From: Fermentimonas sp.
GTDB lineage: Bacteria > Bacteroidota > Bacteroidia > Bacteroidales > Dysgonomonadaceae
Assembly: GCA_015478775.1 (NCBI GenBank)
Contig: JADMKP010000012.1
Coordinates: 186,001 to 250,000 of the forward strand
Length of the DNA stretch: 64,000 nt
Direction of reading: 5' to 3'
Made by a program: the position numbers and the translations under genes. This document shows positions 1 through 64,000 of this stretch, piece by piece. The first letter of the stretch is position 1. Each line of letters opens with the position of its first letter. Under the pieces are notes generated by a model. It saw nothing but the letters and a program-made list of their open reading frames with translations. It searched no databases and had not been told where the DNA came from.

Positions 1-1
1 T

Positions 2-478
2 AATAAAATTGCTTTTGCTGCAAAACATTTTAATTGTCAAATTTATAAAGAAAGAGTTCAGGCTTATAAAGACGTACTAATTGAAAATAATATTGGTTTT
101 AACCCTGATTATCTACTTTACAGCGAGTTAACATTAGATGATACTCATGATGTAATTTCACGATTTATAAATCTTAAATCACGTCCCGATGCCTTAATAC
201 TCCCTACTTTCATTTCTGCATTGCAAGCTATTTCTATTGCTAAAATAAACAATATCTCTACACCCGAAGAAATGGCAATAGTTTCATTTGATGGAGATCC
301 AGAATGTAGGTATTCATCTCCCTCTATTACAGGTATAGAACGACCTTGTACTGAGATAGGATCAAAAATAGGTCAATTATCATTAGAGATATGTGATAAT
401 AAAATATATGATAAAAATACCACAAAAATTTTTCATTCTAACCTAATAATAAGAGGTTCATCACTATCTATATTCTGA
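2..478 (+). CDS. LacI-family transcriptional regulator, C-terminal part (5' end outside window)
   Basis: The reading frame is open from the first bases of the window to the TGA at 478, giving about 158 residues with no start inside the window. The visible part matches the sugar-binding half of LacI/PurR-type regulators: a 'PDALILPTF' strand, the hallmark 'PEEMAIVSFDGD' segment, then 'SITGIERP', an 'IGSKIGQLSLEI' helix and a C-terminal 'LIIRGSS' ending. The DNA-binding helix-turn-helix would lie upstream and cannot be seen. Such proteins bind a sugar or nucleotide effector and repress nearby transport or catabolic genes. Its target is unknown; the dehydrogenase operon 125 bases downstream has its own promoter-like sequence. 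Confidence 0.85.
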   Translation, partial: NKIAFAAKHFNCQIYKERVQAYKDVLIENNIGFNPDYLLYSELTLDDTHDVISRFINLKSRPDALILPTFISALQAISIAKINNISTPEEMAIVSFDGDPECRYSSPSITGIERPCTEIGSKIGQLSLEICDNKIYDKNTTKIFHSNLIIRGSSLSIF

Positions 479-500
479 AGATTTTTAATGATAAAATGGT

Positions 501-508
501 TATCTTTG
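501..508 (+). promoter_or_regulatory. Bacteroidota-type -7 promoter element upstream of pdhA
   Basis: TATCTTTG fits the TAnnTTTG -7 consensus used by the Bacteroidota primary sigma factor. It predicts a transcript start near 514 and a leader of about 90 bases before the ATG at 604. I see no clear TTTG at the -33 position, so this is a motif match only. Confidence 0.5.
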
Positions 509-603
509 CGAGATATTAAAAACTATTTATATAACTAAATGTTATATACACGATTGTAATTCACAGCTTATTATTATAAAACTAGTTCAAAATAAACAGA
601 TAA

Positions 604-1713
604 ATGACTCAAAAAGATTTACCTGAGGTGTTTCATGATTTTAATCCAATTGAAGATAAAATGCTACGTATCATCGATGATGAAGGGAATGTTGTCAATA
701 AAAGATTGATGCCCTCGTTAGATGATGAAACTATTATAGATGCTTATAAACAAATGCTTTATGAGAGGGTTGCCGATGAAATGGCTATATCTTATCAAAG
801 ACAGGGCAGAATGTATACATTTACTCCTAATCTGGGGCAAGAAGCAATTCACATTGCAGCTGGTATGAATATTAGACACCAGGACTGGCTAGTTCCGGCT
901 TTTCGCGAAATGGGTGTACTCCTTTCAAAAGGTGTTACAATGAAAGAGATGTTTCTTTTTTACTTGGGCAATGAGCACGGAGGCAGTTTTAAGAATGCTA
1001 ACAATACTCTACCCATAGCTATTTCTATTGGAACGCAGTTTCATCATGCTACAGGAATTGGGTATTCAGTAAAACAGCAGAAAAAAGATGAAGCTGTTTT
1101 TACTTTCATAGGTGATGGTGGCACTTCGGAAGGTGATTTTAGTGAATCACTTAATTTTGCGGGTGTATGGCAAGTGCCTGTAATATTTACCATTCAGAAT
1201 AATCAATATGCTATATCAGTTCCGGTTAAATCACAAACTAAGTCAATAAACCTTGCCGTAAAATCGGTTGCCTTCGGGATTCCGGGAATTAAGGTTGATG
1301 GTAACGATTTCTTCGCTATGTATCTTGCATACAAAACAGCAGCTGAGTATGCACTTGCCGGAAATGGTCCGGTGTTAATTGAGGCATTTACTTACAGACT
1401 AGGTGCTCATACCACTTCTGACGATCCTTCTAAGTATAGAAAAAAAGAGGAGGAAGAAGAATGGGCGTTGGTTGATCCTTTACTTCGTTTAGAGAAGTAT
1501 ATGAGAGTAAATAATCTTTGGAATTTAGATGTTGAGGCGTTGAGGGAAAAGTATAAAAAAGATGTTGATGCTCAGTTTAATGATGCAGAGAAGAATAAAA
1601 AATATCCGATCGATGATATATTCAACTATATGTATAGCGATATGCCGCAAGATCTTTTGAGACAAAAAGCTGAATATGAACAATTTTTAAGCTGGAAGGA
1701 GAATAGGAAATGA
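604..1713 (+). CDS. pdhA: Pyruvate dehydrogenase (2-oxoacid dehydrogenase) E1 component, alpha subunit
   Basis: A 369-residue thiamine-diphosphate enzyme subunit. With the beta subunit encoded next, it decarboxylates a 2-oxoacid, probably pyruvate, and hands the acyl group to the lipoyl arm of E2 in the cytoplasm. The ThDP/Mg motif is visible: G170-D171-G172 followed about 27 residues later by N199-N200 ('IQNNQYAIS'). The N-terminal 'DDEGNVVN' stretch and the 'AHTTSDDPSKYR' loop resemble PdhA of Bacillus-type PDH more than the branched-chain enzyme, but substrate choice cannot be proved from sequence. The stop codon overlaps the start of the beta gene (ATGA at 1710-1713), indicating coupled translation. 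Many anaerobic Bacteroidales rely on pyruvate:ferredoxin oxidoreductase, so a separate-subunit PDH is a notable extra. Confidence 0.9.
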   Translation: MTQKDLPEVFHDFNPIEDKMLRIIDDEGNVVNKRLMPSLDDETIIDAYKQMLYERVADEMAISYQRQGRMYTFTPNLGQEAIHIAAGMNIRHQDWLVPAFREMGVLLSKGVTMKEMFLFYLGNEHGGSFKNANNTLPIAISIGTQFHHATGIGYSVKQQKKDEAVFTFIGDGGTSEGDFSESLNFAGVWQVPVIFTIQNNQYAISVPVKSQTKSINLAVKSVAFGIPGIKVDGNDFFAMYLAYKTAAEYALAGNGPVLIEAFTYRLGAHTTSDDPSKYRKKEEEEEWALVDPLLRLEKYMRVNNLWNLDVEALREKYKKDVDAQFNDAEKNKKYPIDDIFNYMYSDMPQDLLRQKAEYEQFLSWKENRK

Positions 1714-2687
1714 GTGTTATGACAATGGTGAAGGCGATTAACAATGCGCTGGATATTAAGCTTAATGAAGATAAAAGTATAGTTGTATACGGTGAGGATG
1801 TTGGGGTTGAAGGCGGCGTGTTTCGTGTAACAGAAGGTTTGCAAAAAAAATATGGTGTTGAAAGAGTATTTGATTCACCTTTAGCGGAGTCGGGAATTGT
1901 GGGAACTGCATTGGGTATGGCTATATCGGGACTTAGGCCTATTGTGGAACTTCAATTTGATGGTTTTACTTATCCTGCATTTAATCAGATTGCATCAAAT
2001 GTATCTAGAATGCAAAACAGATCGAGAGGAAAGTTTAAGGTTCCTATGGTGATTCGTTTTCCCTATGGTGGTGGTGTTAATGCTTTAGAGCATCACTCTG
2101 AAAGCCCCGAATCTCTTTTTGCCCATCTGCCTGGTTTAAAAGTTGTTGTGCCCTCATCACCTTATGATGCGAAAGGTTTGTTGATATCAGCAATTGAAAG
2201 CGAAGACCCTATAATATTTATGGAGCCTAAACGTATTTATAGAGCTATAAAACAAGAGGTTACGGAAGAGAAATTTACATTGCCTCTTGGTAAGGCAAGA
2301 GTAGTAAAAGAGGGTGCCGATGTTACAGTTATAGCATTTGGTGCAATGGTAAGGGAATGTCAGAAAGCAATTGAAATAGCTAATGAAGCAGGTATTTCTG
2401 TTGAGTTGATCGACTTAAGAAGTATTTATCCTATTGATAGAGAAACTGTAGGTAAATCAATAAGAAAAACTGGAAGATTGGTAGCGGTTGCCGAAGCTCA
2501 TGAATCTTTTAGTATAGGTTCAGAATTGGTTACTATTGCAAACGAAGAAGCATTTTTGTCACTAGAGTCCCCGCCCAGAAGAGTAATGGGTTACGATACT
2601 GTTGTTCCGTTAGCTCAAGGCGAAAAGTATTATATTATTTCTCCTGAGCGCATCTTTTATGAAATAGAAAAATCTTTTAGATATTAA
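1710..2687 (+). CDS. pdhB: Pyruvate dehydrogenase (2-oxoacid dehydrogenase) E1 component, beta subunit
   Basis: A 325-residue transketolase-like beta subunit that pairs with the upstream alpha subunit to form the E1 alpha2-beta2 tetramer. Family features visible include 'VVYGEDVGVEGGVFRVTEGL' near the N terminus, the 'FDSPLAESGIVGTALGMA' segment that forms part of the cofactor pocket, 'RFPYGGGV' with 'HHSESPESLFAH', and a C-terminal domain with 'IDLRSIYPID' and 'EAHESF'. Length is normal for the family. The ATG overlaps the pdhA stop by four bases. The E2 gene follows after 42 bases in the same direction. Confidence 0.92.
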   Translation: MSVMTMVKAINNALDIKLNEDKSIVVYGEDVGVEGGVFRVTEGLQKKYGVERVFDSPLAESGIVGTALGMAISGLRPIVELQFDGFTYPAFNQIASNVSRMQNRSRGKFKVPMVIRFPYGGGVNALEHHSESPESLFAHLPGLKVVVPSSPYDAKGLLISAIESEDPIIFMEPKRIYRAIKQEVTEEKFTLPLGKARVVKEGADVTVIAFGAMVRECQKAIEIANEAGISVELIDLRSIYPIDRETVGKSIRKTGRLVAVAEAHESFSIGSELVTIANEEAFLSLESPPRRVMGYDTVVPLAQGEKYYIISPERIFYEIEKSFRY

Positions 2688-2729
2688 TGCTTGTTATAAC
2701 TTAAAATCTATCTAATAAAAAATAACCAT

Positions 2730-4088
2730 ATGAAGTTTATATTTAATTTTCCAGATTTGGGAGAGGGACTTGAAGAAGGTACCGTTTTGGAGTGGTTTGT
2801 GAAGGAAGGTCAAAGAGTTAAAGTTGGCGATTCACTTGTACAAATGGAGACAGACAAGGTGGTAGCCGATATCCCTTCTCCAAGGGACGGAGTAATTCTT
2901 AAAACACACGGAGAAGTTGGTGATATTATAAAGGTTGGCTCACCACTTGTGGATATTCAAGTAGAAGGTAGTGAGGCAAACGCAGAAAACAGTGATTCAA
3001 AGGATGTTGTGGAGTCTGAAGAGGAAAGAATTGAGAAAGAGGTTGACAGCGGTAAGGTTGAAAAAACCGTAATAGAACCTATTACCGATTCTGATGAAGA
3101 CGCAGGTGCTGTTGTAGGTACAATGGAAATTGCGGCAAAGAATTCAATCATGCCCGCAAGCAATGAGGCTGAAGAATATTCAACAGATACAAGTGAAACT
3201 CCACGTAAGGCCCTGGCAACCCCGGTAGCACGAGCGATGGCAAAAAATCTTGGAATAGATATTAATAAGGTTGATGGAAGTGGTCCTTCGGGAAGGGTGA
3301 AAAAATCTGATATAAGGGAGTTCAAAGCTAACGCCGAGCAGGGTTACCAATCAACCCCGGATGTAAGGATAAGTGATACAAAGGGAGATGAAACTTATGT
3401 GCCTCTTACACAAATAAGGAAAGCTATAGCTAAGAACATGCTTCAATCGATACATAATACCGCACAGATGTCGGTTTTTGAAGAGGTTGATATTTATGAA
3501 CTGATGCAGGTTAGAAGCAGATATAAGCAACGTTTTGCTAATAAAGACGTTAATCTAACATATCTCGCATTTATTGTAAAAGCTGTAGCGCAAGCATTAA
3601 AGCATCATAGACAGCTAAATTCTCAGATTGATACAGAACATAACAGGATGATTTACAGAAATCGTTATCATATTGGTGTGGCTGTGGATACTCCCGATGG
3701 TTTGATGGTTCCTGTTATTCGTGATGCAGATAAACTAACAATTTTTCAAATTGCCAAGCAAATTGCTGAATTGGCAAATAAAGCTAGAAACAGAAAGCTG
3801 TCACTTGATGAAATGAGGGGTGGGTCTTTTAGTATCACCAGTTTTGGTTCAATTGGTGGAATATACGCCACTCCAGTATTAAATTACCCACAAGCAGGAA
3901 TTCTAGGGATAGGACGAATTCTTAAAAAACCCGTAGTAAGAGATGAGGAGATTGTAGTTGGCCATGTTATGCCTCTTTCGCTAACCGTTGATCATAGAAT
4001 TGTTGATGGTGGTGAAGCTACTAGGTTTATATACAAGGTAATGGAGTACCTTGCAGATCCTATTTCCTTTTTAATGGAGGAGGAGTAG
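2730..4088 (+). CDS. pdhC: 2-oxoacid dehydrogenase E2, dihydrolipoamide acyltransferase
   Basis: A 452-residue E2 core protein that takes the acyl group from E1 on a lipoyl-lysine and transfers it to CoA. Domain order: an N-terminal lipoyl domain (about 1-78) with attachment lysine K43 in 'METDKVVADI'; an acidic, Glu/Ser-rich linker (about 85-155); a peripheral subunit-binding domain (about 160-197, 'ATPVARAMAKNLGID'); and a C-terminal catalytic acyltransferase domain with H422 and D426 in 'DHRIVDGG'. There is only one lipoyl domain. No dihydrolipoamide dehydrogenase (E3) gene is nearby, so E3 must be supplied from elsewhere in the genome. The last codons form a purine-rich GGAGGAGGAG just before the next gene. 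Confidence 0.92.
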   Translation: MKFIFNFPDLGEGLEEGTVLEWFVKEGQRVKVGDSLVQMETDKVVADIPSPRDGVILKTHGEVGDIIKVGSPLVDIQVEGSEANAENSDSKDVVESEEERIEKEVDSGKVEKTVIEPITDSDEDAGAVVGTMEIAAKNSIMPASNEAEEYSTDTSETPRKALATPVARAMAKNLGIDINKVDGSGPSGRVKKSDIREFKANAEQGYQSTPDVRISDTKGDETYVPLTQIRKAIAKNMLQSIHNTAQMSVFEEVDIYELMQVRSRYKQRFANKDVNLTYLAFIVKAVAQALKHHRQLNSQIDTEHNRMIYRNRYHIGVAVDTPDGLMVPVIRDADKLTIFQIAKQIAELANKARNRKLSLDEMRGGSFSITSFGSIGGIYATPVLNYPQAGILGIGRILKKPVVRDEEIVVGHVMPLSLTVDHRIVDGGEATRFIYKVMEYLADPISFLMEEE

Positions 4089-4092
4089 TTTA

Positions 4093-5613
4093 ATGCCAGA
4101 TACTGAACCCACAAACAAAGGTTTTATACGATTTATTGAAAAAGGCGGTAACGCATTACCACATCCAGCAATATTATTTGCAATATTTGCCCTCATCACA
4201 CTTATACTCTCTGCAATTGGAGGGTTGCTTGGTTGGAATGGGTTTCATCCTGCTACAGGTGAGACTGTTAATGTAATTAATCTTCTTTCAAAAGAGGGAG
4301 TACACAGAGTTCTTCTTGAAATGGTTTCAAGTTATACCAGCTTTGCACCTCTTGGCATTGTTATGGTGGCTCTACTGGGTATAGGGGTTGCTGAGAGTAG
4401 CGGATTTATTGGTACCGCAGTTAAAGCTTTGCTTGTAAAAGCTCCTCGCAAAAGTGTAACCTTTATGGTTGTTTTCACGGGTGTTCTTTCTAATGTTGCT
4501 TCGGACGTGGGTTACATACTTATTATTCCACTTGCAGGAGTAATATTCCACTCACTCGGCAGGCACCCCATAGCTGGCATGGCAGCGGCATTTGCAGGTG
4601 TTAGCGGGGGTTTTAGCGCTAATATTTTAATAGGAACTATCGACCCTCTACTTGCGGGTCTTTCTACTGAGGCCGCACAGATATTAGATCCAGAATATGT
4701 AGTTATGCCTACTGCCAATTACTACTTTATGCTTGTTTCTACTTTCCTTATTACAATTTTAGGCACTATTGTTACTGATAAGATTGTTGAACCTCGATTG
4801 GGAAAATATACAGGTGATGTTGAACCGGAAGCTATTACTAAATTAACACCTATTGAACGTAAAGGTCTTAGAAATACCGGATTGGCAGCATTGGTGTGGA
4901 CAGTGTTGATATTAATAGCTATTATTCCCGACAATGGTTTCTTAAGAGGTCCTGATAATACTATTTTACACTCTCCATTACTTAGAGGCTTTATCGCATT
5001 TTTATTCCTTATTGCTTCTTCTTTAGGTATCGTTTATGGATATACGGTTGGTACATTCAAAAAATCATCGGATGTAATAAACGGAATGAATCAAAGTTTT
5101 AAAACTCTTGTTTCTTTCCTTGTACTTGTTTTCTTTGCCTCACAGTTTGTTGCTTGGTTTCAGTGGAGCAATCTTGGTGTACTGCTTGCAATTTCAGGAG
5201 CAGAGTTTTTGCAACGTCTTAATATTGGTTTGATTCCATTGGTGATAATATTTATATTGTTTTCTGCCTTTATAAACCTGTTTATGGGGAGTGCATCTGC
5301 TAAATGGGCAATTATGGCGCCAATATTTGTCCCTATATTTATGTTGCTGGGTTATTCGCCCGAACTATCACAAGCAGTTTACAGGGTAGGGGATAGTATT
5401 ACAAACATAATATCTCCAATGATGAGTTTCTTTGCACTAATAATAGTATATTTTCAAAAATATCAGAAAGAAGCAGGTTTTGGTACTATGGTAGGAAACA
5501 TGTTGCCATATTCTATTGCATTTTTTATTGGATGGACAGCTTTATTAATAGCATGGATACTGCTTGGACTCCCTCTAGGTCCCGAAGCTCCACAGCTATA
5601 TAATGTGAGTTAG
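4093..5613 (+). CDS. AbgT-family transporter
   Basis: A 506-residue polytopic inner-membrane protein with roughly a dozen hydrophobic segments. The N-terminal 'FIEKGGNALPHPAILFAIFAL', the 'FAPLGIVMVALLGIGVAESSG' helix, the 'SDVGYILIIPLAGVIF' segment and the C-terminal 'MGSASAKWAIMAPIFVPI' helix are characteristic of AbgT transporters. Described members import p-aminobenzoyl-glutamate, a folate breakdown product, or export sulfonamides; the substrate here is not known. The gene starts four bases after the E2 stop and shares its transcript, so the substrate may relate to 2-oxoacid metabolism (inference). The following gene is convergent, with only 10 bases between the two stops and no terminator visible. 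Confidence 0.85.
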   Translation: MPDTEPTNKGFIRFIEKGGNALPHPAILFAIFALITLILSAIGGLLGWNGFHPATGETVNVINLLSKEGVHRVLLEMVSSYTSFAPLGIVMVALLGIGVAESSGFIGTAVKALLVKAPRKSVTFMVVFTGVLSNVASDVGYILIIPLAGVIFHSLGRHPIAGMAAAFAGVSGGFSANILIGTIDPLLAGLSTEAAQILDPEYVVMPTANYYFMLVSTFLITILGTIVTDKIVEPRLGKYTGDVEPEAITKLTPIERKGLRNTGLAALVWTVLILIAIIPDNGFLRGPDNTILHSPLLRGFIAFLFLIASSLGIVYGYTVGTFKKSSDVINGMNQSFKTLVSFLVLVFFASQFVAWFQWSNLGVLLAISGAEFLQRLNIGLIPLVIIFILFSAFINLFMGSASAKWAIMAPIFVPIFMLLGYSPELSQAVYRVGDSITNIISPMMSFFALIIVYFQKYQKEAGFGTMVGNMLPYSIAFFIGWTALLIAWILLGLPLGPEAPQLYNVS

Positions 5614-5623
5614 ATACACAAGT

Positions 5624-7348
5624 TTACTTCAACATCCAAGCTAGAGCAAATACTAATGGAGCTTGCCAGTTTATAGCTACTTCATTACGTGCATAATCAT
5701 CTTCTAAATCTACCCAATCGGTTGCTGAGTGTCCACCACCTACTAAATATCCAGGCCATGGCGCTACAATTTTATCAGCTCCTGATCTTCTATCGTGTGG
5801 GTTCATTGGAGGATTATGTCCTAAACCTGTTACGAATGATCTATTATAGTAATTTCTGCCAAAGAGGTGGTCAACTGCATTTCGAGCAACTTCTCTATAT
5901 GTGTTATTTTGTTGAAGTTTATTAGCAACAAATAAGTTGAGGGTTTGTCTGGCAACGGTGCCATTGCATCCCCAATAATAGAGGTCGAGTGGCCGACCAT
6001 ACATATCGGACTGAGATTTTCTTGTGATAGTATCGGCAGTTTTAATTATATTTTCTCTTATGGATGAGATTACATTTGGAGTCTTTCCTTTTTTTTCTGA
6101 AAGAATATAAGCGAAAAGAGCAAGATTTGTAACATTCCCCCAATCCCAATTTTCATCAGACTTGAAATCAATTTCGGCTACTGCTTTTTCAAAATATTCT
6201 AGGTATTTGTCTTCTCCCGTGGTTTCCCATAACTCAGCTGCTGCCCATAGTTTGTCGTCGTAATCCCTTGTTTGATAGCCACCGGTTTTAAAGTCACCTT
6301 GTATAAATGGCTTTTCTTCTGGATTATCTATCAAGTAATTAAAACTTAGCTTAGCTGCAGCTAAACATTTATTGGCATACTCAGTATCATATGGAGCAAA
6401 TATTCGTGAAGCCTGTGCTGCAACCGCTGCAAAAGATGCTGTGGCAGCGCTGCTCCACTCTGTAAAGAAGCGCTTTTCATTATCTTCTTCGGGCATAATA
6501 AATGCAGAAAAGTTTGTACGAGTTAACTTGTGCGAGACTCTGCCGCTACCATCAGGATAAGGCATCTTTAATAACCAATCCATTTCCCATTTCAGTTCTT
6601 TGAGATAATGAGGAAGGAGGTTATCATCTTCATCTTCATCTTCATCTTCTTCTCCTCCTCCTACTACTCTTGATTCTGGTATACGGTAAGACGACTCAAT
6701 AATGTTTTCTTGTAAATGCTCCCAAGTAAAAAGTAGTACACCCATTGTTATACCTGCATTAACTACATACTTGCCATAGTCTCCGGCATCGTGCCAACCT
6801 CCTGTACCATCAATTATTACTCCAGGATATCCAATATAATCACCATATGCATCATTATGGTGACACGATTCGTGATGAAATATATCTCCATTATGCTCTG
6901 CAGTAACAGCCGTACCACAGCGTAATAGGTAGAAGCTATTCATAACCGTAGCGAAAGGAACATCATAGAGGTTGTTATTAATTAAGAAATTTTCTGATCT
7001 TTCTCCATTGTCTAGTTGTATATAATATTCACCAATTTCAGAAAAGTCTGGGAAGTCTGCTATCCATAAATTCTGATCTACATTTTCTTGGTAATTTGGA
7101 CCTACCGTATTGCCTTGATAAACAGTTTTATTGTCTGACGTTTGTTTTAATTCAAATGTTTTGGCTTCTGAAGAAACTGTTATCTCTTTTTTGTGATTGG
7201 GTAAGTAACCTATAGAATTTAAATGTATACTACCAATAGATGCTTCATTAGCATTGTTTTTATTCTGCTTATTGACACAACTTATCATACTTATAAAGAG
7301 TATAAGTGTGATAATTGAATGTAAAGAAGTTGAGAAATAATTGCTCAT
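5624..7348 (-). CDS. GH9 family glycoside hydrolase (endoglucanase/glucomannanase-like) lipoprotein
   Basis: A 574-residue inverting beta-glucanase, probably surface or periplasmic. A type II signal peptide ends at lipobox Cys24 ('SMISC'). Next comes the Ig-like N-terminal domain of GH9 enzymes (about 40-125) and then the (alpha/alpha)6 catalytic barrel. The catalytic base region is 'GGWHDAGDYGKY' (D187, D190) and the proton donor is E556 in 'NEVAINWQ'; 'NPHDRRSGAD' is also typical. As last gene of the mannan operon it likely attacks glucose-containing stretches of glucomannan. An unusual Gly/Glu/Asp tract (about 230-242) encoded by a hexanucleotide repeat sits in a loop after the first catalytic motif. 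The ATG overlaps the stop of the upstream epimerase gene (ATGA). Confidence 0.9.
   Translation of the reverse strand: MSNYFSTSLHSIITLILFISMISCVNKQNKNNANEASIGSIHLNSIGYLPNHKKEITVSSEAKTFELKQTSDNKTVYQGNTVGPNYQENVDQNLWIADFPDFSEIGEYYIQLDNGERSENFLINNNLYDVPFATVMNSFYLLRCGTAVTAEHNGDIFHHESCHHNDAYGDYIGYPGVIIDGTGGWHDAGDYGKYVVNAGITMGVLLFTWEHLQENIIESSYRIPESRVVGGGEEDEDEDEDDNLLPHYLKELKWEMDWLLKMPYPDGSGRVSHKLTRTNFSAFIMPEEDNEKRFFTEWSSAATASFAAVAAQASRIFAPYDTEYANKCLAAAKLSFNYLIDNPEEKPFIQGDFKTGGYQTRDYDDKLWAAAELWETTGEDKYLEYFEKAVAEIDFKSDENWDWGNVTNLALFAYILSEKKGKTPNVISSIRENIIKTADTITRKSQSDMYGRPLDLYYWGCNGTVARQTLNLFVANKLQQNNTYREVARNAVDHLFGRNYYNRSFVTGLGHNPPMNPHDRRSGADKIVAPWPGYLVGGGHSATDWVDLEDDYARNEVAINWQAPLVFALAWMLK
6624..6668 (-). 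repeat. GAAGAT microsatellite inside the GH9 gene
   Basis: The coding strand carries several GGA codons, two GAA codons and then alternating GAA/GAT codons, giving a Gly3-Glu2-(Asp-Glu)n-Asp2 tract. The repeat is in frame, so gain or loss of units would change loop length without a frameshift. Confidence 0.8.
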
Positions 7349-8544
7349 AATATTTTATTATTTAATATCATACACATTCTACTGTTATGATAAGGACATT
7401 TCCAAAAACCAGCCTTATCATCATTTATATTTGGAGTACCATCTTCAAGAATACTCCAGTACCATTCACCCTGATCTTTGTCGATAAGGTTCTTTTTAAT
7501 ATAATTCCAGCAGTTAAAAGCTTTTATGAGCGACTCTTCATTATCATGTTGAATGTAATGTTGGTAGAAACCTGTTACTGCCTCTGCCTGCACCCACCAA
7601 TGCCTTTCTTTATCAATATTATCTGTGTGAGGATTATATTCGTATATCATGCTCCCATCGCTCATGAATCCATCGCTTGCTGTATTTGCAATTAGGTTGC
7701 TTTTGAATCTGACCCTTTCTATAATTTCTTTATCTTCTAGCATCAATGCTGCTTCGTTCAACAACCACGCAGCTTCAATGTCATGGCCAAACGATATTTT
7801 TTTATTAGAGCTTTTCCAGTTTTCATCAAAAAAAAGATTTAAGTGGTTTGTATCTTTATCAATAATTTTATCTAGAAAAACTTCTATTAAATTTCGTAGA
7901 CTTCCTTTTAGGTTTGTATCTTTCCATACGCTATAGAGTTTGGTATAAGCTTCTAAAATATGTAAATGAGTATTCATTGTATAATACATATTTTCATCTT
8001 TTGAGCTTAGTCGCATATCTTCTATAGGTTGCCACTCTTCACTTAATGCTTCAACATATCCGTTGGTTTTATGTTTAAAGCAATACTCTTCTATCACTTT
8101 AAATATCTCAATTGACAATTCTAAACTATCGCCATCACCTGTTGCATGCCAATATTCCGTTAGTCCATATATTGCAAACGCTTGAGCATATACTTGCTTT
8201 TTGCTATTTGAGGGAGAGCCGGTATGATTTAGTTGCCAATACACGCCTTTATATTTCTTATCAATGAAATTTTTGAGCAAATACTTTTGTGCTCGGGTTG
8301 CTACTTCTAGATATTCTTTGTTCCCATACAAACGGTATGCGGCTGAGAAAGTCCACAGAATCCTAGTATTTAAGACTGAACCTTTATGCGCATCTTTTAT
8401 AACTTTCCCTTTTCCATTTATGCAACCATAAAAACCACCATTTACCATGTCTTGCATCCTATTAATCCAGAATGGAAGAATATTATGAATTAATTCATCA
8501 TCAAGCTCTTTTTTAAAGCTATTTATATCATTTAACAGCATCAT
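7345..8544 (-). CDS. Mannobiose/cellobiose 2-epimerase (AGE superfamily)
   Basis: A 399-residue cytoplasmic (alpha/alpha)6 barrel enzyme of the N-acylglucosamine 2-epimerase superfamily. It should convert the reducing-end mannose of beta-1,4-mannobiose to glucose, making mannosyl-glucose for the GH130 phosphorylase encoded two genes upstream. Motifs fitting cellobiose/mannobiose 2-epimerases include 'SFGHDIEAAWLL', 'RHWWVQAEAV' and the C-terminal 'GFWKCPYHNSRMC', which together supply the catalytic His residues and aromatic platform. No signal peptide is present. Gene order with GH130, permease and GH26 mirrors the characterised Bacteroides fragilis mannan cluster, which strengthens the call. 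It overlaps the GH9 gene by four bases. Confidence 0.9.
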   Translation of the reverse strand: MMLLNDINSFKKELDDELIHNILPFWINRMQDMVNGGFYGCINGKGKVIKDAHKGSVLNTRILWTFSAAYRLYGNKEYLEVATRAQKYLLKNFIDKKYKGVYWQLNHTGSPSNSKKQVYAQAFAIYGLTEYWHATGDGDSLELSIEIFKVIEEYCFKHKTNGYVEALSEEWQPIEDMRLSSKDENMYYTMNTHLHILEAYTKLYSVWKDTNLKGSLRNLIEVFLDKIIDKDTNHLNLFFDENWKSSNKKISFGHDIEAAWLLNEAALMLEDKEIIERVRFKSNLIANTASDGFMSDGSMIYEYNPHTDNIDKERHWWVQAEAVTGFYQHYIQHDNEESLIKAFNCWNYIKKNLIDKDQGEWYWSILEDGTPNINDDKAGFWKCPYHNSRMCMILNNKIL

Positions 8545-8571
8545 TAATTATCTCTTCTCTTTTTAAGATAC

Positions 8572-9966
8572 TTATAATTTAGTAGCATCATTATCTCTTC
8601 TTCTTTCTAGAGCTATTGAAATTTTCCTCATCTTTTTTTCACTTAAAGGGTAAAGTGAAATTAATATTATGGATAAAACTGTGCCTATAGCTGGAAGTAA
8701 ACTCATAAACATTTTAATTCCTTGTATGGTTTCAGGATTTTGTGCAGTGTTTGCTTGAAATCCAAAATAGGCAAGTAGCCAGCCCGTAAGTGCACTTCCT
8801 ATTGCCCAGCCAAGCTTTTGACTCATAGAAGAAGAGCTGAATATTAATCCTGTTGCCCTGTTGCCAGTTTTATACTCTGAGTAGTCGGCACAATCAGCAT
8901 ACATCGACCAAAGCAGGGGGAATATACTTCCAGCGCATATGCTTATAAGTACTTGAAATATAAATATCCAAATCAGGTTTTCTTTAGATATCCAGAAAAA
9001 AATCACACTTAATATTGTGGCTATTGCCATAGATCCTATATAAGTATTTTTTTTGCCTATTTTAATGCTTAACGGAGCTGAGAGAATTACACCTACTAAA
9101 TTGGCAATTTGACCTATGGCCAAGTATAGTCCACTTAGAACAAATGAAAAGTTAAATAGCGAAATGTTCCTTATAGATTCTTCTTGTATATAATATTTAA
9201 AATAATATACAGTTGCCCCATCGCGTATTGAATTAAAAATGAGTGCGGCAACTCCAGCTCCAAGAAGTAACCACCAAGGTTTGTTCCTCATTAAATCCTT
9301 TAAATCTTCAGATGCTTTTGATTGTGTTCTTATGGGCTTAACTCTCTCACGTGTAAGACCGAATGTAAGGAAAAAGAGTATTATACATATAACAGAAAAT
9401 ACTGCCACAGCCATAATCCAACCATGTTCTACAGATTTATTGCCAGTTATTCTTTCGCTAAAGAAATTAACCATTGGCATAAACATAAGAAGGGCAAAAA
9501 AGCTTCCTATATAAGCAAATGCCATCCTAAATGAAGAGAGTATATTGCGGTCGCTTGAATTTGGACTCATAACTCCTAATAGTGAAGCGTAGGGGACGTT
9601 AACCACAGTATAGGCCGTCATCATAAGCGTATAAGTGATATATGCATAAATGATTTTTCCTCTCAAATCAAGATCGGGTGAGGTAAATGTAATTACTCCA
9701 ATTATACCAAAAGGTATAGCTCCCCATAGTATATACGGACGGAACTTACCGTGGCGAGTGTTGGTTCTGTCCGCAATTAAACCCATCAACGGGTCGGACA
9801 CTGAGTCCCACACTCTTGTTATGAGAAACATAGTGCCAACCACTGCAGCAGGTAAACCGAATACATCGGTATAGAATATCATTAGGTAAGATCCGAAAAG
9901 TTTCCAAAACATGGAGGATGACATATCTCCAAAGCCATAGCCAATCTTCTCTTTTAGTTTAATCAT
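8572..9966 (-). CDS. GPH-family (MFS) sugar:cation symporter, probable mannobiose permease
   Basis: A 464-residue inner-membrane transporter with about 12 transmembrane segments. The N-terminal 'KIGYGFGDMSSSMFW' and the loop 'SDPLMGLIADRTNTRHGKFR' with 'RPYILWGAIPFG' are signatures of the glycoside-pentoside-hexuronide symporters related to MelB. Within the mannan operon it probably carries beta-1,4-manno-oligosaccharides from periplasm to cytoplasm for the epimerase and phosphorylase. The same role is assigned to ManB in the B. fragilis mannan cluster. Spacing to its neighbours is 27 and 29 bases, consistent with one transcript. Confidence 0.88.
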   Translation of the reverse strand: MIKLKEKIGYGFGDMSSSMFWKLFGSYLMIFYTDVFGLPAAVVGTMFLITRVWDSVSDPLMGLIADRTNTRHGKFRPYILWGAIPFGIIGVITFTSPDLDLRGKIIYAYITYTLMMTAYTVVNVPYASLLGVMSPNSSDRNILSSFRMAFAYIGSFFALLMFMPMVNFFSERITGNKSVEHGWIMAVAVFSVICIILFFLTFGLTRERVKPIRTQSKASEDLKDLMRNKPWWLLLGAGVAALIFNSIRDGATVYYFKYYIQEESIRNISLFNFSFVLSGLYLAIGQIANLVGVILSAPLSIKIGKKNTYIGSMAIATILSVIFFWISKENLIWIFIFQVLISICAGSIFPLLWSMYADCADYSEYKTGNRATGLIFSSSSMSQKLGWAIGSALTGWLLAYFGFQANTAQNPETIQGIKMFMSLLPAIGTVLSIILISLYPLSEKKMRKISIALERRRDNDATKL

Positions 9967-9995
9967 TGGTAAGTTGATTTTTTAGGGCTTTCATC

Positions 9996-11159
9996 TTATG
10001 TCTTCAAATTTCGATCTGCAAGATTTATTATCTTTTCTACTGAAGTAGTTGAACTTAAATCATCTTCTGGTGTATTTATACAATAATCAATAAGTTGCTC
10101 AACTGTAGAGGTTGCAACGTGTATCCGAGTATCACTTGATGCATAATAAATAAATACTTTATTATCATTATCGCATATCCACCCGTTAGAGAAAAGCACG
10201 TTTGACACGTCTCCAATACGTTCTTCATCTTCTGGAGCCATAAAATATCCTCCAGGTGAAGCAATTAATTCAGATGGATCACTTAACGATGTCATGTAAA
10301 GGTAGAGTACATAACGTAAGCCAGCAGCGCACGCTCTTACTCCATGTGCCAAATGCAACCATCCTTTTTCTGTTTTAATAGGAGGAGGCCCTTCTCCGTT
10401 TTTCAACTCAGTAATAGTGTGATACTTCCTTCTGTTGATAATTTTCTCTTCAATGATTTCTGCATTAGCTATGTCTTTTACTAGTGACCAGCCTATTCCC
10501 ATTCCACCGCCGTCGATGAAGCCGCTTTGTGGGCGAGTATATAATGCATATTTCCCATTTATAAATTCAGGATGCAATACTACATTGCGTTGCTGATGTA
10601 CCGATTTAATATCAGAGAGTCTTTCCCAATGCTCTAAATCTTTGGTTCTAACAACTCCAGTAGAAGCTACAGCTTTAGATAGATTCCCCTCTTCTGCTGT
10701 GGGGTCTAACCTTTCTACACAAAAAAGACCATATACCCAGCCGTCCTCATGATGAGTTAGTCGCATGTCATATATATTTGTCGCTGGCTCTATTGCTTCA
10801 GGAATATGAATAGGATAATCGCGAAACCTAAAGTTGTCAATTCCATTATCACTCTCGGCTATTGCAAAAAAAGACTTCCTGTCCACTCCTTCTGTGCGTA
10901 CAACAAGCAAGTATTTTCCATTCCATTTTATTGCACCAGGATTTAAAACAGAGTTAATCCCTATTCGCTCCATAAGATATGGATTAGTTTCCTTGTTGAA
11001 ATCAAAACGCCAATGCAAAGGTGCATGGTCGGAAGTTAGTATAGGATTCTTATAACGTTTATACAATCCGTTATATTTAGAAACAGGCTCATTTTTTTTA
11101 ATAAGCAATTTATCATGCTCCCTTTTGAGTATATTTAGTTTATCATAAAATGATGTCAT
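9996..11159 (-). CDS. GH130 4-O-beta-D-mannosyl-D-glucose phosphorylase
   Basis: A 387-residue cytoplasmic five-bladed beta-propeller enzyme. It should phosphorolyse Man-beta-1,4-Glc to mannose-1-phosphate and glucose, conserving the bond energy. Sequence and length fit the GH130_1 mannosylglucose phosphorylases: 'VLNPGAIKWNGKYLLVVRTEG' and 'EPATNIYDMRLTHHEDGW', in which D131 occupies the position of the proposed catalytic Asp. The 'RNVVLHPEFINGKYALYTRP' strand is also typical. No export signal is seen. It sits next to the GH26 mannanase (6-base gap) and the permease, as in known mannobiose pathways, so a function in glucomannan rather than N-glycan breakdown is favoured. Confidence 0.92.
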   Translation of the reverse strand: MTSFYDKLNILKREHDKLLIKKNEPVSKYNGLYKRYKNPILTSDHAPLHWRFDFNKETNPYLMERIGINSVLNPGAIKWNGKYLLVVRTEGVDRKSFFAIAESDNGIDNFRFRDYPIHIPEAIEPATNIYDMRLTHHEDGWVYGLFCVERLDPTAEEGNLSKAVASTGVVRTKDLEHWERLSDIKSVHQQRNVVLHPEFINGKYALYTRPQSGFIDGGGMGIGWSLVKDIANAEIIEEKIINRRKYHTITELKNGEGPPPIKTEKGWLHLAHGVRACAAGLRYVLYLYMTSLSDPSELIASPGGYFMAPEDEERIGDVSNVLFSNGWICDNDNKVFIYYASSDTRIHVATSTVEQLIDYCINTPEDDLSSTTSVEKIINLADRNLKT

Positions 11160-11165
11160 AATATT

Positions 11166-12572
11166 TTATTTCAGGTCAGGCAATTCATCACGAGTAAGTA
11201 CAAATGGTAGGTTAAAAGCATCGTTCCACCACCTAATAGGTGCATGTTCATGAGACACATCTTTGAATGCATCGCTATTTGAATTCAAAGTGCGATTATA
11301 ATCATACCAAGGCATAAACCATATCCATTTAGCTCCTGCATCCCACTGTTTGCTTATCTCAGCCACATTGCCACACTCGCTAAGAGCTGCGGGCTTACCG
11401 GGATAGCGTTGCTGCAGAGTAGCAAATTCGTTATCTATGTTTTTTGCTTCTGATGCATTGTAGATATCTCTCCCTACCATATCAACATAATCATCACCCG
11501 GATACCAGTCATGATCGGTTATTTGAGAGGTCCATACCCATATTAGATTGTTAAGTCCATGTTGATGACTCATTCGGTCGTACATAAGCCTCCAGAGCTT
11601 TTTAAGAGGTTCAGCACCACCAGCACCCCACCAAAACCAAGCAGTTCCACCTGCAAACGCACCCATATTACCTGCTGCTTCATGTAGCGGTCGCCATATT
11701 ACAGGGATATTTTTATCTTTCAAAAGAAGTAAATATTCAGAAACCTTGTCTATGTCATAAATCATACGTTTGTATTCTTCAGAAGAAGGGTCTTCGATTT
11801 TTTTAACATCGAAATTAGTCTGATCTAATTGATTACCCCAGTAGAAGCTGTATGAGTTCTCATCTGAACTATTATCTGGTACATTCCAGTGCCACATGGC
11901 TGATACCACACCCCCTTTATCCCACCACTCTTCTACCGTAGATATGTCACTATAGTCTATCCAGCTGGAAGGAGAAGCATGAAGATGTATAAAGTCGAAA
12001 CAATTTAATGCGGGCCATTTGCCAGTATGGTGGTGCACCCACTCAGCTTCGTTAATGTTCCACGACACGTTTGCCATGGTGCCCGAAAGTGTTGCATTAC
12101 CTTCCTGTTGTTTCATGAATAGGAGTAGCTTTTCTGCTTGAGGAGATAAACCTTCTCTGGGTGGTGCAGGTGCACGAGTTTTGAAATTAATGCTATATTC
12201 AGATTTATTAAAGACTCCGGTGGGTCCTTTCACGGTCTGTGAAGGGACCAATAGGATGTATTCAGTGTTTATCTGCAATGGGGGTACTGTAATTTTCAGC
12301 TCTCCATTTAATGCAGGTCTCAGATTGGTAACCGATTGCCCGTTGAGTGTTATCTGGCGGGAAGTTCCAAAAGTTATATTCACATCAAACCACAGTGAAA
12401 TCTCAGTAGTTCCTTCCAATACATCAGTTTCCCCATTAGCGGGGCTGCTTAACATAAGAATTGGAGGGCTACCTTCGGGTTCCTTAACACCGTTCTCGGT
12501 GCAGGAACCCGCAGATAACAGACTAACGAATAGCAAATACAGATTAACCTGTAAAATGACTTTTTGCATCAT
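11166..12572 (-). CDS. GH26 beta-1,4-mannanase lipoprotein
   Basis: A 468-residue retaining endo-mannanase or mannobiohydrolase anchored as a lipoprotein (lipobox Cys24, 'LSAGSC'). Residues about 37-133 look like a bacterial Ig-like domain ('SSPANGETDVLEGTTEISLWFD'). The catalytic TIM barrel follows: acid/base E298 in 'RPLHEAAG' and nucleophile E399 in 'ALSECGN', with the family 'WHW' strand near 227-229. It would release manno-oligosaccharides, typically mannobiose, at the cell surface or in the periplasm for SusCD and the permease. It lies between the surface-binding proteins and the GH130 phosphorylase in a tight operon. Confidence 0.92.
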   Translation of the reverse strand: MMQKVILQVNLYLLFVSLLSAGSCTENGVKEPEGSPPILMLSSPANGETDVLEGTTEISLWFDVNITFGTSRQITLNGQSVTNLRPALNGELKITVPPLQINTEYILLVPSQTVKGPTGVFNKSEYSINFKTRAPAPPREGLSPQAEKLLLFMKQQEGNATLSGTMANVSWNINEAEWVHHHTGKWPALNCFDFIHLHASPSSWIDYSDISTVEEWWDKGGVVSAMWHWNVPDNSSDENSYSFYWGNQLDQTNFDVKKIEDPSSEEYKRMIYDIDKVSEYLLLLKDKNIPVIWRPLHEAAGNMGAFAGGTAWFWWGAGGAEPLKKLWRLMYDRMSHQHGLNNLIWVWTSQITDHDWYPGDDYVDMVGRDIYNASEAKNIDNEFATLQQRYPGKPAALSECGNVAEISKQWDAGAKWIWFMPWYDYNRTLNSNSDAFKDVSHEHAPIRWWNDAFNLPFVLTRDELPDLK

Positions 12573-12584
12573 TTAATTGCTTTA

Positions 12585-14948
12585 TCACTCTATAGTTACT
12601 TTGGTGAAAATTAGGTCTGAACCTTGGATAATTAAACCTGCATTGGGATAGTCACTATCGTCAGGCGATTTATTGGCTTGGATCTGATCCAGTATTGCTC
12701 TTGTGAGCGTTACCTCAAAAACGCGCTTATCGAACTCCCACCCATAGACATCAGTAGGTACAAGGGTGTTGCTTCCAATTTCCTCAAAAATCAACCCACT
12801 AAACGAGCCGTCGTTGATCTGAGCTTGAGCCCAAACCTGATCTATTTGATCAAAGTAGAAACGCATTTTTGCTCCTGCCCTAGCACTGCTAAAGGTAGAG
12901 GCGGGAATTACAACACGACCGCCTTCACTCCACGTGATTGTAACTGGTCCAGTCCATACGGTGGCCTCGAAAGATTGTTTGTAAACGGCTACAATATTAT
13001 TGATTACAACATTCTGTCCGTGGAAGATAACACTTTGTCCCCAATCGGTTAGTGTTTGTAGCATTACCAACTCTTCATCAGTAAGCTCGAATTCAACTAC
13101 ATTGCTGTTCGGATCAAAGATATATGTGTCGCCATCCACATTATAGCGTTGAAGTATCTGTTCCCAATGTCCGTTATAGAATTTAATCTGAGAATCACCC
13201 TCACCTGTTACAGCATATGTTATCTTGAGGGTTACAGTTCCGTTGGTAAAATCTACAAATGCATTTGGATCAATAGTATACGTGCCCCAATCTAGGTTTA
13301 GTGGGCCATGATAAACTATATTTTCTATCTGTCCCATTGGCATTACACTAATTGTATAGTCAATTGCACCATTGGAAGAGACAAGTGTTAGTTTTGTATT
13401 ATTTGCAGCAGTTTGAGGAATTGTTATATACATTTTACTTCCTGCAACAATAAACTTCACTTCTGAATCATTCACTTTTACTTCGGATAATTTATCTAGA
13501 TTGGTCACTTCAATTCCAAATAACTCTCCAGCTTTGATTTCTTCATCTTCACCCGGTAAAATTGGGATGAAAGCAAATTGAGGTGCTTCGACTGTAATTG
13601 CTGGAAATTCAACACTCTCCCCATTTGCCATAAAAATAGTAAGTTCTCCACTTTCGACATTCATAGTAGGCATTTGAACCTCCAGACTGGTTGGCGATGC
13701 ATTGCTCAATTCTACCTCTCCTCCGCCTGTAAAAATCACTTTGGTTACCAGCTCGAGGTTTTCACCTGTTATAGTTACTTTATCTCCTAATGGTACTGTA
13801 CTATTGTCATATGCTGTAAACAATGGTTTTAATGTTTCAATGGGCACCTCTACTTGTACTCCACTACCAGTATTGAGTAGTAAATTGCCACTAGTTGCCG
13901 CTTCTGGCATTAACACCGTAACTTCAGTGGCATTTTGCGATTCAAGCTCTACTGGCTCATTTATACCTGGAAAGATGATATTGGTTATCAGCTCCATGTT
14001 TAAACCTTCCAATTTTATCAGATCACCCCCACGCAGAGATTCTGCAGGGATAGCAACAACGTTAGTGGGTAGTGCCATTCCGATATTTGCAATAGCTACT
14101 TCAACACCCGAAGCGGGAATCATTACAACCACTCCATCGCTCATATTTTCAGGAAGTGTAAAAAGTATAGATTGACCATCTTCATTTTCAGTTACTTCAA
14201 ATGGTATCTGGTCCTCATTAGGCATTAAAAGAGAAACTACCAAATCGAGGTCTGTTCCCATAATCTCAATTACTTCACCTGGCTTTTTGCCAGTGAGGTC
14301 TAGTGTTTCTGATACCCATGGGAGTGCAATCTCAATTTCATCGTCTGAGTATACTTCAATAGGTATCTCTTCACCATTGGAAATAATAATCTTTCCGCTT
14401 TGCGCCTCAGCAGGAACGGTTAACTGTATCTTTTTTCTCGTCTGCCCTTCAAGGAAGGAGTCACCCTCTACAATCACATTATCAAAGAAGATAACTCTTT
14501 TTATAAGATTGAGGTAGTCTCCCTCAATAGTTAGTACATCCCCAGCCTTAGCTTTCATGGGAGATACTTTGTTAATTAAAATAGGCTCAGAGTAGGTGAT
14601 TGGTGTGAGGGTTTTGATTTCCCCACGAGTTGTAACCAGTGTTATTATTCCCACTCCTGAGTCTTGGGGAATCATTACCTTGATCTCTCGTTCGTTCACA
14701 ACAATTATTTCTGTCACCTGCACAGTACCACCGCTTATTCCAGGGAAGATTACAGCAGTAACATCTCCCATATTTTGGCCAATAAATCTCAACTCACCTC
14801 CACGTAGTGCGGGTGAAGGACCAAATGAATGAAGGATAGGATCATTATTTACCTCTTCTTTCTCGCATGATGGCAGTAGGAAAACTACTAGAAGGAGCAT
14901 TATAATGTGCCTAAACCATCTATATTTTTCTGTATATATTGTTCTCAT
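12585..14948 (-). CDS. IPT/TIG-repeat surface lipoprotein, probable glycan-binding protein
   Basis: A 787-residue lipoprotein (lipobox Cys28, 'LLPSC'). About six IPT/TIG immunoglobulin-like repeats fill residues 37-530; each carries a variant of 'GGELRFIGQNMGDVTAVIFPG'. The C terminus holds two similar beta-rich modules (about 545-665 and 668-787). Both begin with a 'W-x-G or YHGP ... W' strand and end with an 'I/V-x-x-G-x-x-L/V ... I/V' strand, suggesting tandem carbohydrate-binding domains. Its position after SusC, SusD and another glycan-binding protein is where SusE/SusF-type surface glycan-binding proteins are encoded. It probably extends from the cell surface and holds mannan. No catalytic motif is seen. 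Confidence 0.8.
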   Translation of the reverse strand: MRTIYTEKYRWFRHIIMLLLVVFLLPSCEKEEVNNDPILHSFGPSPALRGGELRFIGQNMGDVTAVIFPGISGGTVQVTEIIVVNEREIKVMIPQDSGVGIITLVTTRGEIKTLTPITYSEPILINKVSPMKAKAGDVLTIEGDYLNLIKRVIFFDNVIVEGDSFLEGQTRKKIQLTVPAEAQSGKIIISNGEEIPIEVYSDDEIEIALPWVSETLDLTGKKPGEVIEIMGTDLDLVVSLLMPNEDQIPFEVTENEDGQSILFTLPENMSDGVVVMIPASGVEVAIANIGMALPTNVVAIPAESLRGGDLIKLEGLNMELITNIIFPGINEPVELESQNATEVTVLMPEAATSGNLLLNTGSGVQVEVPIETLKPLFTAYDNSTVPLGDKVTITGENLELVTKVIFTGGGEVELSNASPTSLEVQMPTMNVESGELTIFMANGESVEFPAITVEAPQFAFIPILPGEDEEIKAGELFGIEVTNLDKLSEVKVNDSEVKFIVAGSKMYITIPQTAANNTKLTLVSSNGAIDYTISVMPMGQIENIVYHGPLNLDWGTYTIDPNAFVDFTNGTVTLKITYAVTGEGDSQIKFYNGHWEQILQRYNVDGDTYIFDPNSNVVEFELTDEELVMLQTLTDWGQSVIFHGQNVVINNIVAVYKQSFEATVWTGPVTITWSEGGRVVIPASTFSSARAGAKMRFYFDQIDQVWAQAQINDGSFSGLIFEEIGSNTLVPTDVYGWEFDKRVFEVTLTRAILDQIQANKSPDDSDYPNAGLIIQGSDLIFTKVTIE

Positions 14949-14962
14949 AAATTAAGGTTTTA

Positions 14963-16204
14963 TTATTCGTTTGGTACAACGCGTATATTATCTATGCAAA
15001 TATATGGAGTACTTGTAGTACCAGTAATTCCACCGTGATATACAAACATGGTTAGTCCTCCGTAATTGCCTGCTGGTGCTGTCTCTAACGTACCACCGGC
15101 ATGATCATATTTAAACTCTGTAAGAGGTATTGAAATAGTCACCCATCCATCAGTTTGATATGACCCTGTCTTTTCCCATGGCCTCCACAAGGCTCTGGGT
15201 GTTGTCCCATCTGCAATATATCCATTTGTATCAACAGTAGACCAAGGGGTGAATATTATTTGCATTGCTAGAGTCGACCATGGTTGAGTTACATTAACTT
15301 CAAACTTTAATGTTGAATTAGCCGGGTCTGAAGAGAATAGATCACCTTCGGGTCGTCCATTAGATTTACCCCACAAATTAAAAGAGAAATCATCTTCTGC
15401 CCAGTCTACTGATGGGTCACCATCAAGAGTTCCAGTAAAATATACATAGTTGCCGCTTATGCCATCAGGATCAGAGTCTTTTAATTTGCCTGAACGCCAT
15501 CCTCCATCCGCGTTTAAATTATCCCAATCAAGAATCATTCCTCTATCGTCTCGGAATTGAAACTTTGAGCGACCATTACCATAAATTGAGTTTACATTGA
15601 TATATCCTTTTTGAGAATCATTTGGAATACGAAATGTAACTTTTGTTTTTTCTATACTTATTATATCTGTAACCGGTATATTACCCGCCATTGTAATTTC
15701 CAACGGAATATTTGGATCATCAATAAAATAATCTCCATATAAAATAGCTACATCACCATCATGAGTATACTCATTTGATATACTTGAAACTAATGGTCCA
15801 GGTACTTGAACTCCAAAATCATAAGTTATAGTATCATTGTTTTTATTCACCATGTAAATCTTATCTGTTACAACAGATGGAATTTCTCCAGGAATGGATA
15901 CAAAAAGATGATTATCAGTAATTAAACTGGTGTTTAAAATAGCCTTCTGATCATTAAACCACATCTCCCTTATACTAGTAAGATTTTTACCCACTAGTAC
16001 TATACTGTTATCCATAAAGGCTCTAACCAGAAGTGAATCTGCAGATGTAGGTTCGGGTACTCTAATATAATGAACTTCAGGAATACCATCAGTAAGCTTA
16101 AACTCGTCTGGATATTCTTCACACGAATTTAAAAAGAATAAAATGATAGGGACAAGTAAAGAGGTTAGCAACCATCCCTTTTTATATTTTATAATCTGTG
16201 TCAT
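14963..16204 (-). CDS. Surface glycan-binding lipoprotein (SGBP-B type)
   Basis: A 413-residue lipoprotein (lipobox Cys28, 'FLNSC'). The N-terminal two-thirds carries two to three IPT/TIG-like Ig domains ('LVGKNLTSIREMWFND', 'SNEYTHDGDVAILYGDYF'). The C-terminal part (about 225-413) is a beta-sandwich with many Trp residues ('MILDWDNLNADGGW', 'QPWSTLAMQIIFTPW', 'WRPWEKTGSYQTDGW'), as in Bacteroidota glycan-binding surface proteins. It should bind polysaccharide at the outer membrane beside SusCD. It is encoded directly after susD (18-base gap), the usual place. Which glycan it binds is inferred from the mannan enzymes downstream. Confidence 0.82.
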   Translation of the reverse strand: MTQIIKYKKGWLLTSLLVPIILFFLNSCEEYPDEFKLTDGIPEVHYIRVPEPTSADSLLVRAFMDNSIVLVGKNLTSIREMWFNDQKAILNTSLITDNHLFVSIPGEIPSVVTDKIYMVNKNNDTITYDFGVQVPGPLVSSISNEYTHDGDVAILYGDYFIDDPNIPLEITMAGNIPVTDIISIEKTKVTFRIPNDSQKGYINVNSIYGNGRSKFQFRDDRGMILDWDNLNADGGWRSGKLKDSDPDGISGNYVYFTGTLDGDPSVDWAEDDFSFNLWGKSNGRPEGDLFSSDPANSTLKFEVNVTQPWSTLAMQIIFTPWSTVDTNGYIADGTTPRALWRPWEKTGSYQTDGWVTISIPLTEFKYDHAGGTLETAPAGNYGGLTMFVYHGGITGTTSTPYICIDNIRVVPNE

Positions 16205-16222
16205 AATTTAAATTAGTTAAGA

Positions 16223-17908
16223 TTAATATTCAATTGATGATAAGTCAAATTCAACAGGATCCTCAAGCAAATTTGGATTCATTGTTAAGTCTGTATCAGG
16301 GAAAGGAAGCTGAAAATGACTGTCAGTTACATTAGGAGACGCACCTGCAGTGTCATAATATGTAACTGCGTTGTCTAAGACAGTACTTTCATAAAGTGAT
16401 CTTAAGCCTAAGTACTGATTCCTCCTTTGACCTTTTATTTCAGCAATAGCTTGTGCGGGTTCATAGTAATGCCAACGTACATAATCATACCATCTATCAC
16501 CTTCACAAGCAAGCTCAAGTCGTCGTTCTTTCCATATATCGTTCCATGTGATCGATGATTTTGGCTCATAACCCTGAACCGAACGTCCCCTTACATCATT
16601 ATAAGCTTTAAGAGCTCTAGCATCAGAAGTAGATGAGTTGTTTCCAAGCGCTGCTTCTGCATATATAAGATATACATCAGACAATCTTAGTAAATGAGTG
16701 CTCAAACTAGTTGCCATACGTCCCATACTGTGACCAATCCCAACAACATGGTCATTATCATTACCCACAATGTGTTTAACGCTGTTAGTTCCCACGGCGC
16801 TCTGATACTCCATGCTTGTTACTGCAAATTCTGTATAGTCTAAACCTCCCTTATCAACCCAAAAATAATCGTATACATCACCATACATCATCATTGTTGC
16901 TTTTCGTCTTGCATCAACGTTATTACGAGTTAAGCTCAATGCATTTTCCCCAAATGCATCTTGAAGATCCACAGAGGGGCCGTTATATCCACCCCATGTT
17001 GCGCCATACTCATCAATACCCTGTATGCCTAAATCAGATTGCAACGAGTTTTGAGACGTCCATTGATTAGACACAACCCAGTGCCAAGCCAATAAACTCT
17101 CCTCACTATAATTGTTTTTTAGTCTGAAAACATCAGAATAAACAGGTAATAAACTTCTGCCACTTTCATTGATAACTTTTAATGAATACTCTGCAGCTTT
17201 ATCAAGATCAGCTTGATTACGGCTACCACTCATTCCATATCCTGACTTTGTTAGATATACTTTTGATAGAAGTCCATACGCAGTATAAAGATCAATTCTA
17301 CCAGGATTGTTTTTTTCAGGTAGCCACTCTATAGCTTTTTCGAGCGTTATGATAATATAATCATAGACATTTGGAATTGTTGCTTTGAAAATACCATTGT
17401 AATTTCCCTCAGAAATTGTAGCCGAGTTATTATGAATAATTGGAACAGCTCCAAATGTGCGTACTAGATAAAAGTACGTCATGGCTTTCCATACAAGCGC
17501 TTCACCTTTCACTGTGTTTTTAGCATATTCACTAACATCGGGACCCGATTTTGTGTCAATATTTTCTAATATTCCGTTACAATATGCATTAACCGACCAT
17601 AACGAAGCCGACATATTAACTAGGTCTTCGTCGGTAGAATTTATCGTAAATGTCAAATAAGGAGAACTCCCCCAGTAATAATTGCCCGAGAGAACCTCGC
17701 CAACTTTAAAAAAACCTCTTTGGAAATCATACCATGGCGAACCATAAATAGGATTTACTGCTTGAAAGCACTGCTCATCTGTTTTGTAAAAGCTGTCCAC
17801 CGTATAGTTATCCTCAGTTGGTCTATCTAGAAAATCTTCACAACCTATCATCAATAAAAGTACTGAGATGATAGCAAAGCTTTTAGTAATTATATTATAT
17901 TTTTTCAT
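16223..17908 (-). CDS. SusD/RagB-family outer-membrane glycan-binding lipoprotein (mannan locus)
   Basis: A 561-residue lipoprotein (lipobox Cys23, 'LMIGC') with the SusD start 'CEDFLDRPTEDNYTVDSFY'. The TPR-rich fold includes 'GEALVWKAMTYFYLVRTFGAVP', and the C-terminal 'RRLELACEGDRWYDYVRW' motif is a SusD signature. SusD forms the lid over the SusC barrel and passes oligosaccharides into it. It follows its SusC partner by 24 bases. Confidence 0.95.
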   Translation of the reverse strand: MKKYNIITKSFAIISVLLLMIGCEDFLDRPTEDNYTVDSFYKTDEQCFQAVNPIYGSPWYDFQRGFFKVGEVLSGNYYWGSSPYLTFTINSTDEDLVNMSASLWSVNAYCNGILENIDTKSGPDVSEYAKNTVKGEALVWKAMTYFYLVRTFGAVPIIHNNSATISEGNYNGIFKATIPNVYDYIIITLEKAIEWLPEKNNPGRIDLYTAYGLLSKVYLTKSGYGMSGSRNQADLDKAAEYSLKVINESGRSLLPVYSDVFRLKNNYSEESLLAWHWVVSNQWTSQNSLQSDLGIQGIDEYGATWGGYNGPSVDLQDAFGENALSLTRNNVDARRKATMMMYGDVYDYFWVDKGGLDYTEFAVTSMEYQSAVGTNSVKHIVGNDNDHVVGIGHSMGRMATSLSTHLLRLSDVYLIYAEAALGNNSSTSDARALKAYNDVRGRSVQGYEPKSSITWNDIWKERRLELACEGDRWYDYVRWHYYEPAQAIAEIKGQRRNQYLGLRSLYESTVLDNAVTYYDTAGASPNVTDSHFQLPFPDTDLTMNPNLLEDPVEFDLSSIEY

Positions 17909-17932
17909 ATTTTCAATGTGTTTGATGATTGA

Positions 17933-20900
17933 TTAAAATGATAGATTTAAGCCAAATGAATATACTTGAGGAGATGGATAGCGTCCGTTATCAAGTCCGA
18001 ATACATACTGACTTGTTGTACTTGCACCTATCTCAGGATCATACCCACTATAATTGGTGAAAGTGTGTAGGTTCTGAATATTTGCATATATTCTTATATT
18101 CTCTAAATTCCATTTCCTCACCAAATTCGAAGGTAAAGTATAGCCAAATGTGATATTCCTAATTCTCAAGTAAGAACCATCTTCTATATATCGATCACTA
18201 ATACGATCATTGTCATTTGGATCATTAGCAATTGGTCGTGGTATATCTGCATTAGGATTAGTAACCATAATATTAGTTATATCATCCATCCATTCATAAA
18301 CAGTCACACCATTTATTTCCGCTGGATAGTTCTTATTTGGATCTATTGGAGATAAATTAGCCCTATTGGTAACCAGCTGCAATTGATTATCCCAAGCACT
18401 CTTCATGCTAGACAAATTAATGGCCGAGTAGTTAAATAATTTATTACCATAGCTACCATTTAAGAATACCGATAAATCGAAGTTTTTATATGAAAAATAG
18501 TTTGTAATACCGAATGTGAATTTAGGAAGTGGTGATCCGATATTAGTTCTGTCATATGTATCGATTACACCATCAGGTACACCGTCAGGACCACTTATAT
18601 CTTCAAATTTTAGGTCACCTACCCATGTAGTATTGTAGCGATTAAATACACCATTTGATGGATATTTCTCAGGCTTTGGAGAATTTTGCAAATCTTCCAA
18701 ATCCTTATAAACACCAGCTACCTTATATCCATAAAAATTGTATAAAGGTTCGCCAACATTACTTATAGAAACAACATCACTCCACTGTCCATATCCTTCA
18801 ATATGTACAGCATCAGTACCATCTAAAGCTACAAGCTCATTCTTATTAAATGTAATTTGAAGTTGAGTATCCCACGAGAAGTTACCTGTTAGATTTCTAG
18901 TATTTATAGTAAATTCTAAACCTTTATTATTAATTGTTCCATAGTTTCCGTAGGGTGCTGCCAATGCAGATGAGGGATTACCTCTTGTTCCAATGTACGA
19001 AGGAAGTTGAAGAGGCATTAGCATATCCTTTGAAGTCTTATCGTATGCATCTACAGTTAAATTTACTCTGCTGTTAAACAAACTCAAGTCCAATCCAAGA
19101 TTCCACTGTTCTTGCGTTTCCCATTTAATATATGGATTAGCAATATTAGATTGGCGATAACCAAGTCCAAGGCCCGAAGGCATTCTTGAAATAGCTGCTC
19201 CCCATCTATATCCCCCAATATTTGAGTTTCCAGTTTGGCCCCAACCAATACGTAGTTTAGCATCATTTACAACATCAGTCAAAGATTCAAAAAAGTGTTC
19301 GTTGCTAAATCTCCACGATGCAGCTACAGCGTGGAAACCAGCCCATCTGTTTTGAGGACCAAAGTTAGAAGAACCATCTCTTCTGTATGTATATGTACCC
19401 AAATATCTATCATCATAATTATATGTAGCACGTCCAAAAAACGATGACATGGCTGCACTTCCAAAACCAGAGTTAATCTGTGGGTCAACTCCCAAGCTAG
19501 GGTTTTTAATATCGTTTGACGGAAGCTTAGTTGTAGTAATACTCTGATATTCCCATTTCGACTCCCACATTTCCTGTCCAAGCATCATTGTGTAAGAGTG
19601 TTTATCTAAGTTTCCTGAGTAGGTTAAATAGTTTTTAAACTGCCAAAACATATTGTTGTTTCGCTGTATAGAGCTCATATTATTTTCTCTACTCCAATTA
19701 CCATAAGTAACAGAAGGTTCAAAGCGTTCACCTTTCGAGTCACCTATGTCGAAACCTAACTCTGTATGCCAAATAAGATTTTCTAAAGGTGTTATATCAG
19801 CAAATATGCTACCGTTAAGTTTTGAGCGATCTAGTAGTATATCTTCATCCAATACCATTGCAATTGGATTGATGCGTGTATACCCTTCTCTGATTTCAGA
19901 TGCATAATTACCATCAATATCATAAATCGGTATGTCGGGAGGTGTTAAAAGTGAATAATTTATTACCCCTTCACTTCCGTCTGCTAATCCAAGTCTCTCA
20001 CTAGTCATAGAATACATAACGTTAACACCTAGTTTTAACCATTTCTTTAGATTGGCATCCAGGTTAGTACGGAATGCATAACGATCAAAAGTAGTTCCAA
20101 TAATTGTTCCATCTTGAGATGTGTAAGAGCCAGATGCATAATACCCAACTTTATCGCTACCTCCCTGTGCAGAAATCTGATGCTGACTCATCGGAGCATG
20201 GCGGAAAATTGCATCCTGCCAGTTTGTTCCTTTTCCTAGAAGTGAAGGATCGGCAAATTCAGGACGATTATCACTCATAGAAACCTGATTGCTAAATTCA
20301 GCAAACTCCCTAAGGTTCATCATATCTAAACGTACTGGTTGGCGTTGTAAGCCATACATACCTTCATATGTAAACTTAGCTTCACCTTCTCTCCCACGCT
20401 TTGTAGTTATAAGCACAACGCCGTTTGCTCCCTGTGCACCATAAATGGCTGTGGCAGAAGCATCCTTTAAAATTTCCATAGATAGAATGTCAGAAGGGTT
20501 TATTGTAGATAATGGAGAAATTGTTGAGATAGGACTATTACCTAACGCATCTCCAAGACCAAAGTCGGCTCCACTGCTTCCTCCACCTTGCACAATTACA
20601 CCATCAATAACATAAAGAGGCTCAGCATTAGAATTGATGGTTGACTGTCCTCTTACTCTAATAGAAACTGATGAGCCTGGTGCACCAGAAGTCATTACCG
20701 ATGAAACTCCAGCTGCTCTACCTTGTAATGCTTGGTCGAGGTTGGTAATAACTGAACCTTTAATAGCATCTTCAGAAACAGAAACCGAAGCGCCAGAAAT
20801 ATCGCTCTTTCGCATGGTTCCATATCCTATTACCACTACTTCATCCAATAGGCCGAGATCTTCGTCCATCTCAATTTGAAAAGATGTCCTATTTCCAACT

Positions 20901-21148
20901 ATTACCTCAACAGATTCGTATCCTATACTAGATATGTCTAATATAGCATTAGAAGTTGTAAGGTTTAAAGAGAAACTACCATCGATATCTGTCACAGTAC
21001 CATTAGCTGTTCCTCTCTCAATAATATTTGCACCAATCATTGCAGACTTGTCTTTACTATCCACAATAGTGCCAGAAATTCTATGTTGTTGTGCAATTAA
21101 CTGAAAGCTAAATGTCAGAACAAAACATAACATAAAGATGTTTTTCAT
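17933..21148 (-). CDS. SusC/RagA-family TonB-dependent glycan transporter (mannan locus)
   Basis: A 1071-residue outer-membrane transporter. A Sec signal peptide (about 1-19, ending 'FQLIAQQ') is followed by a carboxypeptidase-D regulatory-like domain (about 23-100, 'RISGTIVDSKDKSAMIGANI') and a 'LDEVVVIGYGTMRKSDISG' TonB-box region. The plug has the typical 'RVRGQSTINSNAEPLYVIDGV' and 'ILKDASATAIYGAQGANGVV', and the 22-stranded barrel ends in Phe ('GLNLSF'). It imports manno-oligosaccharides with the SusD lid, using TonB-ExbBD energy. It is the first gene of a nine-gene minus-strand operon that runs to the GH9 gene. Confidence 0.96.
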   Translation of the reverse strand: MKNIFMLCFVLTFSFQLIAQQHRISGTIVDSKDKSAMIGANIIERGTANGTVTDIDGSFSLNLTTSNAILDISSIGYESVEVIVGNRTSFQIEMDEDLGLLDEVVVIGYGTMRKSDISGASVSVSEDAIKGSVITNLDQALQGRAAGVSSVMTSGAPGSSVSIRVRGQSTINSNAEPLYVIDGVIVQGGGSSGADFGLGDALGNSPISTISPLSTINPSDILSMEILKDASATAIYGAQGANGVVLITTKRGREGEAKFTYEGMYGLQRQPVRLDMMNLREFAEFSNQVSMSDNRPEFADPSLLGKGTNWQDAIFRHAPMSQHQISAQGGSDKVGYYASGSYTSQDGTIIGTTFDRYAFRTNLDANLKKWLKLGVNVMYSMTSERLGLADGSEGVINYSLLTPPDIPIYDIDGNYASEIREGYTRINPIAMVLDEDILLDRSKLNGSIFADITPLENLIWHTELGFDIGDSKGERFEPSVTYGNWSRENNMSSIQRNNNMFWQFKNYLTYSGNLDKHSYTMMLGQEMWESKWEYQSITTTKLPSNDIKNPSLGVDPQINSGFGSAAMSSFFGRATYNYDDRYLGTYTYRRDGSSNFGPQNRWAGFHAVAASWRFSNEHFFESLTDVVNDAKLRIGWGQTGNSNIGGYRWGAAISRMPSGLGLGYRQSNIANPYIKWETQEQWNLGLDLSLFNSRVNLTVDAYDKTSKDMLMPLQLPSYIGTRGNPSSALAAPYGNYGTINNKGLEFTINTRNLTGNFSWDTQLQITFNKNELVALDGTDAVHIEGYGQWSDVVSISNVGEPLYNFYGYKVAGVYKDLEDLQNSPKPEKYPSNGVFNRYNTTWVGDLKFEDISGPDGVPDGVIDTYDRTNIGSPLPKFTFGITNYFSYKNFDLSVFLNGSYGNKLFNYSAINLSSMKSAWDNQLQLVTNRANLSPIDPNKNYPAEINGVTVYEWMDDITNIMVTNPNADIPRPIANDPNDNDRISDRYIEDGSYLRIRNITFGYTLPSNLVRKWNLENIRIYANIQNLHTFTNYSGYDPEIGASTTSQYVFGLDNGRYPSPQVYSFGLNLSF

Positions 21149-21184
21149 AAAAAATATATTAAGTTTTCATAAATATCTAATATA

Positions 21185-21192
21185 CAAAATTA
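21185..21192 (-). promoter_or_regulatory. -7 promoter element upstream of the mannan-locus susC
   Basis: On the minus strand this reads TAATTTTG, matching TAnnTTTG. It predicts transcription from about 21178 and a leader of about 30 bases before the ATG at 21148. A matching -33 TTTG is not obvious, as expected if an activator is required. Confidence 0.45.
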
Positions 21193-21243
21193 TCACATTT
21201 TTAATATATTATCTAGTATTATATTGTCACATATTAATACTTC

Positions 21244-21322
21244 TTTGCAATATTTGCCAACAAAAGACCCAAAAAGCATTTATACACTTGTGTATTCACC
21301 TAATTTGCATCTATATGTGCAA
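21244..21322. promoter_or_regulatory. Candidate AraC-type operator half-sites upstream of susC
   Basis: TTTGC occurs at 21244, 21253 and 21304; the first two copies are nine bases apart on the same face. A TTGCA/TGCAA inverted pair lies at 21305-21309 and 21318-21322. They lie 50-130 bases upstream of the predicted susC promoter and next to the araC-type gene, which fits activator sites, but the repeats are short and could be chance in AT-rich DNA. Confidence 0.25.
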
Positions 21323-21351
21323 TAAATGTAATATTTGTGATTCTTATTAAG

Positions 21352-22236
21352 TCAAATTACAATTTTAGTTTTTCTGTAATTTTCTCTAAAATCACTAGGA
21401 GTAAAATTCTTCCTACTTTTAAAAATACGATTAAAGTTAGAAATGTTGCTAAAGCCACTTAGATAACAGATTTCAGAAATTGTGTTTGTGGTATCTGCAA
21501 GCATTCTGGTAGCATGTCCCAGGCGCAATTCTATAATATAATTCGATAGTGTCTTGCCAGATCTTAATTTAAAGAAACGACTTAATGCAGTAGGGGTCAT
21601 GCCCACAAGTTCAGCCAATTCATCAAGTGAAATATTTCTTTGGTAATTATTATTTATGTGTTCATATATTTTTGTTACTCTTCTGCTGTCTGCACTTTCA
21701 TTGGTTCTAGCAAATGAAGAACTGGCAAGAGTTCGGCTATCTTTAAAAAGTGAAAGTTTATATAAGATTGAAAGGAAGTTGATTACAGAATAGAAGCCCT
21801 CCTTTTCAGTAGATAGATTATTTAACAGAGGGTAAACTTTCATTATAGCCTCCATTGGGAAATTTATTCCTTTTTTTGCTCTATCCAGCATATCGCGGAT
21901 ACTTTCAAATTGTTTTTTATCAATCAGGTTTCCGAGAAAAAGGTCAGAAGGAAATTGTATAGTTATCTCTCTGATTTTTTTTGATTTACATTCATGCTGT
22001 TCCCATACATGTATTAAGTCTTCGCCAGTAATTAGTGTGAGATCATAATTTTTTATCACTTCCACAGAATCACCCACAATTCTGCGAACGCTTTCTGCAT
22101 TTTCAATATAATTGAGCTCAAATTCTTTATGTGAATGAAGAGGATAAACGAACTCGCTTTTAACTCTGTCTGCTACATAAAAGCAGTCCGTTTCAGATAG
22201 AGGAGTAATTTCTTTAATTATATATCCTGAATTCAT
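21352..22236 (-). CDS. AraC-family transcriptional regulator
   Basis: A 294-residue regulator. Residues about 1-180 form a cupin-like sensor region ('FVYPLHSHKEFELNYIENAE'). The C-terminal ~100 residues carry the two helix-turn-helix motifs of AraC/XylS proteins ('ISLDELAELVGMTPTALSRF' and 'ISEICYLSGFSNISNFNRIF', then 'NFTPSDFR'). The longest frame begins with a TTG at 22242; the ATG two codons later (22236) is preferred. It lies between the SGNH esterase gene (upstream, 21-base gap) and susC, so it is the likely local regulator of the mannan locus in place of a SusR or hybrid two-component system. The sensed ligand is unknown. Confidence 0.88.
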   Translation of the reverse strand: MNSGYIIKEITPLSETDCFYVADRVKSEFVYPLHSHKEFELNYIENAESVRRIVGDSVEVIKNYDLTLITGEDLIHVWEQHECKSKKIREITIQFPSDLFLGNLIDKKQFESIRDMLDRAKKGINFPMEAIMKVYPLLNNLSTEKEGFYSVINFLSILYKLSLFKDSRTLASSSFARTNESADSRRVTKIYEHINNNYQRNISLDELAELVGMTPTALSRFFKLRSGKTLSNYIIELRLGHATRMLADTTNTISEICYLSGFSNISNFNRIFKSRKNFTPSDFRENYRKTKIVI

Positions 22237-22257
22237 GCTCAATTATATGATATTGCT

Positions 22258-23670
22258 TCAATTGCCAGCTCTGTCACTTCTAAAAGGCACAACAGGAAGA
22301 TTGCGTGTGTTTGCTAAATTACCTATTATGAAATTTCTAAAGCAATATCTAACAGCCGTTGGGTTACTTATATTTTCATTATAAACTTCAACTTTCAAAT
22401 GATTAACTCTTGCTTTAGCTGGAACAAATACACCATCTTTGCCTGCTATTTCAAAACCGGTTATTCCATCTGATCTGTTAAAACCGTTTTCAGCATGGTC
22501 GAAAGAAATAATTGCTTTATCGTCTACTATCTCCATTGACGCAAACTCAGGACCATGCGCTTCAACTTGACTAAAGTTGTAATTACGGTTTAATGCCATA
22601 TATGCTAGTCTTTTACCCACATCAGTTTTATTACGTGGGTGAATATTATATTTCTCATATTCTTCCACCAAATCATTGGTTGAAATCATACCGCTGTTTT
22701 TGATTAATTTCTGTGCATCAAACTGTGCTTCTCTAAGATAAGCTGCCCAATCACCTTCACCATACTCAAAAGGTGCTATTTCAGCATAATAAAAAGGTAA
22801 TTCAGAGTCTTCCCAAAGCTCACGCCATAAGGTAACCATATTATTTAGTCTCTCCGGATAAACTTGATGTGCTCCAATATTAGACTCACCCTGATACCAA
22901 ATAAAACCATTTACTTTGTAGTTTGTAATTGGGTGAATCATACCGTTATACATTAATAATGGTCTCGACATTGGATGAAGTTTGTTTACAGTCTCTTCAT
23001 CAAGATTTACATCATCATACGTGTTAAGTATCTCCCTGTTAGTCCATGCCTCCACTTTAGAGCCTCCCCAAGCAGAAACAATAATACCCACTGGCACATT
23101 AAGCGCTTTGTGTAATGTCTCGGCAAAAAAGTATGCAGTAGCACTAAATAGAGGAGCATTCTCCGGATTAGATACCTGCCATTTCCCTTCGGCTGTTTCC
23201 AAAGGTTCAAAAGATTGAGCTTGTTTAATTGTAACAAACCTAATTGCTGGATATTGACCGGCGTTTAAGATAACATCATTTGCATCTTTAATTGGATTAT
23301 TCCAAAATCCATTCAATGGCATCTCCATATTACTCTGCCCTGATGCTAGCCATACTTCACCAATTAGTATATTTCTCAAAACAACTTCCTCACCATCAGA
23401 TATTGTAATAGAGTAAGGAGTAAAACTTGCTTCAGGTGTTTCAATCATCACTATCCAATTGCCATTATCATCGACAACTGCACTTTTATTTTCACTACCC
23501 CATGAAGTGCTAACATTAACAGTTTTACCATTATCAGACTTTCCCCATATTTTGACTTTACTCTTCTGCTGTAAAACCATTCCATCGCTTAGTATCTCAG
23601 GTAACTGTGGTTTACTCATAAGAGCAAAACCCATCATGAAGAATGTCAGAATCAGATTATACTTTTTCAT
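22258..23670 (-). CDS. Sialate O-acetylesterase-like SGNH esterase, probable acetyl-mannan esterase
   Basis: A 470-residue exported esterase with an N-terminal signal peptide (about 1-20). The catalytic nucleophile lies in the 'LASGQSNMEMP' block near residue 111; other SGNH blocks are 'VSAWGGSKVEAW', 'GFIWYQGESNIGAH' and a C-terminal 'IHPRNKTDVGKRLAY' holding the catalytic His. Family members remove acetyl groups from sialic acid or plant polysaccharides. Beside a mannan locus, deacetylation of O-acetylated glucomannan is the likeliest job (inference). It has its own strong promoter and is probably co-transcribed with the AraC gene. Confidence 0.85.
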   Translation of the reverse strand: MKKYNLILTFFMMGFALMSKPQLPEILSDGMVLQQKSKVKIWGKSDNGKTVNVSTSWGSENKSAVVDDNGNWIVMIETPEASFTPYSITISDGEEVVLRNILIGEVWLASGQSNMEMPLNGFWNNPIKDANDVILNAGQYPAIRFVTIKQAQSFEPLETAEGKWQVSNPENAPLFSATAYFFAETLHKALNVPVGIIVSAWGGSKVEAWTNREILNTYDDVNLDEETVNKLHPMSRPLLMYNGMIHPITNYKVNGFIWYQGESNIGAHQVYPERLNNMVTLWRELWEDSELPFYYAEIAPFEYGEGDWAAYLREAQFDAQKLIKNSGMISTNDLVEEYEKYNIHPRNKTDVGKRLAYMALNRNYNFSQVEAHGPEFASMEIVDDKAIISFDHAENGFNRSDGITGFEIAGKDGVFVPAKARVNHLKVEVYNENISNPTAVRYCFRNFIIGNLANTRNLPVVPFRSDRAGN

Positions 23671-23716
23671 AGTAGTTAGTGGAATTTATATTTAAACTAT
23701 CTTAAGTTTTTATCTA

Positions 23717-23749
23717 CAAAGATATGTGAAATAATTTAAATATACCAAA
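23717..23749 (-). promoter_or_regulatory. Complete Bacteroidota promoter (-33 TTTG, -7 TATCTTTG) for the esterase-araC pair
   Basis: On the minus strand TTTG (23749-23746) is followed after 21 bases by TATCTTTG (23724-23717), matching both consensus elements. The start would fall near 23710, about 40 bases ahead of the ATG at 23670. It is the cleanest promoter in the window. Confidence 0.7.
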
Positions 23750-23750
23750 T

Positions 23751-25595
23751 TTATTCCACCGTAACAGATTTGGCTAAATTTCTGGGTTGATCTACATTGC
23801 AACCTTTTTCTACAGCAATATGGTAAGCAAGAAGTTGCAAGGGAATTACGGCCAATAAAGGAGCTAAGCATTCCTCAGTGTGAGGTACTTCAATTGCAAA
23901 GTGTGATAGATTTCTAACCGTATCATCCCCTTCAGTGATAATTGAGATAATTTTCCCTTTTCTGGCTTTAATCTCTTGTATATTACTAATAACTTTATCG
24001 TATGTGGAAGAGTGAGTTGCAATAACTACAACAGGCATTTCCTGACTAATCAAAGCTATTGGTCCATGCTTCATTTCGGCAGCTGGGTAGCCCTCAGCAT
24101 GTATATAAGAAATTTCTTTTAGTTTTAATGCACCTTCTAATGCAACCGGAAAATTATAACCCCTTCCTAAATAGATGAAATTTTGTGCGTAAGTGAAAGT
24201 TTTTGCAAACTCTGAAATATCATTGTTCTTTTTCAATATTGATGATATTTTATCCGGAATTTGATGCAACTCTCCAATGATATTAAGATATCTTTCATCA
24301 CTAATTGTTCCTTTTTCTTTTCCTATCATCAATGCTAACATCGTTAAAACAGTTACCTGAGCAGTGAAAGCTTTTGTTGAGGCCACACCAATTTCGGGTC
24401 CCACATGTGTATAGCACCCCGAGTCACTGTTTCTTGGAATTGATGATCCAATAACATTGCATATACCAAATATAAATGCACCCTCTTTTTTAGCAAGCTC
24501 TACAGCTGCTAGGGTATCTGCAGTTTCACCCGACTGTGAAATGGCAATAACTATATCATCTTTATAAATAACCGGATTACGATATCTGAACTCCGATGAA
24601 TACTCTACTTCAACGGGTATACGAGCAAATTCCTCAATTACATACATTCCAATATTTGCTGAGTGCCATGAGGTACCACATGCAGTTATAATTATACGTT
24701 TTGCATTTAAAAATCTCTCTTTATTATCTATAAATCCTGCAAGTGTAATATTGTTAGCATCAACATTTACTCTGCCTTTCATGCTATTGGCAAGTGTTTG
24801 AGGTTGCTCAAATATCTCTTTCAGCATAAAATGAGGATAACCGTTTTTCTCGAGCTGACTAATTGTCATTTCAAGTTCCTTAATCTCAGGTGTTTTCTCT
24901 ACATTAGCAATTGTTTTAATAATTAAATTTTTGTTTCTTTCAATTGTAACAATATCTTCATCATCAATATAGATAACTTTATTTGTGTGTTCAATTATAG
25001 GAGTTGCATCTGATGCTAAGAAATATTCATTTTCACCAATTCCTATAACTAAAGGACTGCCTTTACGAGCTGCAACAATACAATTTGGATTACCTTTTTC
25101 AATAATTGCAATTGCATACGCACCCACCACTTCATTTAATGCAAGTTGTACAGCTTCGGAGAGACTTATATTATTTGATTTTTTTACAAACTCAATTAGT
25201 TGAATAAGAACCTCTGTGTCTGTTTCACTTTGAAATGTATATCCATGCTGTTGTAATCCTTTTTTTAGAACTGCATAGTTCTCGATTATACCATTATGGA
25301 TGATAACAAGTTCCTCGGACTGTGAATAGTGAGGATGTGCATTAACTTGATTTGGCTCTCCATGTGTGGCCCAACGTGTATGCGCTATACCAATAGTACC
25401 CGATACGTCATTCTTTTCGGCAAAATGTATTAAGTCTGCAACTTTCCCTTTCGATTTATATAGATTAAGATTGTCATTGTCATTTATAAGTGCAATACCA
25501 GCACTGTCATAACCCCTGTATTCAAGTCGTTGTAATCCTTTTATAAGAATTGGATAAGCCTGTTTATTTCCTATGTATCCTACAATTCCACACAT
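23751..25595 (-). CDS. glmS: Glutamine--fructose-6-phosphate aminotransferase (isomerizing)
   Basis: A 614-residue cytoplasmic enzyme that makes glucosamine-6-phosphate from fructose-6-phosphate and glutamine, the entry to peptidoglycan and LPS amino-sugar synthesis. The class II glutaminase domain begins with nucleophile Cys2 ('MCGIVGYIGNKQAYPILIKG') and includes 'HTRWATHGEPN'. Two SIS sugar-isomerase domains follow ('GTSWHSANIGMYVIEE', 'SQSGETADTLAAVELAKKEG'), and the C terminus is 'DQPRNLAKSVTVE' as usual. Length is standard. It is a housekeeping gene not tied to its neighbours; no glmS ribozyme-like sequence was recognised upstream. Confidence 0.97.
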   Translation of the reverse strand: MCGIVGYIGNKQAYPILIKGLQRLEYRGYDSAGIALINDNDNLNLYKSKGKVADLIHFAEKNDVSGTIGIAHTRWATHGEPNQVNAHPHYSQSEELVIIHNGIIENYAVLKKGLQQHGYTFQSETDTEVLIQLIEFVKKSNNISLSEAVQLALNEVVGAYAIAIIEKGNPNCIVAARKGSPLVIGIGENEYFLASDATPIIEHTNKVIYIDDEDIVTIERNKNLIIKTIANVEKTPEIKELEMTISQLEKNGYPHFMLKEIFEQPQTLANSMKGRVNVDANNITLAGFIDNKERFLNAKRIIITACGTSWHSANIGMYVIEEFARIPVEVEYSSEFRYRNPVIYKDDIVIAISQSGETADTLAAVELAKKEGAFIFGICNVIGSSIPRNSDSGCYTHVGPEIGVASTKAFTAQVTVLTMLALMIGKEKGTISDERYLNIIGELHQIPDKISSILKKNNDISEFAKTFTYAQNFIYLGRGYNFPVALEGALKLKEISYIHAEGYPAAEMKHGPIALISQEMPVVVIATHSSTYDKVISNIQEIKARKGKIISIITEGDDTVRNLSHFAIEVPHTEECLAPLLAVIPLQLLAYHIAVEKGCNVDQPRNLAKSVTVE

Positions 25596-25733
25596 ATGTA
25601 AATAAAGTTATATTGTTAATTTGTTATCTAAAATGAATAAAGTTACTTAAACTTTACAGAAAACTATAACAATAAACTTTTTTTAATTGTTCCCCACAAC
25701 AATATTTTTAACTATACAATGCGATTTAAGAGT

Positions 25734-27812
25734 TTACTTTTTTAAATTTAATGTCATTGAATTAAGAGCAACAACAACTGTGCTAATAGACATTAACACT
25801 GCCCCCACCGCTGGACTTAAAATGATTCCAATAGGTGCTAGAACCCCAGCTGCAAGAGGAATAGCAATGATATTATAACCTGCTCCCCACCATAGGTTCT
25901 GAACCATCTTACGTGTAGTGTTCTTTGCTAACGTGAAAAAGTGTAGAATATCTGATGGATTGCTTTTCACAAGTACTACATCGGCAGAATCTATTGCTAC
26001 GTCGGTACCTGCACCAATAGCAACACCAATCTCTGCTCTTGCCAATGCGGGTGCGTCATTTACACCATCTCCAACCATCATTACCAGTTTACCTTTATCT
26101 TGCAAAGACTGAATGATTTTTTCCTTATCCTGTGGCAGAAGTCCTGCATACACCTCGTTTATGCCTACCTGGGAAGCAACACTATTTGCATATTCTTTAT
26201 TGTCACCGGTTAGCATTACAGGAATAATATTCATATCTTTCAATCCATCTACGGTCTTTTTAGCTTCCTCTTTTATCTTATCTCCTTGAGCAACAATACC
26301 GGCTACTTCATCATCCACAATTAGATAGCTTACTGAGTTCCCTTTATTAGCCAGTTCTTTATATATGTTTTTGTTGTAATTCAAATTATTGTCATCAAGA
26401 TAGGACGGCTTAACAATTAGCAGCTGTCTGCCTTCTATTGTGCCTTTTAAACCTGTGCCACTTATTACTGATACATTCTCAGGTACAGGAAACTGAATAT
26501 CCTGCTTTTGTGCCTCTTCAAGTATGCCAACTGCCAATGGATGATTAGAATGACTTTCTAGTGATGCCATCATTCGTAGTACTTCAGAGTTACTCCACTT
26601 TTCAGAGAGAGATTCTACTACAGATACCCGAAAATCTCCTTCGGTTAGAGTACCTGTTTTATCCATAGTGACATATTTTATCTTCTTTGATTTTTCTAAT
26701 GCAACTCTGTTTCGTATTAATAAACCATTGCTCGCACCTAAAGACGTAGATCTGGCAACTACAAGAGGAATTGCGAGTCCTAGAGCATGCGGGCAAGCTA
26801 TTATAAGAACCGTTACAAGACGCTCAAAAGCTATGTTTAAATCTTTGGTAATTAAAAGCCAGATTATAAAAGCTATCACACCTACAACTACAGCAATATA
26901 GAATAGTGCCGCAGCCACTTTATCTGAAAGTGTTTCGGAACGCGACTTTTCTTTTTGGGCATCACTTACCAACTTCATCACTTGAGATAGAAACCCAGAT
27001 TCACCTGTTCCGGTTACTTCTATCTTTAGTGTTCCTTTTCCATTTACTGCACCGCCAATTACTTTATCTCCCACAGTCTTTTTAACAGCTTTCGCTTCTC
27101 CGGTCACCATCGATTCGTTTACGCTTGTACTGCCCTCAAGAATTTTACCATCCGTAGGTATTCTGTCTCCTGCATTCACTAAAAGATGTTGTCCAACCTT
27201 GATCTCTTTGAGATTTACTTCAGAAATAATATCATGTTCATCAATTAAATTTGCATTTCTCGGAAGTAATTCTGCCATTTTCTGCAATGCATTACCTGCA
27301 TTTCCTACTGATTTCATTTCTATCCAATGTCCAAGGAGCATGATAACAATTAGTGTTGCCAACTCCCAAAAGAAATCCATAAGATGGGGAGCATTGGGAA
27401 TATAATTATTAGAGATAAAAGCATATAAGCTGTAGATATAGGCTACGGTAATACCCATTGAAATCAATGTCATCATTGCCGGTTTTCGGTCTTTTAGTTC
27501 CATTATGGCACCACTAAGAAATGGAGTTCCACCATAAATGAAGAGTGCAGTTGAAAGAATAAGTACCACCCAATCAGAACCCGGAAAAGTGAATTGAAAA
27601 GGTAAATCTATACCCATGAAACTTGAAAGTAGAAGAATTGGAAATGTAATAATTAATGAAATCCAAAATTTATGTTTTAAGTTTCCCATATGTTCCATAT
27701 GCCCCATATGGTCATGACCACTATGTTTGTGGTCTTCGTTACCTTCATGCCCATTATTATTAGACAAATCATGATCATGGTCTGCGGTTGAATTATTTTG
27801 TTTGTGTTCCAT
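25734..27812 (-). CDS. copB: CPH-type P1B heavy-metal ATPase (CopB-like copper exporter)
   Basis: A 692-residue inner-membrane ATPase that pumps copper (or silver) out of the cytoplasm. The first 47 residues are rich in His and Met with no CxxC domain. The transmembrane metal site is C340-P341-H342 ('[11 protein letters not shown]'), the mark of the P1B-3/CopB group, rather than CPC of CopA. Other motifs: actuator 'MVTGEA', phosphorylation site D384 in 'DKTGTLTEG', 'SNHPLA' and hinge '[13 protein letters not shown]'. It is the last gene of the copper island, separated from the HMA-lipoprotein gene by a hairpin and T-run, so expression may depend on read-through. Confidence 0.93.
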
Positions 27813-27826
27813 CTTTTTAATTTTTT

Positions 27827-27860
27827 AAAAAAAGGAAAATACTCATTATCAGTATTTTCC
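27827..27860 (-). terminator. Intrinsic terminator/attenuator between the HMA lipoprotein and CopB genes
   Basis: A perfect 10-bp stem (27834-27843 with 27851-27860, 7-base loop) is followed on the minus strand by a run of seven T (27833-27827). It lies 18 bases from the stop of the upstream gene and 15-50 bases before the copB start, leaving no room for a separate promoter. Confidence 0.7.
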
Positions 27861-27878
27861 CTAAAATAATTACATTTT

Positions 27879-28277
27879 CTAATCTCTGTATTTACAACAG
27901 GCTGGTAATGCATTATACGTAGCTTGATCAGCTTTGTATTTATCGGTATCATGTCCTACAGCCGCGATGACTTTTGCTATTTCGTCTTCTGTCACTTTAT
28001 CGGGATCGTAATTAAGATGTAACACTTGATTTTCCAGTTCCCAACTTGCAAATGTAACGCCTTTCATTTCCTGTGCCGCTTTTTCTATTCGCTCTTTACA
28101 CATTTCACAACTTCCTTTCACATTAAGCATAGCGTGTTTTTCATTGTGTTGGGCTCCTGTTTCCATGTGTTCCGTTTCTTTATTGTGAGCTGAATTGTTT
28201 TTGCTGGATGATCCTGAGTTACAGGAGATGAGTAAGAATGAGCTCACTACAATCGTTAAATACAATATTGTTTTCAT
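27879..28277 (-). CDS. HMA-domain (heavy-metal-binding) lipoprotein
   Basis: A 132-residue lipoprotein (lipobox Cys19, 'LLISC'). A His/Met-containing linker leads to a heavy-metal-associated domain (50-132) with a CxxC site in 'GSCEMCKERIEK' and a Cys-Cys pair near the end ('LPACC'). The domain and its tail closely match the C-terminal domain of the CusB protein encoded just upstream. It probably binds and passes copper in the periplasm. The longest frame adds 12 residues ahead of the signal peptide, so the internal ATG at 28277 is chosen. It lies 36 bases after cusB. Confidence 0.82.
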   Translation of the reverse strand: MKTILYLTIVVSSFLLISCNSGSSSKNNSAHNKETEHMETGAQHNEKHAMLNVKGSCEMCKERIEKAAQEMKGVTFASWELENQVLHLNYDPDKVTEDEIAKVIAAVGHDTDKYKADQATYNALPACCKYRD

Positions 28278-28313
28278 TTTTGAAAATATTAAAAATTTGA
28301 ATATGAATATCAA

Positions 28314-29957
28314 TTAATCTCTGTATAAACAGCATGCAGGAAGTGCATTGTATACAGAATCATCTGCTTTGAACTTTTCTGTGTCATGCCCAACTGCAGC
28401 TATAGCTTTTGCAACTTTATCGGCAGAAGTTTTCTTCGAATCAAAGTCTAAGTGAAGCGACTGATCAGCCAGAACCCAAACTGCTCCAATAACTCCATTA
28501 ACTGATTTTGCGGTCTTTTCAATGCGATCTTTACACATCTCGCAGCGGCCACCAACATAAAACATTACATGCTCGCCACCAGAAGCTACAGACTGCATAT
28601 CATGACCTTCGTGCCCTGCACCAGAGGAAGTACTACTTCCATTCATCGTATGTCCCTCATGTCCTGTAACAGCTTTTCCAGCTGTTTCGTTCATCATACT
28701 TTGTTTACCTGCAAGTTGAGCGCTAGCATCAACCATATATGCACCATTGGTGACTATCTCATCTCCATCACTAATACCTGATAAGATGACATAAGAGTCG
28801 CCCAGAGACGGACCAAGTTCTACGTTGCGTAATAAAAATGCAGGTGTTTCGGTGTTCTGTTGTTTAACATAAACAATTGAGCGCTTGCCGGTCCAAAGTA
28901 TCGCCGACTTAGGAATTACAATTTCATTATCGTATTGTTTCAACTGAGCGTTTACAATTGCACTAGCATACATTTCTGGCATCAACTCACCCCTAGGGTT
29001 AGAGGTTTCCACTCTTATTTTTGCAGTTCTTGTCATAGGATCAAGAATAGGATTTATAAAAGATATAGTTCCTGAAAATGTTTTCCCCGGCAGAGACTGC
29101 AAAGTATACTCTAGTTTAGCTCCTCTTTTAAGAAAAGGAAGGTCCGATTCATAAGCATCAAATACTGCCCACACTTTCGAAAGGTTTGAAATGTCAAAAA
29201 GAATAGTTCCAGGACTAATATAATCACCTTGGTTTATATTTTTTGAAACAACAATCCCACTCGTATTTGCAGTAATATCGATATAAGGAGAGATTTCACC
29301 AGATTGCTCTATTTTATTTATCTGTTCATCAGACAATTTCCATAGACGCAATTTCTGTCTCACAGCTTGCAAGAGTGAGGGTTCGATATCCTTAACCTTT
29401 GCTGCTTCAATCAACTCCTGCTGCGCTGTTAGTACCTCAGGTGAGTATATTGTAGCAATAACCTGACCCTCTTTCACGCTCTCGCCAGTAAAATTCACAA
29501 AAAGTTTCTCAATCCTGCCACTTACGTGTGAAGTTTGAGATTGCGATAGTCGCTCATCCACCTGAATGGTACCGTATAGTCTCACATCCTTAACAGGATT
29601 CTGACGGTTTACTCTGGTAGTTTGTATACTAGCATGTGCAATTGCCTCATTACTCATCTGAATAGCATCAGGATCTATTGAAGCATCTCCCGAACCACTA
29701 GATTGAAGAGGTATCAAGTCCATCGCGCAGATAGGGCAAAGACCTGGTTCGTCCATTCTAATCTGTGGATGCATTGAGCAGGTCCAAACGGTTTCATCAT
29801 CTCCATGATCGTGTTCATGATGCTCAGCCATTGAACCATTGTTTGTTGAGGAGCTTCCCGAAAAAATCAGCCAGCCTAAAAATAATCCTGCAAGCAGAAT
29901 CAATGCATATTTCACATATTTATTTCTGAATATCTGTAGTTTTCTATTTGTAGTCAT
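28314..29957 (-). CDS. cusB: CusB-type efflux RND adaptor with heavy-metal-binding domain and C-terminal HMA domain
   Basis: A 547-residue periplasmic adaptor linking the CusA pump to the outer-membrane channel. An N-terminal membrane anchor (about 17-33) and a His-rich stretch precede a heavy-metal-binding domain (about 58-84) with 'WTCSMHP' and 'PGLCPICAMDL'. The lipoyl/barrel-sandwich and beta-barrel adaptor domains span about 110-420 ('GRIEKLFVNFTGESVKEGQV', 'VVSKNINQGDYISPG'). A His/Met/Gly linker then leads to a fused HMA domain (465-547) with 'CEMC' at 472-475 and the same 'YNALPACC' tail as the adjacent small lipoprotein. The fused metal-binding tail suggests direct hand-off of Cu(I)/Ag(I) in the periplasm. 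Confidence 0.93.
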   Translation of the reverse strand: MTTNRKLQIFRNKYVKYALILLAGLFLGWLIFSGSSSTNNGSMAEHHEHDHGDDETVWTCSMHPQIRMDEPGLCPICAMDLIPLQSSGSGDASIDPDAIQMSNEAIAHASIQTTRVNRQNPVKDVRLYGTIQVDERLSQSQTSHVSGRIEKLFVNFTGESVKEGQVIATIYSPEVLTAQQELIEAAKVKDIEPSLLQAVRQKLRLWKLSDEQINKIEQSGEISPYIDITANTSGIVVSKNINQGDYISPGTILFDISNLSKVWAVFDAYESDLPFLKRGAKLEYTLQSLPGKTFSGTISFINPILDPMTRTAKIRVETSNPRGELMPEMYASAIVNAQLKQYDNEIVIPKSAILWTGKRSIVYVKQQNTETPAFLLRNVELGPSLGDSYVILSGISDGDEIVTNGAYMVDASAQLAGKQSMMNETAGKAVTGHEGHTMNGSSTSSGAGHEGHDMQSVASGGEHVMFYVGGRCEMCKDRIEKTAKSVNGVIGAVWVLADQSLHLDFDSKKTSADKVAKAIAAVGHDTEKFKADDSVYNALPACCLYRD

Positions 29958-29982
29958 ATTATATTGTTTTTATGAGCTATTT

Positions 29983-31293
29983 TTAGTGTAATTTAGTGAA
30001 TGATCGTAAGCTGTTTATCTCAGCTACTTTGGTATTATATTCTGCTGTTGCAACAGCCTCCCTTATCCCGTAATCAAGTATTTGCCTCTGTACTTCAATA
30101 ACATTATTTAAATCACTTTTAGCAGTTACAAACTCTTGCAGTATCAATTGGTATGCAGTTAATGCAAGGTTTTTCTGCTTTTGATAAAGAGCGATCTGCC
30201 TTTCTGCATTATCAAGCTGATGTTTAAACTTAAAAAGGTCAGATTGAAGACTGTTTAATATGTTATTATACTTTTCCTGAGCCGATTCCCACATATACCT
30301 ACTTTCGCGTTGCTGTGCCTTATACTTATTTCTATAGATTGGGAGACTAATAGAAACCATGGGCATAACCATATCCATTCCGTTCATACCATTATGATTA
30401 TTCTGATCCATTGTGGGTGATGAACTTTTTCCAATAACCATATATTGAAGTCCTATGCCCAACATTGGATAACTCATCTTTTTGTCCTTTTCACTCTTTG
30501 CGCGATATGCTTGCTCTTCTTCTACAATCATTCCTAGCATTGGGTTTTGGCTTTCAATTTCATGAATTGCTTCCATTTCATTAAAGAGGAATGGTACTTT
30601 TATGATTGTATCAGGAACCATTACATCAAAATCTGCCGAACGATTCAAAAGTGCATTGAATTTAGCTTTCTCTGCTTCAATTTCTGAGAGAAGACTCTCA
30701 ATATTATTCTCAATTTCAGCTATTTCAAGCTGCACTCTTAACACACTAGATAGACCAGAGGAGCCACCCATATCGTTAGACATAGCGAAGGCAGTTGACA
30801 TTTTTTGACGTGCCAATTGTTCTAACTGACTTAGTAATTTCAGATTATCACCATTGTTTTTTAGCTGCTGTTTCAATGAAGATAAAGTATACCATTGTGA
30901 ATAAACCTCAAGAAAAAGCATATCCCTTGATTCCCGAAACTCTTCATAAGCCATTTGAGCCATATGAGTAGCTTCGGTCCGGGCAGCTTTTTTAGTGCCA
31001 AACCATGGAAACATTTGCATAAGTGTAAAATCGGCTACCTGACTACCTCCAACAATATCCATAGGCTTTAGAAAAAAACCGATATCAAGTTGCGGATCGG
31101 ACCATACACCTGCCTGTTCCACTCTCTCCAATGAAGCTTTATATGCTAAGAAATCGGCATTAAGACCTGGGTTGTTTAATGCTGCAACTTCCAGGTAGTG
31201 GTTGAGTGAATCAGCTTCCTGACCCTTTGTGCTCGATACCGCAATAACCGTAATTAGTAGCAATAATATATATTTGTACTTAAACTGTTTCAT
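29983..31293 (-). CDS. TolC/CusC-type outer-membrane efflux protein
   Basis: A 436-residue outer-membrane channel with a signal peptide (about 1-24, 'SSTKGQ'). It has the long amphipathic helices of the TolC family ('LKQQLKNNGDNLKLLSQLEQ', 'NLALTAYQLILQEFVTAKSD'). Several Met-rich stretches ('NHNGMNGMDMVMPMVS') are consistent with copper or silver passage. It overlaps the end of cusA by 14 bases and precedes cusB by 25 bases, so the three parts of the tripartite pump are translated together. Confidence 0.9.
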   Translation of the reverse strand: MKQFKYKYILLLLITVIAVSSTKGQEADSLNHYLEVAALNNPGLNADFLAYKASLERVEQAGVWSDPQLDIGFFLKPMDIVGGSQVADFTLMQMFPWFGTKKAARTEATHMAQMAYEEFRESRDMLFLEVYSQWYTLSSLKQQLKNNGDNLKLLSQLEQLARQKMSTAFAMSNDMGGSSGLSSVLRVQLEIAEIENNIESLLSEIEAEKAKFNALLNRSADFDVMVPDTIIKVPFLFNEMEAIHEIESQNPMLGMIVEEEQAYRAKSEKDKKMSYPMLGIGLQYMVIGKSSSPTMDQNNHNGMNGMDMVMPMVSISLPIYRNKYKAQQRESRYMWESAQEKYNNILNSLQSDLFKFKHQLDNAERQIALYQKQKNLALTAYQLILQEFVTAKSDLNNVIEVQRQILDYGIREAVATAEYNTKVAEINSLRSFTKLH

Positions 31294-34200
31294 AACTGTT
31301 TATTCTTTTTAGTTCCGCTTTTTCTTTTCTTTTAATAACACCCTCTCTCCACCAGCACTGAAGAATGGGGACCACAAACATAGTCATCGATTGTATCACC
31401 ATGCCTCCAAATGTGGGGATTGCCATCGGCACCATTATATCTGACCCTTTTCCTGTTGATGTGAGTACCGGCAGAAATGCAATTAGAGTAGTAGCAGTGG
31501 TCATAACCGCAGGTCTTACTCTCTTCAATCCCGCATAAACTACAGCTTCCCTAATTTCGTCCTTAGTTTGAGGGTCTCTATCTAAGAACGTATCATGTAT
31601 GAAAGTTCCCATAAGCACACCATCGTCGGTAGCAATACCAAATAGCGCTATAAATCCTACCCATACAGCAATGCTGAGGTTAACCTGATGCATCTGAAAC
31701 ATATCCCGGATATTTGTACCGGCAACAGAAAAGTTCATAAACCATGGTTCACCGTATAGCCACAACAAAATAAATCCCCCTGCCAAAGCAACAAATACAC
31801 CTGAGAAGTGAATTAACGAAGCAGTCACAGATTTAAACTGGAAATAAAGAATCATGATAATAATTAATAGACTAATAGGGATAATAATTAATAGTCGCTT
31901 TGATGCTCTAGCCTGTTGTTCGTAATTTCCTGCAAAAGTATATGAAACACCTTTTGGAAGGCTAATTTCGCCACTATTGATTTTATCCTGTAATATCTCG
32001 TCTGCCTCATTCACAACATCCACCTCAGCAGCACCTGCAACCTTATCAAAGATTACATATCCAACCAGAAAGGTGTTTTCACTTTGAATCATTTGAGCTC
32101 CCTTGGTATATTCAATTTCTGCAACATCACCTAATGGTATTTGAGCTCCTGTTGCAGTAGGAATAATAAGCTTAGCCAATTCGTCGGGACTCTCCCTCAT
32201 CTCGCGAGGATACCTTAATCTTACCGGATAGCGTTCAAGACCTTCAACGGTAGTTGTCAATGCCATACCACCAACGGCTGTGCCAAGCACTTCCTGAAAA
32301 TCGGCAACTGTTATTCCATAACGTGCCATATTTTCCCTATTAAGTTTAATCTCAATATATGGTGCTCCTACTGCTCTGTCATAGAATACAGTTGAGGTGA
32401 GTACGGATGGTACATTTTTTAGTGCCTCCTCAAGAATTTTACCACCCTCTTCAATTGACTCAAGATCTGGTCCAGATACCTTAACACCCATCGGTGCACG
32501 CATACCGGTAGATAACATCACCAGTCTTGCATCAATAGGCTGTAACTTTGGCGATGATGTCATACCAGGCAAATGCGAAGAGTTAACTATCTCTTGCCAA
32601 ATATCATCAGGCTTTTTAATATGGGGGCGCCACTGTCTAAAATACTTGCCATATCTAGATTTAATAAGACTGTCTGCAGGAATCACTCTGAACTCCTCTC
32701 CCTCCGGATCATAAGTTGATTCGTCTATCAGTATAAACTCTCCTTTACGGTTTGTCTTAAACCGCTGTCTATGACCATCTTCATCTAGAATATATTCAGA
32801 TATATAATTAATGGTGTTCTCAAACATTTGCGTGGGTGCAGGGTCTAATGCCGAATTTACTCTTCCCCACTTTCCTACAGTTGATTCTATTTCTGGGATA
32901 TTCGAAATTCGTTTATCAAGCATTGCTATATACTCAAGGTTCTGCTCAATCCCGGTGTGAGGCATGGTGGTTGGCATAAGTAAGAACGATCCTTCGTTTA
33001 GACTAGGCATAAACTCTTTCCCCAATCCGGGAAACCTTTTGCTTGCCGATACCCAAAAACCAGTTTGTCTGAACGATCTCCACCCAATCGATTCAAATCC
33101 TTTTGCAACAACGGAGAATGTTTTATCAAAACCAAGCCAGATAACAACCCCAAAAAGCACAGTAACAATCGGCAAAGCCATAAATTTCCATCTGTTGGCT
33201 AAACTCCATCTTAGTATTGGTTCATAGTATATTACCAAAGACCATAACAGAGCCAGAACTGCTGAAATTATGATAATTACAAAGAAGAAATTACTAATCA
33301 ATCCAGTGTCTGTACCTAAAGGTAGCCACATAACAGTTAGCAGATACGAAACTGCAATAAGGGCAATAGCAATATTTATTATATTTCCTGTTTTCTTGTT
33401 TGGCCATTTATGAGAAAATAGATTGTTTAGTCCAAAAAGTGGTAATGCTATATACAATACATTCCCTGTTATTACTATCAGTGCAATTCCACCTGCAACA
33501 AGAATAATATTACTCACTTTTCTAACCTTCTCAGATGTTATCTTAAACGAAAAGAAATAGTAAATGAGGGTAGGGAGAATTGTTATACCAAGAATAAATG
33601 AAGTTACAATTGCAATTGTTTTTGTATAAGCAAGCGGACTAAACATCTTTCCTTCCTGTGCTTCAAGAAAAAAGACAGGCAAAAAGCTAACTATAGTAGT
33701 TATGAACCCAACGAGTATTGCACTTGAAACTTCACTAATACTCTTTTGAATCAGATTTACAAATGGTTTACCTTTTAGCTTGTCTTTATTCTCCTCACTC
33801 TCCATATTCCGAATGGTACTCTCAACAAAGACCACCCCGATATCAATCATAATACCAATTGCTATAGCAATACCTGATAGAGCTACAATGTTTGCATCTA
33901 TACCCATATTACGCATCACTATGAATGTGAATAATACCCCCACAGGCAGTATACTTGAAATGATAATGGAAGCTCTAAGATTTAACACCATAACAATAAC
34001 TACAATGATGGTAATAAGTATCTCCAGTGTTAGAGAGCTTTCAAGTGTACCAATTGTTTCATGAATCAAACCGGTTCTGTCGTAAAAAGGAACAACAGTA
34101 ACTTTAGAAACTGTACCATCTTCAAGTGTTTTCTGTGGAAGTCCCGATTCCAAATTTGTAATCTGAAGCTTAACATTATTAATAACTTCCAACGGGTTTG

Positions 34201-35131
34201 AACCATATCGTGCTACTACAACGCCACCTACAGCTTCCACACCCTCTTTATCGAGTCCTCCTCGACGGGTAGCCGGACCAAGGTTTATGAATGCTACATC
34301 TTTAAGTTTCACAGGAACACCATTACGAACAGTTACCACAGCCTCTTCCAAGTCAGATATAGTCTTTATATATCCAAGTCCCCTTACAAGATATTCCACC
34401 TTGTTTATTTCAATAGTTTCTGCACCTATGTCTAAGTTACTATTTTGTATAGCATGCATTAGATCCATAAGAGTTAGACCGTAAGCTCTCATCGCATCCG
34501 GATTAGCCTCAACCTGATACTCTTTTATAAAGCCTCCTATAGAAGCTACTTCCGCAACACCACTTGCCGAAGCAAGGCTATATCTTACTTGATAATCCTG
34601 TATCGATCTTAATTCAGCCGGGTCCCAACCCCCGGTAGGTTCTCCTGTTGCAGGGTTTCTTCCTTCCAGTGTATACCAATAAATTTGTCCCAAAGCAGTT
34701 GCATCAGGACCAAGACTGGGTTGCACGCCGGCAGGTAATGTGCCGGGTGAAAGTGAGTTAAGTTTTTCTAAAATTCTAGAGCGACTCCAGTAAAACTCTA
34801 CATCATCTTCAAATATTACATATATAAAAGACATCCCAAACATAGATGAGCTTCGTATGGTTCTCACTCCTGGAATGCCAAGCAATGATGTTGTAAGAGG
34901 ATATGTTATTTGCTCTTGAATATCTTTTGGTGAGCGCCCCATCCATTCAGTAGATATAATTTGTTGATTATCACCAATATCAGGAATCGCGTCAACAGGT
35001 ACAGGATTCCTTGGCAGAACGCTGTGCCAATTAAATGGAGCAGTAGATATTCCCCAAATAATAATAGTAGCCAATAAAATGATTGTAATCACCCTATTGT
35101 TTAGGAAATACTTTATGATATTATTGATCAT
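31280..35131 (-). CDS. cusA: CusA/CzcA-type heavy-metal efflux RND pump
   Basis: A 1283-residue inner-membrane proton-driven pump of the HME-RND family, exporting Cu(I)/Ag(I) from the periplasm through CusB and the channel. Typical segments: 'DIGDNQQIISTEWMGRSPKD' near the N terminus, the TM4 'GIAIAIGIMIDIGVVFVEST' with the proton-relay Asp, and 'FIALFGIATDDGVLM' in TM10. It is about 200 residues longer than E. coli CusA. The extra length includes several added hydrophobic helices around residues 540-690 and a charged insert near 800-860 ('YISEYILDEDGHRQRF'). Metal choice (Cu/Ag over Zn/Co) rests on the neighbouring CopB and HMA genes. Confidence 0.93.
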   Translation of the reverse strand: MINNIIKYFLNNRVITIILLATIIIWGISTAPFNWHSVLPRNPVPVDAIPDIGDNQQIISTEWMGRSPKDIQEQITYPLTTSLLGIPGVRTIRSSSMFGMSFIYVIFEDDVEFYWSRSRILEKLNSLSPGTLPAGVQPSLGPDATALGQIYWYTLEGRNPATGEPTGGWDPAELRSIQDYQVRYSLASASGVAEVASIGGFIKEYQVEANPDAMRAYGLTLMDLMHAIQNSNLDIGAETIEINKVEYLVRGLGYIKTISDLEEAVVTVRNGVPVKLKDVAFINLGPATRRGGLDKEGVEAVGGVVVARYGSNPLEVINNVKLQITNLESGLPQKTLEDGTVSKVTVVPFYDRTGLIHETIGTLESSLTLEILITIIVVIVMVLNLRASIIISSILPVGVLFTFIVMRNMGIDANIVALSGIAIAIGIMIDIGVVFVESTIRNMESEENKDKLKGKPFVNLIQKSISEVSSAILVGFITTIVSFLPVFFLEAQEGKMFSPLAYTKTIAIVTSFILGITILPTLIYYFFSFKITSEKVRKVSNIILVAGGIALIVITGNVLYIALPLFGLNNLFSHKWPNKKTGNIINIAIALIAVSYLLTVMWLPLGTDTGLISNFFFVIIIISAVLALLWSLVIYYEPILRWSLANRWKFMALPIVTVLFGVVIWLGFDKTFSVVAKGFESIGWRSFRQTGFWVSASKRFPGLGKEFMPSLNEGSFLLMPTTMPHTGIEQNLEYIAMLDKRISNIPEIESTVGKWGRVNSALDPAPTQMFENTINYISEYILDEDGHRQRFKTNRKGEFILIDESTYDPEGEEFRVIPADSLIKSRYGKYFRQWRPHIKKPDDIWQEIVNSSHLPGMTSSPKLQPIDARLVMLSTGMRAPMGVKVSGPDLESIEEGGKILEEALKNVPSVLTSTVFYDRAVGAPYIEIKLNRENMARYGITVADFQEVLGTAVGGMALTTTVEGLERYPVRLRYPREMRESPDELAKLIIPTATGAQIPLGDVAEIEYTKGAQMIQSENTFLVGYVIFDKVAGAAEVDVVNEADEILQDKINSGEISLPKGVSYTFAGNYEQQARASKRLLIIIPISLLIIIMILYFQFKSVTASLIHFSGVFVALAGGFILLWLYGEPWFMNFSVAGTNIRDMFQMHQVNLSIAVWVGFIALFGIATDDGVLMGTFIHDTFLDRDPQTKDEIREAVVYAGLKRVRPAVMTTATTLIAFLPVLTSTGKGSDIMVPMAIPTFGGMVIQSMTMFVVPILQCWWREGVIKRKEKAELKRINSYETV

Positions 35132-35163
35132 AGAATATATTTTTAAAAAGATTATTGTAATTG

Positions 35164-35199
35164 TATAGGCTAGTCATTTAAACCGATGTGGGGCCTATA
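35164..35199. promoter_or_regulatory. Inverted repeat in the cusA leader
   Basis: A perfect 7-bp inverted repeat, TATAGGC (35164-35170) and GCCTATA (35193-35199) with 22 bases between, lies between the predicted promoter and the cusA start. It could be a metal-responsive operator or an mRNA stem; no T-run follows, so it is not a terminator. Confidence 0.35.
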
Positions 35200-35249
35200 G
35201 TGTTTTCTGTCTGTATGTTATATTAATACAGAGTACCCTACATTGAATA

Positions 35250-35257
35250 CAAAATTA
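35250..35257 (-). promoter_or_regulatory. -7 promoter element upstream of cusA
   Basis: On the minus strand it reads TAATTTTG, matching TAnnTTTG. It would start the copper-efflux transcript near 35243, with a leader of about 110 bases. A -33 TTTG at normal spacing is not seen. Confidence 0.4.
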
Positions 35258-35304
35258 GTGTTAAGTATATTTTACCTAACTCTGTAAACAATATTATTTA
35301 AGAA

Positions 35305-35724
35305 TCAAATACGGTAGATGCAGATGTAAGTAAGAATGCTTACATCTTCAAGATAAAGTCCTTTTGGGGGGAATTTTAATGTAGTTAATAAAGTGCTGGA
35401 ATCTGATTCAGTGGTGCTCAGTTGATTAATTATAGCATGACCTAACAAATCAATTGAGATAGCAGATATCCTAACTTCTGGCTGCACTGTTTTTGTCTGA
35501 TACTCATCTGTAGTCAACTTCATTACTTCTGTTTCACAACAGGAATTGCCAGTAATCGAAGCGTCATGATGTTCTATATCATCACAGCAAACGCCATAAT
35601 TATCAATTGTTTGATATATCTGAAGAGAGCTAAGCTCATCACCGCAATAATGCATAGTAATTACAGGTTGAATGGCTGTAATCAACATTATGATTAGTGA
35701 AAATATTGCTGCAAATCTCTTCAT
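35305..35724 (-). CDS. HYC_CC_PP family small exported protein
   Basis: A 139-residue protein with an N-terminal hydrophobic signal segment (about 4-22). It carries the three signatures that name the family: HYC (25-27, 'MHYCG'), Cys-Cys pairs (46-47 'GVCCDD' and 62-63 'NSCCET'), and Pro-Pro (119-120, 'KFPPKGL') near the C terminus. Function is not established; members are often found near metal-transport or TonB receptor genes, and the paired Cys and His residues suggest copper binding in the periplasm. The longest frame starts with TTG at 35730; the ATG at 35724 is preferred. It lies between the polyferredoxin gene and the copper efflux island, on the same strand. Confidence 0.8.
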   Translation of the reverse strand: MKRFAAIFSLIIMLITAIQPVITMHYCGDELSSLQIYQTIDNYGVCCDDIEHHDASITGNSCCETEVMKLTTDEYQTKTVQPEVRISAISIDLLGHAIINQLSTTESDSSTLLTTLKFPPKGLYLEDVSILTYICIYRI

Positions 35725-35818
35725 CTTCAATTAAATTCTTACAAAACTATTGATTATTTGTTTCTAATCAAAATAAAGATGGTTTAAATTTCATAATGAC
35801 ATAGCATTCAGTTCAGCT

Positions 35819-37483
35819 TCAAAATCCAAACCCATCAATCATAATTTCCTCAACATCATCATGCTCAATTTCAATGATATTTTGTTTGGAGAGACCTTCT
35901 ACATATATTGCTTTATAAGGAATTGCGGGGCAAACATATTCACAGCCACCACATCCAACGCAAATAGAAGGATCAATTTCGGGAATTGTTAAATGATCTT
36001 TGTAAGGAACCATATGTACCGCTTGCGTAGGACAGTGCTCAGAGCAGGCTCCACAACTAGTTTCGTCATAATAAACGATGCAATTCTCTATAATGAAATG
36101 CACTTTCCCCATTTGAGTGTGATTCTTCTCTTCAACAGTAAGTGGCACAAGAGCTCCCGTAGGGCAAACTTCACCGCATACAGTACAGTCGTAGTTGCAA
36201 AAACCTTTATCAAAATAGAGCTTTGGTTGCATTACACCACCTAAACCATAATCCAGAAATGCAGGTTTAATAACATGACTTGGGCATTTGCTCACACATA
36301 GGTGGCAAGAAATACATTTCTCTTTAAGATGATCAAAAGAAAGTGCTCCGGGAGGTGCAATTGGAGTTTGGCGCTTCAGTTCGCGCTTAGGTAATAGTTC
36401 ATCAGGTAAAATAAAAATGTTATCAGATAATTCCTGAGCAAACATCTTACTAGCGGCTAACCCTGTAATAAGAGATGCAGAGAGAAAACGTCGTTTTGAT
36501 TCGTTTATTTTACTAGTTCCACTATGATTAAAATCAGAAACCGTTCCAACTTCACTTTCGGACTCAAATTCCTGCTCGGCTCCTATTTCTTTTTTGGTAT
36601 CAATAGTTTCATTTACGAATCGCAAATTACCGGGCATGCCAAAAGTGTACTTCATAGCACTCCTATTGCAAACCTCTATGCAGTTAAAACAGGTAACGCA
36701 TCTGCTATGATCAATCTTTTTGTTTTTTGAGTCAATACACGAAGCTTTGCATTTCATCGAACACAATCCACACATATTACATTTATCATCCACAAACTGA
36801 ACTTTAAACAGTGAGTATTTACTCATAAAGCCTAGTGTGGTGCCAACCGGACAAACTGTGTTACAGTATGTTCTTCCACCACGCCATGCCATGTAACCAA
36901 TAACTAAAAGGGTGATAAGGGCAATTATTGTTGATGACACACTTAGTAGATAAATCCCAACCTTAAAGAATGTATAATCGTTGAAAGAGGTAAAAATCGA
37001 TGCAAGCAGATTGTTGCCTTCAAGATATATTGGTCTAAAAAGATGAGTAGTAATTCTCCCGTATGAACCATAAGGATCAAGGAGTCCCACAAGGAAATTA
37101 AATCCAAAAATAAAAGCAACTATAGTAGCCCCTAGTATACTCCATCGAAGTGCATTTTTAGCCTTATCATATCTATATCTCTTTTTCTTATTCTGTTTTT
37201 TAGATAACCATGCCACTATATCCTGATAAATGCCCATTGGGCAAATTGATGAGCAGTAAACCCTACCAAACATTATTGTGAGTAGTAGCAAAGAAATAAG
37301 AATAATTATATTCAGCGATAATAAGGCAGGAATAAACTGAATTTTAGTAAAAAAACTCATACTCTCTGGAATAAAACCCCTGAAATCGAGAAAATAGAGC
37401 GTAATAAGAGAAAATATTAATACTGAGATGCCTACACGAGTTCTTTTTAGCATAGTGTTTTCATTTAGTTGAATATTTACCAT
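35819..37483 (-). CDS. Membrane polyferredoxin (NapH-like domain fused to NapG-like ferredoxin domains)
   Basis: A 554-residue iron-sulfur membrane protein. The N-terminal half is NapH/NosR-like: four to five transmembrane helices with two CxxxCP motifs (C77/C81 'CSSICPMG' and C207/C211 'CNTVCPVG') and two ferredoxin clusters (from C235 and C262). At about 329-350 there is an internal twin-arginine-like segment ('SKRRFLSASLITGLAASKMF'), followed by three to four further 4Fe-4S motifs ('CISCHLCVSKCP', 'CTVCGEVCP', 'CGACSEHCP', 'CVGCGGCEYVCP'). This is the layout of NapH joined to NapG. It probably moves electrons from the quinone pool or cytoplasm to a periplasmic acceptor. It follows the DUF362 gene by 57 bases; the partner enzyme is unknown. 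Confidence 0.82.
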   Translation of the reverse strand: MVNIQLNENTMLKRTRVGISVLIFSLITLYFLDFRGFIPESMSFFTKIQFIPALLSLNIIILISLLLLTIMFGRVYCSSICPMGIYQDIVAWLSKKQNKKKRYRYDKAKNALRWSILGATIVAFIFGFNFLVGLLDPYGSYGRITTHLFRPIYLEGNNLLASIFTSFNDYTFFKVGIYLLSVSSTIIALITLLVIGYMAWRGGRTYCNTVCPVGTTLGFMSKYSLFKVQFVDDKCNMCGLCSMKCKASCIDSKNKKIDHSRCVTCFNCIEVCNRSAMKYTFGMPGNLRFVNETIDTKKEIGAEQEFESESEVGTVSDFNHSGTSKINESKRRFLSASLITGLAASKMFAQELSDNIFILPDELLPKRELKRQTPIAPPGALSFDHLKEKCISCHLCVSKCPSHVIKPAFLDYGLGGVMQPKLYFDKGFCNYDCTVCGEVCPTGALVPLTVEEKNHTQMGKVHFIIENCIVYYDETSCGACSEHCPTQAVHMVPYKDHLTIPEIDPSICVGCGGCEYVCPAIPYKAIYVEGLSKQNIIEIEHDDVEEIMIDGFGF

Positions 37484-37540
37484 GTATAGTAATTAATCCA
37501 TTATAATTAATCACTACAATTATTCTTAATTAGAAAAATA

Positions 37541-38482
37541 TCAAATTCTAACTCTCTTTATATTCAGTTTATCAAGGTTCATTGTTCCCAGACCTAACTC
37601 CTGTCCTTTAGATAAATGAGTTACATTTTCTAGAGGCATTTCTTTTGCTTGATTAAAGAAATTAGCTGCAGCAGTATCAACAGCAACAATGTCAGACGAA
37701 ATAAACAAACCTTTTGAAAGCACAACATCAGATAATGATCTACCTCTTGGACCGCTAGTTTTCATCAGCCTGTAAGCATCCACAATATTCAAAACGGGTC
37801 TCTTTTCGTAAGTGCAAACATCGGCAATACATTGTTGAAGGTCGTTGGCATGAAAATATCCTCTATCCCAAACTATGCCCATATAGTTTTTCATTGAAAT
37901 AGTAAGCTGTGCACCTCCATGATTTTTCAGAACTGGTACATTTATCCATTTATCGCTATCCAAAATAGCATTATGTATTTTGGCCGTTTTCAAGCTTCTG
38001 CCTTTAGGTATAGAAACGGTTCTGTAGTATGACTCCAGATTGGCTGGAACCACCGTAGCACCTGCTTTTTTAGCAGCATCCTCAATACCACTATTTGCAT
38101 AAGATTTACGCCAGTCGTCGCATGGGTGATCAAAAACTGTAACCTGCGATGCACCAGCATCGAAACAATGTTTAATAATTTCAGCTACCAACTTTGGATT
38201 AGTATTTGCCGCCATTTCCACGGGCTGGTCCCAACCAATATTTGGCTTCACGCAAACTTTATCGCCTTTCTTAATGAATTTGCTCATACCACCCATTTCG
38301 ATAATTGCCTTTCTGAACATATCTTCAGGTTCACCTCCTAGCACAGCAACCAAATCATAATTAGATGCAGCATTGGTTGTCTCAAATGATTGGGTAAGAA
38401 TGCTCATTGCATCTGCCTCTTTCATGGTTGTTAAAGCAGCACCGGTAAGAGCAACCGATCGTAAAAATTTTCTTCTGTCCAT
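37541..38482 (-). CDS. DUF362 domain protein with twin-arginine signal
   Basis: A 313-residue protein. The N terminus 'MDRRKFLRSVALTGAAL' is a clear twin-arginine signal, implying export in folded form, usually with a bound cofactor. The rest matches DUF362: 'KKGDKVCVKPNIGWDQP', 'VFDHPCDDW', 'INVPVLKNHGGAQLTISMKN', 'MGIVWDRGYFH' and 'ADVCTYEKRPVLNIVDAYRL'. No CxxCxxC ferredoxin motif is present, unlike DUF362-ferredoxin fusions. Its biochemical role is unknown. The polyferredoxin gene directly downstream (57 bases) suggests that the two work as a redox pair outside the cytoplasm. Confidence 0.82.
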   Translation of the reverse strand: MDRRKFLRSVALTGAALTTMKEADAMSILTQSFETTNAASNYDLVAVLGGEPEDMFRKAIIEMGGMSKFIKKGDKVCVKPNIGWDQPVEMAANTNPKLVAEIIKHCFDAGASQVTVFDHPCDDWRKSYANSGIEDAAKKAGATVVPANLESYYRTVSIPKGRSLKTAKIHNAILDSDKWINVPVLKNHGGAQLTISMKNYMGIVWDRGYFHANDLQQCIADVCTYEKRPVLNIVDAYRLMKTSGPRGRSLSDVVLSKGLFISSDIVAVDTAAANFFNQAKEMPLENVTHLSKGQELGLGTMNLDKLNIKRVRI

Positions 38483-38601
38483 AATACTAGGTTTTATTTG
38501 TTGTTTCAGTTTTTAGTTCAATAAAGTTAGATTGTTTCTCGTCAAAAGATGTTACAAGTTAGCGACACACTCTCTCTTTTCCTCAGTTAGATTTTATTAT
38601 T

Positions 38602-40476
38602 TCAAAATTGCAATCCAATTCCTCCAAACAGTGTTACTCCCGGCATTGGATAACCTGCATTTATTTCATATTCTTTGTCTAGCAAATTTTCGCCTCTCAC
38701 AAAGAAGTTCATCCAGTCTAATGTCTGGTAATTAATTCTTGCATTGAGTAATAAAGCATTATCTTTCTTTTGCTCAGGTTTAACAGCTGTATATAGATTT
38801 CCAAGATACTGAAAACCTGTTGAGAAGTTCCATCTATTGTAAGTGTAAATTCCGCTTACATAAAATTTATGTTCAGGTGCACCCACAATCTTGTAGGTCA
38901 TATCCAGGAAACTGTAATTTGCCGATAAGTTAAGATTCTCTGTTGCTTGGTAGTTGAAAGTGAGCTCAAATCCTTTGTTTTCAACCTCACCAGAATTTAC
39001 ATTTAACGGTCTTCCGTTTACAAAATCTACTTGTATCATGTTATCTCCCTTAATATAGAAAAGATTTACGCCCATACTTACTCTCGCATCTGGAAATGAT
39101 TGTAGCAATGATAGTTCATAATTCATTAGTCGCTCCGATTTCAAGTCTGGATTTTGAGGAGGAAACATATACATCTCTCTGATAGTAGGATTTCTGAATC
39201 CCTTGCTCAGAATTGCTTTAAGCGAAGTGTATGGAGTAGGAGAGTAACTTAGTCCCAACTGTGGTATCCATTCCGATCCTTTTAATTCATGATGATCGAA
39301 GCGTAATCCGGCATTAAAAGTAATCTTGTTATTGAGAACCGACTGCTGAATATTTACATATCCAGCTACATTGTTTATGCTTACATCTGCTAATGTTGAA
39401 TCACTTGTCATGCTTAACGGATATCTCTGTACCGCCTTTCCTCCAAAACGCTGAAAGTCAAATCCTGCAGTTGTTTTGTTGCCTCTGAAAAAGCTGTACG
39501 ACTGATATGCGGTAAACCCCAGCATCATATCGTTTGAATTAAATCTGGTATCCAGAATATATGATGAATTAATAGGGTAACCATCATTAATATCATGATA
39601 CCCGAAGTTATAGAAAAACTTTAAAGCACCCGATGTGTCTGCATATTCATTTTCAATTACCGCCGAAGCCACTCCTCTGATAATATCTGCATCATTATCT
39701 ACAATTGGTGCCGTTACAGCACCTGGATTTGAACTTAATGTTTTCGATAAGTTGAAATCAGCAAAACTTTTCCAGTTTGCACTCATGTTATATCCAATTC
39801 TTGTATATCCATTAAATTGCTCGAACTCCATATTTTCGCGATGCCCATCAGATTTGTTGTATCCAAGATTTAGAGTTGTACTGAATCTGCCGTGCTTTCC
39901 ACCTGAAGCCACTTCGGCACTCAAAGTGTTATGACTTCCAAACATTAATCGCGCCGAATTATGTATGCCTTCTTGCTTCTTCTGCTTAGTAATGATGTTA
40001 ATTACTCCTCCCATAGCGTTAGAGCCGTAAAGAACTGAAGCCGGACCTCTTACAACTTCCACACGCTCTGTCATCATCGATTGGTAACTATCTGCAAGGG
40101 GATGTCCCATTAGTCCCATATATTGAGGATGCCCATCAATCAACACCAACACTCCTGCCGTGGGCGCGCCACCTATACCTCTTATGCTCATAGCACCAGC
40201 AGCTCCACCGGCAACACCATAACCCATTACACCTCGTTGAGTGATAAACAGCCCCGGTACTTCTTCATTTAAAAGTGGCAGTAACGAATTATCTTTCCTT
40301 GCCTCTATCTGATTCTCAGAAACCACTGATATACTCATGGGAAGATTGCGCAGGTTAACTTTTGGCATACTTCCCGTAACTATTACCTCATCAAGTCTGA
40401 TAGTATCATTTACACTAGCAAATAGTGGATATATAAGTAAAATAGTTAAGCAGAGTGATATCGCAATTTTCTTCAT
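38602..40476 (-). CDS. TonB-dependent outer-membrane receptor (BtuB/CirA size class)
   Basis: A 624-residue outer-membrane receptor with a signal peptide ('ISLCLTILLIYPLFASV'). It has a TonB box region 'RLDEVIVTGSMPK', a plug domain ('MSIRGIGGAPTAGVLVLIDG', 'ERVEVVRGPASVLYGSNAMG', 'GGVINIITKQ') and a 22-stranded barrel ending in Phe. It lacks the carboxypeptidase-like domain of SusC, so it belongs with vitamin, metal-chelate or siderophore receptors. The ATG at 40476 overlaps the phosphoribosyltransferase stop as ATGA, so that start is preferred to the one three codons upstream. Coupling with an ECF-type S component suggests uptake of a small vitamin-like molecule; copper is an alternative, given the neighbours. 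Confidence 0.88.
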   Translation of the reverse strand: MKKIAISLCLTILLIYPLFASVNDTIRLDEVIVTGSMPKVNLRNLPMSISVVSENQIEARKDNSLLPLLNEEVPGLFITQRGVMGYGVAGGAAGAMSIRGIGGAPTAGVLVLIDGHPQYMGLMGHPLADSYQSMMTERVEVVRGPASVLYGSNAMGGVINIITKQKKQEGIHNSARLMFGSHNTLSAEVASGGKHGRFSTTLNLGYNKSDGHRENMEFEQFNGYTRIGYNMSANWKSFADFNLSKTLSSNPGAVTAPIVDNDADIIRGVASAVIENEYADTSGALKFFYNFGYHDINDGYPINSSYILDTRFNSNDMMLGFTAYQSYSFFRGNKTTAGFDFQRFGGKAVQRYPLSMTSDSTLADVSINNVAGYVNIQQSVLNNKITFNAGLRFDHHELKGSEWIPQLGLSYSPTPYTSLKAILSKGFRNPTIREMYMFPPQNPDLKSERLMNYELSLLQSFPDARVSMGVNLFYIKGDNMIQVDFVNGRPLNVNSGEVENKGFELTFNYQATENLNLSANYSFLDMTYKIVGAPEHKFYVSGIYTYNRWNFSTGFQYLGNLYTAVKPEQKKDNALLLNARINYQTLDWMNFFVRGENLLDKEYEINAGYPMPGVTLFGGIGLQF

Positions 40477-40874
40477 ATAATCCATGGAAATCTAAAACAC
40501 TCTTCGTCATACAGAGAGTAATCGGCCTTTCCGTTTACTGCAAATGTTTTAATGTGCTTAGCCTCATTTAAAAGTTCTAATGCATAATTTATAGTAGCTC
40601 CCGTTTTAATTCTATCCTCAACAAGTAAAATAGCCTTGTCTTTAAAATCAAAATCGATAGGCGCAACTAGCTTTGGACTATCATATTTTGGAATCTGATG
40701 AGGGTCACGTAGGCTAATCTTCAATAGCTCAACCCCCGTATTCAGTCGCTGATTAATAATTGCAGCCGGAATAATACCGCCATTAGCAATAGCAACAATG
40801 ATATCAAACGTTTCATTAAACTTGATATCCTTAAACCGCTGAAGTACCTCTTGAAAAGATTTTTCTCTAATCAT
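40473..40874 (-). CDS. Phosphoribosyltransferase-domain protein
   Basis: A 133-residue type I phosphoribosyltransferase fold. The PRPP-binding motif is visible as 'ILLVEDRIKTGATINYALEL' with two acidic residues before the loop, and the N-terminal 'IVAIANGGIIPAAIINQRL' carries the PPi loop. It would attach ribose-5-phosphate from PRPP to a base, or serve as a regulator of similar fold. It is shorter than hypoxanthine or orotate enzymes and the hood region gives no clear base choice. The longest frame begins with TTG; the ATG at 40874, one base past the S-component stop, is preferred. It sits between a membrane S component and an outer-membrane receptor, suggesting trapping of an imported base or vitamin. 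Confidence 0.82.
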   Translation of the reverse strand: MIREKSFQEVLQRFKDIKFNETFDIIVAIANGGIIPAAIINQRLNTGVELLKISLRDPHQIPKYDSPKLVAPIDFDFKDKAILLVEDRIKTGATINYALELLNEAKHIKTFAVNGKADYSLYDEECFRFPWII

Positions 40875-40875
40875 T

Positions 40876-41385
40876 TTAAACTTTGGCAAGTGCTTTTAGA
40901 ACTAGGTAGCCGCCAAATAGCTGAATAAGCATTCCAGGGAAACCAATTCTGAAATCTTGTATTGCTACAAAAAAGTTTTGAGTCATTGCCCACTCAATGC
41001 CTGTTCCTATAACTTGATATGCTAGAATTGCTATTAAAATACCGATAATAGAGACTTTGCCAAATTTCTTGGCAGCTAAAGCAGCGGCAATAGCAAAAAT
41101 AACTGATTTAATAATAATAGCTGGTAGTACTGCTGATGGTGGCATACCAAAGAGTAAATTATTGGCAATAGGCGATAAAACTGCAGTTAATAATCCAACG
41201 TGTATTCCGTACTTATATGCAGCAATTAGCGTGAAGAAATAAATAGGGAGAAAAATAAAACCTCCTTGTGGAACCAAATGAGCCAGTTGAGGTAACAAAA
41301 GATTGCAAACAACAAAAACCGTGGCAATCAGGTATGTTTTTGTGTTGTTTAAGCTTAAGGAGTAAAGTTTTGTAATTGTAGCCAT
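40876..41385 (-). CDS. ECF-type transporter S component (substrate-binding membrane subunit)
   Basis: A 169-residue membrane protein with five to six hydrophobic helices. The pattern 'LLPQLAHLVPQGGFIFLPIY' then 'FFTLIAAYKYGIHVGLLTAV' and 'PIANNLLFGMPP' is that of energy-coupling-factor S components, which capture vitamins or bases and share an EcfA/A'/T module encoded elsewhere. The bound ligand cannot be read from the sequence. It heads a tight three-gene set with the phosphoribosyltransferase and TonB receptor, so the three probably form one route from outer membrane to salvage. No riboswitch consensus was recognised in its leader. Confidence 0.78.
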   Translation of the reverse strand: MATITKLYSLSLNNTKTYLIATVFVVCNLLLPQLAHLVPQGGFIFLPIYFFTLIAAYKYGIHVGLLTAVLSPIANNLLFGMPPSAVLPAIIIKSVIFAIAAALAAKKFGKVSIIGILIAILAYQVIGTGIEWAMTQNFFVAIQDFRIGFPGMLIQLFGGYLVLKALAKV

Positions 41386-41446
41386 AGCTGTATGCTTTTA
41401 TATAGTTTATAAATATTATTTCTTTGTAACAATTTAACTTAAGTTG

Positions 41447-41454
41447 CAAACTTA
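41447..41454 (-). promoter_or_regulatory. -7 promoter element for the S-component cassette
   Basis: The minus strand reads TAAGTTTG, fitting TAnnTTTG, with a predicted leader of about 55 bases before the ATG at 41385. No -33 TTTG at the expected distance. Confidence 0.4.
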
Positions 41455-41731
41455 GCTATAAATTGTTGTATGTGTAGCTCTGGACCTGTTATATTTTATT
41501 TAAAAAACACAAAACAGTTCCATTGTATTTTCTGCAATAACAATTAGTTGAAGTTAAACTTATGTTTCTGTCTGTTTGGGCTCTTTTCCTTAATTGATCT
41601 TGCGTATAACATAAATTATAATTAAGTCGTATAATACCCTTAACATCTCCTGTTACAATTGGACTTTAACCGAACGAGGTAAGAACAAGGTAAGGCCAAA
41701 TTAAGAGTGAAGTGTGAACGATTTGCAAAAA

Positions 41732-41750
41732 GTAAATATGTTGTATTTAC
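41732..41750. promoter_or_regulatory. Perfect palindrome in the divergent region, candidate operator
   Basis: GTAAATA (41732-41738), five bases, TATTTAC (41744-41750). The symmetry and 12-base centre-to-centre spacing suit a dimeric repressor or activator. It lies about 190 bases upstream of the predicted susC start. AT-rich composition makes a chance match possible. Confidence 0.3.
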
Positions 41751-41924
41751 AAAATGTCGTCCAAAAGGTGTAATTATAAGTGTTTTATATACAGTTGTGG
41801 TAAAGTGGCAACAGCAAACGCTTTAAGAAGGGTTGTTAAAAATGCACGCAAATTAATAAGTTTAAAAAAACATGACATTTAATAATATTAACATAAATTG
41901 ACTATTATAGTATAACTATTTATC

Positions 41925-41932
41925 TATATTTG
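41925..41932 (+). promoter_or_regulatory. -7 promoter element for the second susCD operon
   Basis: TATATTTG matches TAnnTTTG; an ATTG at 41897-41900 is the nearest -33 candidate, at a long spacing of 24. Transcription would begin near 41939, giving an unusually long leader of about 180 bases. Confidence 0.5.
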
Positions 41933-41967
41933 CGACCTAATGCTATTTGTTTAAAATACAATAAGCT

Positions 41968-42006
41968 ATGAAATTCTTGAAAAAAAATAAATATCAAAGC
42001 CTATGA
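41968..42006 (+). CDS. Possible 12-residue leader peptide ORF upstream of susC
   Basis: ATG at 41968 opens a 12-codon frame (MKFLKKNKYQSL) closed by TGA at 42004-42006, inside the predicted susC leader and 23 bases ahead of the hairpin. It is Lys-rich and could be a regulatory leader peptide, but so short a frame is easily produced by chance and no ribosome-binding signal is evident. Confidence 0.2.
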   Translation: MKFLKKNKYQSL

Positions 42007-42029
42007 AATGACAAGTATAAAAGAAAAAA

Positions 42030-42058
42030 ACCGAAAGGTGCGGCAAACACCAATCGGT
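42030..42058 (+). promoter_or_regulatory. Hairpin in the susC 5' leader
   Basis: ACCGA (42030-42034), AA, GGTG (42037-42040), loop CGGCAAA, CACC (42048-42051), AA, TCGGT (42054-42058). This gives nine pairs around a symmetric AA/AA internal loop. No T-run follows, so it is not a terminator; it may govern mRNA stability or translation of susC, which starts 59 bases later. Confidence 0.5.
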
Positions 42059-42117
42059 CTAATTAAAAAGAACACAATTAATTAAATTAACTGTATTAAC
42101 TTAAACATTACAAATGT

Positions 42118-45100
42118 ATGAACAAATTTAAATCATCGTGTAGTCATTTAACCGAAAAAGTACCCATTAAACATTTTTTATTGATTTCCCGAACAACACT
42201 AATTCTATTATTTACTTGTGTCTTCTTTACGATGGCACAAAATGAAAAGAGCATCTCGGGAAGAGTACTAGATGAACAGGGTGTGCCAATTATTGGCGCT
42301 AACGTGATAGAAGTAGGCGAAACAACAAATGGAACAATCACAGATGTTGATGGGTTATTTTCGCTGAACGTAGGTAATAATGCAACCATACAGGTTACTT
42401 ATATTGGCTACCTTTCTCAGAATATTAACACCGCAGGAAGAACAGATTTTGAAGTTATTTTAATAGAGGATACTCAATCACTTGAAGAGTTGGTAGTAGT
42501 AGGTTACGGTGTTCAGAAAAAGAAACTTGTAACAGGAGCAAATGTTTCTGTTGGAGCTGATCAAATTCAGAGTCAAAACGCTATAAATGCGCTTGATGCT
42601 ATTCAGTCTTTTACTCCAGGAGTAAATATTACGCAATCTTCTGGTATGCCAGGACAAGGTTTTCAGGTAAATATTAGGGGTTTAGGTACAATTGGTAACT
42701 CACAGCCACTTTATGTAATAGATGGAGTTGCCGGGGGTGATATCAACAATCTTAACCCTTCTGATATAGAATCGATAGACGTATTAAAAGATGCAGCATC
42801 CGGAGCAATTTATGGTGCACGCGCAGCTAACGGTGTTATTCTTGTGACAACTAAATCGGGAAGATTGGGTAAAATTCAAGTTTCTTATGATGGATTTTAT
42901 GGTTTCCAGAATTTAGTTAAAAAACCTAAGTTGTTAAACGCACAACAATTTATGGAAATATATAATGAAGAGCGTGTAACAGGTGGTGCAGGAGCACCTC
43001 GTGATTTTTCACAAGCTATTCCCGGACTATATCAAAAAATAACAAGCGGACAGTGGAATGGTACGAACTGGATAGAAGAAATTAGTAATAAGAATGCTCC
43101 AATTCAGAATCATGCTCTGAATATATCGGGTGGATCGGGACAGTCTGTTTTTTCTCTTGGCTTTTCTTATGCTGGTCAGGAAGGTATTCTTGGCGTTCCT
43201 GTTCAACCAAAACACGATAGATATACTGTTAGGTTAAATAGCGATCATGTTATTCTTAATAACAAAGAATTTGATGTAATTAAAATTGGACAAACTTTCA
43301 ATTATAGCTTTAGAAATCGTTCGGGTATCGCAATTGGTGGCATGTATTATAACGATATTAGGAATATGTTAGTTGGTAGCCCTTTAGTTCCAGCTTATAA
43401 TGATGCAGGAGAATATTTTGCAAGAGCAGATGTTCAGGCATCTGGTTTAGAAGGCTTATCTCCCAGAATCTATAATCCTAAGGCACAGATGGCTTTGAAT
43501 AGGGGTATGAACGAAACTCAAAATTATAATGTAAATAGTAATGCATACCTTGAAATTCAGCCTATTAAAAATTTAATATTTAGAAGTAACTTTGGATATA
43601 GAATGTTTGCAGACAGTCATAGGCAATATGAACCTGCTTTTGATTTAGCAGGAGACGTTACTTTAACTCCGGGACGAATTAATCAATCGGCAGGCACAGG
43701 TTATGCATGGACTTTTGAGAATACACTTAATTACTCATTAAAGAAAGATGGTCACAATGTGGATATACTGGTTGGCCAATCTGCCGAGAAGTGGGGTTAT
43801 GGATATAGAATGTCAGCAACCAATGCCAATCCAACATTCGACGGTTATAAATATGCTTATCTAGATAATACTGATGGACTTACATCGGGTGTTACAAGTA
43901 TCTCGGGATCACCTCATCCTCAAGGAGCTTTGGCATCATTCTTTGGTAGGGTAAATTATGACTTTATGGAAAAATATTTGCTTACTTTAGTTATGAGAGC
44001 CGATGGTTCATCAAATTTTGCTAAAGGTAATCAATGGGGATATTTTCCATCAATTTCTGCCGGTTGGGTTATTACAGAAGAAGAATTTATGAGAGATAAT
44101 TCTTTTGTTGATTTCTTAAAATTGAGAGCTAGCTGGGGTCAGAACGGTAATGCTGATATCGATCCTTTCCAATACTTAAGTCTTATAGCTTTTGATAATG
44201 TTAATAACTATAGATTTGGAAATGACAGGAATAAAATGCAACTAGGTGGTTATCCAGCCATTCTTCCAAATCAAGATGTATCTTGGGAAACATCGGAACA
44301 GCTGAATTTTGGAGTTGATGCGTTTTTCTTAAAATCAAGACTTCAAGCAACTTTTGATTTGTATAATAAAACAACCCGCGACTGGCTTCTTCGTGCTCCA
44401 GTAGCTGATATTCAAGGACCTCAAGGTGCATTTGTGAACGCCGGAGATATTGAAAACAAAGGTTTTGAATTGGGTTTAAGATGGAGTGATAGAATTCAGG
44501 ATTTCAACTATAGCGCTCACTTTAATATTTCTCAAAATAAGAATGAAGTTACGCGCATGGGTGATAATACCGGTTTTATTGAAAGTAATGGAAGCATAAT
44601 TTCACAAGGAACTGATCCGGTTTGGCGTGTTCAGGTAGGATATCCTGTTGGTTATTTTTATGGATATAAAACAGAAGGCGTATTCCAAAATACACAGGAG
44701 ATAGCCAACTGGAACAGTGGATTCTTGCAAGCAGAACCACAACCTGGTGACCTTATATTCTCTGATACTAATGGAGACGGAATAGTTGATGCAAGTGACA
44801 AAACTCTTATCGGTAATCCGCATCCAAAACACAGAATTGGTTTTGGTATAAATCTGGGATATAAAGGATTAGACTTCTCTGTAACAGGTAAAGGTTCTTT
44901 CGGACATCAAATTCTACAATCGTACAGATCTTTTGCAGATAACGAATTTCATAATTACACTACAGAAATTCTGGGAAGATGGACAGGTGAAGGCACCTCT
45001 AATAAATTGCCAAGAATGACTGCAGGAAATGGTGTAAACCGTATAAATGTGTCGGACCTTTATATTGAAGATGGTGACTTTGTGAAAATTACTGATATCA

Positions 45101-45315
45101 CTCTAGGGTATGATTTTAAACGTTTAATGCCAAATATTGCATTACAACAGGTTCGTTTATATCTAACCGGAAAGAATCTTTGGACTATAACCAATTATTC
45201 GGGAATGGACCCTGAAGTGGGATATGGTGATGAACAGCCTTTTGTGTCTGGTATTGATTTAGGATTCTACCCAGCTCCAAAGAGTATACTTATAGGTGTT
45301 AACCTGAAATTCTAA
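42118..45315 (+). CDS. SusC/RagA-family TonB-dependent transporter (3-keto-sugar locus)
   Basis: A 1065-residue outer-membrane transporter with a late signal segment (about 20-41, 'TLILLFTCVFFTMAQ'). A carboxypeptidase-D-like domain follows (about 46-120, 'SISGRVLDEQGVPIIGANVI'), then 'LEELVVVGYGVQKKKLVTGA', a plug ('VNIRGLGTIGNSQPLYVIDG', 'DVLKDAASGAIYGARAANGV') and a barrel ending 'IGVNLKF'. It is the first gene of a plus-strand set with SusD, an isomerase-like protein, three Gfo/Idh/MocA oxidoreductases and ThuA. The imported glycoside is unknown. No SusR, hybrid two-component or sigma/anti-sigma regulator is adjacent. Confidence 0.95.
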   Translation: MNKFKSSCSHLTEKVPIKHFLLISRTTLILLFTCVFFTMAQNEKSISGRVLDEQGVPIIGANVIEVGETTNGTITDVDGLFSLNVGNNATIQVTYIGYLSQNINTAGRTDFEVILIEDTQSLEELVVVGYGVQKKKLVTGANVSVGADQIQSQNAINALDAIQSFTPGVNITQSSGMPGQGFQVNIRGLGTIGNSQPLYVIDGVAGGDINNLNPSDIESIDVLKDAASGAIYGARAANGVILVTTKSGRLGKIQVSYDGFYGFQNLVKKPKLLNAQQFMEIYNEERVTGGAGAPRDFSQAIPGLYQKITSGQWNGTNWIEEISNKNAPIQNHALNISGGSGQSVFSLGFSYAGQEGILGVPVQPKHDRYTVRLNSDHVILNNKEFDVIKIGQTFNYSFRNRSGIAIGGMYYNDIRNMLVGSPLVPAYNDAGEYFARADVQASGLEGLSPRIYNPKAQMALNRGMNETQNYNVNSNAYLEIQPIKNLIFRSNFGYRMFADSHRQYEPAFDLAGDVTLTPGRINQSAGTGYAWTFENTLNYSLKKDGHNVDILVGQSAEKWGYGYRMSATNANPTFDGYKYAYLDNTDGLTSGVTSISGSPHPQGALASFFGRVNYDFMEKYLLTLVMRADGSSNFAKGNQWGYFPSISAGWVITEEEFMRDNSFVDFLKLRASWGQNGNADIDPFQYLSLIAFDNVNNYRFGNDRNKMQLGGYPAILPNQDVSWETSEQLNFGVDAFFLKSRLQATFDLYNKTTRDWLLRAPVADIQGPQGAFVNAGDIENKGFELGLRWSDRIQDFNYSAHFNISQNKNEVTRMGDNTGFIESNGSIISQGTDPVWRVQVGYPVGYFYGYKTEGVFQNTQEIANWNSGFLQAEPQPGDLIFSDTNGDGIVDASDKTLIGNPHPKHRIGFGINLGYKGLDFSVTGKGSFGHQILQSYRSFADNEFHNYTTEILGRWTGEGTSNKLPRMTAGNGVNRINVSDLYIEDGDFVKITDITLGYDFKRLMPNIALQQVRLYLTGKNLWTITNYSGMDPEVGYGDEQPFVSGIDLGFYPAPKSILIGVNLKF

Positions 45316-45326
45316 TTATTTAATTT

Positions 45327-47093
45327 ATGAGTACAATGAAAAAAATTATATATTTAATTACTTTCCTTTTTCTGTTGAGTAGTTGTGAGGATTTTCTAAA
45401 TTTTGACCCTCTTACTGACAAGACATCAGCAACTTTCCCATCAACAGAGGAAGAAGCGAAACAGATGATGGCAGGAATTTACACAACAATGAATAACGAG
45501 AGTCAGCAAACTGATATGAGTTATTTCTTTGTGATGGAAATTGCCAGTGATGAAAAATTGGGAGGCGGTGGTGTAAACGACAAGAAAGCTCAGGCTTATG
45601 AAGCTTTCATGTCTTCTGATACCGAAATGTTAGGACATAACTGGGAAACCACTTATGAAGGGATTCATCGTGCAAACTTTGCTATTGAAAAACTAACTCA
45701 GGCAAGTGAGCAAGAAAGTAGCTTTTTAAGTACTAACTTAAATAATCAGTATAGAGGAGAGGCTCATTTTTTGAGAGCATTCTTTTATCATCGTCTTGCT
45801 ACTCTTTATGGCAGTGTTCCGCTGAAGATTACATCTGAACTTACTGAGCTTGCAGGAGCAACCCCAGAAGAGATTTTCGCACAAATAGCTGCTGATCTGA
45901 AAACAGCAATTGAACTACTTCCATCAACTGGATATTCAAGTACTGAAGAAGGACGTGTAACTAAATGGGCAGCTCAGGCAATGATGGCAAGAGTGTGGTT
46001 GTTTTACACTGGTTTTTATCAGAAGGCCGATTTACCTTTGGCCGATGGTGGTAGCGTAAGTAAAGCAGAAGTTATTACTTGGCTAACAGATTGTGTAACT
46101 AATAGTGGACACAGTTTAGTAGGCGATTTTCACGAATTATGGCCCTATACTAATTCACTTACTATTGGTGATTACGAATATATTCAGGATTATATGTCCG
46201 AAACCGGTAAAGATCTTAAATATGCAAGTGATAATGGAGCCAGAAGCCCTGAAACTCTTTTTGCTTTAAAGTTTTCCAACTTCGCAGGATGGGGAATTGA
46301 TAGAGGTTATGGAAATATGTATCAGCTCTTCTTTGCGTTAAGAGGGCTTCAGAATGTTGCTAATACATTTCCTTATGCCGGAGGATGGGGACAAGGTAAC
46401 TCAATACCAAAGCCAATGGTTGATGAATGGAGTGCTGATGAACCAGGCGATCCACGTTTAGGAGCATCGGTACTGGTTATAGATGAGGAACTTCCAAATT
46501 ATGCAATAGGTCAGTGGGACTTTGTTATGGAAAGTAACTGGTGGGGTAAAAAGTATAATGGTGTAGCTGTTAGAGTGCCAGAGGGCAGTGGATTCAAATA
46601 CCATAACGACTACAGTGTTATTATGTATGGAAATCAAGATAACCAACAGCTGTCACATGGCGACGATTTAATTTTCATTCGTTTTGCAGATGTACTTTTA
46701 ATGTTATCAGAGTTGACAGAAGATGCTCAGTATATGAACCGGGTAAGAGCTAGAGCTGGACTTGATCCTAAACCTTATTCAGTTGATAATATTAGAAAAG
46801 AGCGTAGATATGAACTGGCTTTTGAAGGCTTGAGATGGAATGATATGAGACGTTATGGCGATGCTTATGCCAAAGCTGCTCTTGAAAAACAGGTTGGTGC
46901 TCCTATATTAAATTATGGTGCTGCTGATACTCACAAGAGTTTGAATTCTAAAGGATATAGTGCAAGATATGACGAAACAAAAGGATTCTTCCCAATTCCA
47001 CAATCGCAGATAAATTTATCTGATGGATTGCTAGAACAGGTAGAAGGATATAAAGATGGTCAGGGTGGTATTTACCCAGGTTGGAGTAATTAA
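45327..47093 (+). CDS. SusD/RagB-family outer-membrane lipoprotein (3-keto-sugar locus)
   Basis: A 588-residue lipoprotein with lipobox Cys20 ('LLSSC') and the SusD opening 'CEDFLNFDPLTDKTSATFPS'. The TPR scaffold includes 'RGEAHFLRAFFYHRLATLYG', and the C terminus has 'IRKERRYELAFEGLRWNDMR', a SusD hallmark. It partners the SusC encoded 11 bases upstream as a lid that captures the ligand. A terminator-like hairpin follows. Confidence 0.94.
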   Translation: MSTMKKIIYLITFLFLLSSCEDFLNFDPLTDKTSATFPSTEEEAKQMMAGIYTTMNNESQQTDMSYFFVMEIASDEKLGGGGVNDKKAQAYEAFMSSDTEMLGHNWETTYEGIHRANFAIEKLTQASEQESSFLSTNLNNQYRGEAHFLRAFFYHRLATLYGSVPLKITSELTELAGATPEEIFAQIAADLKTAIELLPSTGYSSTEEGRVTKWAAQAMMARVWLFYTGFYQKADLPLADGGSVSKAEVITWLTDCVTNSGHSLVGDFHELWPYTNSLTIGDYEYIQDYMSETGKDLKYASDNGARSPETLFALKFSNFAGWGIDRGYGNMYQLFFALRGLQNVANTFPYAGGWGQGNSIPKPMVDEWSADEPGDPRLGASVLVIDEELPNYAIGQWDFVMESNWWGKKYNGVAVRVPEGSGFKYHNDYSVIMYGNQDNQQLSHGDDLIFIRFADVLLMLSELTEDAQYMNRVRARAGLDPKPYSVDNIRKERRYELAFEGLRWNDMRRYGDAYAKAALEKQVGAPILNYGAADTHKSLNSKGYSARYDETKGFFPIPQSQINLSDGLLEQVEGYKDGQGGIYPGWSN

Positions 47094-47129
47094 TTTTAGG
47101 TTTTTCTTCTTTTTTATTTAGTGGTTTTT

Positions 47130-47176
47130 TCTGTGAAGGGGCTGTTGACAAACGGCAGCACTTTCACAGATTTTTT
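47130..47176 (+). terminator. Rho-independent terminator after the second susD
   Basis: TCTGTGAA (47130-47137) pairs with TTCACAGA (47163-47170), with a further GCTG/CAGC inner stem (47141-47144, 47155-47158), and is followed directly by six T. It would end or dampen transcription between susD and the downstream catabolic genes. Confidence 0.75.
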
Positions 47177-47273
47177 ATTTTAGTTAGATATGCTTTTACT
47201 TTAAATAAAATTATCGTATTTTTAGCCTTTATTCTTTATATATATTACCATTTACTAATAAAACTACATTACT

Positions 47274-48266
47274 ATGCCACGATTAGTCACTTTATATTCA
47301 CTTCAATGGGGAGATTTATCACTTGAAGAAGTTTGTATCAAGGCAAAAGAATTTGGATATGATGGTATTGAAATTGGTTTGCCCGATCACCTCGACGTAA
47401 GACAAAAGGATCCATCGTATTATCAAGGAATTAAAGATCTGTTAAAAAAGTATGGAATGGAGCTACGCACTATTTCATCACACTTAGTAGGTCAGGCGGT
47501 ATGTGACCAGATTGATGAACGACATAAAAGTATACTTCCTGATTATATTTGGGGCGATGGTAATCCTGAAGGTGTACGTACACGCGCTGCAGAGGAGCTA
47601 ATTCTTACAGCTAAAGCTGCTAAAGAACTTGGAGTTGATACCGTAGTGGGTTTTACAGGAAGTCCGGTTTGGCATCTACTTTACTCTTTCCCACCTTTCC
47701 CTCAAACTGTTATAGATGAAGGGTATAAAGAGTTTGCGAGACGATTTATCCCTGTTCTAGATGAATTTCAGAAACTTGGAGTAAAATTTGCACTTGAAGT
47801 TCATCCAACAGAGATTGCTTTTGACACATTTTCAGCTCGTAGGGCTTTAGATGCTTTAGATAATCATCCTGCATTTGGCTTCAACTATGACCCCAGTCAC
47901 TTGGGATATCAAGGAGTTGATTATGTTGATTTTATATATCATTTTTATGATCGCATTTATCATGTTCACATGAAAGATGTGTACTGGAGCGATACACCAA
48001 AGCAAGTTGGTGTTTTTGGAGGACACGTGCCATTTGGTGACCCTCGCCGTTTCTGGAATTTTAGAAGTGTTGGAAGAGGCAAAATTAATTTTGAAGAGAT
48101 CATACGTGCATTAAACACCATTGGTTATAATGGTCCTCTCTCTATTGAATGGGAAGACAGTGCGATGGATAGAGAACAGGGTGCAAGAGAATCGTGCGAG
48201 TTTACAAAGCGTATCGACTTCAGTACATCGGATCACGCATTTGATGCTTTCTTTTCCAAAGACTAG
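47274..48266 (+). CDS. Sugar phosphate isomerase/epimerase (xylose isomerase-like TIM barrel)
   Basis: A 330-residue cytoplasmic TIM-barrel protein of the AP-endonuclease-2/xylose-isomerase-like group. Likely metal ligands fall in the usual order: E175 ('LEVHPTEIAFD'), D206 ('NYDPSHLGYQ'), H232 ('YHVHMKDVYW') and E292 ('LSIEWED'). In 3-keto-glycoside loci such as the B. thetaiotaomicron BT2156-BT2160 region, proteins of this family accompany Gfo/Idh oxidoreductases and act on keto-sugars. No signal peptide is seen. The next gene, an oxidoreductase without a signal, is 53 bases away, so these two form the probable cytoplasmic part of the pathway. Confidence 0.85.
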   Translation: MPRLVTLYSLQWGDLSLEEVCIKAKEFGYDGIEIGLPDHLDVRQKDPSYYQGIKDLLKKYGMELRTISSHLVGQAVCDQIDERHKSILPDYIWGDGNPEGVRTRAAEELILTAKAAKELGVDTVVGFTGSPVWHLLYSFPPFPQTVIDEGYKEFARRFIPVLDEFQKLGVKFALEVHPTEIAFDTFSARRALDALDNHPAFGFNYDPSHLGYQGVDYVDFIYHFYDRIYHVHMKDVYWSDTPKQVGVFGGHVPFGDPRRFWNFRSVGRGKINFEEIIRALNTIGYNGPLSIEWEDSAMDREQGARESCEFTKRIDFSTSDHAFDAFFSKD

Positions 48267-48319
48267 TATAGCTGCCTTAATTTAGAATCATATATTTATA
48301 ATATTATTAAATCAATAAA

Positions 48320-49483
48320 ATGAAACAAAGAAAACTTAGAATGGGTATTATTGGTGGTGGCATAACAGGCTTCATTGGTGCTATCCATATCCGTTCGGCA
48401 ATAATGGAGAATATGATTGATTTGGTTTGTGGATGTTTCAGTTCAAAACCTGAAGTGTCTATAGAATCGGGACGTAGATGGTATTTACCCGATAACCGGA
48501 TATATAGTTCGTATCATGAAATGTTTGAAAAAGAAATGCAACTGCCGGAAGGAGAGCGCATGGATTTCGTGGCAATTGTAACTCCAAACCATTTACATTT
48601 TGAACCTGCCATGATGGCGTTAGAAAGGGGAATGCACGTAGTATTGGATAAGCCTATGACTTTTTCACTTGAAGAGGCAAAATTGCTTAAGGTGAAGGTG
48701 GAGGAGACTGGTCTTGTTCTTGCATTGACTCACGTGTATTCAGGTTATCCAGCTGTTAAGGAGATGAAATCAAGAATAGCAAATGGTGATATTGGTAAGC
48801 TGAGACGCGTTTATGTTGAATATCCACAAGGTTGGCTTTCGGAAAGAATTGAGCTGCAGAGTGGGAATAATGCAGGTTGGAGAACTAATCGTGCATACTC
48901 GGGTAAAGCAGGATCTATGGGAGATATCGGTACGCACGCATGGCATTTGTGTGAATACGTTACTGGATTAAAAGTTACTGAATTATGCGCCGAGTTAAAT
49001 TCATTTGTGCCTGGTAGAGAAATTGATGACGATGGTACAGCCATGATGAGAATGGAAAATGGTGTTAAGGCATTGCTTTCTGCGTCTCAGATTGCAATTG
49101 GAGAAGCAAACAGTTTTAATATAAGAGTTTATGGTGAAAAGGGAGGATTTAGATGGAAACAGATGAATCCCAACGAATTATATGTGCTGACAAGTGATAA
49201 AGAACAAATTCAACATATTGGAAATAACACTAATCTAGGCCAAATGGCTTCTTGGAATACCAGAACTCCTGCCGGACATCCTGAAGGTTTTTTAGAGGCA
49301 TTTGCTAATATCTATAGAAATTTTGCACATACGGTTACGACAAAAATGAATGGTGAAGAACCAACTGCCGAAATGCTTGATTTCCCTAACGTTCTTGACG
49401 GAGTGAGAGGGATGCAATTTATTGAAACCGTTGTAAAATCGGGTTGGAGTGATAATGAAAAATGGACCAGTTGGGTGGATTGA
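48320..49483 (+). CDS. Gfo/Idh/MocA-family oxidoreductase, cytoplasmic
   Basis: A 387-residue NAD(P)-dependent sugar oxidoreductase. The Rossmann start 'MGIIGGGITGFIGAIHIRSA' lies at the very N terminus with no export signal. The 'AIVTPNHLHFEPAMMALERG' strand and catalytic-lysine motif 'DKPMTFSLEEA' follow. The C-terminal domain has 'GSMGDIGTHAWHLCEYVTG', containing the family Asp/His pair. It probably oxidises or reduces C3 of a hexose unit; being cytoplasmic, it is the best candidate for reducing 3-keto-glucose back to glucose (inference). It lies 16 bases before a second oxidoreductase gene. Confidence 0.87.
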   Translation: MKQRKLRMGIIGGGITGFIGAIHIRSAIMENMIDLVCGCFSSKPEVSIESGRRWYLPDNRIYSSYHEMFEKEMQLPEGERMDFVAIVTPNHLHFEPAMMALERGMHVVLDKPMTFSLEEAKLLKVKVEETGLVLALTHVYSGYPAVKEMKSRIANGDIGKLRRVYVEYPQGWLSERIELQSGNNAGWRTNRAYSGKAGSMGDIGTHAWHLCEYVTGLKVTELCAELNSFVPGREIDDDGTAMMRMENGVKALLSASQIAIGEANSFNIRVYGEKGGFRWKQMNPNELYVLTSDKEQIQHIGNNTNLGQMASWNTRTPAGHPEGFLEAFANIYRNFAHTVTTKMNGEEPTAEMLDFPNVLDGVRGMQFIETVVKSGWSDNEKWTSWVD

Positions 49484-49499
49484 TAAATAATTAAATTGT

Positions 49500-50846
49500 A
49501 TGAAACGTAGAGATTTTTTAACTAATAGTGCATTAATAGGTACTGCAGCAATGATTCCGGGAATTTCAACTTCCTGTTCTGGGGCTAAAAAAGATTCAAA
49601 GAAGTTTACAAATGAAGAACTTGGTATGTATTCATTCGTAAATATTGCTCCTGATGGTGCGCCTTTAAAAGCGGCACTAATTGGTTGTGGTGATAGGGGA
49701 ACAGGTGCTGCTTGTCAGTTTATTGAAGCGGGACCAAATGTGTCAATTGTAGCTTTGGCAGATGTTTTTACCGACAGAATGGATGGTTGTAGAAAAACAC
49801 TTACCGAAAAGTTTAATAATGAAGTTGACGATAATATGTGTTTTATAGGTTTTGATGCCTATAAGAAGATAATGGAGCTGAGTGATGTTGATATTGTTCT
49901 TTTATGTACGCCAACTCATTTCAGGCCTGAACATTTTAAAGCAGCTGTTGAAGCAGGCAAACATGTTTTCATGGAGAAGCCATGTGCTGTTGATCCTGTG
50001 GGAATTCGTACTGTTATTGCTTCCTCAAAGGTTGCTGATTCTAAAGGACTAACTGTTATAACCGGTAATCAGAGAAGACACCGACGTGATTACTGGGAGG
50101 CTTATGCTCAATTAAAAAATGGATTGATAGGGGAAGTTGTTTCTGCTACTTCTCATTGGAACCAGGGTGCATGGTGGAATAAGCGTCAACTTCCTGAGTG
50201 GAATGACATGGAGTACTGTATTCGCAATTGGTTTAATATTAAATGGCTTAGCGGTGATCATATTCTCGATCAGGGAATACACAACATTGATGTAGTTACT
50301 TGGTTTATGGACGAAATGCCGATCAAAGCTGTTGGATATGGAGGGAGTGCACGAAGACTTACTGGTGACATATTTGATTTCTTCAGTGTTGATTATACTT
50401 ATAATAACAATAAGAGAATGCTTCATACAGCCAGGCAAATTGATGGGTGCGATGGTAATGTATCTGAACATTTATTGGGTACCAAAGGCACTGCACAGTT
50501 GAACGATAATGGAGAGATTAAATTTTTGGACTGGGAAGGAAATTTATTGTGGGAGTATGATTATGAAAAAAACCCTGTAAATAATCCTTATGTTCAAGAA
50601 CATATACATTTAATTGAGTCTGTGAGATTGAATAAAAAAATAAATCAAGCCGAGAGTCTGGCCTATTCAAATATGGTTGCTATATTAGGTAGAGAATCTG
50701 CGTATACCGGAAAAGCAATTAGCTGGGATGAAATTATGGCTTCTCAATTAAGGTATGGCCCCGAAATATATGAGATGGGACCACTTCCTGATTATCGTGA
50801 AAGAGTAGTTCCAATACCTGGCAGAGATCCGTCAGGTTCATATTGA
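49500..50846 (+). CDS. Gfo/Idh/MocA-family oxidoreductase, Tat-exported lipoprotein
   Basis: A 448-residue oxidoreductase whose N terminus 'MKRRDFLTNSALIGTAAMIP' is a twin-arginine signal that ends in a lipobox-like 'ISTSC' (Cys26). The enzyme is therefore probably folded with its nicotinamide cofactor and then anchored outside the cytoplasm. The Rossmann motif is 'AALIGCGDRGTGAACQF', the catalytic motif 'MEKPCAVDPVG' and the C-terminal 'GDHILDQGIHNIDVVTWFMD'. Exported Gfo/Idh proteins such as glucose-fructose oxidoreductase hold their cofactor tightly and cycle it between two sugars. A role in C3 oxidation of incoming glycosides is inferred from the locus. Confidence 0.87.
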   Translation: MKRRDFLTNSALIGTAAMIPGISTSCSGAKKDSKKFTNEELGMYSFVNIAPDGAPLKAALIGCGDRGTGAACQFIEAGPNVSIVALADVFTDRMDGCRKTLTEKFNNEVDDNMCFIGFDAYKKIMELSDVDIVLLCTPTHFRPEHFKAAVEAGKHVFMEKPCAVDPVGIRTVIASSKVADSKGLTVITGNQRRHRRDYWEAYAQLKNGLIGEVVSATSHWNQGAWWNKRQLPEWNDMEYCIRNWFNIKWLSGDHILDQGIHNIDVVTWFMDEMPIKAVGYGGSARRLTGDIFDFFSVDYTYNNNKRMLHTARQIDGCDGNVSEHLLGTKGTAQLNDNGEIKFLDWEGNLLWEYDYEKNPVNNPYVQEHIHLIESVRLNKKINQAESLAYSNMVAILGRESAYTGKAISWDEIMASQLRYGPEIYEMGPLPDYRERVVPIPGRDPSGSY

Positions 50847-50888
50847 TTAAATTCTAATTAAAATATTATTAAAATAATACATTGTTAT

Positions 50889-52235
50889 ATGGAAAATAAA
50901 TCTAATAAGGTAACTAGAAGAAAGTTTTTGGGATTGTCGGCTTTAGGGCTTACAGGCTTAACTATTTTGCCTAGCTGGACAATAAATGGTGTTAGAATTG
51001 CGCCTAGTGATAGAATCACAATGGGTTTTATCGGACTAGGAAGACAAGCTGTTAGTGACTTTCATTCATTCGCACAATGCCCGGGTGTACAGGTTGTTGC
51101 AGGGAGTGATGTGGATTCTATAAAACGTGATCGATTTAATAGAATAGTAAATAAATGGCAGGGTAGCATCAATATCCCAACTCAATGTGAGTCTTATGAG
51201 TTTTATGAAGATATGCTTACAAGGAAGGATATTGATGCAGTTTCAATTGCTACACCCGACCATTGGCATGCTCTTGGAGCAATTCATGCATGTCAGTCGG
51301 GCAAGGATGTTTATTGCCAGAAACCATTGTCTTACACAATATCTGAAAGTTTGGCAATGGTGGAGGCTGCCAGAAAAAATAAACGTGTATTCCAGGTAGG
51401 AAGTCAACAACGCTCTAGCCCAGAGTTTCAGAAAGCAGTGTCTTTAGTTCAAGAAGGTAAGATAGGTCATATAGAAAAAGTGTATGTACGTGTTGGAGAA
51501 CCTCCCGCACCTTTTAGTTTGCCAGAAGAACCAGTGCCATCTAATCTTAATTTCAGAGCTTGGTTAGGGCCACTTAATAGTGCTAAAGTGCATTATAACT
51601 CAACCATGTGTCCTGCTATTGCTCCTCCCGATTATCAAGAAAAAGGTGAATGGGCAACGTGGCGATATTATCAAGAAACTGGCAATGGTTATACAGGCGA
51701 TTGGGGTGCTCATCATTTTGATATAGCTCAATGGGCTTTGGGATTGGATGGTTCTGCTCCGGTTGAGTATATTCCTGCAGGTTACAATGGTACTGAATAC
51801 ACTACAGTGAAGTATGCAAATGGTATAGTTATGACTGAACAGCCGTTTAGGGAAGATGATATTCATGCAAAAGGAATTCAGTTTATTGGCACAGATGGTT
51901 GGATTAAAGTTGCACGTGGATATATTGAGTGTTCTGATCCTTCTCTTCTTGAGAAATCGGAGAAAGAAATTGAAGCAGGAGCATTTGAGGTAAGTGCACC
52001 ACATATGCAGAATTTTCTTGATTCTATGAGAACACGTCTCAACCCAATTGCTCCTGTGGAGGCTGGTTGCAGTACTAACATTTTGTGTTGTTTAATTAAC
52101 ATTGCTACTGAGCTTAAACGCCCGGTTAAATGGAATCCTGCGACTTTAAGTTTTGAGGATGATAAAGAGGCAGAAGCACACAGATTGTACTGGTATGATT
52201 ACAGACAACCATATAAATTACCATATTGGCAGTAA
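50889..52235 (+). CDS. Gfo/Idh/MocA-family oxidoreductase, Tat-exported
   Basis: A 448-residue oxidoreductase with a twin-arginine signal ('VTRRKFLGLSALGLTGL'). The Rossmann motif is 'MGFIGLGRQAVSDFHSF', followed by 'SIATPDHWHALGAIHACQSG'. The catalytic segment reads 'CQKPLSY': the usual Glu before Lys-Pro is Gln, while the Lys is kept. The C-terminal domain has 'NGYTGDWGAHHFDIAQWALG'. It is one of four exported paralogues in the locus; low mutual similarity outside motifs suggests different sugars or anomers. It lies 42 bases after the previous gene and 34 before the ThuA-like gene. Confidence 0.87.
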   Translation: MENKSNKVTRRKFLGLSALGLTGLTILPSWTINGVRIAPSDRITMGFIGLGRQAVSDFHSFAQCPGVQVVAGSDVDSIKRDRFNRIVNKWQGSINIPTQCESYEFYEDMLTRKDIDAVSIATPDHWHALGAIHACQSGKDVYCQKPLSYTISESLAMVEAARKNKRVFQVGSQQRSSPEFQKAVSLVQEGKIGHIEKVYVRVGEPPAPFSLPEEPVPSNLNFRAWLGPLNSAKVHYNSTMCPAIAPPDYQEKGEWATWRYYQETGNGYTGDWGAHHFDIAQWALGLDGSAPVEYIPAGYNGTEYTTVKYANGIVMTEQPFREDDIHAKGIQFIGTDGWIKVARGYIECSDPSLLEKSEKEIEAGAFEVSAPHMQNFLDSMRTRLNPIAPVEAGCSTNILCCLINIATELKRPVKWNPATLSFEDDKEAEAHRLYWYDYRQPYKLPYWQ

Positions 52236-52269
52236 TCAAATATTATAATTTACTTATTGAATTAATTTT

Positions 52270-53067
52270 ATGATTGTGAAAAAAAGAATATTAATAAACT
52301 TCTCTCTCTTAATTATGGTCCTTTCTATATCTACTTCAATTAATGCACAAAAGTCCGACAGTCCTTTAAAAGACAAGAAAGTTTTGTTTGTATATGGCGG
52401 ATGGGATGGTCATGAACCAGAATTAACCAGAGATATTTTTGTTCCCTGGATGAAGTCTGAAGGTGCAGAGGTATATGTTAGCGATAATTTGGATAGTTAT
52501 ACAGATACTACTTTGATGAATAGTTTGGATCTGATAGTTCAGATTTGGACCATGGGTCAGATCACAAATGAACAGGAGAAAGGCTTGCTTCAAACTGTTA
52601 GAAGGGGCGTTGGACTTGCCGGCTGGCATGGTGGTATTGGAGATGCTTTTAGAAATAATGTGGAATTTCAATTTATGGTGGGAGGTCAATGGGTTGCACA
52701 TCCGGGAAATGTTATTGATTATGATGTTAATATTATAGATCATGATGATAAAGTAACAAAAGGATTGAGCGATTTTCATATGAATTCCGAACAATACTAT
52801 ATGCATGTGGATCCTAATGTAAAAGTATTAGCAACAACTACTTTTAGCGGCGAGCATGCTTCTTGGATAGAAGGAAGCATTGTACCTGTTGTTTGGAAAA
52901 AGATGTATGGTAAAGGTCGTGTATTTTATTCTTCACTTGGTCATGTTGCCAAAGATTTTGAAGTTCCAGAAGCTTTGGAGATAATGAAACGAGGTATAAG
53001 ATGGTCGGCAGTGAGCTTGTATGAAGAACCAGAAGTTTGGTTAAGCCCAATTTACTCAAAAAAGTAA
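52270..53067 (+). CDS. ThuA-like domain protein, exported
   Basis: A 265-residue protein with a Sec signal peptide (about 1-27, 'SISTSINAQ'). It carries the ThuA-like glutamine-amidotransferase-type fold: '[18 protein letters not shown]', '[15 protein letters not shown]', '[12 protein letters not shown]' and '[20 protein letters not shown]'. ThuA is encoded with the oxidoreductase ThuB in rhizobial trehalose and sucrose use, a pathway via 3-keto-disaccharides; its exact chemistry remains unclear. Here it is the last gene of the plus-strand set, which supports a 3-keto-sugar role. Its final codons are repeated just after the stop. Confidence 0.88.
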
Positions 53068-53086
53068 TATTTACTCAAAAAGTAAT
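53050..53086 (+). repeat. Tandem duplication across the thuA-like stop codon
   Basis: ATTTACTCAAAAAAGTAAT (53050-53068) is repeated at 53069-53086 with one A fewer. The first copy contains the stop codon. Related GTAAT and ATTAC words recur to about 53180. It looks like replication slippage. Confidence 0.7.
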
Positions 53087-53193
53087 ATGAGTAATCGAAT
53101 AATTTAAAAGTAACAATAGTAATTGACAAATATAAAATTACAAGAGTAGTTATTTATTTACAATTACATGAGTAATTGGTTGATTTAAAAGAG

Positions 53194-53229
53194 AAGCGGG
53201 AAGAGAAACATTTAGTTTTATTCCCGCTT
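53194..53229. terminator. Bidirectional terminator hairpin between convergent gene sets
   Basis: AAGCGGGAA (53194-53202) pairs perfectly with TTCCCGCTT (53221-53229) around an 18-base loop. On the minus strand four T follow closely; on the plus strand the tail is weak. It lies between the thuA-like and DUF1080 stops. Confidence 0.6.
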
Positions 53230-53252
53230 TATAATACTAGAATTAAATCTTA

Positions 53253-56200
53253 CTATAACTCTTTAATGCGAATGTTTTTGAATTTAACTTTTGAACCATG
53301 CCCAAGGAAACCTATATGACCAGATTCGTTAAGTAAACCAGGGTGCTCAAGTCCATCAATTGTTCCATTTTTTGATGCTTCTCTAGGATTACCCTCTAGG
53401 ATAGTGATGCCGTTAAGTATGACTTTTATGTTATCACCATCAGCAATCACTTCTTGATAATTCCATTCACCTAACGGTTTTAGTGCTCCTCTTTTTGCAG
53501 GGATTACACCATAAACCGACCCATGATATTGATGATCTTGAAGGTCGGCATAAATAGCTGCATCATTATCTAAAATCTGTAATTCCATACCTACATAAGC
53601 AGCATCTCCCTCAATTGGAGTACGAATACCTAATCCATTATTAGCACCAGAGGTAAGCATAAATTCAAATCTGAGGTTGAAATTGTCAAACTCATCATTA
53701 GTATATAAGTTGCCACCAGAACCTGTTTTTGGAGGGTAAAGTACTAAATTGCCACTCTCAACAGTATAATCTCTCTTGTTGCCTATCCATTCATCAAGAT
53801 TAGATCCATCAAAAAGGATGCGGAAGCCTTCTTTTCTCTCTTCTACAGACAAATTATAGGGTTCGGGACGAGGGATTTCTTTAATATAGATATCTCTGTA
53901 TGCAACTTTGCTGCCATGGGCTTGAAGCTCTATTTGCTCAACTGGGAAAATAGACTGGTTTCTATTCCAGTAATTATCCAGAATAACATTGTCAGTAACC
54001 AGTTGTCCGTTCAACCAAACAGAAACTCTTTCTCCGATCATTGTAATTTTGAAGGTATTCCAATCGCCTACTCTCTGATCGGCAACTTTAAGAGGTTTAC
54101 TTGGGTTCTGCTGATTGTTATATAAACCACCTGAACCTACTTGAGCACCAACATCTACACGTGCTGTATCCCAAATTTGTACTTGGGGCGTCCCACGTAG
54201 ATAAAGACCTGCATCGGGTTCAGGACCTGGATATAATTTCCAATCGATTAGTATCTCAAAATCTCCATAGAGTTTTTCAGTACAAAGATTATCAAAACCC
54301 TTTCCGTCAAAAACAATCATGCCATCCTCAACTTTCCAGTCGAGTGCCATTTGCTTGTCTGCTTTTACCTGAGCAGCTGCCAGCTCTCTAGCACTCATCT
54401 TAGCTCTTGTAATTGGATTGCCAACAAGCCCCTTCCATCCATCAAGGTTTTTGCCATTAAATAGTGATATATATCCACCTTTAGAAGAGTTTTCTGAAAG
54501 ATATTTGTTGATCGATTGGCGTTGATATCCAGCATCGGGATTTGTAAGTGTTTTGCTAACTTTATTTAGAATAGCTGTAGTTTCTTCACTTGCAAATGCG
54601 GTATTTGATAGTGCAATATTCATAGCCGCCAATGCTGCAGCTTCACTTACTGCTTTATCATTCATAAACTCAGAAACAAAAATCATTGCAGTGTATTGTC
54701 CGGTATTACCAATCAGATTTAGAATATTTATCTTTTGTGCATCGGTTTGAGCAAATTCCATTGCCTCACGAAGATAAAGATATTTAATTTCTGATGTCTG
54801 GTTAGACCTTCTAATAATATTGATAAGAGCATTGGTTACGTTTTCAAGCTCACTCTTATTGGTGGTATTTCTTGCAATATCTAGAACAGGATAAATTGCA
54901 TCAAATGAATTAACACTGGCTAATGCACTAAGTGCAGCATCACGGTTTGTGCCTATTTCATTATTGTATGCTTCTGATATCTGCTCGATGGCATCAGTGG
55001 AGCCAATATTTGCAAGGGCGCTATAATATAAGTGTTTCTTGTTTGATTTACTTATTCTTTCACTTACTAACTTTGTTTGCTCATCTTTAGATATGTTTTT
55101 CAAAGCAGCATTAACAGATGATTGAACAGCTGAGACATATTCAGTATCAGTTTGTTCTAAAAGTGTAAACATATCGTTAAGATTTTCGTCTTTAACAACA
55201 TATTTTAGCGTGTTGGCAGCAGCTGCTTTTACAGCTTTGTTATCGCTGAACATCTGGTTGTATACCAAACTGTATTGATCTTCTAGAATACGACTTGCTA
55301 TAAGTTCCATAATAGCTATTTTGCCAGCATCTCCACTATTATCGAAAACTGAAGCTAGAGTGTAAGATATATCACCATCGATGGTCATGAGAGCATTCTT
55401 GGCAAAAGTTACAGTTTCTTGGTCTCCACTTTTTAATAGTCCTGCTAAAGCAATAATTGCATCTTCACCTCCAATATGTGAAAGTGATTGAGTTGCTGCT
55501 TTAAGAACCATTTTGTTGTTTGAGTTTAAATAGGGAATTACAAGTGAAGCAGATCCTGTTGATTTGTTATTACCAAGCCAATATATAAGTGATGTTTGAA
55601 CATCCTGAGATTTATTGGATGAAATTGCTTTTTGAATTAACTCAACCGACTTCTTATCATTCTCAAAAGGATATGCATGAAGTACATTGGTTATATATTT
55701 CAAATTGCCATCTTTAATAACTCCTTTTAGAATTTTGGATGCATTTGCATTTGGTTGTTCTAATAGAATGTTGGTAGTTGCAATCTTTAGTTCATTTTTA
55801 TTTTGCTTTTTTGCTTTAGAAAGAATATAATTTGCTTCTTTCGCAACAGTTTTAGTCTCTGAAGATCCTAATCTACCTAGTAACTCAATATAATAACCTA
55901 AAGCATTGTTTTTGTGATAAGTTAAACCCACTTTTTCTGCAGCATTTTTTAATGGTTTTATCGAATCTTTTCCACCTAACTTAGCCAGTGCACTTAGAAG
56001 TACTCGCTCCATTTTACTTGATGGGTTATTACTTAACATATTAAGTAGAGCTGGTTCGGCTTTGCTAAATTTGATTTGTCCAAGTGCATTTACAAGATGC
56101 AGATTAATCTCCTCAGTATTGCTGGCATTAAGTCTGTTTAAAAGAGCATTGCCAGCATTCTCAGTGCCAATAGAAACTAATGCTGCGGCAGCCGCCCCAG

Positions 56201-56642
56201 AAAGGTAGTCGTTATTTAGATAAGACGAAAGCACATCCACATTATCGTCAGAACCAACAGTTCTGAGTTGGCGAATAATAAATGCTTTAATCTCTTTATC
56301 TAATGATTGACCCAATGCCTTTTCATAAGCATTTGCGGCTACTGAGCGTTTAGAGTCATCTTTTGATACAAAATGAGACCACCCGCTTATTGCAAAATCA
56401 TATGTCTCATTGCTCATACTTCCAGGAGGATTCATTCTGCCAATAAGATCTAGTAGTCCCTCTTCACCTGTAGAAACTAGGTCGGCAATTACAATATTAT
56501 ATTGTGCAGGAGTCTCTGCGGGTAATTGTGCAAGAGCATCTGCAATAATAGTAGATGTTGTTCTACCCTTTGCCAGTTGAGCCTGTGCATTTACTACAAA
56601 CAAAAGGCAAAGACTTAGTATTATGTATTTTATCTGATTCAT
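53253..56642 (-). CDS. HEAT-repeat protein with two C-terminal DUF1080 (3-keto-disaccharide hydrolase) domains
   Basis: A 1129-residue exported protein with a Sec signal peptide ('ILSLCLLFVVNAQAQ'). Residues about 30-735 are a long series of HEAT/armadillo-like helical repeats ('ALAKLGGKDSIKPLKNAAEK', 'AATQSLSHIGGEDAIIALAG'). Two DUF1080 jelly-roll domains follow: about 742-946 ('FISLFNGKNLDGW'-type start, here 'YISLFNGKNLDGWKG') and about 947-1129 ('FRILFDGSNLDEWIGN'). DUF1080 enzymes cleave 3-keto-glycosides by elimination, so this protein likely breaks the bond after C3 oxidation. The HEAT solenoid may hold substrates or partner enzymes. The longest frame starts with TTG at 56675; the ATG at 56642, right before the signal peptide, is chosen. 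The oxidoreductase gene lies 20 bases upstream. Confidence 0.87.
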   Translation of the reverse strand: MNQIKYIILSLCLLFVVNAQAQLAKGRTTSTIIADALAQLPAETPAQYNIVIADLVSTGEEGLLDLIGRMNPPGSMSNETYDFAISGWSHFVSKDDSKRSVAANAYEKALGQSLDKEIKAFIIRQLRTVGSDDNVDVLSSYLNNDYLSGAAAAALVSIGTENAGNALLNRLNASNTEEINLHLVNALGQIKFSKAEPALLNMLSNNPSSKMERVLLSALAKLGGKDSIKPLKNAAEKVGLTYHKNNALGYYIELLGRLGSSETKTVAKEANYILSKAKKQNKNELKIATTNILLEQPNANASKILKGVIKDGNLKYITNVLHAYPFENDKKSVELIQKAISSNKSQDVQTSLIYWLGNNKSTGSASLVIPYLNSNNKMVLKAATQSLSHIGGEDAIIALAGLLKSGDQETVTFAKNALMTIDGDISYTLASVFDNSGDAGKIAIMELIASRILEDQYSLVYNQMFSDNKAVKAAAANTLKYVVKDENLNDMFTLLEQTDTEYVSAVQSSVNAALKNISKDEQTKLVSERISKSNKKHLYYSALANIGSTDAIEQISEAYNNEIGTNRDAALSALASVNSFDAIYPVLDIARNTTNKSELENVTNALINIIRRSNQTSEIKYLYLREAMEFAQTDAQKINILNLIGNTGQYTAMIFVSEFMNDKAVSEAAALAAMNIALSNTAFASEETTAILNKVSKTLTNPDAGYQRQSINKYLSENSSKGGYISLFNGKNLDGWKGLVGNPITRAKMSARELAAAQVKADKQMALDWKVEDGMIVFDGKGFDNLCTEKLYGDFEILIDWKLYPGPEPDAGLYLRGTPQVQIWDTARVDVGAQVGSGGLYNNQQNPSKPLKVADQRVGDWNTFKITMIGERVSVWLNGQLVTDNVILDNYWNRNQSIFPVEQIELQAHGSKVAYRDIYIKEIPRPEPYNLSVEERKEGFRILFDGSNLDEWIGNKRDYTVESGNLVLYPPKTGSGGNLYTNDEFDNFNLRFEFMLTSGANNGLGIRTPIEGDAAYVGMELQILDNDAAIYADLQDHQYHGSVYGVIPAKRGALKPLGEWNYQEVIADGDNIKVILNGITILEGNPREASKNGTIDGLEHPGLLNESGHIGFLGHGSKVKFKNIRIKEL

Positions 56643-56662
56643 TTTATGAAAATATTTTAAGA

Positions 56663-57916
56663 TTAAATTGACCAAGGAGAACGCATAGGCTGATTGATAT
56701 AACGATTTGCCTCTTCATCATTCAAAAACCTTTCGTTTATAGGATCATATTCTAATGTTCTGTTTAATTGAAGTGCAACAAGTCCCATATTTACAATAGT
56801 GCAAGAACGATGTCCATTAATTTCATTTAATGCAAACTTTTGTCTAGTCTTTATGCTTTCAAGAAAATTAGTGTTTTGTTCTGCTGGTTCAGGCAATTGA
56901 GCCAATTTTTTCTCCCAGTTAGGAATGTCACAAACAAAGTTTTTATATACATTGCCATTTGGTCCAGATATATAAGGAGTATTTGGATCTCCATACTCAT
57001 CACCCCAAAGTACTATTTGACATCCATCTTCATAAGTATATGTAATACTTCTCCATGTGCCTACTGCATCAAGGTGTTGTTGAGGTGCGTCAACCTCTAC
57101 TTTAACAGGCGACGTGTCGTCCTTGCCAAGAAGATACTGAACTGGATCTATGTAATGCTGTCCCATATCACCTAAGCCGCCCCCATCATAATCCCAGTAT
57201 CCACGGAAAGTATCGTGAACACGATGAGCATTGTAAGGTTTATAAGGAGCGGGTCCTAACCACATATCATAGTCAAGCTCCTGAGGAACAGGTTGTGGCT
57301 CGAGGTGATTTTTACCTACCCAATAGAATTTCCAGTCAAATCCTGTATGTTTACTGATTGTAAATTTCAATGGCCACCCCAACATTCCACTGTCAACAAG
57401 CTTTTTAAGAGGTTTTACAGTACTTCCTAGTCCATAGAAATTACTATCGAAACGGAACCATGTGTTAAGTCGAAATATATTGCCGTATTGTGCAATAGCT
57501 TCCCGAACTCTAATTCCTTCACCAATGGTGCGTGTCATTGGTTTTTCGCAGAAAATGTCTTTGCCAGCCTTAGCTGCTTCAACAGACATTAATCCATGCC
57601 AGTGGGGTGGAGTAGCGATATGCACAATATCTACATTCTTGTCGAGTATTAAATCGCGAAAATCATGATATTCACTTACCTTGTCTTTTAGCATAGAAGC
57701 TGCTTTTGCGAGATGATTTTTGTCCACATCACAAATTGCAGCAACTCGTGTATTGTCATACGGAATGTGATTACGTCCCATTCCGCCTACACCAATTATA
57801 CCCTTGGTAATCTCATCGCTGGGAGCGATCATGCCTTTGCCAAGCACGTTTCTGGGAACAATAGTAAGTAATGTTACTCCACCTAGTGTTTTTAAAAATT
57901 GTCTTCTGGAGGTCAT
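56663..57916 (-). CDS. Gfo/Idh/MocA-family oxidoreductase, Tat-exported
   Basis: A 417-residue oxidoreductase with twin-arginine signal 'MTSRRQFLKTLGGVTLL'. The Rossmann start is 'GIIGVGGMGRNHIPYDNTRV', then 'VHIATPPHWHGLMSVEAAKA' and catalytic motif 'CEKPMTRTIGEG'. The C-terminal domain has 'YDGGGLGDMGQHYIDPVQYL', with the family Asp and His. It is the first gene of a two-gene unit with the HEAT-DUF1080 protein, making it the likeliest enzyme to produce the 3-keto substrate for that hydrolase in the same compartment. Confidence 0.88.
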   Translation of the reverse strand: MTSRRQFLKTLGGVTLLTIVPRNVLGKGMIAPSDEITKGIIGVGGMGRNHIPYDNTRVAAICDVDKNHLAKAASMLKDKVSEYHDFRDLILDKNVDIVHIATPPHWHGLMSVEAAKAGKDIFCEKPMTRTIGEGIRVREAIAQYGNIFRLNTWFRFDSNFYGLGSTVKPLKKLVDSGMLGWPLKFTISKHTGFDWKFYWVGKNHLEPQPVPQELDYDMWLGPAPYKPYNAHRVHDTFRGYWDYDGGGLGDMGQHYIDPVQYLLGKDDTSPVKVEVDAPQQHLDAVGTWRSITYTYEDGCQIVLWGDEYGDPNTPYISGPNGNVYKNFVCDIPNWEKKLAQLPEPAEQNTNFLESIKTRQKFALNEINGHRSCTIVNMGLVALQLNRTLEYDPINERFLNDEEANRYINQPMRSPWSI

Positions 57917-57964
57917 TGATAATATAATATTTGAATTAATAATGATAAGATTTTATCTATTTTA

Positions 57965-57972
57965 CAAAAATA
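57965..57972 (-). promoter_or_regulatory. -7 promoter element for the oxidoreductase-DUF1080 pair
   Basis: The minus strand reads TATTTTTG, fitting TAnnTTTG, with a leader of about 40 bases to the ATG at 57916. The 262-base gap to the upstream maturase gene supports a separate transcript. No -33 TTTG was found. Confidence 0.45.
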
Positions 57973-58178
57973 GGGATTTTTCGATAAATACCTTGTTAGT
58001 TTGTCGAATAAAAAAATACTTTACATAATAACATCTTACTTCTGTAAATTTTGTTTGACTTATGAAGTCAGCTTAGATCATTGAATCATTTCAACCGGAG
58101 GGTGCTTAGCTTGATTATTTATCAGTAAATCTAGTTTAACAATACTTTTTAAACCGATAATAGATTATTATAAGTTAT

Positions 58179-59420
58179 TTATTTTTGGTTTTCTTCTATT
58201 AACTTCGCCCATTGCATTACATTGGCAGGAGGGCGTTGTGCTTGCAATTCTTTTTTCATGAAATCCATATAAGGGGCAACATGACTAAAGAATTGATAGT
58301 ATCCCTGACAGAGATAATTAAGTCCTTCATTTCCATACTTATCTTTTATAAAACGATTCTTAGGACACTCACCATAACATGCAAACAAGAAGTCGCACTC
58401 TCTGCACTGTTGAGGTAAACTGTTGAATTTGTCATTACCAAACTTCAACTGTTCATCAGAATACATCATAGAGGTTAGTGATTTACTGTTTATGTTCCCC
58501 AAACGATATTCGGGGAAAACAAAATGATCGCAAGAGTAAACGTCACCATTAAACTCCATTGCACCTGCGTGGCCACAGGTTTTTGCCATAGTGCAAACAC
58601 CAGGTTGTTCACCCACCCAGTTTGCCAGAGTTGAGTCGAATATCTGAATAAATATCTTGCCAACATCATCCTTCACCCACTCATCAAATATTGCACATAA
58701 GAAATTTCCCCATTTAGCGGCAGGTACACTATAATGAGCCAAATCAACCTCCTCCGCCTTTTGCCTAGCAGTTGCAAGTTTCAAAAGAGATATAGTATTG
58801 TCTTTTCTGATTCGCTCCACAATAGGAGTAAATTGTATATACTGGCAGCCAATCTCCTTAAAGAAGTTGTAAAATTCAATCGGGTAGTCTACATTATAAT
58901 CGTTAACTACCGCCAGACAGTTAAACTCCACATCGTGTTTCTTCAAGAGTTCAATACCTTTCATTACACGATGAAAAGAGGGGCGTCCCATTTTATCACG
59001 ACGATATTCATCATGAAACTCTTTAGGACCATCAACTGATATTCCAACAAGGAAATTATTCTCCTTAAAAAACTTACACCACTCGTCATTCAGTAAAGTG
59101 CCGTTTGTTTGAATAGAATTTTCTATATGTCGTCCTCTTCCATATTGCTTTTGTAACTCTATTGCTCTCTTATAAAAAGATAAAGGTCGCATAAGTGTTT
59201 CACCCCCATGCCATGTAAACATTATCTCTTGCATGGTTTGAGATTCAATATACTGTTTTATGAACCTCTCCAGAAGATCTTCACTCATTACGGGATTCTT
59301 CCTTTCATAAAGATTCTCTTTCTCTAAGTAGTAGCAGTAATCACAATCTAAGTTGCACTTAGACCCCACGGGTTTAAGCATAACATACATCGGTTTAGCG
59401 AATGGTGCGAAAGTTGACAT
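58179..59420 (-). CDS. Anaerobic sulfatase-maturating enzyme (radical SAM/SPASM)
   Basis: A 413-residue cytoplasmic radical-SAM enzyme that oxidises an active-site Cys or Ser of sulfatases to formylglycine without oxygen. The radical-SAM cluster motif is C22-x3-C26-x2-C29 ('CNLDCDYCYYLEKENLY'), followed by 'FTWHGGETLMRPLSFY' and 'NSIQTNGTLL'. The C-terminal SPASM part has 'CGHAGAMEFNGDVYSCDHFV' and 'CRECDFLFACYGECPKNRF', giving two auxiliary clusters. Length and motifs fit the anSME group, though other SPASM maturases are related. No sulfatase is encoded in this window. It lies 19 bases after an oxidoreductase gene and is probably co-transcribed with it. Confidence 0.88.
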   Translation of the reverse strand: MSTFAPFAKPMYVMLKPVGSKCNLDCDYCYYLEKENLYERKNPVMSEDLLERFIKQYIESQTMQEIMFTWHGGETLMRPLSFYKRAIELQKQYGRGRHIENSIQTNGTLLNDEWCKFFKENNFLVGISVDGPKEFHDEYRRDKMGRPSFHRVMKGIELLKKHDVEFNCLAVVNDYNVDYPIEFYNFFKEIGCQYIQFTPIVERIRKDNTISLLKLATARQKAEEVDLAHYSVPAAKWGNFLCAIFDEWVKDDVGKIFIQIFDSTLANWVGEQPGVCTMAKTCGHAGAMEFNGDVYSCDHFVFPEYRLGNINSKSLTSMMYSDEQLKFGNDKFNSLPQQCRECDFLFACYGECPKNRFIKDKYGNEGLNYLCQGYYQFFSHVAPYMDFMKKELQAQRPPANVMQWAKLIEENQK

Positions 59421-59439
59421 AATTTATCCTTTAGGTAAT

Positions 59440-61128
59440 TTATCCCCGGGTTATTTCTTCTTTATCTGAATCCCAATACATTGTTCTGCCTTCAAGATAA
59501 GCGCGAGTGCCCATATGAGCAGTAATAGCTTCTTGAAATCCTTGATCTAAATCACATGATGGCTTCTTGCCTGTTCTAATACATTCTAGCCATTCTCTCA
59601 AATGCAAATATGTTGTATTATACCTTTTGCCTCCAACATACGAGTACAACAGACCTCGCTCAGCAAAATACAGCTCGGTTGCAGATGTAATTGCATCTAA
59701 ATCTCTACCAGGAACATAGTGATAAAATGGCTCACCAGTTTTAATTTTACCTTCGGCTATCTTGTCTTTATATCTTTCAGATCTGGGATCGATTGTAACT
59801 GAAAGCGAACTGCCAACCTCCATAGTTGCATCATGACCCATAATTTTTCTAGGACGTTTAAACTGGCTAGCCAAGGTTGCTGAGTATAACATTGCTAATC
59901 CCCTGTCGGCATACTCAAATGTAGTATGAAGCACATCAGGAACAGTTCTGCCATCCTTAAAAAAATACACACCTCCCGAAGATGTTGCAGAAGATGGGAT
60001 GCCCAGCTTTAGTATTTGGTTCATTGCATCATACTCATGAGTTAGCAAGTCGCCACTCAACCCTGTACTATAATCCCACCAACATCTCCAGCGGAAAAAT
60101 CTTTCGAGGCTGAACTTATCCCGTGGCTCTGGCCCAACATAAGATGCTAATCCGGCCGAAGTCATATAATCCATATATTCTTTAATCCTTTCTGGGTCTC
60201 CATCAAACTGTTTCCAATCGATGGTTTTAGGATTAGCCTTAGGGTTAATATCATACACCCAAGCACCATTAGGGGCGTTTCTATTAGTACCAGTTTCTAT
60301 AAGAGTGATAGGACCCAATAACCCTCTATCAATTATCTCACGTGCTCTTTCATAAGCCTCAATTTGTCTGTTTTGATGACCAAGTTGAAAAACCACATTA
60401 CTATTTCTCACAAGTTCTCTTAATGCATACGTTTCAGGTACAGTCCAGGTCATTGGTTTCTCCAAATATATATGTTTACCTGCTTTCACTGCATCCATAG
60501 TCATTTGTCCATGCCAATGGTCGGGTGACGCAATTACCACAGCATCCACATCATCCGCAGCAAGTAGATCTTTGTAATTTAAATATCTTTTTGGGCTACC
60601 ACCATATTTTCCATTTAAACCCTCTCTATATATATTTGCACCAGCAGCAATTCCCTCCTCGGCGTGCACATCAAAAATATCACAAACAGCAGTAATTTTA
60701 ATATTAAGATCTTCCTGTTCAATAAAATCCTGATATCTCTTATTAGCTGAGTCTGCCTTATTTAAGTTTATTAGCTCCTGCACTTCAGCTGGAGTTGTAT
60801 ACCCTAGTCCACTTAACAACTGTTTTCCCCTTATGCCTGTGCCAATAATTCCTATTCTAATAGTTTCACCGTCGGTTGCTGATGCAGCAAAAGGGGTAAC
60901 TTCTGTAGGAAAATGAAACATATCTGCTGCGGAACGATTGAAAATCTCGTTCTTCCTTTTTTTATAAACACCATATGCCATTGCACCTAAAACTGGCACG
61001 GTAGCCAAGGATTTTATAACATCGCGTCTCCCTTGAGAAACTGGTTTGCTTTTATTATCTACAGATTTACTCTCGTCCGACTTACTGTTCTTGTCGTTAT
61101 TTATATTGTTTTTATTATTTTCTGACAT
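59440..61128 (-). CDS. Gfo/Idh/MocA-family oxidoreductase with extended N terminus and Tat-like signal
   Basis: A 562-residue oxidoreductase, longer than its four paralogues here. A hydrophilic Asn/Lys/Ser-rich leader (about 1-31) precedes a twin-arginine-like segment ('QGRRDVIKSLATVPVLGAMA'). The Rossmann motif is 'IGIIGTGIRGKQLLSGLGY', then 'VVIASPDHWHGQMTMDAVKA' and the catalytic 'LEKPMTWTVPETY'. Longer insertions occur in the C-terminal domain. It may stay anchored to the membrane by the uncleaved signal. Its ATG overlaps the end of the DoxX gene by 14 bases, so the two are translationally coupled and may be functional partners. Confidence 0.86.
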   Translation of the reverse strand: MSENNKNNINNDKNSKSDESKSVDNKSKPVSQGRRDVIKSLATVPVLGAMAYGVYKKRKNEIFNRSAADMFHFPTEVTPFAASATDGETIRIGIIGTGIRGKQLLSGLGYTTPAEVQELINLNKADSANKRYQDFIEQEDLNIKITAVCDIFDVHAEEGIAAGANIYREGLNGKYGGSPKRYLNYKDLLAADDVDAVVIASPDHWHGQMTMDAVKAGKHIYLEKPMTWTVPETYALRELVRNSNVVFQLGHQNRQIEAYERAREIIDRGLLGPITLIETGTNRNAPNGAWVYDINPKANPKTIDWKQFDGDPERIKEYMDYMTSAGLASYVGPEPRDKFSLERFFRWRCWWDYSTGLSGDLLTHEYDAMNQILKLGIPSSATSSGGVYFFKDGRTVPDVLHTTFEYADRGLAMLYSATLASQFKRPRKIMGHDATMEVGSSLSVTIDPRSERYKDKIAEGKIKTGEPFYHYVPGRDLDAITSATELYFAERGLLYSYVGGKRYNTTYLHLREWLECIRTGKKPSCDLDQGFQEAITAHMGTRAYLEGRTMYWDSDKEEITRG

Positions 61129-61618
61129 AACTACTCCTATCTTTTAAAAATGCTCTGTCTAATCCTATTATTTTAGATGTGGGGAAGAAGTAAAGTACTA
61201 TTACTGCCACCATCATCACAAGGTTTTTATCCACCCATAAAGTCGTACCTTCAGAAGGAAGCATATACTCAACATTTAATAGAGGTGGGTGTGATAAATA
61301 ATATAATAGTAATAGAAAAGCGGCTGCCAAACACCCAACTCTCTCAAAGAGACCCAATATTAGAAGCAATCCAATAATCGTTAATCCATATATGTTTATA
61401 AAATCAGTTATTGCCATCATTGTTGGATTTTCAGCTATCATTGTAAATAATGGAGAAAAAATCCCTTTCGAGTCCATTAAGTAACCATATGATGTCCAAT
61501 TTGGTGATAATATTTTTGCCAATCCTTCGTATAAGAAAAACCAACCAATAAGAATTCTTAAAACAACCAACCAAGAAAGTTGTGCATTTGTGTATGCATA
61601 GCCTGAACCTTTATTCAT
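61115..61618 (-). CDS. DoxX-family membrane protein
   Basis: A 167-residue inner-membrane protein with four hydrophobic helices. The N-terminal 'AQLSWLVVLRILIGWFFLYE' with 'GLAKILSPNW' is the DoxX signature, and the later 'LGLFERVGCLAAAFLLLLYY' helix is also typical. DoxX/DoxD proteins have been linked to quinone-dependent oxidation (thiosulfate:quinone oxidoreductase), but most are uncharacterised. The longest frame starts at 61690, upstream of a promoter-like TATGTTTG at 61671-61678, so the ATG at 61618 is preferred. Overlap with the oxidoreductase gene suggests that DoxX takes electrons from that enzyme to the quinone pool (inference). Confidence 0.82.
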   Translation of the reverse strand: MNKGSGYAYTNAQLSWLVVLRILIGWFFLYEGLAKILSPNWTSYGYLMDSKGIFSPLFTMIAENPTMMAITDFINIYGLTIIGLLLILGLFERVGCLAAAFLLLLYYLSHPPLLNVEYMLPSEGTTLWVDKNLVMMVAVIVLYFFPTSKIIGLDRAFLKDRSSYVRK

Positions 61619-61670
61619 TATTTTTAATTTGAAATGAGCTGTAATTTTAATTATTGAAAAATCAAGTTCG

Positions 61671-61678
61671 CAAACATA
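61671..61678 (-). promoter_or_regulatory. -7 promoter element for the DoxX-oxidoreductase-maturase operon
   Basis: The minus strand reads TATGTTTG, fitting TAnnTTTG, giving a start near 61664 and a leader of about 46 bases to the ATG at 61618. It lies inside the longest DoxX frame and decides the start choice. Confidence 0.5.
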
Positions 61679-61800
61679 CAAATAATTCATGTTGCTTTTT
61701 CGAAAAAAATTACATGATTTATTAATTGATGTAGATGTTACATTTAATGATTGTTATAACTGACTTCTTCAATAATACTTTTATATAACAACTTTATCAC

Positions 61801-61808
61801 TATTTTTG
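61801..61808 (+). promoter_or_regulatory. -7 promoter element for the DUF4230 gene
   Basis: TATTTTTG fits TAnnTTTG; a TTTT at 61779-61782 is a weak -33 candidate at 18 bases. The leader would be about 42 bases. Confidence 0.45.
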
Positions 61809-61856
61809 TGTGAGTCTTATGTTGCAATTTGTATTCAACATTAAAGTGATATTATT

Positions 61857-62462
61857 ATGAAAAAGATTTCAATACCCACTCTTTTCTTTTTTCTGACTAC
61901 GGTGATTCTGGCATTTACTCTGCTTATAACTAATAAGTTAACAGATAAAGGAATAGGATATGATAGTTCCACAGTGATGAGTAGAATAAGTCATATTCAG
62001 GAACTTGCATTAGTAAAGCACAACTACACCGGAGTTATAGGATTTAAGGATTATAAGAGAATCCTCAACATTAATATTCCGTTAACTGATAAGTATTTTC
62101 TTTTGAAGTACAACGGATACTTAAAGGCGGGCGTAGATTTTAGTCGTATTAAGATTAATGCATTGACCGACTCAATGGTGCATGTTTCTATTCCTAAGCC
62201 CGAAATATTTGATACTGTAATTGACGAGGGTTCTATTCAGATTTATAATGAGAGTGAGAATGCTTTTAATCCAATCAAAATTTCTGATTATAATGAGGCT
62301 CTTTCCAGAGAGAAAAATATTATGATTAATGATGCCATTAAGCAGGGCATTCTAAAGGATGCTACAGATCAGGCAAAAATGGTGTTGACGACTATGCTCG
62401 AGGAAATGGGATTTATAGATATAAAGATAACTGAAGAACTAATTATTCCTCAGTTTAAGTAA
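61857..62462 (+). CDS. DUF4230 domain protein
   Basis: A 201-residue protein with one N-terminal membrane segment (about 7-25) and the rest probably outside the cytoplasm. The pattern 'ISHIQELALVKHNYTGVIGF' followed by 'KYFLLKYNGYLKAGVDFSRI' and 'VHVSIPKPEIFDTVIDEGSI', with a C-terminal helix and 'MLEEMGFIDIKI', matches DUF4230 proteins. These are widespread, membrane-anchored and without a defined function. It is a single gene divergent from DoxX and convergent with the acetyltransferase gene. Confidence 0.78.
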   Translation: MKKISIPTLFFFLTTVILAFTLLITNKLTDKGIGYDSSTVMSRISHIQELALVKHNYTGVIGFKDYKRILNINIPLTDKYFLLKYNGYLKAGVDFSRIKINALTDSMVHVSIPKPEIFDTVIDEGSIQIYNESENAFNPIKISDYNEALSREKNIMINDAIKQGILKDATDQAKMVLTTMLEEMGFIDIKITEELIIPQFK

Positions 62463-62565
62463 TATTAGTTTTAGGAGTTATCAAGCTTACCAAAAAATGA
62501 GCTTATTTAATAAGTTATATATCCATGGGTGTCAGATACACTTTCATGATTGTTAGATATATTGA

Positions 62566-63114
62566 TCATTGTTTATCGAAAGTATATCCTTCGCAGTATT
62601 TAATAACTTCCTCACCAAGAAACTTAAGAAAATGATTATGCTGCTCTTTGGTTATCATTTTAGGATAACTTAGTATTAGCAGTTCTTGTTTAACACCATC
62701 CAATCGATATGGCAAATGCACAAATCTATAAGGTGTTAGCGTAAAGCCCGCACGTTCATAGAATTGTAGCCTGCGAACCGACAATTCATTTATCAGTGGA
62801 TCTATCTCAAGAATAATTATATGATTTGACTCTCGCAGATTATTGAGAAGTTGAGTGCCATAGCCATGACCTCTTATATTTGGGTTTACAGCCAAATGCT
62901 CGAGATAGCGGTAATTGTTCCACTCCCAAAAGAACATCAAACCTATCAATTGATTACCATCCCATACAGAGAGCGGGAAGAAGCGGTCATCATTACAAGC
63001 ATTTAGGTGATCTTCAATTTTTCTTCGCTCGGCAGCTGGAAAGCTTTCTTCATATAAATTCCAGACCTCACTCCACCTAGTCTTGTCGCCTGCTTCAATT
63101 TGTAAGAATTGCAT
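62566..63114 (-). CDS. GNAT-family N-acetyltransferase
   Basis: A 182-residue acetyl-CoA-dependent acetyltransferase. The fold is shown by 'LIGLMFFWEWNNYRYLEHLA', the acetyl-CoA-binding motif 'VNPNIRGHGYGTQLLNNLRE' and a late 'RRLQFYERAGFTLTPYRF'. The acceptor substrate cannot be inferred. It follows the DsbA-like gene by 26 bases on the same strand. Confidence 0.88.
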   Translation of the reverse strand: MQFLQIEAGDKTRWSEVWNLYEESFPAAERRKIEDHLNACNDDRFFPLSVWDGNQLIGLMFFWEWNNYRYLEHLAVNPNIRGHGYGTQLLNNLRESNHIIILEIDPLINELSVRRLQFYERAGFTLTPYRFVHLPYRLDGVKQELLILSYPKMITKEQHNHFLKFLGEEVIKYCEGYTFDKQ

Positions 63115-63140
63115 TTAAATATAATTCAATAATTCTTTGT

Positions 63141-63872
63141 TCAAATTTCACAAGTGCCGTCAGCTGAGCATGATTTACCCTTAATAATCTCTGGATTTGC
63201 TGCTTCGGTATTACGGCTCTTCCAATCATTGTATGATTTGTTTAAAACCTCAAGGAAAAGTTCTACTGGTTCAGACCCAACTATTGCCTGTCTTTTGTCC
63301 ATTAAAAAAGTTGGCACAGTGTCAAAGCCAAGGTTGCCAGCTTCTTGTATATCTTGTTTTATTTCATAAGAATACTCATCGCTTTCAAGCATAGTACGAA
63401 TTTCATCTTCCTCCAAACCAACTTCTTTTCCAATAGAAATTAGCAAATCCCAGCTGCTATAATCTTTTGCCTCTTCAAAGTATGCTTTTGATAATTTCAT
63501 AAGAACAGCGCTATCCAAGCCTCTTTTTGAAGCAAGTTTTATCAATCTATGGGCATCATGTGTGTTTGCTGCAACTGCATTTTGAAGGTTAAACTCTACG
63601 CCCGCTTCATCTGCAAGTTTTTTTAAGTTCTCAAACATGCTCTTGATTCCCTCTTCAGGATATCCCGCACTATTTACAAGATATTCTTTTACAGGATATC
63701 CATTTCCTTTGTCTGGTAAATCGGGATTCAGTTGAAATGCTTTCCATACTACATTTAATTCATCGGTATGATTGAACTGGCGCAGAGCTTTTTCAAAATG
63801 TATTTTTCCTAAATAGCAGTAGGGGCACATTATATCTGTCCAAACTTCAATCTTCATTTTATCTGGTGTCAT
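63141..63872 (-). CDS. DsbA-family oxidoreductase (FrnE-like)
   Basis: A 243-residue thioredoxin-fold protein with an inserted helical domain. The active site is C16-P-Y-C19 in 'WTDIMCPYCYLGKIHFEKAL', and the later cis-Pro loop is 'LGFDTVPTFLMDKRQAIVGS', both typical of FrnE-like DsbA proteins. There is no signal peptide, so it acts in the cytoplasm as a dithiol oxidoreductase, perhaps in stress defence. The C terminus has two further Cys ('SCSADGTCEI'). An ATG five codons in (63857) is an equally good start and matches the usual 'MKIE' opening of the family. Confidence 0.88.
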   Translation of the reverse strand: MTPDKMKIEVWTDIMCPYCYLGKIHFEKALRQFNHTDELNVVWKAFQLNPDLPDKGNGYPVKEYLVNSAGYPEEGIKSMFENLKKLADEAGVEFNLQNAVAANTHDAHRLIKLASKRGLDSAVLMKLSKAYFEEAKDYSSWDLLISIGKEVGLEEDEIRTMLESDEYSYEIKQDIQEAGNLGFDTVPTFLMDKRQAIVGSEPVELFLEVLNKSYNDWKSRNTEAANPEIIKGKSCSADGTCEI

Positions 63873-64000
63873 ATTTGTTTAATTATTATTTATTGTGTTA
63901 CAGTCTCATTTAACAACTTCAACTACTTTTTGTTTAAAGGTTTCAAAGCATTACCTGTTAATTTTTATAATTTAGATTATCAACATTGATTTAAATTAAT

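Follow-up and report, generated by a model that had tools for sequence, protein, structure and literature searches.

Juxtaposed gene modules for a possible oxidoreductive route of glycoside breakdown in Fermentimonas sp., including a conserved DoxX-Gfo/Idh/MocA pair

The window analysed here is a stretch of 64,000 nt from Fermentimonas sp. (GenBank assembly GCA_015478775.1, contig JADMKP010000012.1, positions 186,001-250,000 of the forward strand), of which the interval 42118..61618, its end set by the likely start of a DoxX gene, is the subject of this work. The forward strand encodes a SusC-like TonB-dependent receptor (42118..45315; Pfam Plug and CarbopepD_reg_2) and a SusD-like protein (45327..47093; PF14322 and PF07980 over cut-off), the pair that is the hallmark of a SusCD polysaccharide utilisation locus. 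These are followed by a xylose-isomerase-like TIM barrel referred to as XylI (47274..48266; PF01261, E 3.9e-43), three Gfo/Idh/MocA oxidoreductases, namely Gfo1 (48320..49483; PF01408, PF22725), Gfo2 (49500..50846; PF01408) and Gfo3 (50889..52235; PF01408, PF19051), and a ThuA-like protein (52270..53067; PF06283, E 5.7e-46). The reverse strand carries a protein combining HEAT repeats with two DUF1080 (3-keto-disaccharide hydrolase) domains (53253..56675; PF13646 and two stretches of PF06439), the oxidoreductase Gfo4 (56663..57916; PF19051, E 4.5e-142), a radical SAM/SPASM anaerobic sulfatase maturase (58179..59420), the 562-residue oxidoreductase Gfo5 (59440..61128; PF01408) and a DoxX-like membrane protein (61115..61690, with the likely start at 61618 as judged by eye; PF07681, 33.1 bits against a cut-off of 23.6). 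Open reading frames and Pfam matches bear out the gene list of a preliminary description, which had named the SusC/SusD pair, the xylose-isomerase-like protein, five Gfo/Idh/MocA proteins, ThuA and the two DUF1080 domains; the DoxX gene, the HEAT repeats and the maturase were absent from it. Its statement that no classical glycoside hydrolase is present, although such enzymes are a hallmark of SusCD loci, also holds, as none of the 12 proteins scanned (42118-61690) matches a glycoside hydrolase family. The NAD-binding Rossmann domain PF01408 is recognised in all of Gfo1 to Gfo5 with 50.5 to 74 bits (cut-off 24).

The N-termini of the left-arm proteins, inspected by eye, differ in their export features: XylI and Gfo1 show no export signal, Gfo2 has an RR motif and a lipobox-like sequence, Gfo3 appears Tat-like and the ThuA-like protein signal-peptide-like; TatC is encoded in the genome. 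Among relatives, Gfo1 adjoins XylI in 13 of 20 loci. In the right arm, the HEAT-DUF1080 protein, the likely true start of which is by eye an internal ATG at 56642, matches PF06439 with 280.9 bits (cut-off 26.8; whole-protein E 7.3e-84) and the HEAT-repeat family PF13646 with E 2.9e-29, and nearly full-length homologues occur in 4 other genomes among 296. When its two DUF1080 domains were compared with 43 BT2157-type proteins, 38 of 93 near-invariant columns, picked by conservation and not by catalytic role, were kept in domain 1 and 40 of 93 in domain 2, and one conserved E of those proteins corresponds to Q831 in the former and E1031 in the latter. Gfo4, which has a Tat-like N-terminus, is the predicted partner of this protein, a Gfo4 homologue (62-69%) lying directly upstream of HEAT-DUF1080 in three further genomes (G190, G002 and G162).

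The Gfo5 protein has a twin arginine, R34 and R35, each found in 82 of 83 sequences, followed by a hydrophobic stretch, and may be Tat-exported and membrane-anchored. This stretch is only moderately hydrophobic (best 17-residue mean hydropathy 1.35) and is flanked by basic residues on both sides, so that the topology is uncertain. The solved chains closest to Gfo5 are 8tdf/8tdh (E 3e-34), and the entries 8tda-8tdi are taken by us to belong to the work 'An alternative broad-specificity pathway for glycan breakdown in bacteria'. Quinone reduction by DoxX proteins is known from the DoxD/TQO family, as against which only the DoxX domain was recognised in the present protein; its score of 19.9 bits against the TQO model NF041179 (cut-off 300) does not place it in thiosulfate:quinone oxidoreductase, and its profile matched no solved chain at E values up to 1.

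A surprising feature of the interval is the pairing of DoxX with Gfo5, which was found in records of four phyla. Of the 79 loci whose sequence extends 700 nt or more ahead of Gfo5, 78 have DoxX encoded on the same strand no further than 1.5 kb upstream; removal of the 6 loci originally found via DoxX leaves 73 testable loci with the same single miss, a locus (L207) that has two Gfo5 copies, one of them not preceded by DoxX. ORF calls alone gave 75 of 78, the misses being L203, L207 and L208, after which tblastn recovered L203 and L208; it also revealed the pair at two loci whose Gfo5 frame ORF calling had overlooked (L199 and L200). A natural DoxX-Gfo5 fusion suggested by a 677-residue frame in L203 was rejected, DoxX being a separate frame and the extension an overlapping reading. 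In the reverse search, all 6 other genomes carrying this DoxX (of 296) have Gfo5 adjoining it.

The neighbourhood of the pair points towards known dehydrogenase and DUF1080 genes. Well-flanked DoxX-Gfo5 loci, defined by 4 kb on either side, number 58; within 7 kb, 38 of them have a DUF1080 gene and 20 have none, and 39 have a BT2158-like or related Gfo gene. The Gfo neighbours in Proteiniphilum acetatigenes (L161, 912 bits), Dysgonomonas (L165, 895) and Parabacteroides distasonis (L177, 885) pass the BT_2158_fam cut-off of 750 bits, and the DUF1080 neighbour in the first of these matches the solved chains 8v31, 8tda and 8rr2 (E 1e-139 to 1e-137). All 7 DoxX-carrying genomes of the 296 fall among the 79 with a BT2158-like match (hypergeometric 8e-5, phylogeny uncorrected), the match exceeding the curated cut-off in only 3 of the 7 and in 16 of 296 overall. 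The Fermentimonas genome has its own BT2158-BT2157-BT2156 cluster, syntenic with three Proteiniphilum records and lacking DoxX-Gfo5; its DoxX-Gfo5 pair sits beside Gfo4-HEAT-DUF1080 instead. Sequence and gene order establish the protein families, the conservation of the modules, the pairing of DoxX with Gfo5 and how often that pair adjoins BT2158/BT2157-type genes.

Glycoside 3-dehydrogenases of the exported Gfo/Idh type are believed to keep NAD as a bound cofactor and to operate in a place that should lack a free pool of it, which raises the question how they are re-oxidised other than by reduction of a 3-keto sugar. The reading preferred here, to which we give about an even chance, is that the interval juxtaposes separable modules for oxidoreductive (3-keto) glycoside breakdown, mostly outside the inner membrane, with DoxX-Gfo5 as an electron outlet to quinones. 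Briefly, SusC and SusD would take up a glycoside or oligosaccharide, the 3-OH of which would be oxidised by exported Gfo/Idh enzymes that hold NAD tightly, and the 3-keto-glycoside would be cleaved by the exported HEAT protein with its two DUF1080 domains, possibly also by ThuA and XylI. Gfo5, from the same superfamily as the other Gfo/Idh enzymes, would act as a dehydrogenase that is exported by the Tat route and anchored in the membrane, and DoxX as its membrane subunit, passing electrons to the quinone pool, which would leave the cycle less bound to the reduction of 3-keto-glucose back to glucose. The pair may in this sense be a wire carrying electrons away from oxidative glycoside breakdown. 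A literature search found such a quinone outlet in no searchable paper, and little or nothing on the pair.

Among known systems, BT2156-BT2160 of Bacteroides thetaiotaomicron resembles the interval in its exported-looking Gfo/Idh dehydrogenases, DUF1080 protein and xylose-isomerase-like TIM barrel. It differs in that the window has a doubled DUF1080 fused to HEAT repeats, an extra DoxX-Gfo5 pair and a SusCD pair alongside, and in that no window Gfo reaches either the BT_2158 or the BT_2159 cut-off, all remaining far below them (Gfo4, the best window protein, scores 137.4 bits against BT_2158_fam, Gfo3 120.6 and Gfo5 106.7; cut-off 750). The DoxX/DoxD family, including thiosulfate:quinone oxidoreductase, offers a likeness in its small membrane protein, the partner here being a Gfo/Idh enzyme. 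No dehydrogenase like that of Caulobacter LacABC, which is of a kind unrelated to Gfo/Idh, was seen in the interval. The likeness to LacABC lies in the order of steps, lactose 3-oxidation followed by a proposed periplasmic DUF1080 cleavage (PMC9007349). DgpA, D3dgpA and other NAD-bound Gfo/Idh glycoside oxidoreductases belong to the same superfamily, for which bound NAD and 3-oxidation would be expected; D3dgpA is described as holding NAD(H) that is re-oxidised by 3-oxo-glucose (PMC11239390), whereas Gfo5 has DoxX as its partner and appears to be anchored in the membrane.

This internal recycling of NAD in D3dgpA also favours the main rival, an ordinary expansion of the BT2156-BT2160 type pathway in which five Gfo proteins and the DUF1080 protein would act on different glycosides, and DoxX-Gfo5 would be a further dehydrogenase with its own substrate, anchored by a subunit but not linked to quinones. 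With 20 PF01408 matches over cut-off and 11 DUF1080 domain matches in the whole genome, paralogue expansion is the rule here. However, expansion leaves unexplained why one Gfo subfamily nearly always pairs with DoxX across the four phyla, and DoxX and Gfo5 distances correlate at 0.94 over 40 loci, compared with 0.85 and 0.81 for the neighbouring BT2158-type protein (phylogeny uncorrected). We regard this rival as a serious contender that is nonetheless rather unlikely.

A more far-reaching version of the electron outlet, which we consider improbable, holds that Gfo5 represents a novel type of Gfo/Idh enzyme. As a glycoside dehydrogenase exported by the Tat route and anchored in the membrane, it would bind NAD and also carry an FMN that ApbE attaches covalently at Thr484; its electrons would pass via DoxX to the quinone pool, coupling periplasmic 3-keto-glycoside catabolism to respiration in Bacteroidota, Gemmatimonadota, Aminicenantes and Marinimicrobia. 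A covalent flavin is hinted at by the motif DAITSAT (residues 478-484), which comes close to the motif flavinylated by ApbE, and by nearby apbE genes. The relaxed motif D-x-x-[ST]-x-A-[ST] occurs in 67 of 83 Gfo5 sequences, in none of 52 other Gfo proteins of DoxX-Gfo5 loci and in one of the four other window Gfo proteins (Gfo3, at a different place, residue 116). An apbE gene is found near DoxX-Gfo5 in 10 of the 58 well-flanked loci, made up of 6 of the 7 from outside Bacteroidota and 4 of the 51 from that phylum, a further likeness to ApbE-flavinylated extracytosolic redox proteins. Among 48 further loci that span 10 kb or more, 4 likewise contain apbE, situated near Gfo2-type genes (L093, L094, L096) or a DUF1080 gene (L054), so the linkage is not specific to Gfo5; the 20 left-arm loci included in these 48 have none. 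In contrast to the known flavinylated proteins, Gfo5 has Ser or Thr at the glycine position in 82 of 83 sequences, leaving the strict motif D-x-x-[S/T]-G-A-[S/T] in one, and 15 of 83 carry proline in place of the alanine (14 Parabacteroides/Tannerellaceae records and L188); for these two reasons flavinylation was dropped as the main reading. The strict motif was found in no ORF within 8 kb in the 11 ApbE-bearing loci, a search limited by short contigs in some cases and by genes that ORF calling overlooks. The main text of three papers on flavinylation contains neither MocA nor DoxX, and Gfo is likewise absent from the two in which it was looked for.

That both arms form one functional locus for a single glycoside, as the preliminary description proposed, is a good deal less probable still. 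The arms are convergent in the Fermentimonas genome, the order SusC-SusD-XylI-Gfo1 is conserved in two relatives (G296 and G318), and in one of these, G318, a partial HEAT-DUF1080 (59%) lies on the same contig as XylI at a distance of about 12 kb. Against this, linkage counts over 120 genomes, many of them fragmented, at a threshold of 30 kb place XylI and HEAT-DUF1080 together in only 2 of the 22 genomes with both (G000 and G318), XylI and Gfo5 in 1 of 17 (the Fermentimonas genome itself), and HEAT-DUF1080 and Gfo5 in 5 of 31. Restricting the counts to genomes of 1-3 contigs gives 0 of 5, 0 of 2 and 1 of 4, respectively, and in single-contig genomes such as G310 the arm genes are far apart. 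One conserved two-armed locus was rejected on these counts, and the conserved linkage expected of relatives is lacking for the whole while it holds for its modules: relatives carry the left arm, Gfo4 with HEAT-DUF1080, and DoxX with Gfo5 as separable units. The 3-keto reading itself draws support from family membership and from the recurrence of the right-arm modules beside BT2158-family dehydrogenases and BT2157-type DUF1080 genes, which suggests that this part of the earlier proposal may stand, unlike that of a single locus with its own SusCD importer.

That the right arm partly serves sulfated glycans is very unlikely: the maturase does lie between Gfo5 and Gfo4 in the same strand run, over its cut-offs (PRK13745 763.7 bits against 484, TIGR03942 506.5 against 349.45), but it was rejected as a pathway part and probably acts in trans, unrelated to the glycoside pathway, being the only copy found in the genome, with the two sulfatases found, both of serine type (SAPSR motif), on other contigs, and recurring by tblastn in just 1 of 86 DoxX-Gfo5 loci (L136, where Gfo5 is 90% identical).

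Taken together, the picture of this part of the Fermentimonas genome is corrected from a single locus to a set of modules, and the conserved DoxX-Gfo5 pair, often found beside known dehydrogenase and DUF1080 genes, is a concrete candidate for an outlet to the quinone pool. Were the flavin idea true, ApbE flavinylation would extend to a large NAD-dependent superfamily; the outlet, if real, would assign a function to one of the branches within the DoxX family.

The interval 42118–61690 holds two convergent runs of ORFs: a left arm on the + strand that encodes, in order, SusC, SusD, a xylose-isomerase-like TIM barrel (XylI), the Gfo/Idh/MocA oxidoreductases Gfo1, Gfo2 and Gfo3, and a ThuA-like protein, and a right arm on the - strand that encodes DoxX, Gfo5, a radical-SAM sulfatase maturase, Gfo4, and a protein with HEAT repeats and two DUF1080 domains (HEAT-DUF1080). 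Pfam bore out all gene families named in the preliminary description as well as the lack of a classical glycoside hydrolase, with none of the 12 proteins listed matching a GH family. The proposal that both arms form a single locus was not supported. Among 120 genomes (the genome under study and its relatives) searched with XylI, HEAT-DUF1080 and Gfo5, counting one place per genome and excluding weak paralogues and three partial hits, XylI and HEAT-DUF1080 lay within 30 kb in 2 of the 22 genomes with both (the genome under study and G318), XylI and Gfo5 in 1 of 17 (the genome under study only), and HEAT-DUF1080 and Gfo5 in 5 of 31 (the genome under study, G000, with G299, G303, G335 and G356); as many of these genomes are fragmented, a pair split over two contigs does not prove distance. 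Genomes of one to three contigs gave linkage in 0/5, 0/2 and 1/4 cases, respectively. The interval is not one conserved locus and comprises separable modules.

Matches in the genome itself (2.9 Mb, 13 contigs) number 11 for DUF1080 and 21 for PF01408, 20 of the latter above the cut-off, so enzymes of these kinds are common in it. Elsewhere in the window, translations inspected by eye pointed to a SusCD locus distinct from this one, with a sugar transporter and putative enzymes of mannan type (5624–23670), and to a heavy-metal efflux cluster in which a P-type ATPase and a membrane fusion protein are joined by a CusA/CzcA-like pump and its outer membrane factor (25734–35131).

For the left arm, 20 loci were fetched out of 31 other genomes with XylI; XylI adjoins Gfo1 in 13 of the 20, and the order SusC-SusD-XylI-Gfo1 is retained in two (L216 and L220). 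In L220, from G318, the arm is followed by two genes (15395–19000) of GH92, an alpha-mannosidase family, which is a weak hint at mannosides as substrate. Nearly full-length HEAT-DUF1080 homologues occur in four other genomes of a 296-genome sample of the phylum, three of which carry a Gfo4 homologue (62–69%) immediately upstream; the neighbour in the fourth (G014) is a different Gfo gene, and in a fifth genome (G150) Gfo4 at 70% adjoins a shorter DUF1080 protein. HEAT-DUF1080 homologues at 86% in G314 (contig C14) and G296 (C18) contain in-frame stops, reflecting either decay or assembly error, and their matches end at residue 940, short of the second DUF1080 domain.

Another module is DoxX-Gfo5. 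In a sample of equal size (296 genomes) DoxX was found in six other genomes, all of which encode Gfo5 directly downstream. These six loci and the best 80 of 184 from a Gfo5 search of named genome contigs made a set of 86, and in all except L204 the Gfo5 match was long enough to use. In 82 of these 85, DoxX is encoded at most 1.5 kb upstream of Gfo5 and on its strand; among the 79 that offer 700 or more bases upstream, the count is 78, and in the sole miss, L207, a second Gfo5 copy does have DoxX. Distances of DoxX and Gfo5 correlate at 0.94 over 40 loci, and those of the neighbouring BT2158-type protein at 0.85 and 0.81 with the pair, statistics that ignore phylogeny. Among those best 80, the Gfo5 sequences nearest to the window copy come from MAGs named as Bacteroidales, Fermentimonas, Porphyromonadaceae and Proteiniphilum; the genome under study probably belongs to Dysgonomonadaceae. 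Record names across the set cover Bacteroidota, Gemmatimonadota, Candidatus Aminicenantes and Candidatus Marinimicrobia, and one record is an uncultured bacterium. One MAG is labelled Desulfoplanes; its copy is 70% identical to those of Bacteroidales, which suggests that the contig is a stray. The window copy is the only Gfo5 match in its genome at E 1e-100. The maturase (58179–59420), the sole copy found in the genome, was rejected as part of the pathway, since the two sulfatases found (serine-type, SAPSR motif) are both on other contigs and a maturase was seen in only 1 of the 86 loci (L136).

DoxX-Gfo5 comes right after the Gfo4/HEAT-DUF1080 pair in L155, L156 and L192. In a Fermentimonas MAG (L137, 2594–9298) the two are separated by genes, all on one strand, for a Gfo2-like protein, a GH42 enzyme, a ROK protein, an MFS transporter and a SIS-domain protein. 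Among 58 loci with 4 kb or more of flank on each side, a DUF1080 gene occurs within 7 kb of DoxX-Gfo5 in 38 and none does in 20; a BT2158-like or related Gfo gene occurs within that distance in 39. BT2158 and BT2157 are the dehydrogenase and DUF1080 protein of the B. thetaiotaomicron 3-keto-glycoside pathway. The curated family model BT_2158_fam (glycoside 3-dehydrogenase, cut-off 750 bits) was passed by neighbouring Gfo proteins of L161 (P. acetatigenes, 912 bits), L165 (Dysgonomonas sp. BGC7, 895) and L177 (Parabacteroides distasonis, 885). In L161 the dehydrogenase matches solved chain 8tdf at E 1e-248, and the DUF1080 protein gives E-values from 1e-139 to 1e-137 with 8v31, 8tda and 8rr2; the closest solved chains to the Gfo5 profile are 8tdf/8tdh (E 3e-34). 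All seven DoxX genomes fall within the 79 of 296 in which a search at E 1e-120 gave a BT2158-like gene, an overlap with a chance probability, ignoring phylogeny, of 8e-5 (3e-4 without the genome under study); matches over the curated cut-off occur in 3 of the 7 and in 16 of 296 overall. In L177 (2435–5183) a gene for cytochrome bd subunit I, with subunit II recognised by eye, points away from the BT2158-BT2157-DoxX-Gfo5 run, and related loci repeat neighbours of similar size. An Aminicenantes MAG (L198, 14250–15725) encodes a xylose-isomerase-like barrel fused with a DUF1080 domain close to DoxX-Gfo5.

On contig C10 the genome has a BT2158-BT2157-BT2156 cluster of its own, in synteny with L145, L158 and L161, three records of Proteiniphilum, from two large genes left of the cluster to the TIM-barrel gene inclusive. 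The cluster lacks DoxX-Gfo5, which those records carry between a 550-aa gene and BT2158. The pair was either relocated to another DUF1080 module or lost and separately gained; both histories alike point to DoxX-Gfo5 working with DUF1080 systems in general.

A covalent flavin on Gfo5, attached by ApbE, is a possible but rather unlikely feature. The conserved stretch D-x-x-[ST]-[ST]-A-[TS]-x-x-Y-F (D478 in 83/83; residue 484 is T in 80 sequences and S in the other 3) resembles the ApbE target motif given in PMC12052999, D-x-x-[ST]-G-A-[ST], for which replacing the glycine by alanine, or the alanine by valine, is described there as leaving about half of flavinylation. A relaxed motif is found in 67 of 83–84 Gfo5 and in 0 of 52 other Gfo proteins of the same loci; among the other four in the window only Gfo3 matches, at a different place (residue 116). 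Within 7 kb, apbE occurs in 10 of the 58 well-flanked loci (6/7 non-Bacteroidota, 4/51 Bacteroidota), immediately preceding doxX in L199, L200, L203 and L208. The four Bacteroidota cases are Dysgonomonas-type (L165, L172, named Prevotella sp. 10(H), L173 and L174) and also have tatC within 7 kb; in L165 both genes follow the BT2158-type genes. Other called ORFs within 8 kb lack the strict motif in 11 apbE loci. However, only 1 of 83 Gfo5 has the strict motif, proline replaces the motif alanine in 15, and apbE also occurs in 4 of 48 other loci, where the Gfo2-type or DUF1080 genes next to it carry no motif of this kind. In those four (L093, L094, L096 and L054, the last on contig C10 of the genome under study, its ApbE identity backed by Pfam) no canonical flavinylation motif was seen nearby.

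PMC11300592 describes BT2158 as a glycoside 3-dehydrogenase of the periplasm, and PMC11239390 describes D3dgpA as carrying NAD(H) in nearly equimolar amount, with 3-oxo-glucose as the compound that re-oxidises it. By eye, Gfo2–Gfo5 have twin-arginine N-termini, and ThuA and HEAT-DUF1080 have signal-peptide-like ones. The genome encodes TatC. Of 83 Gfo5 sequences, 82 retain each arginine. The segment behind them is moderately hydrophobic (mean of 1.35 over 17 residues) and has basic residues after it; no obvious cleavage site was seen at this N-terminus, which we tentatively read as a Tat signal anchor. DoxX shows three hydrophobicity peaks, and its charged residues R21, E31 and K35 (numbered from the start at 61618) are invariant. 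No paper in the searchable literature paired DoxX with DUF1080 or with Gfo, and the main texts of three flavinylation papers named neither MocA nor DoxX, nor did the two searched for Gfo name it; since subscription papers are largely outside this literature, absence in print does not prove novelty. DoxX is presumed here to be quinone-linked by analogy with DoxD, and we infer the quinone step from that analogy: a membrane-anchored Gfo5 with its DoxX partner would drain electrons of a glycoside-oxidising system into quinones.
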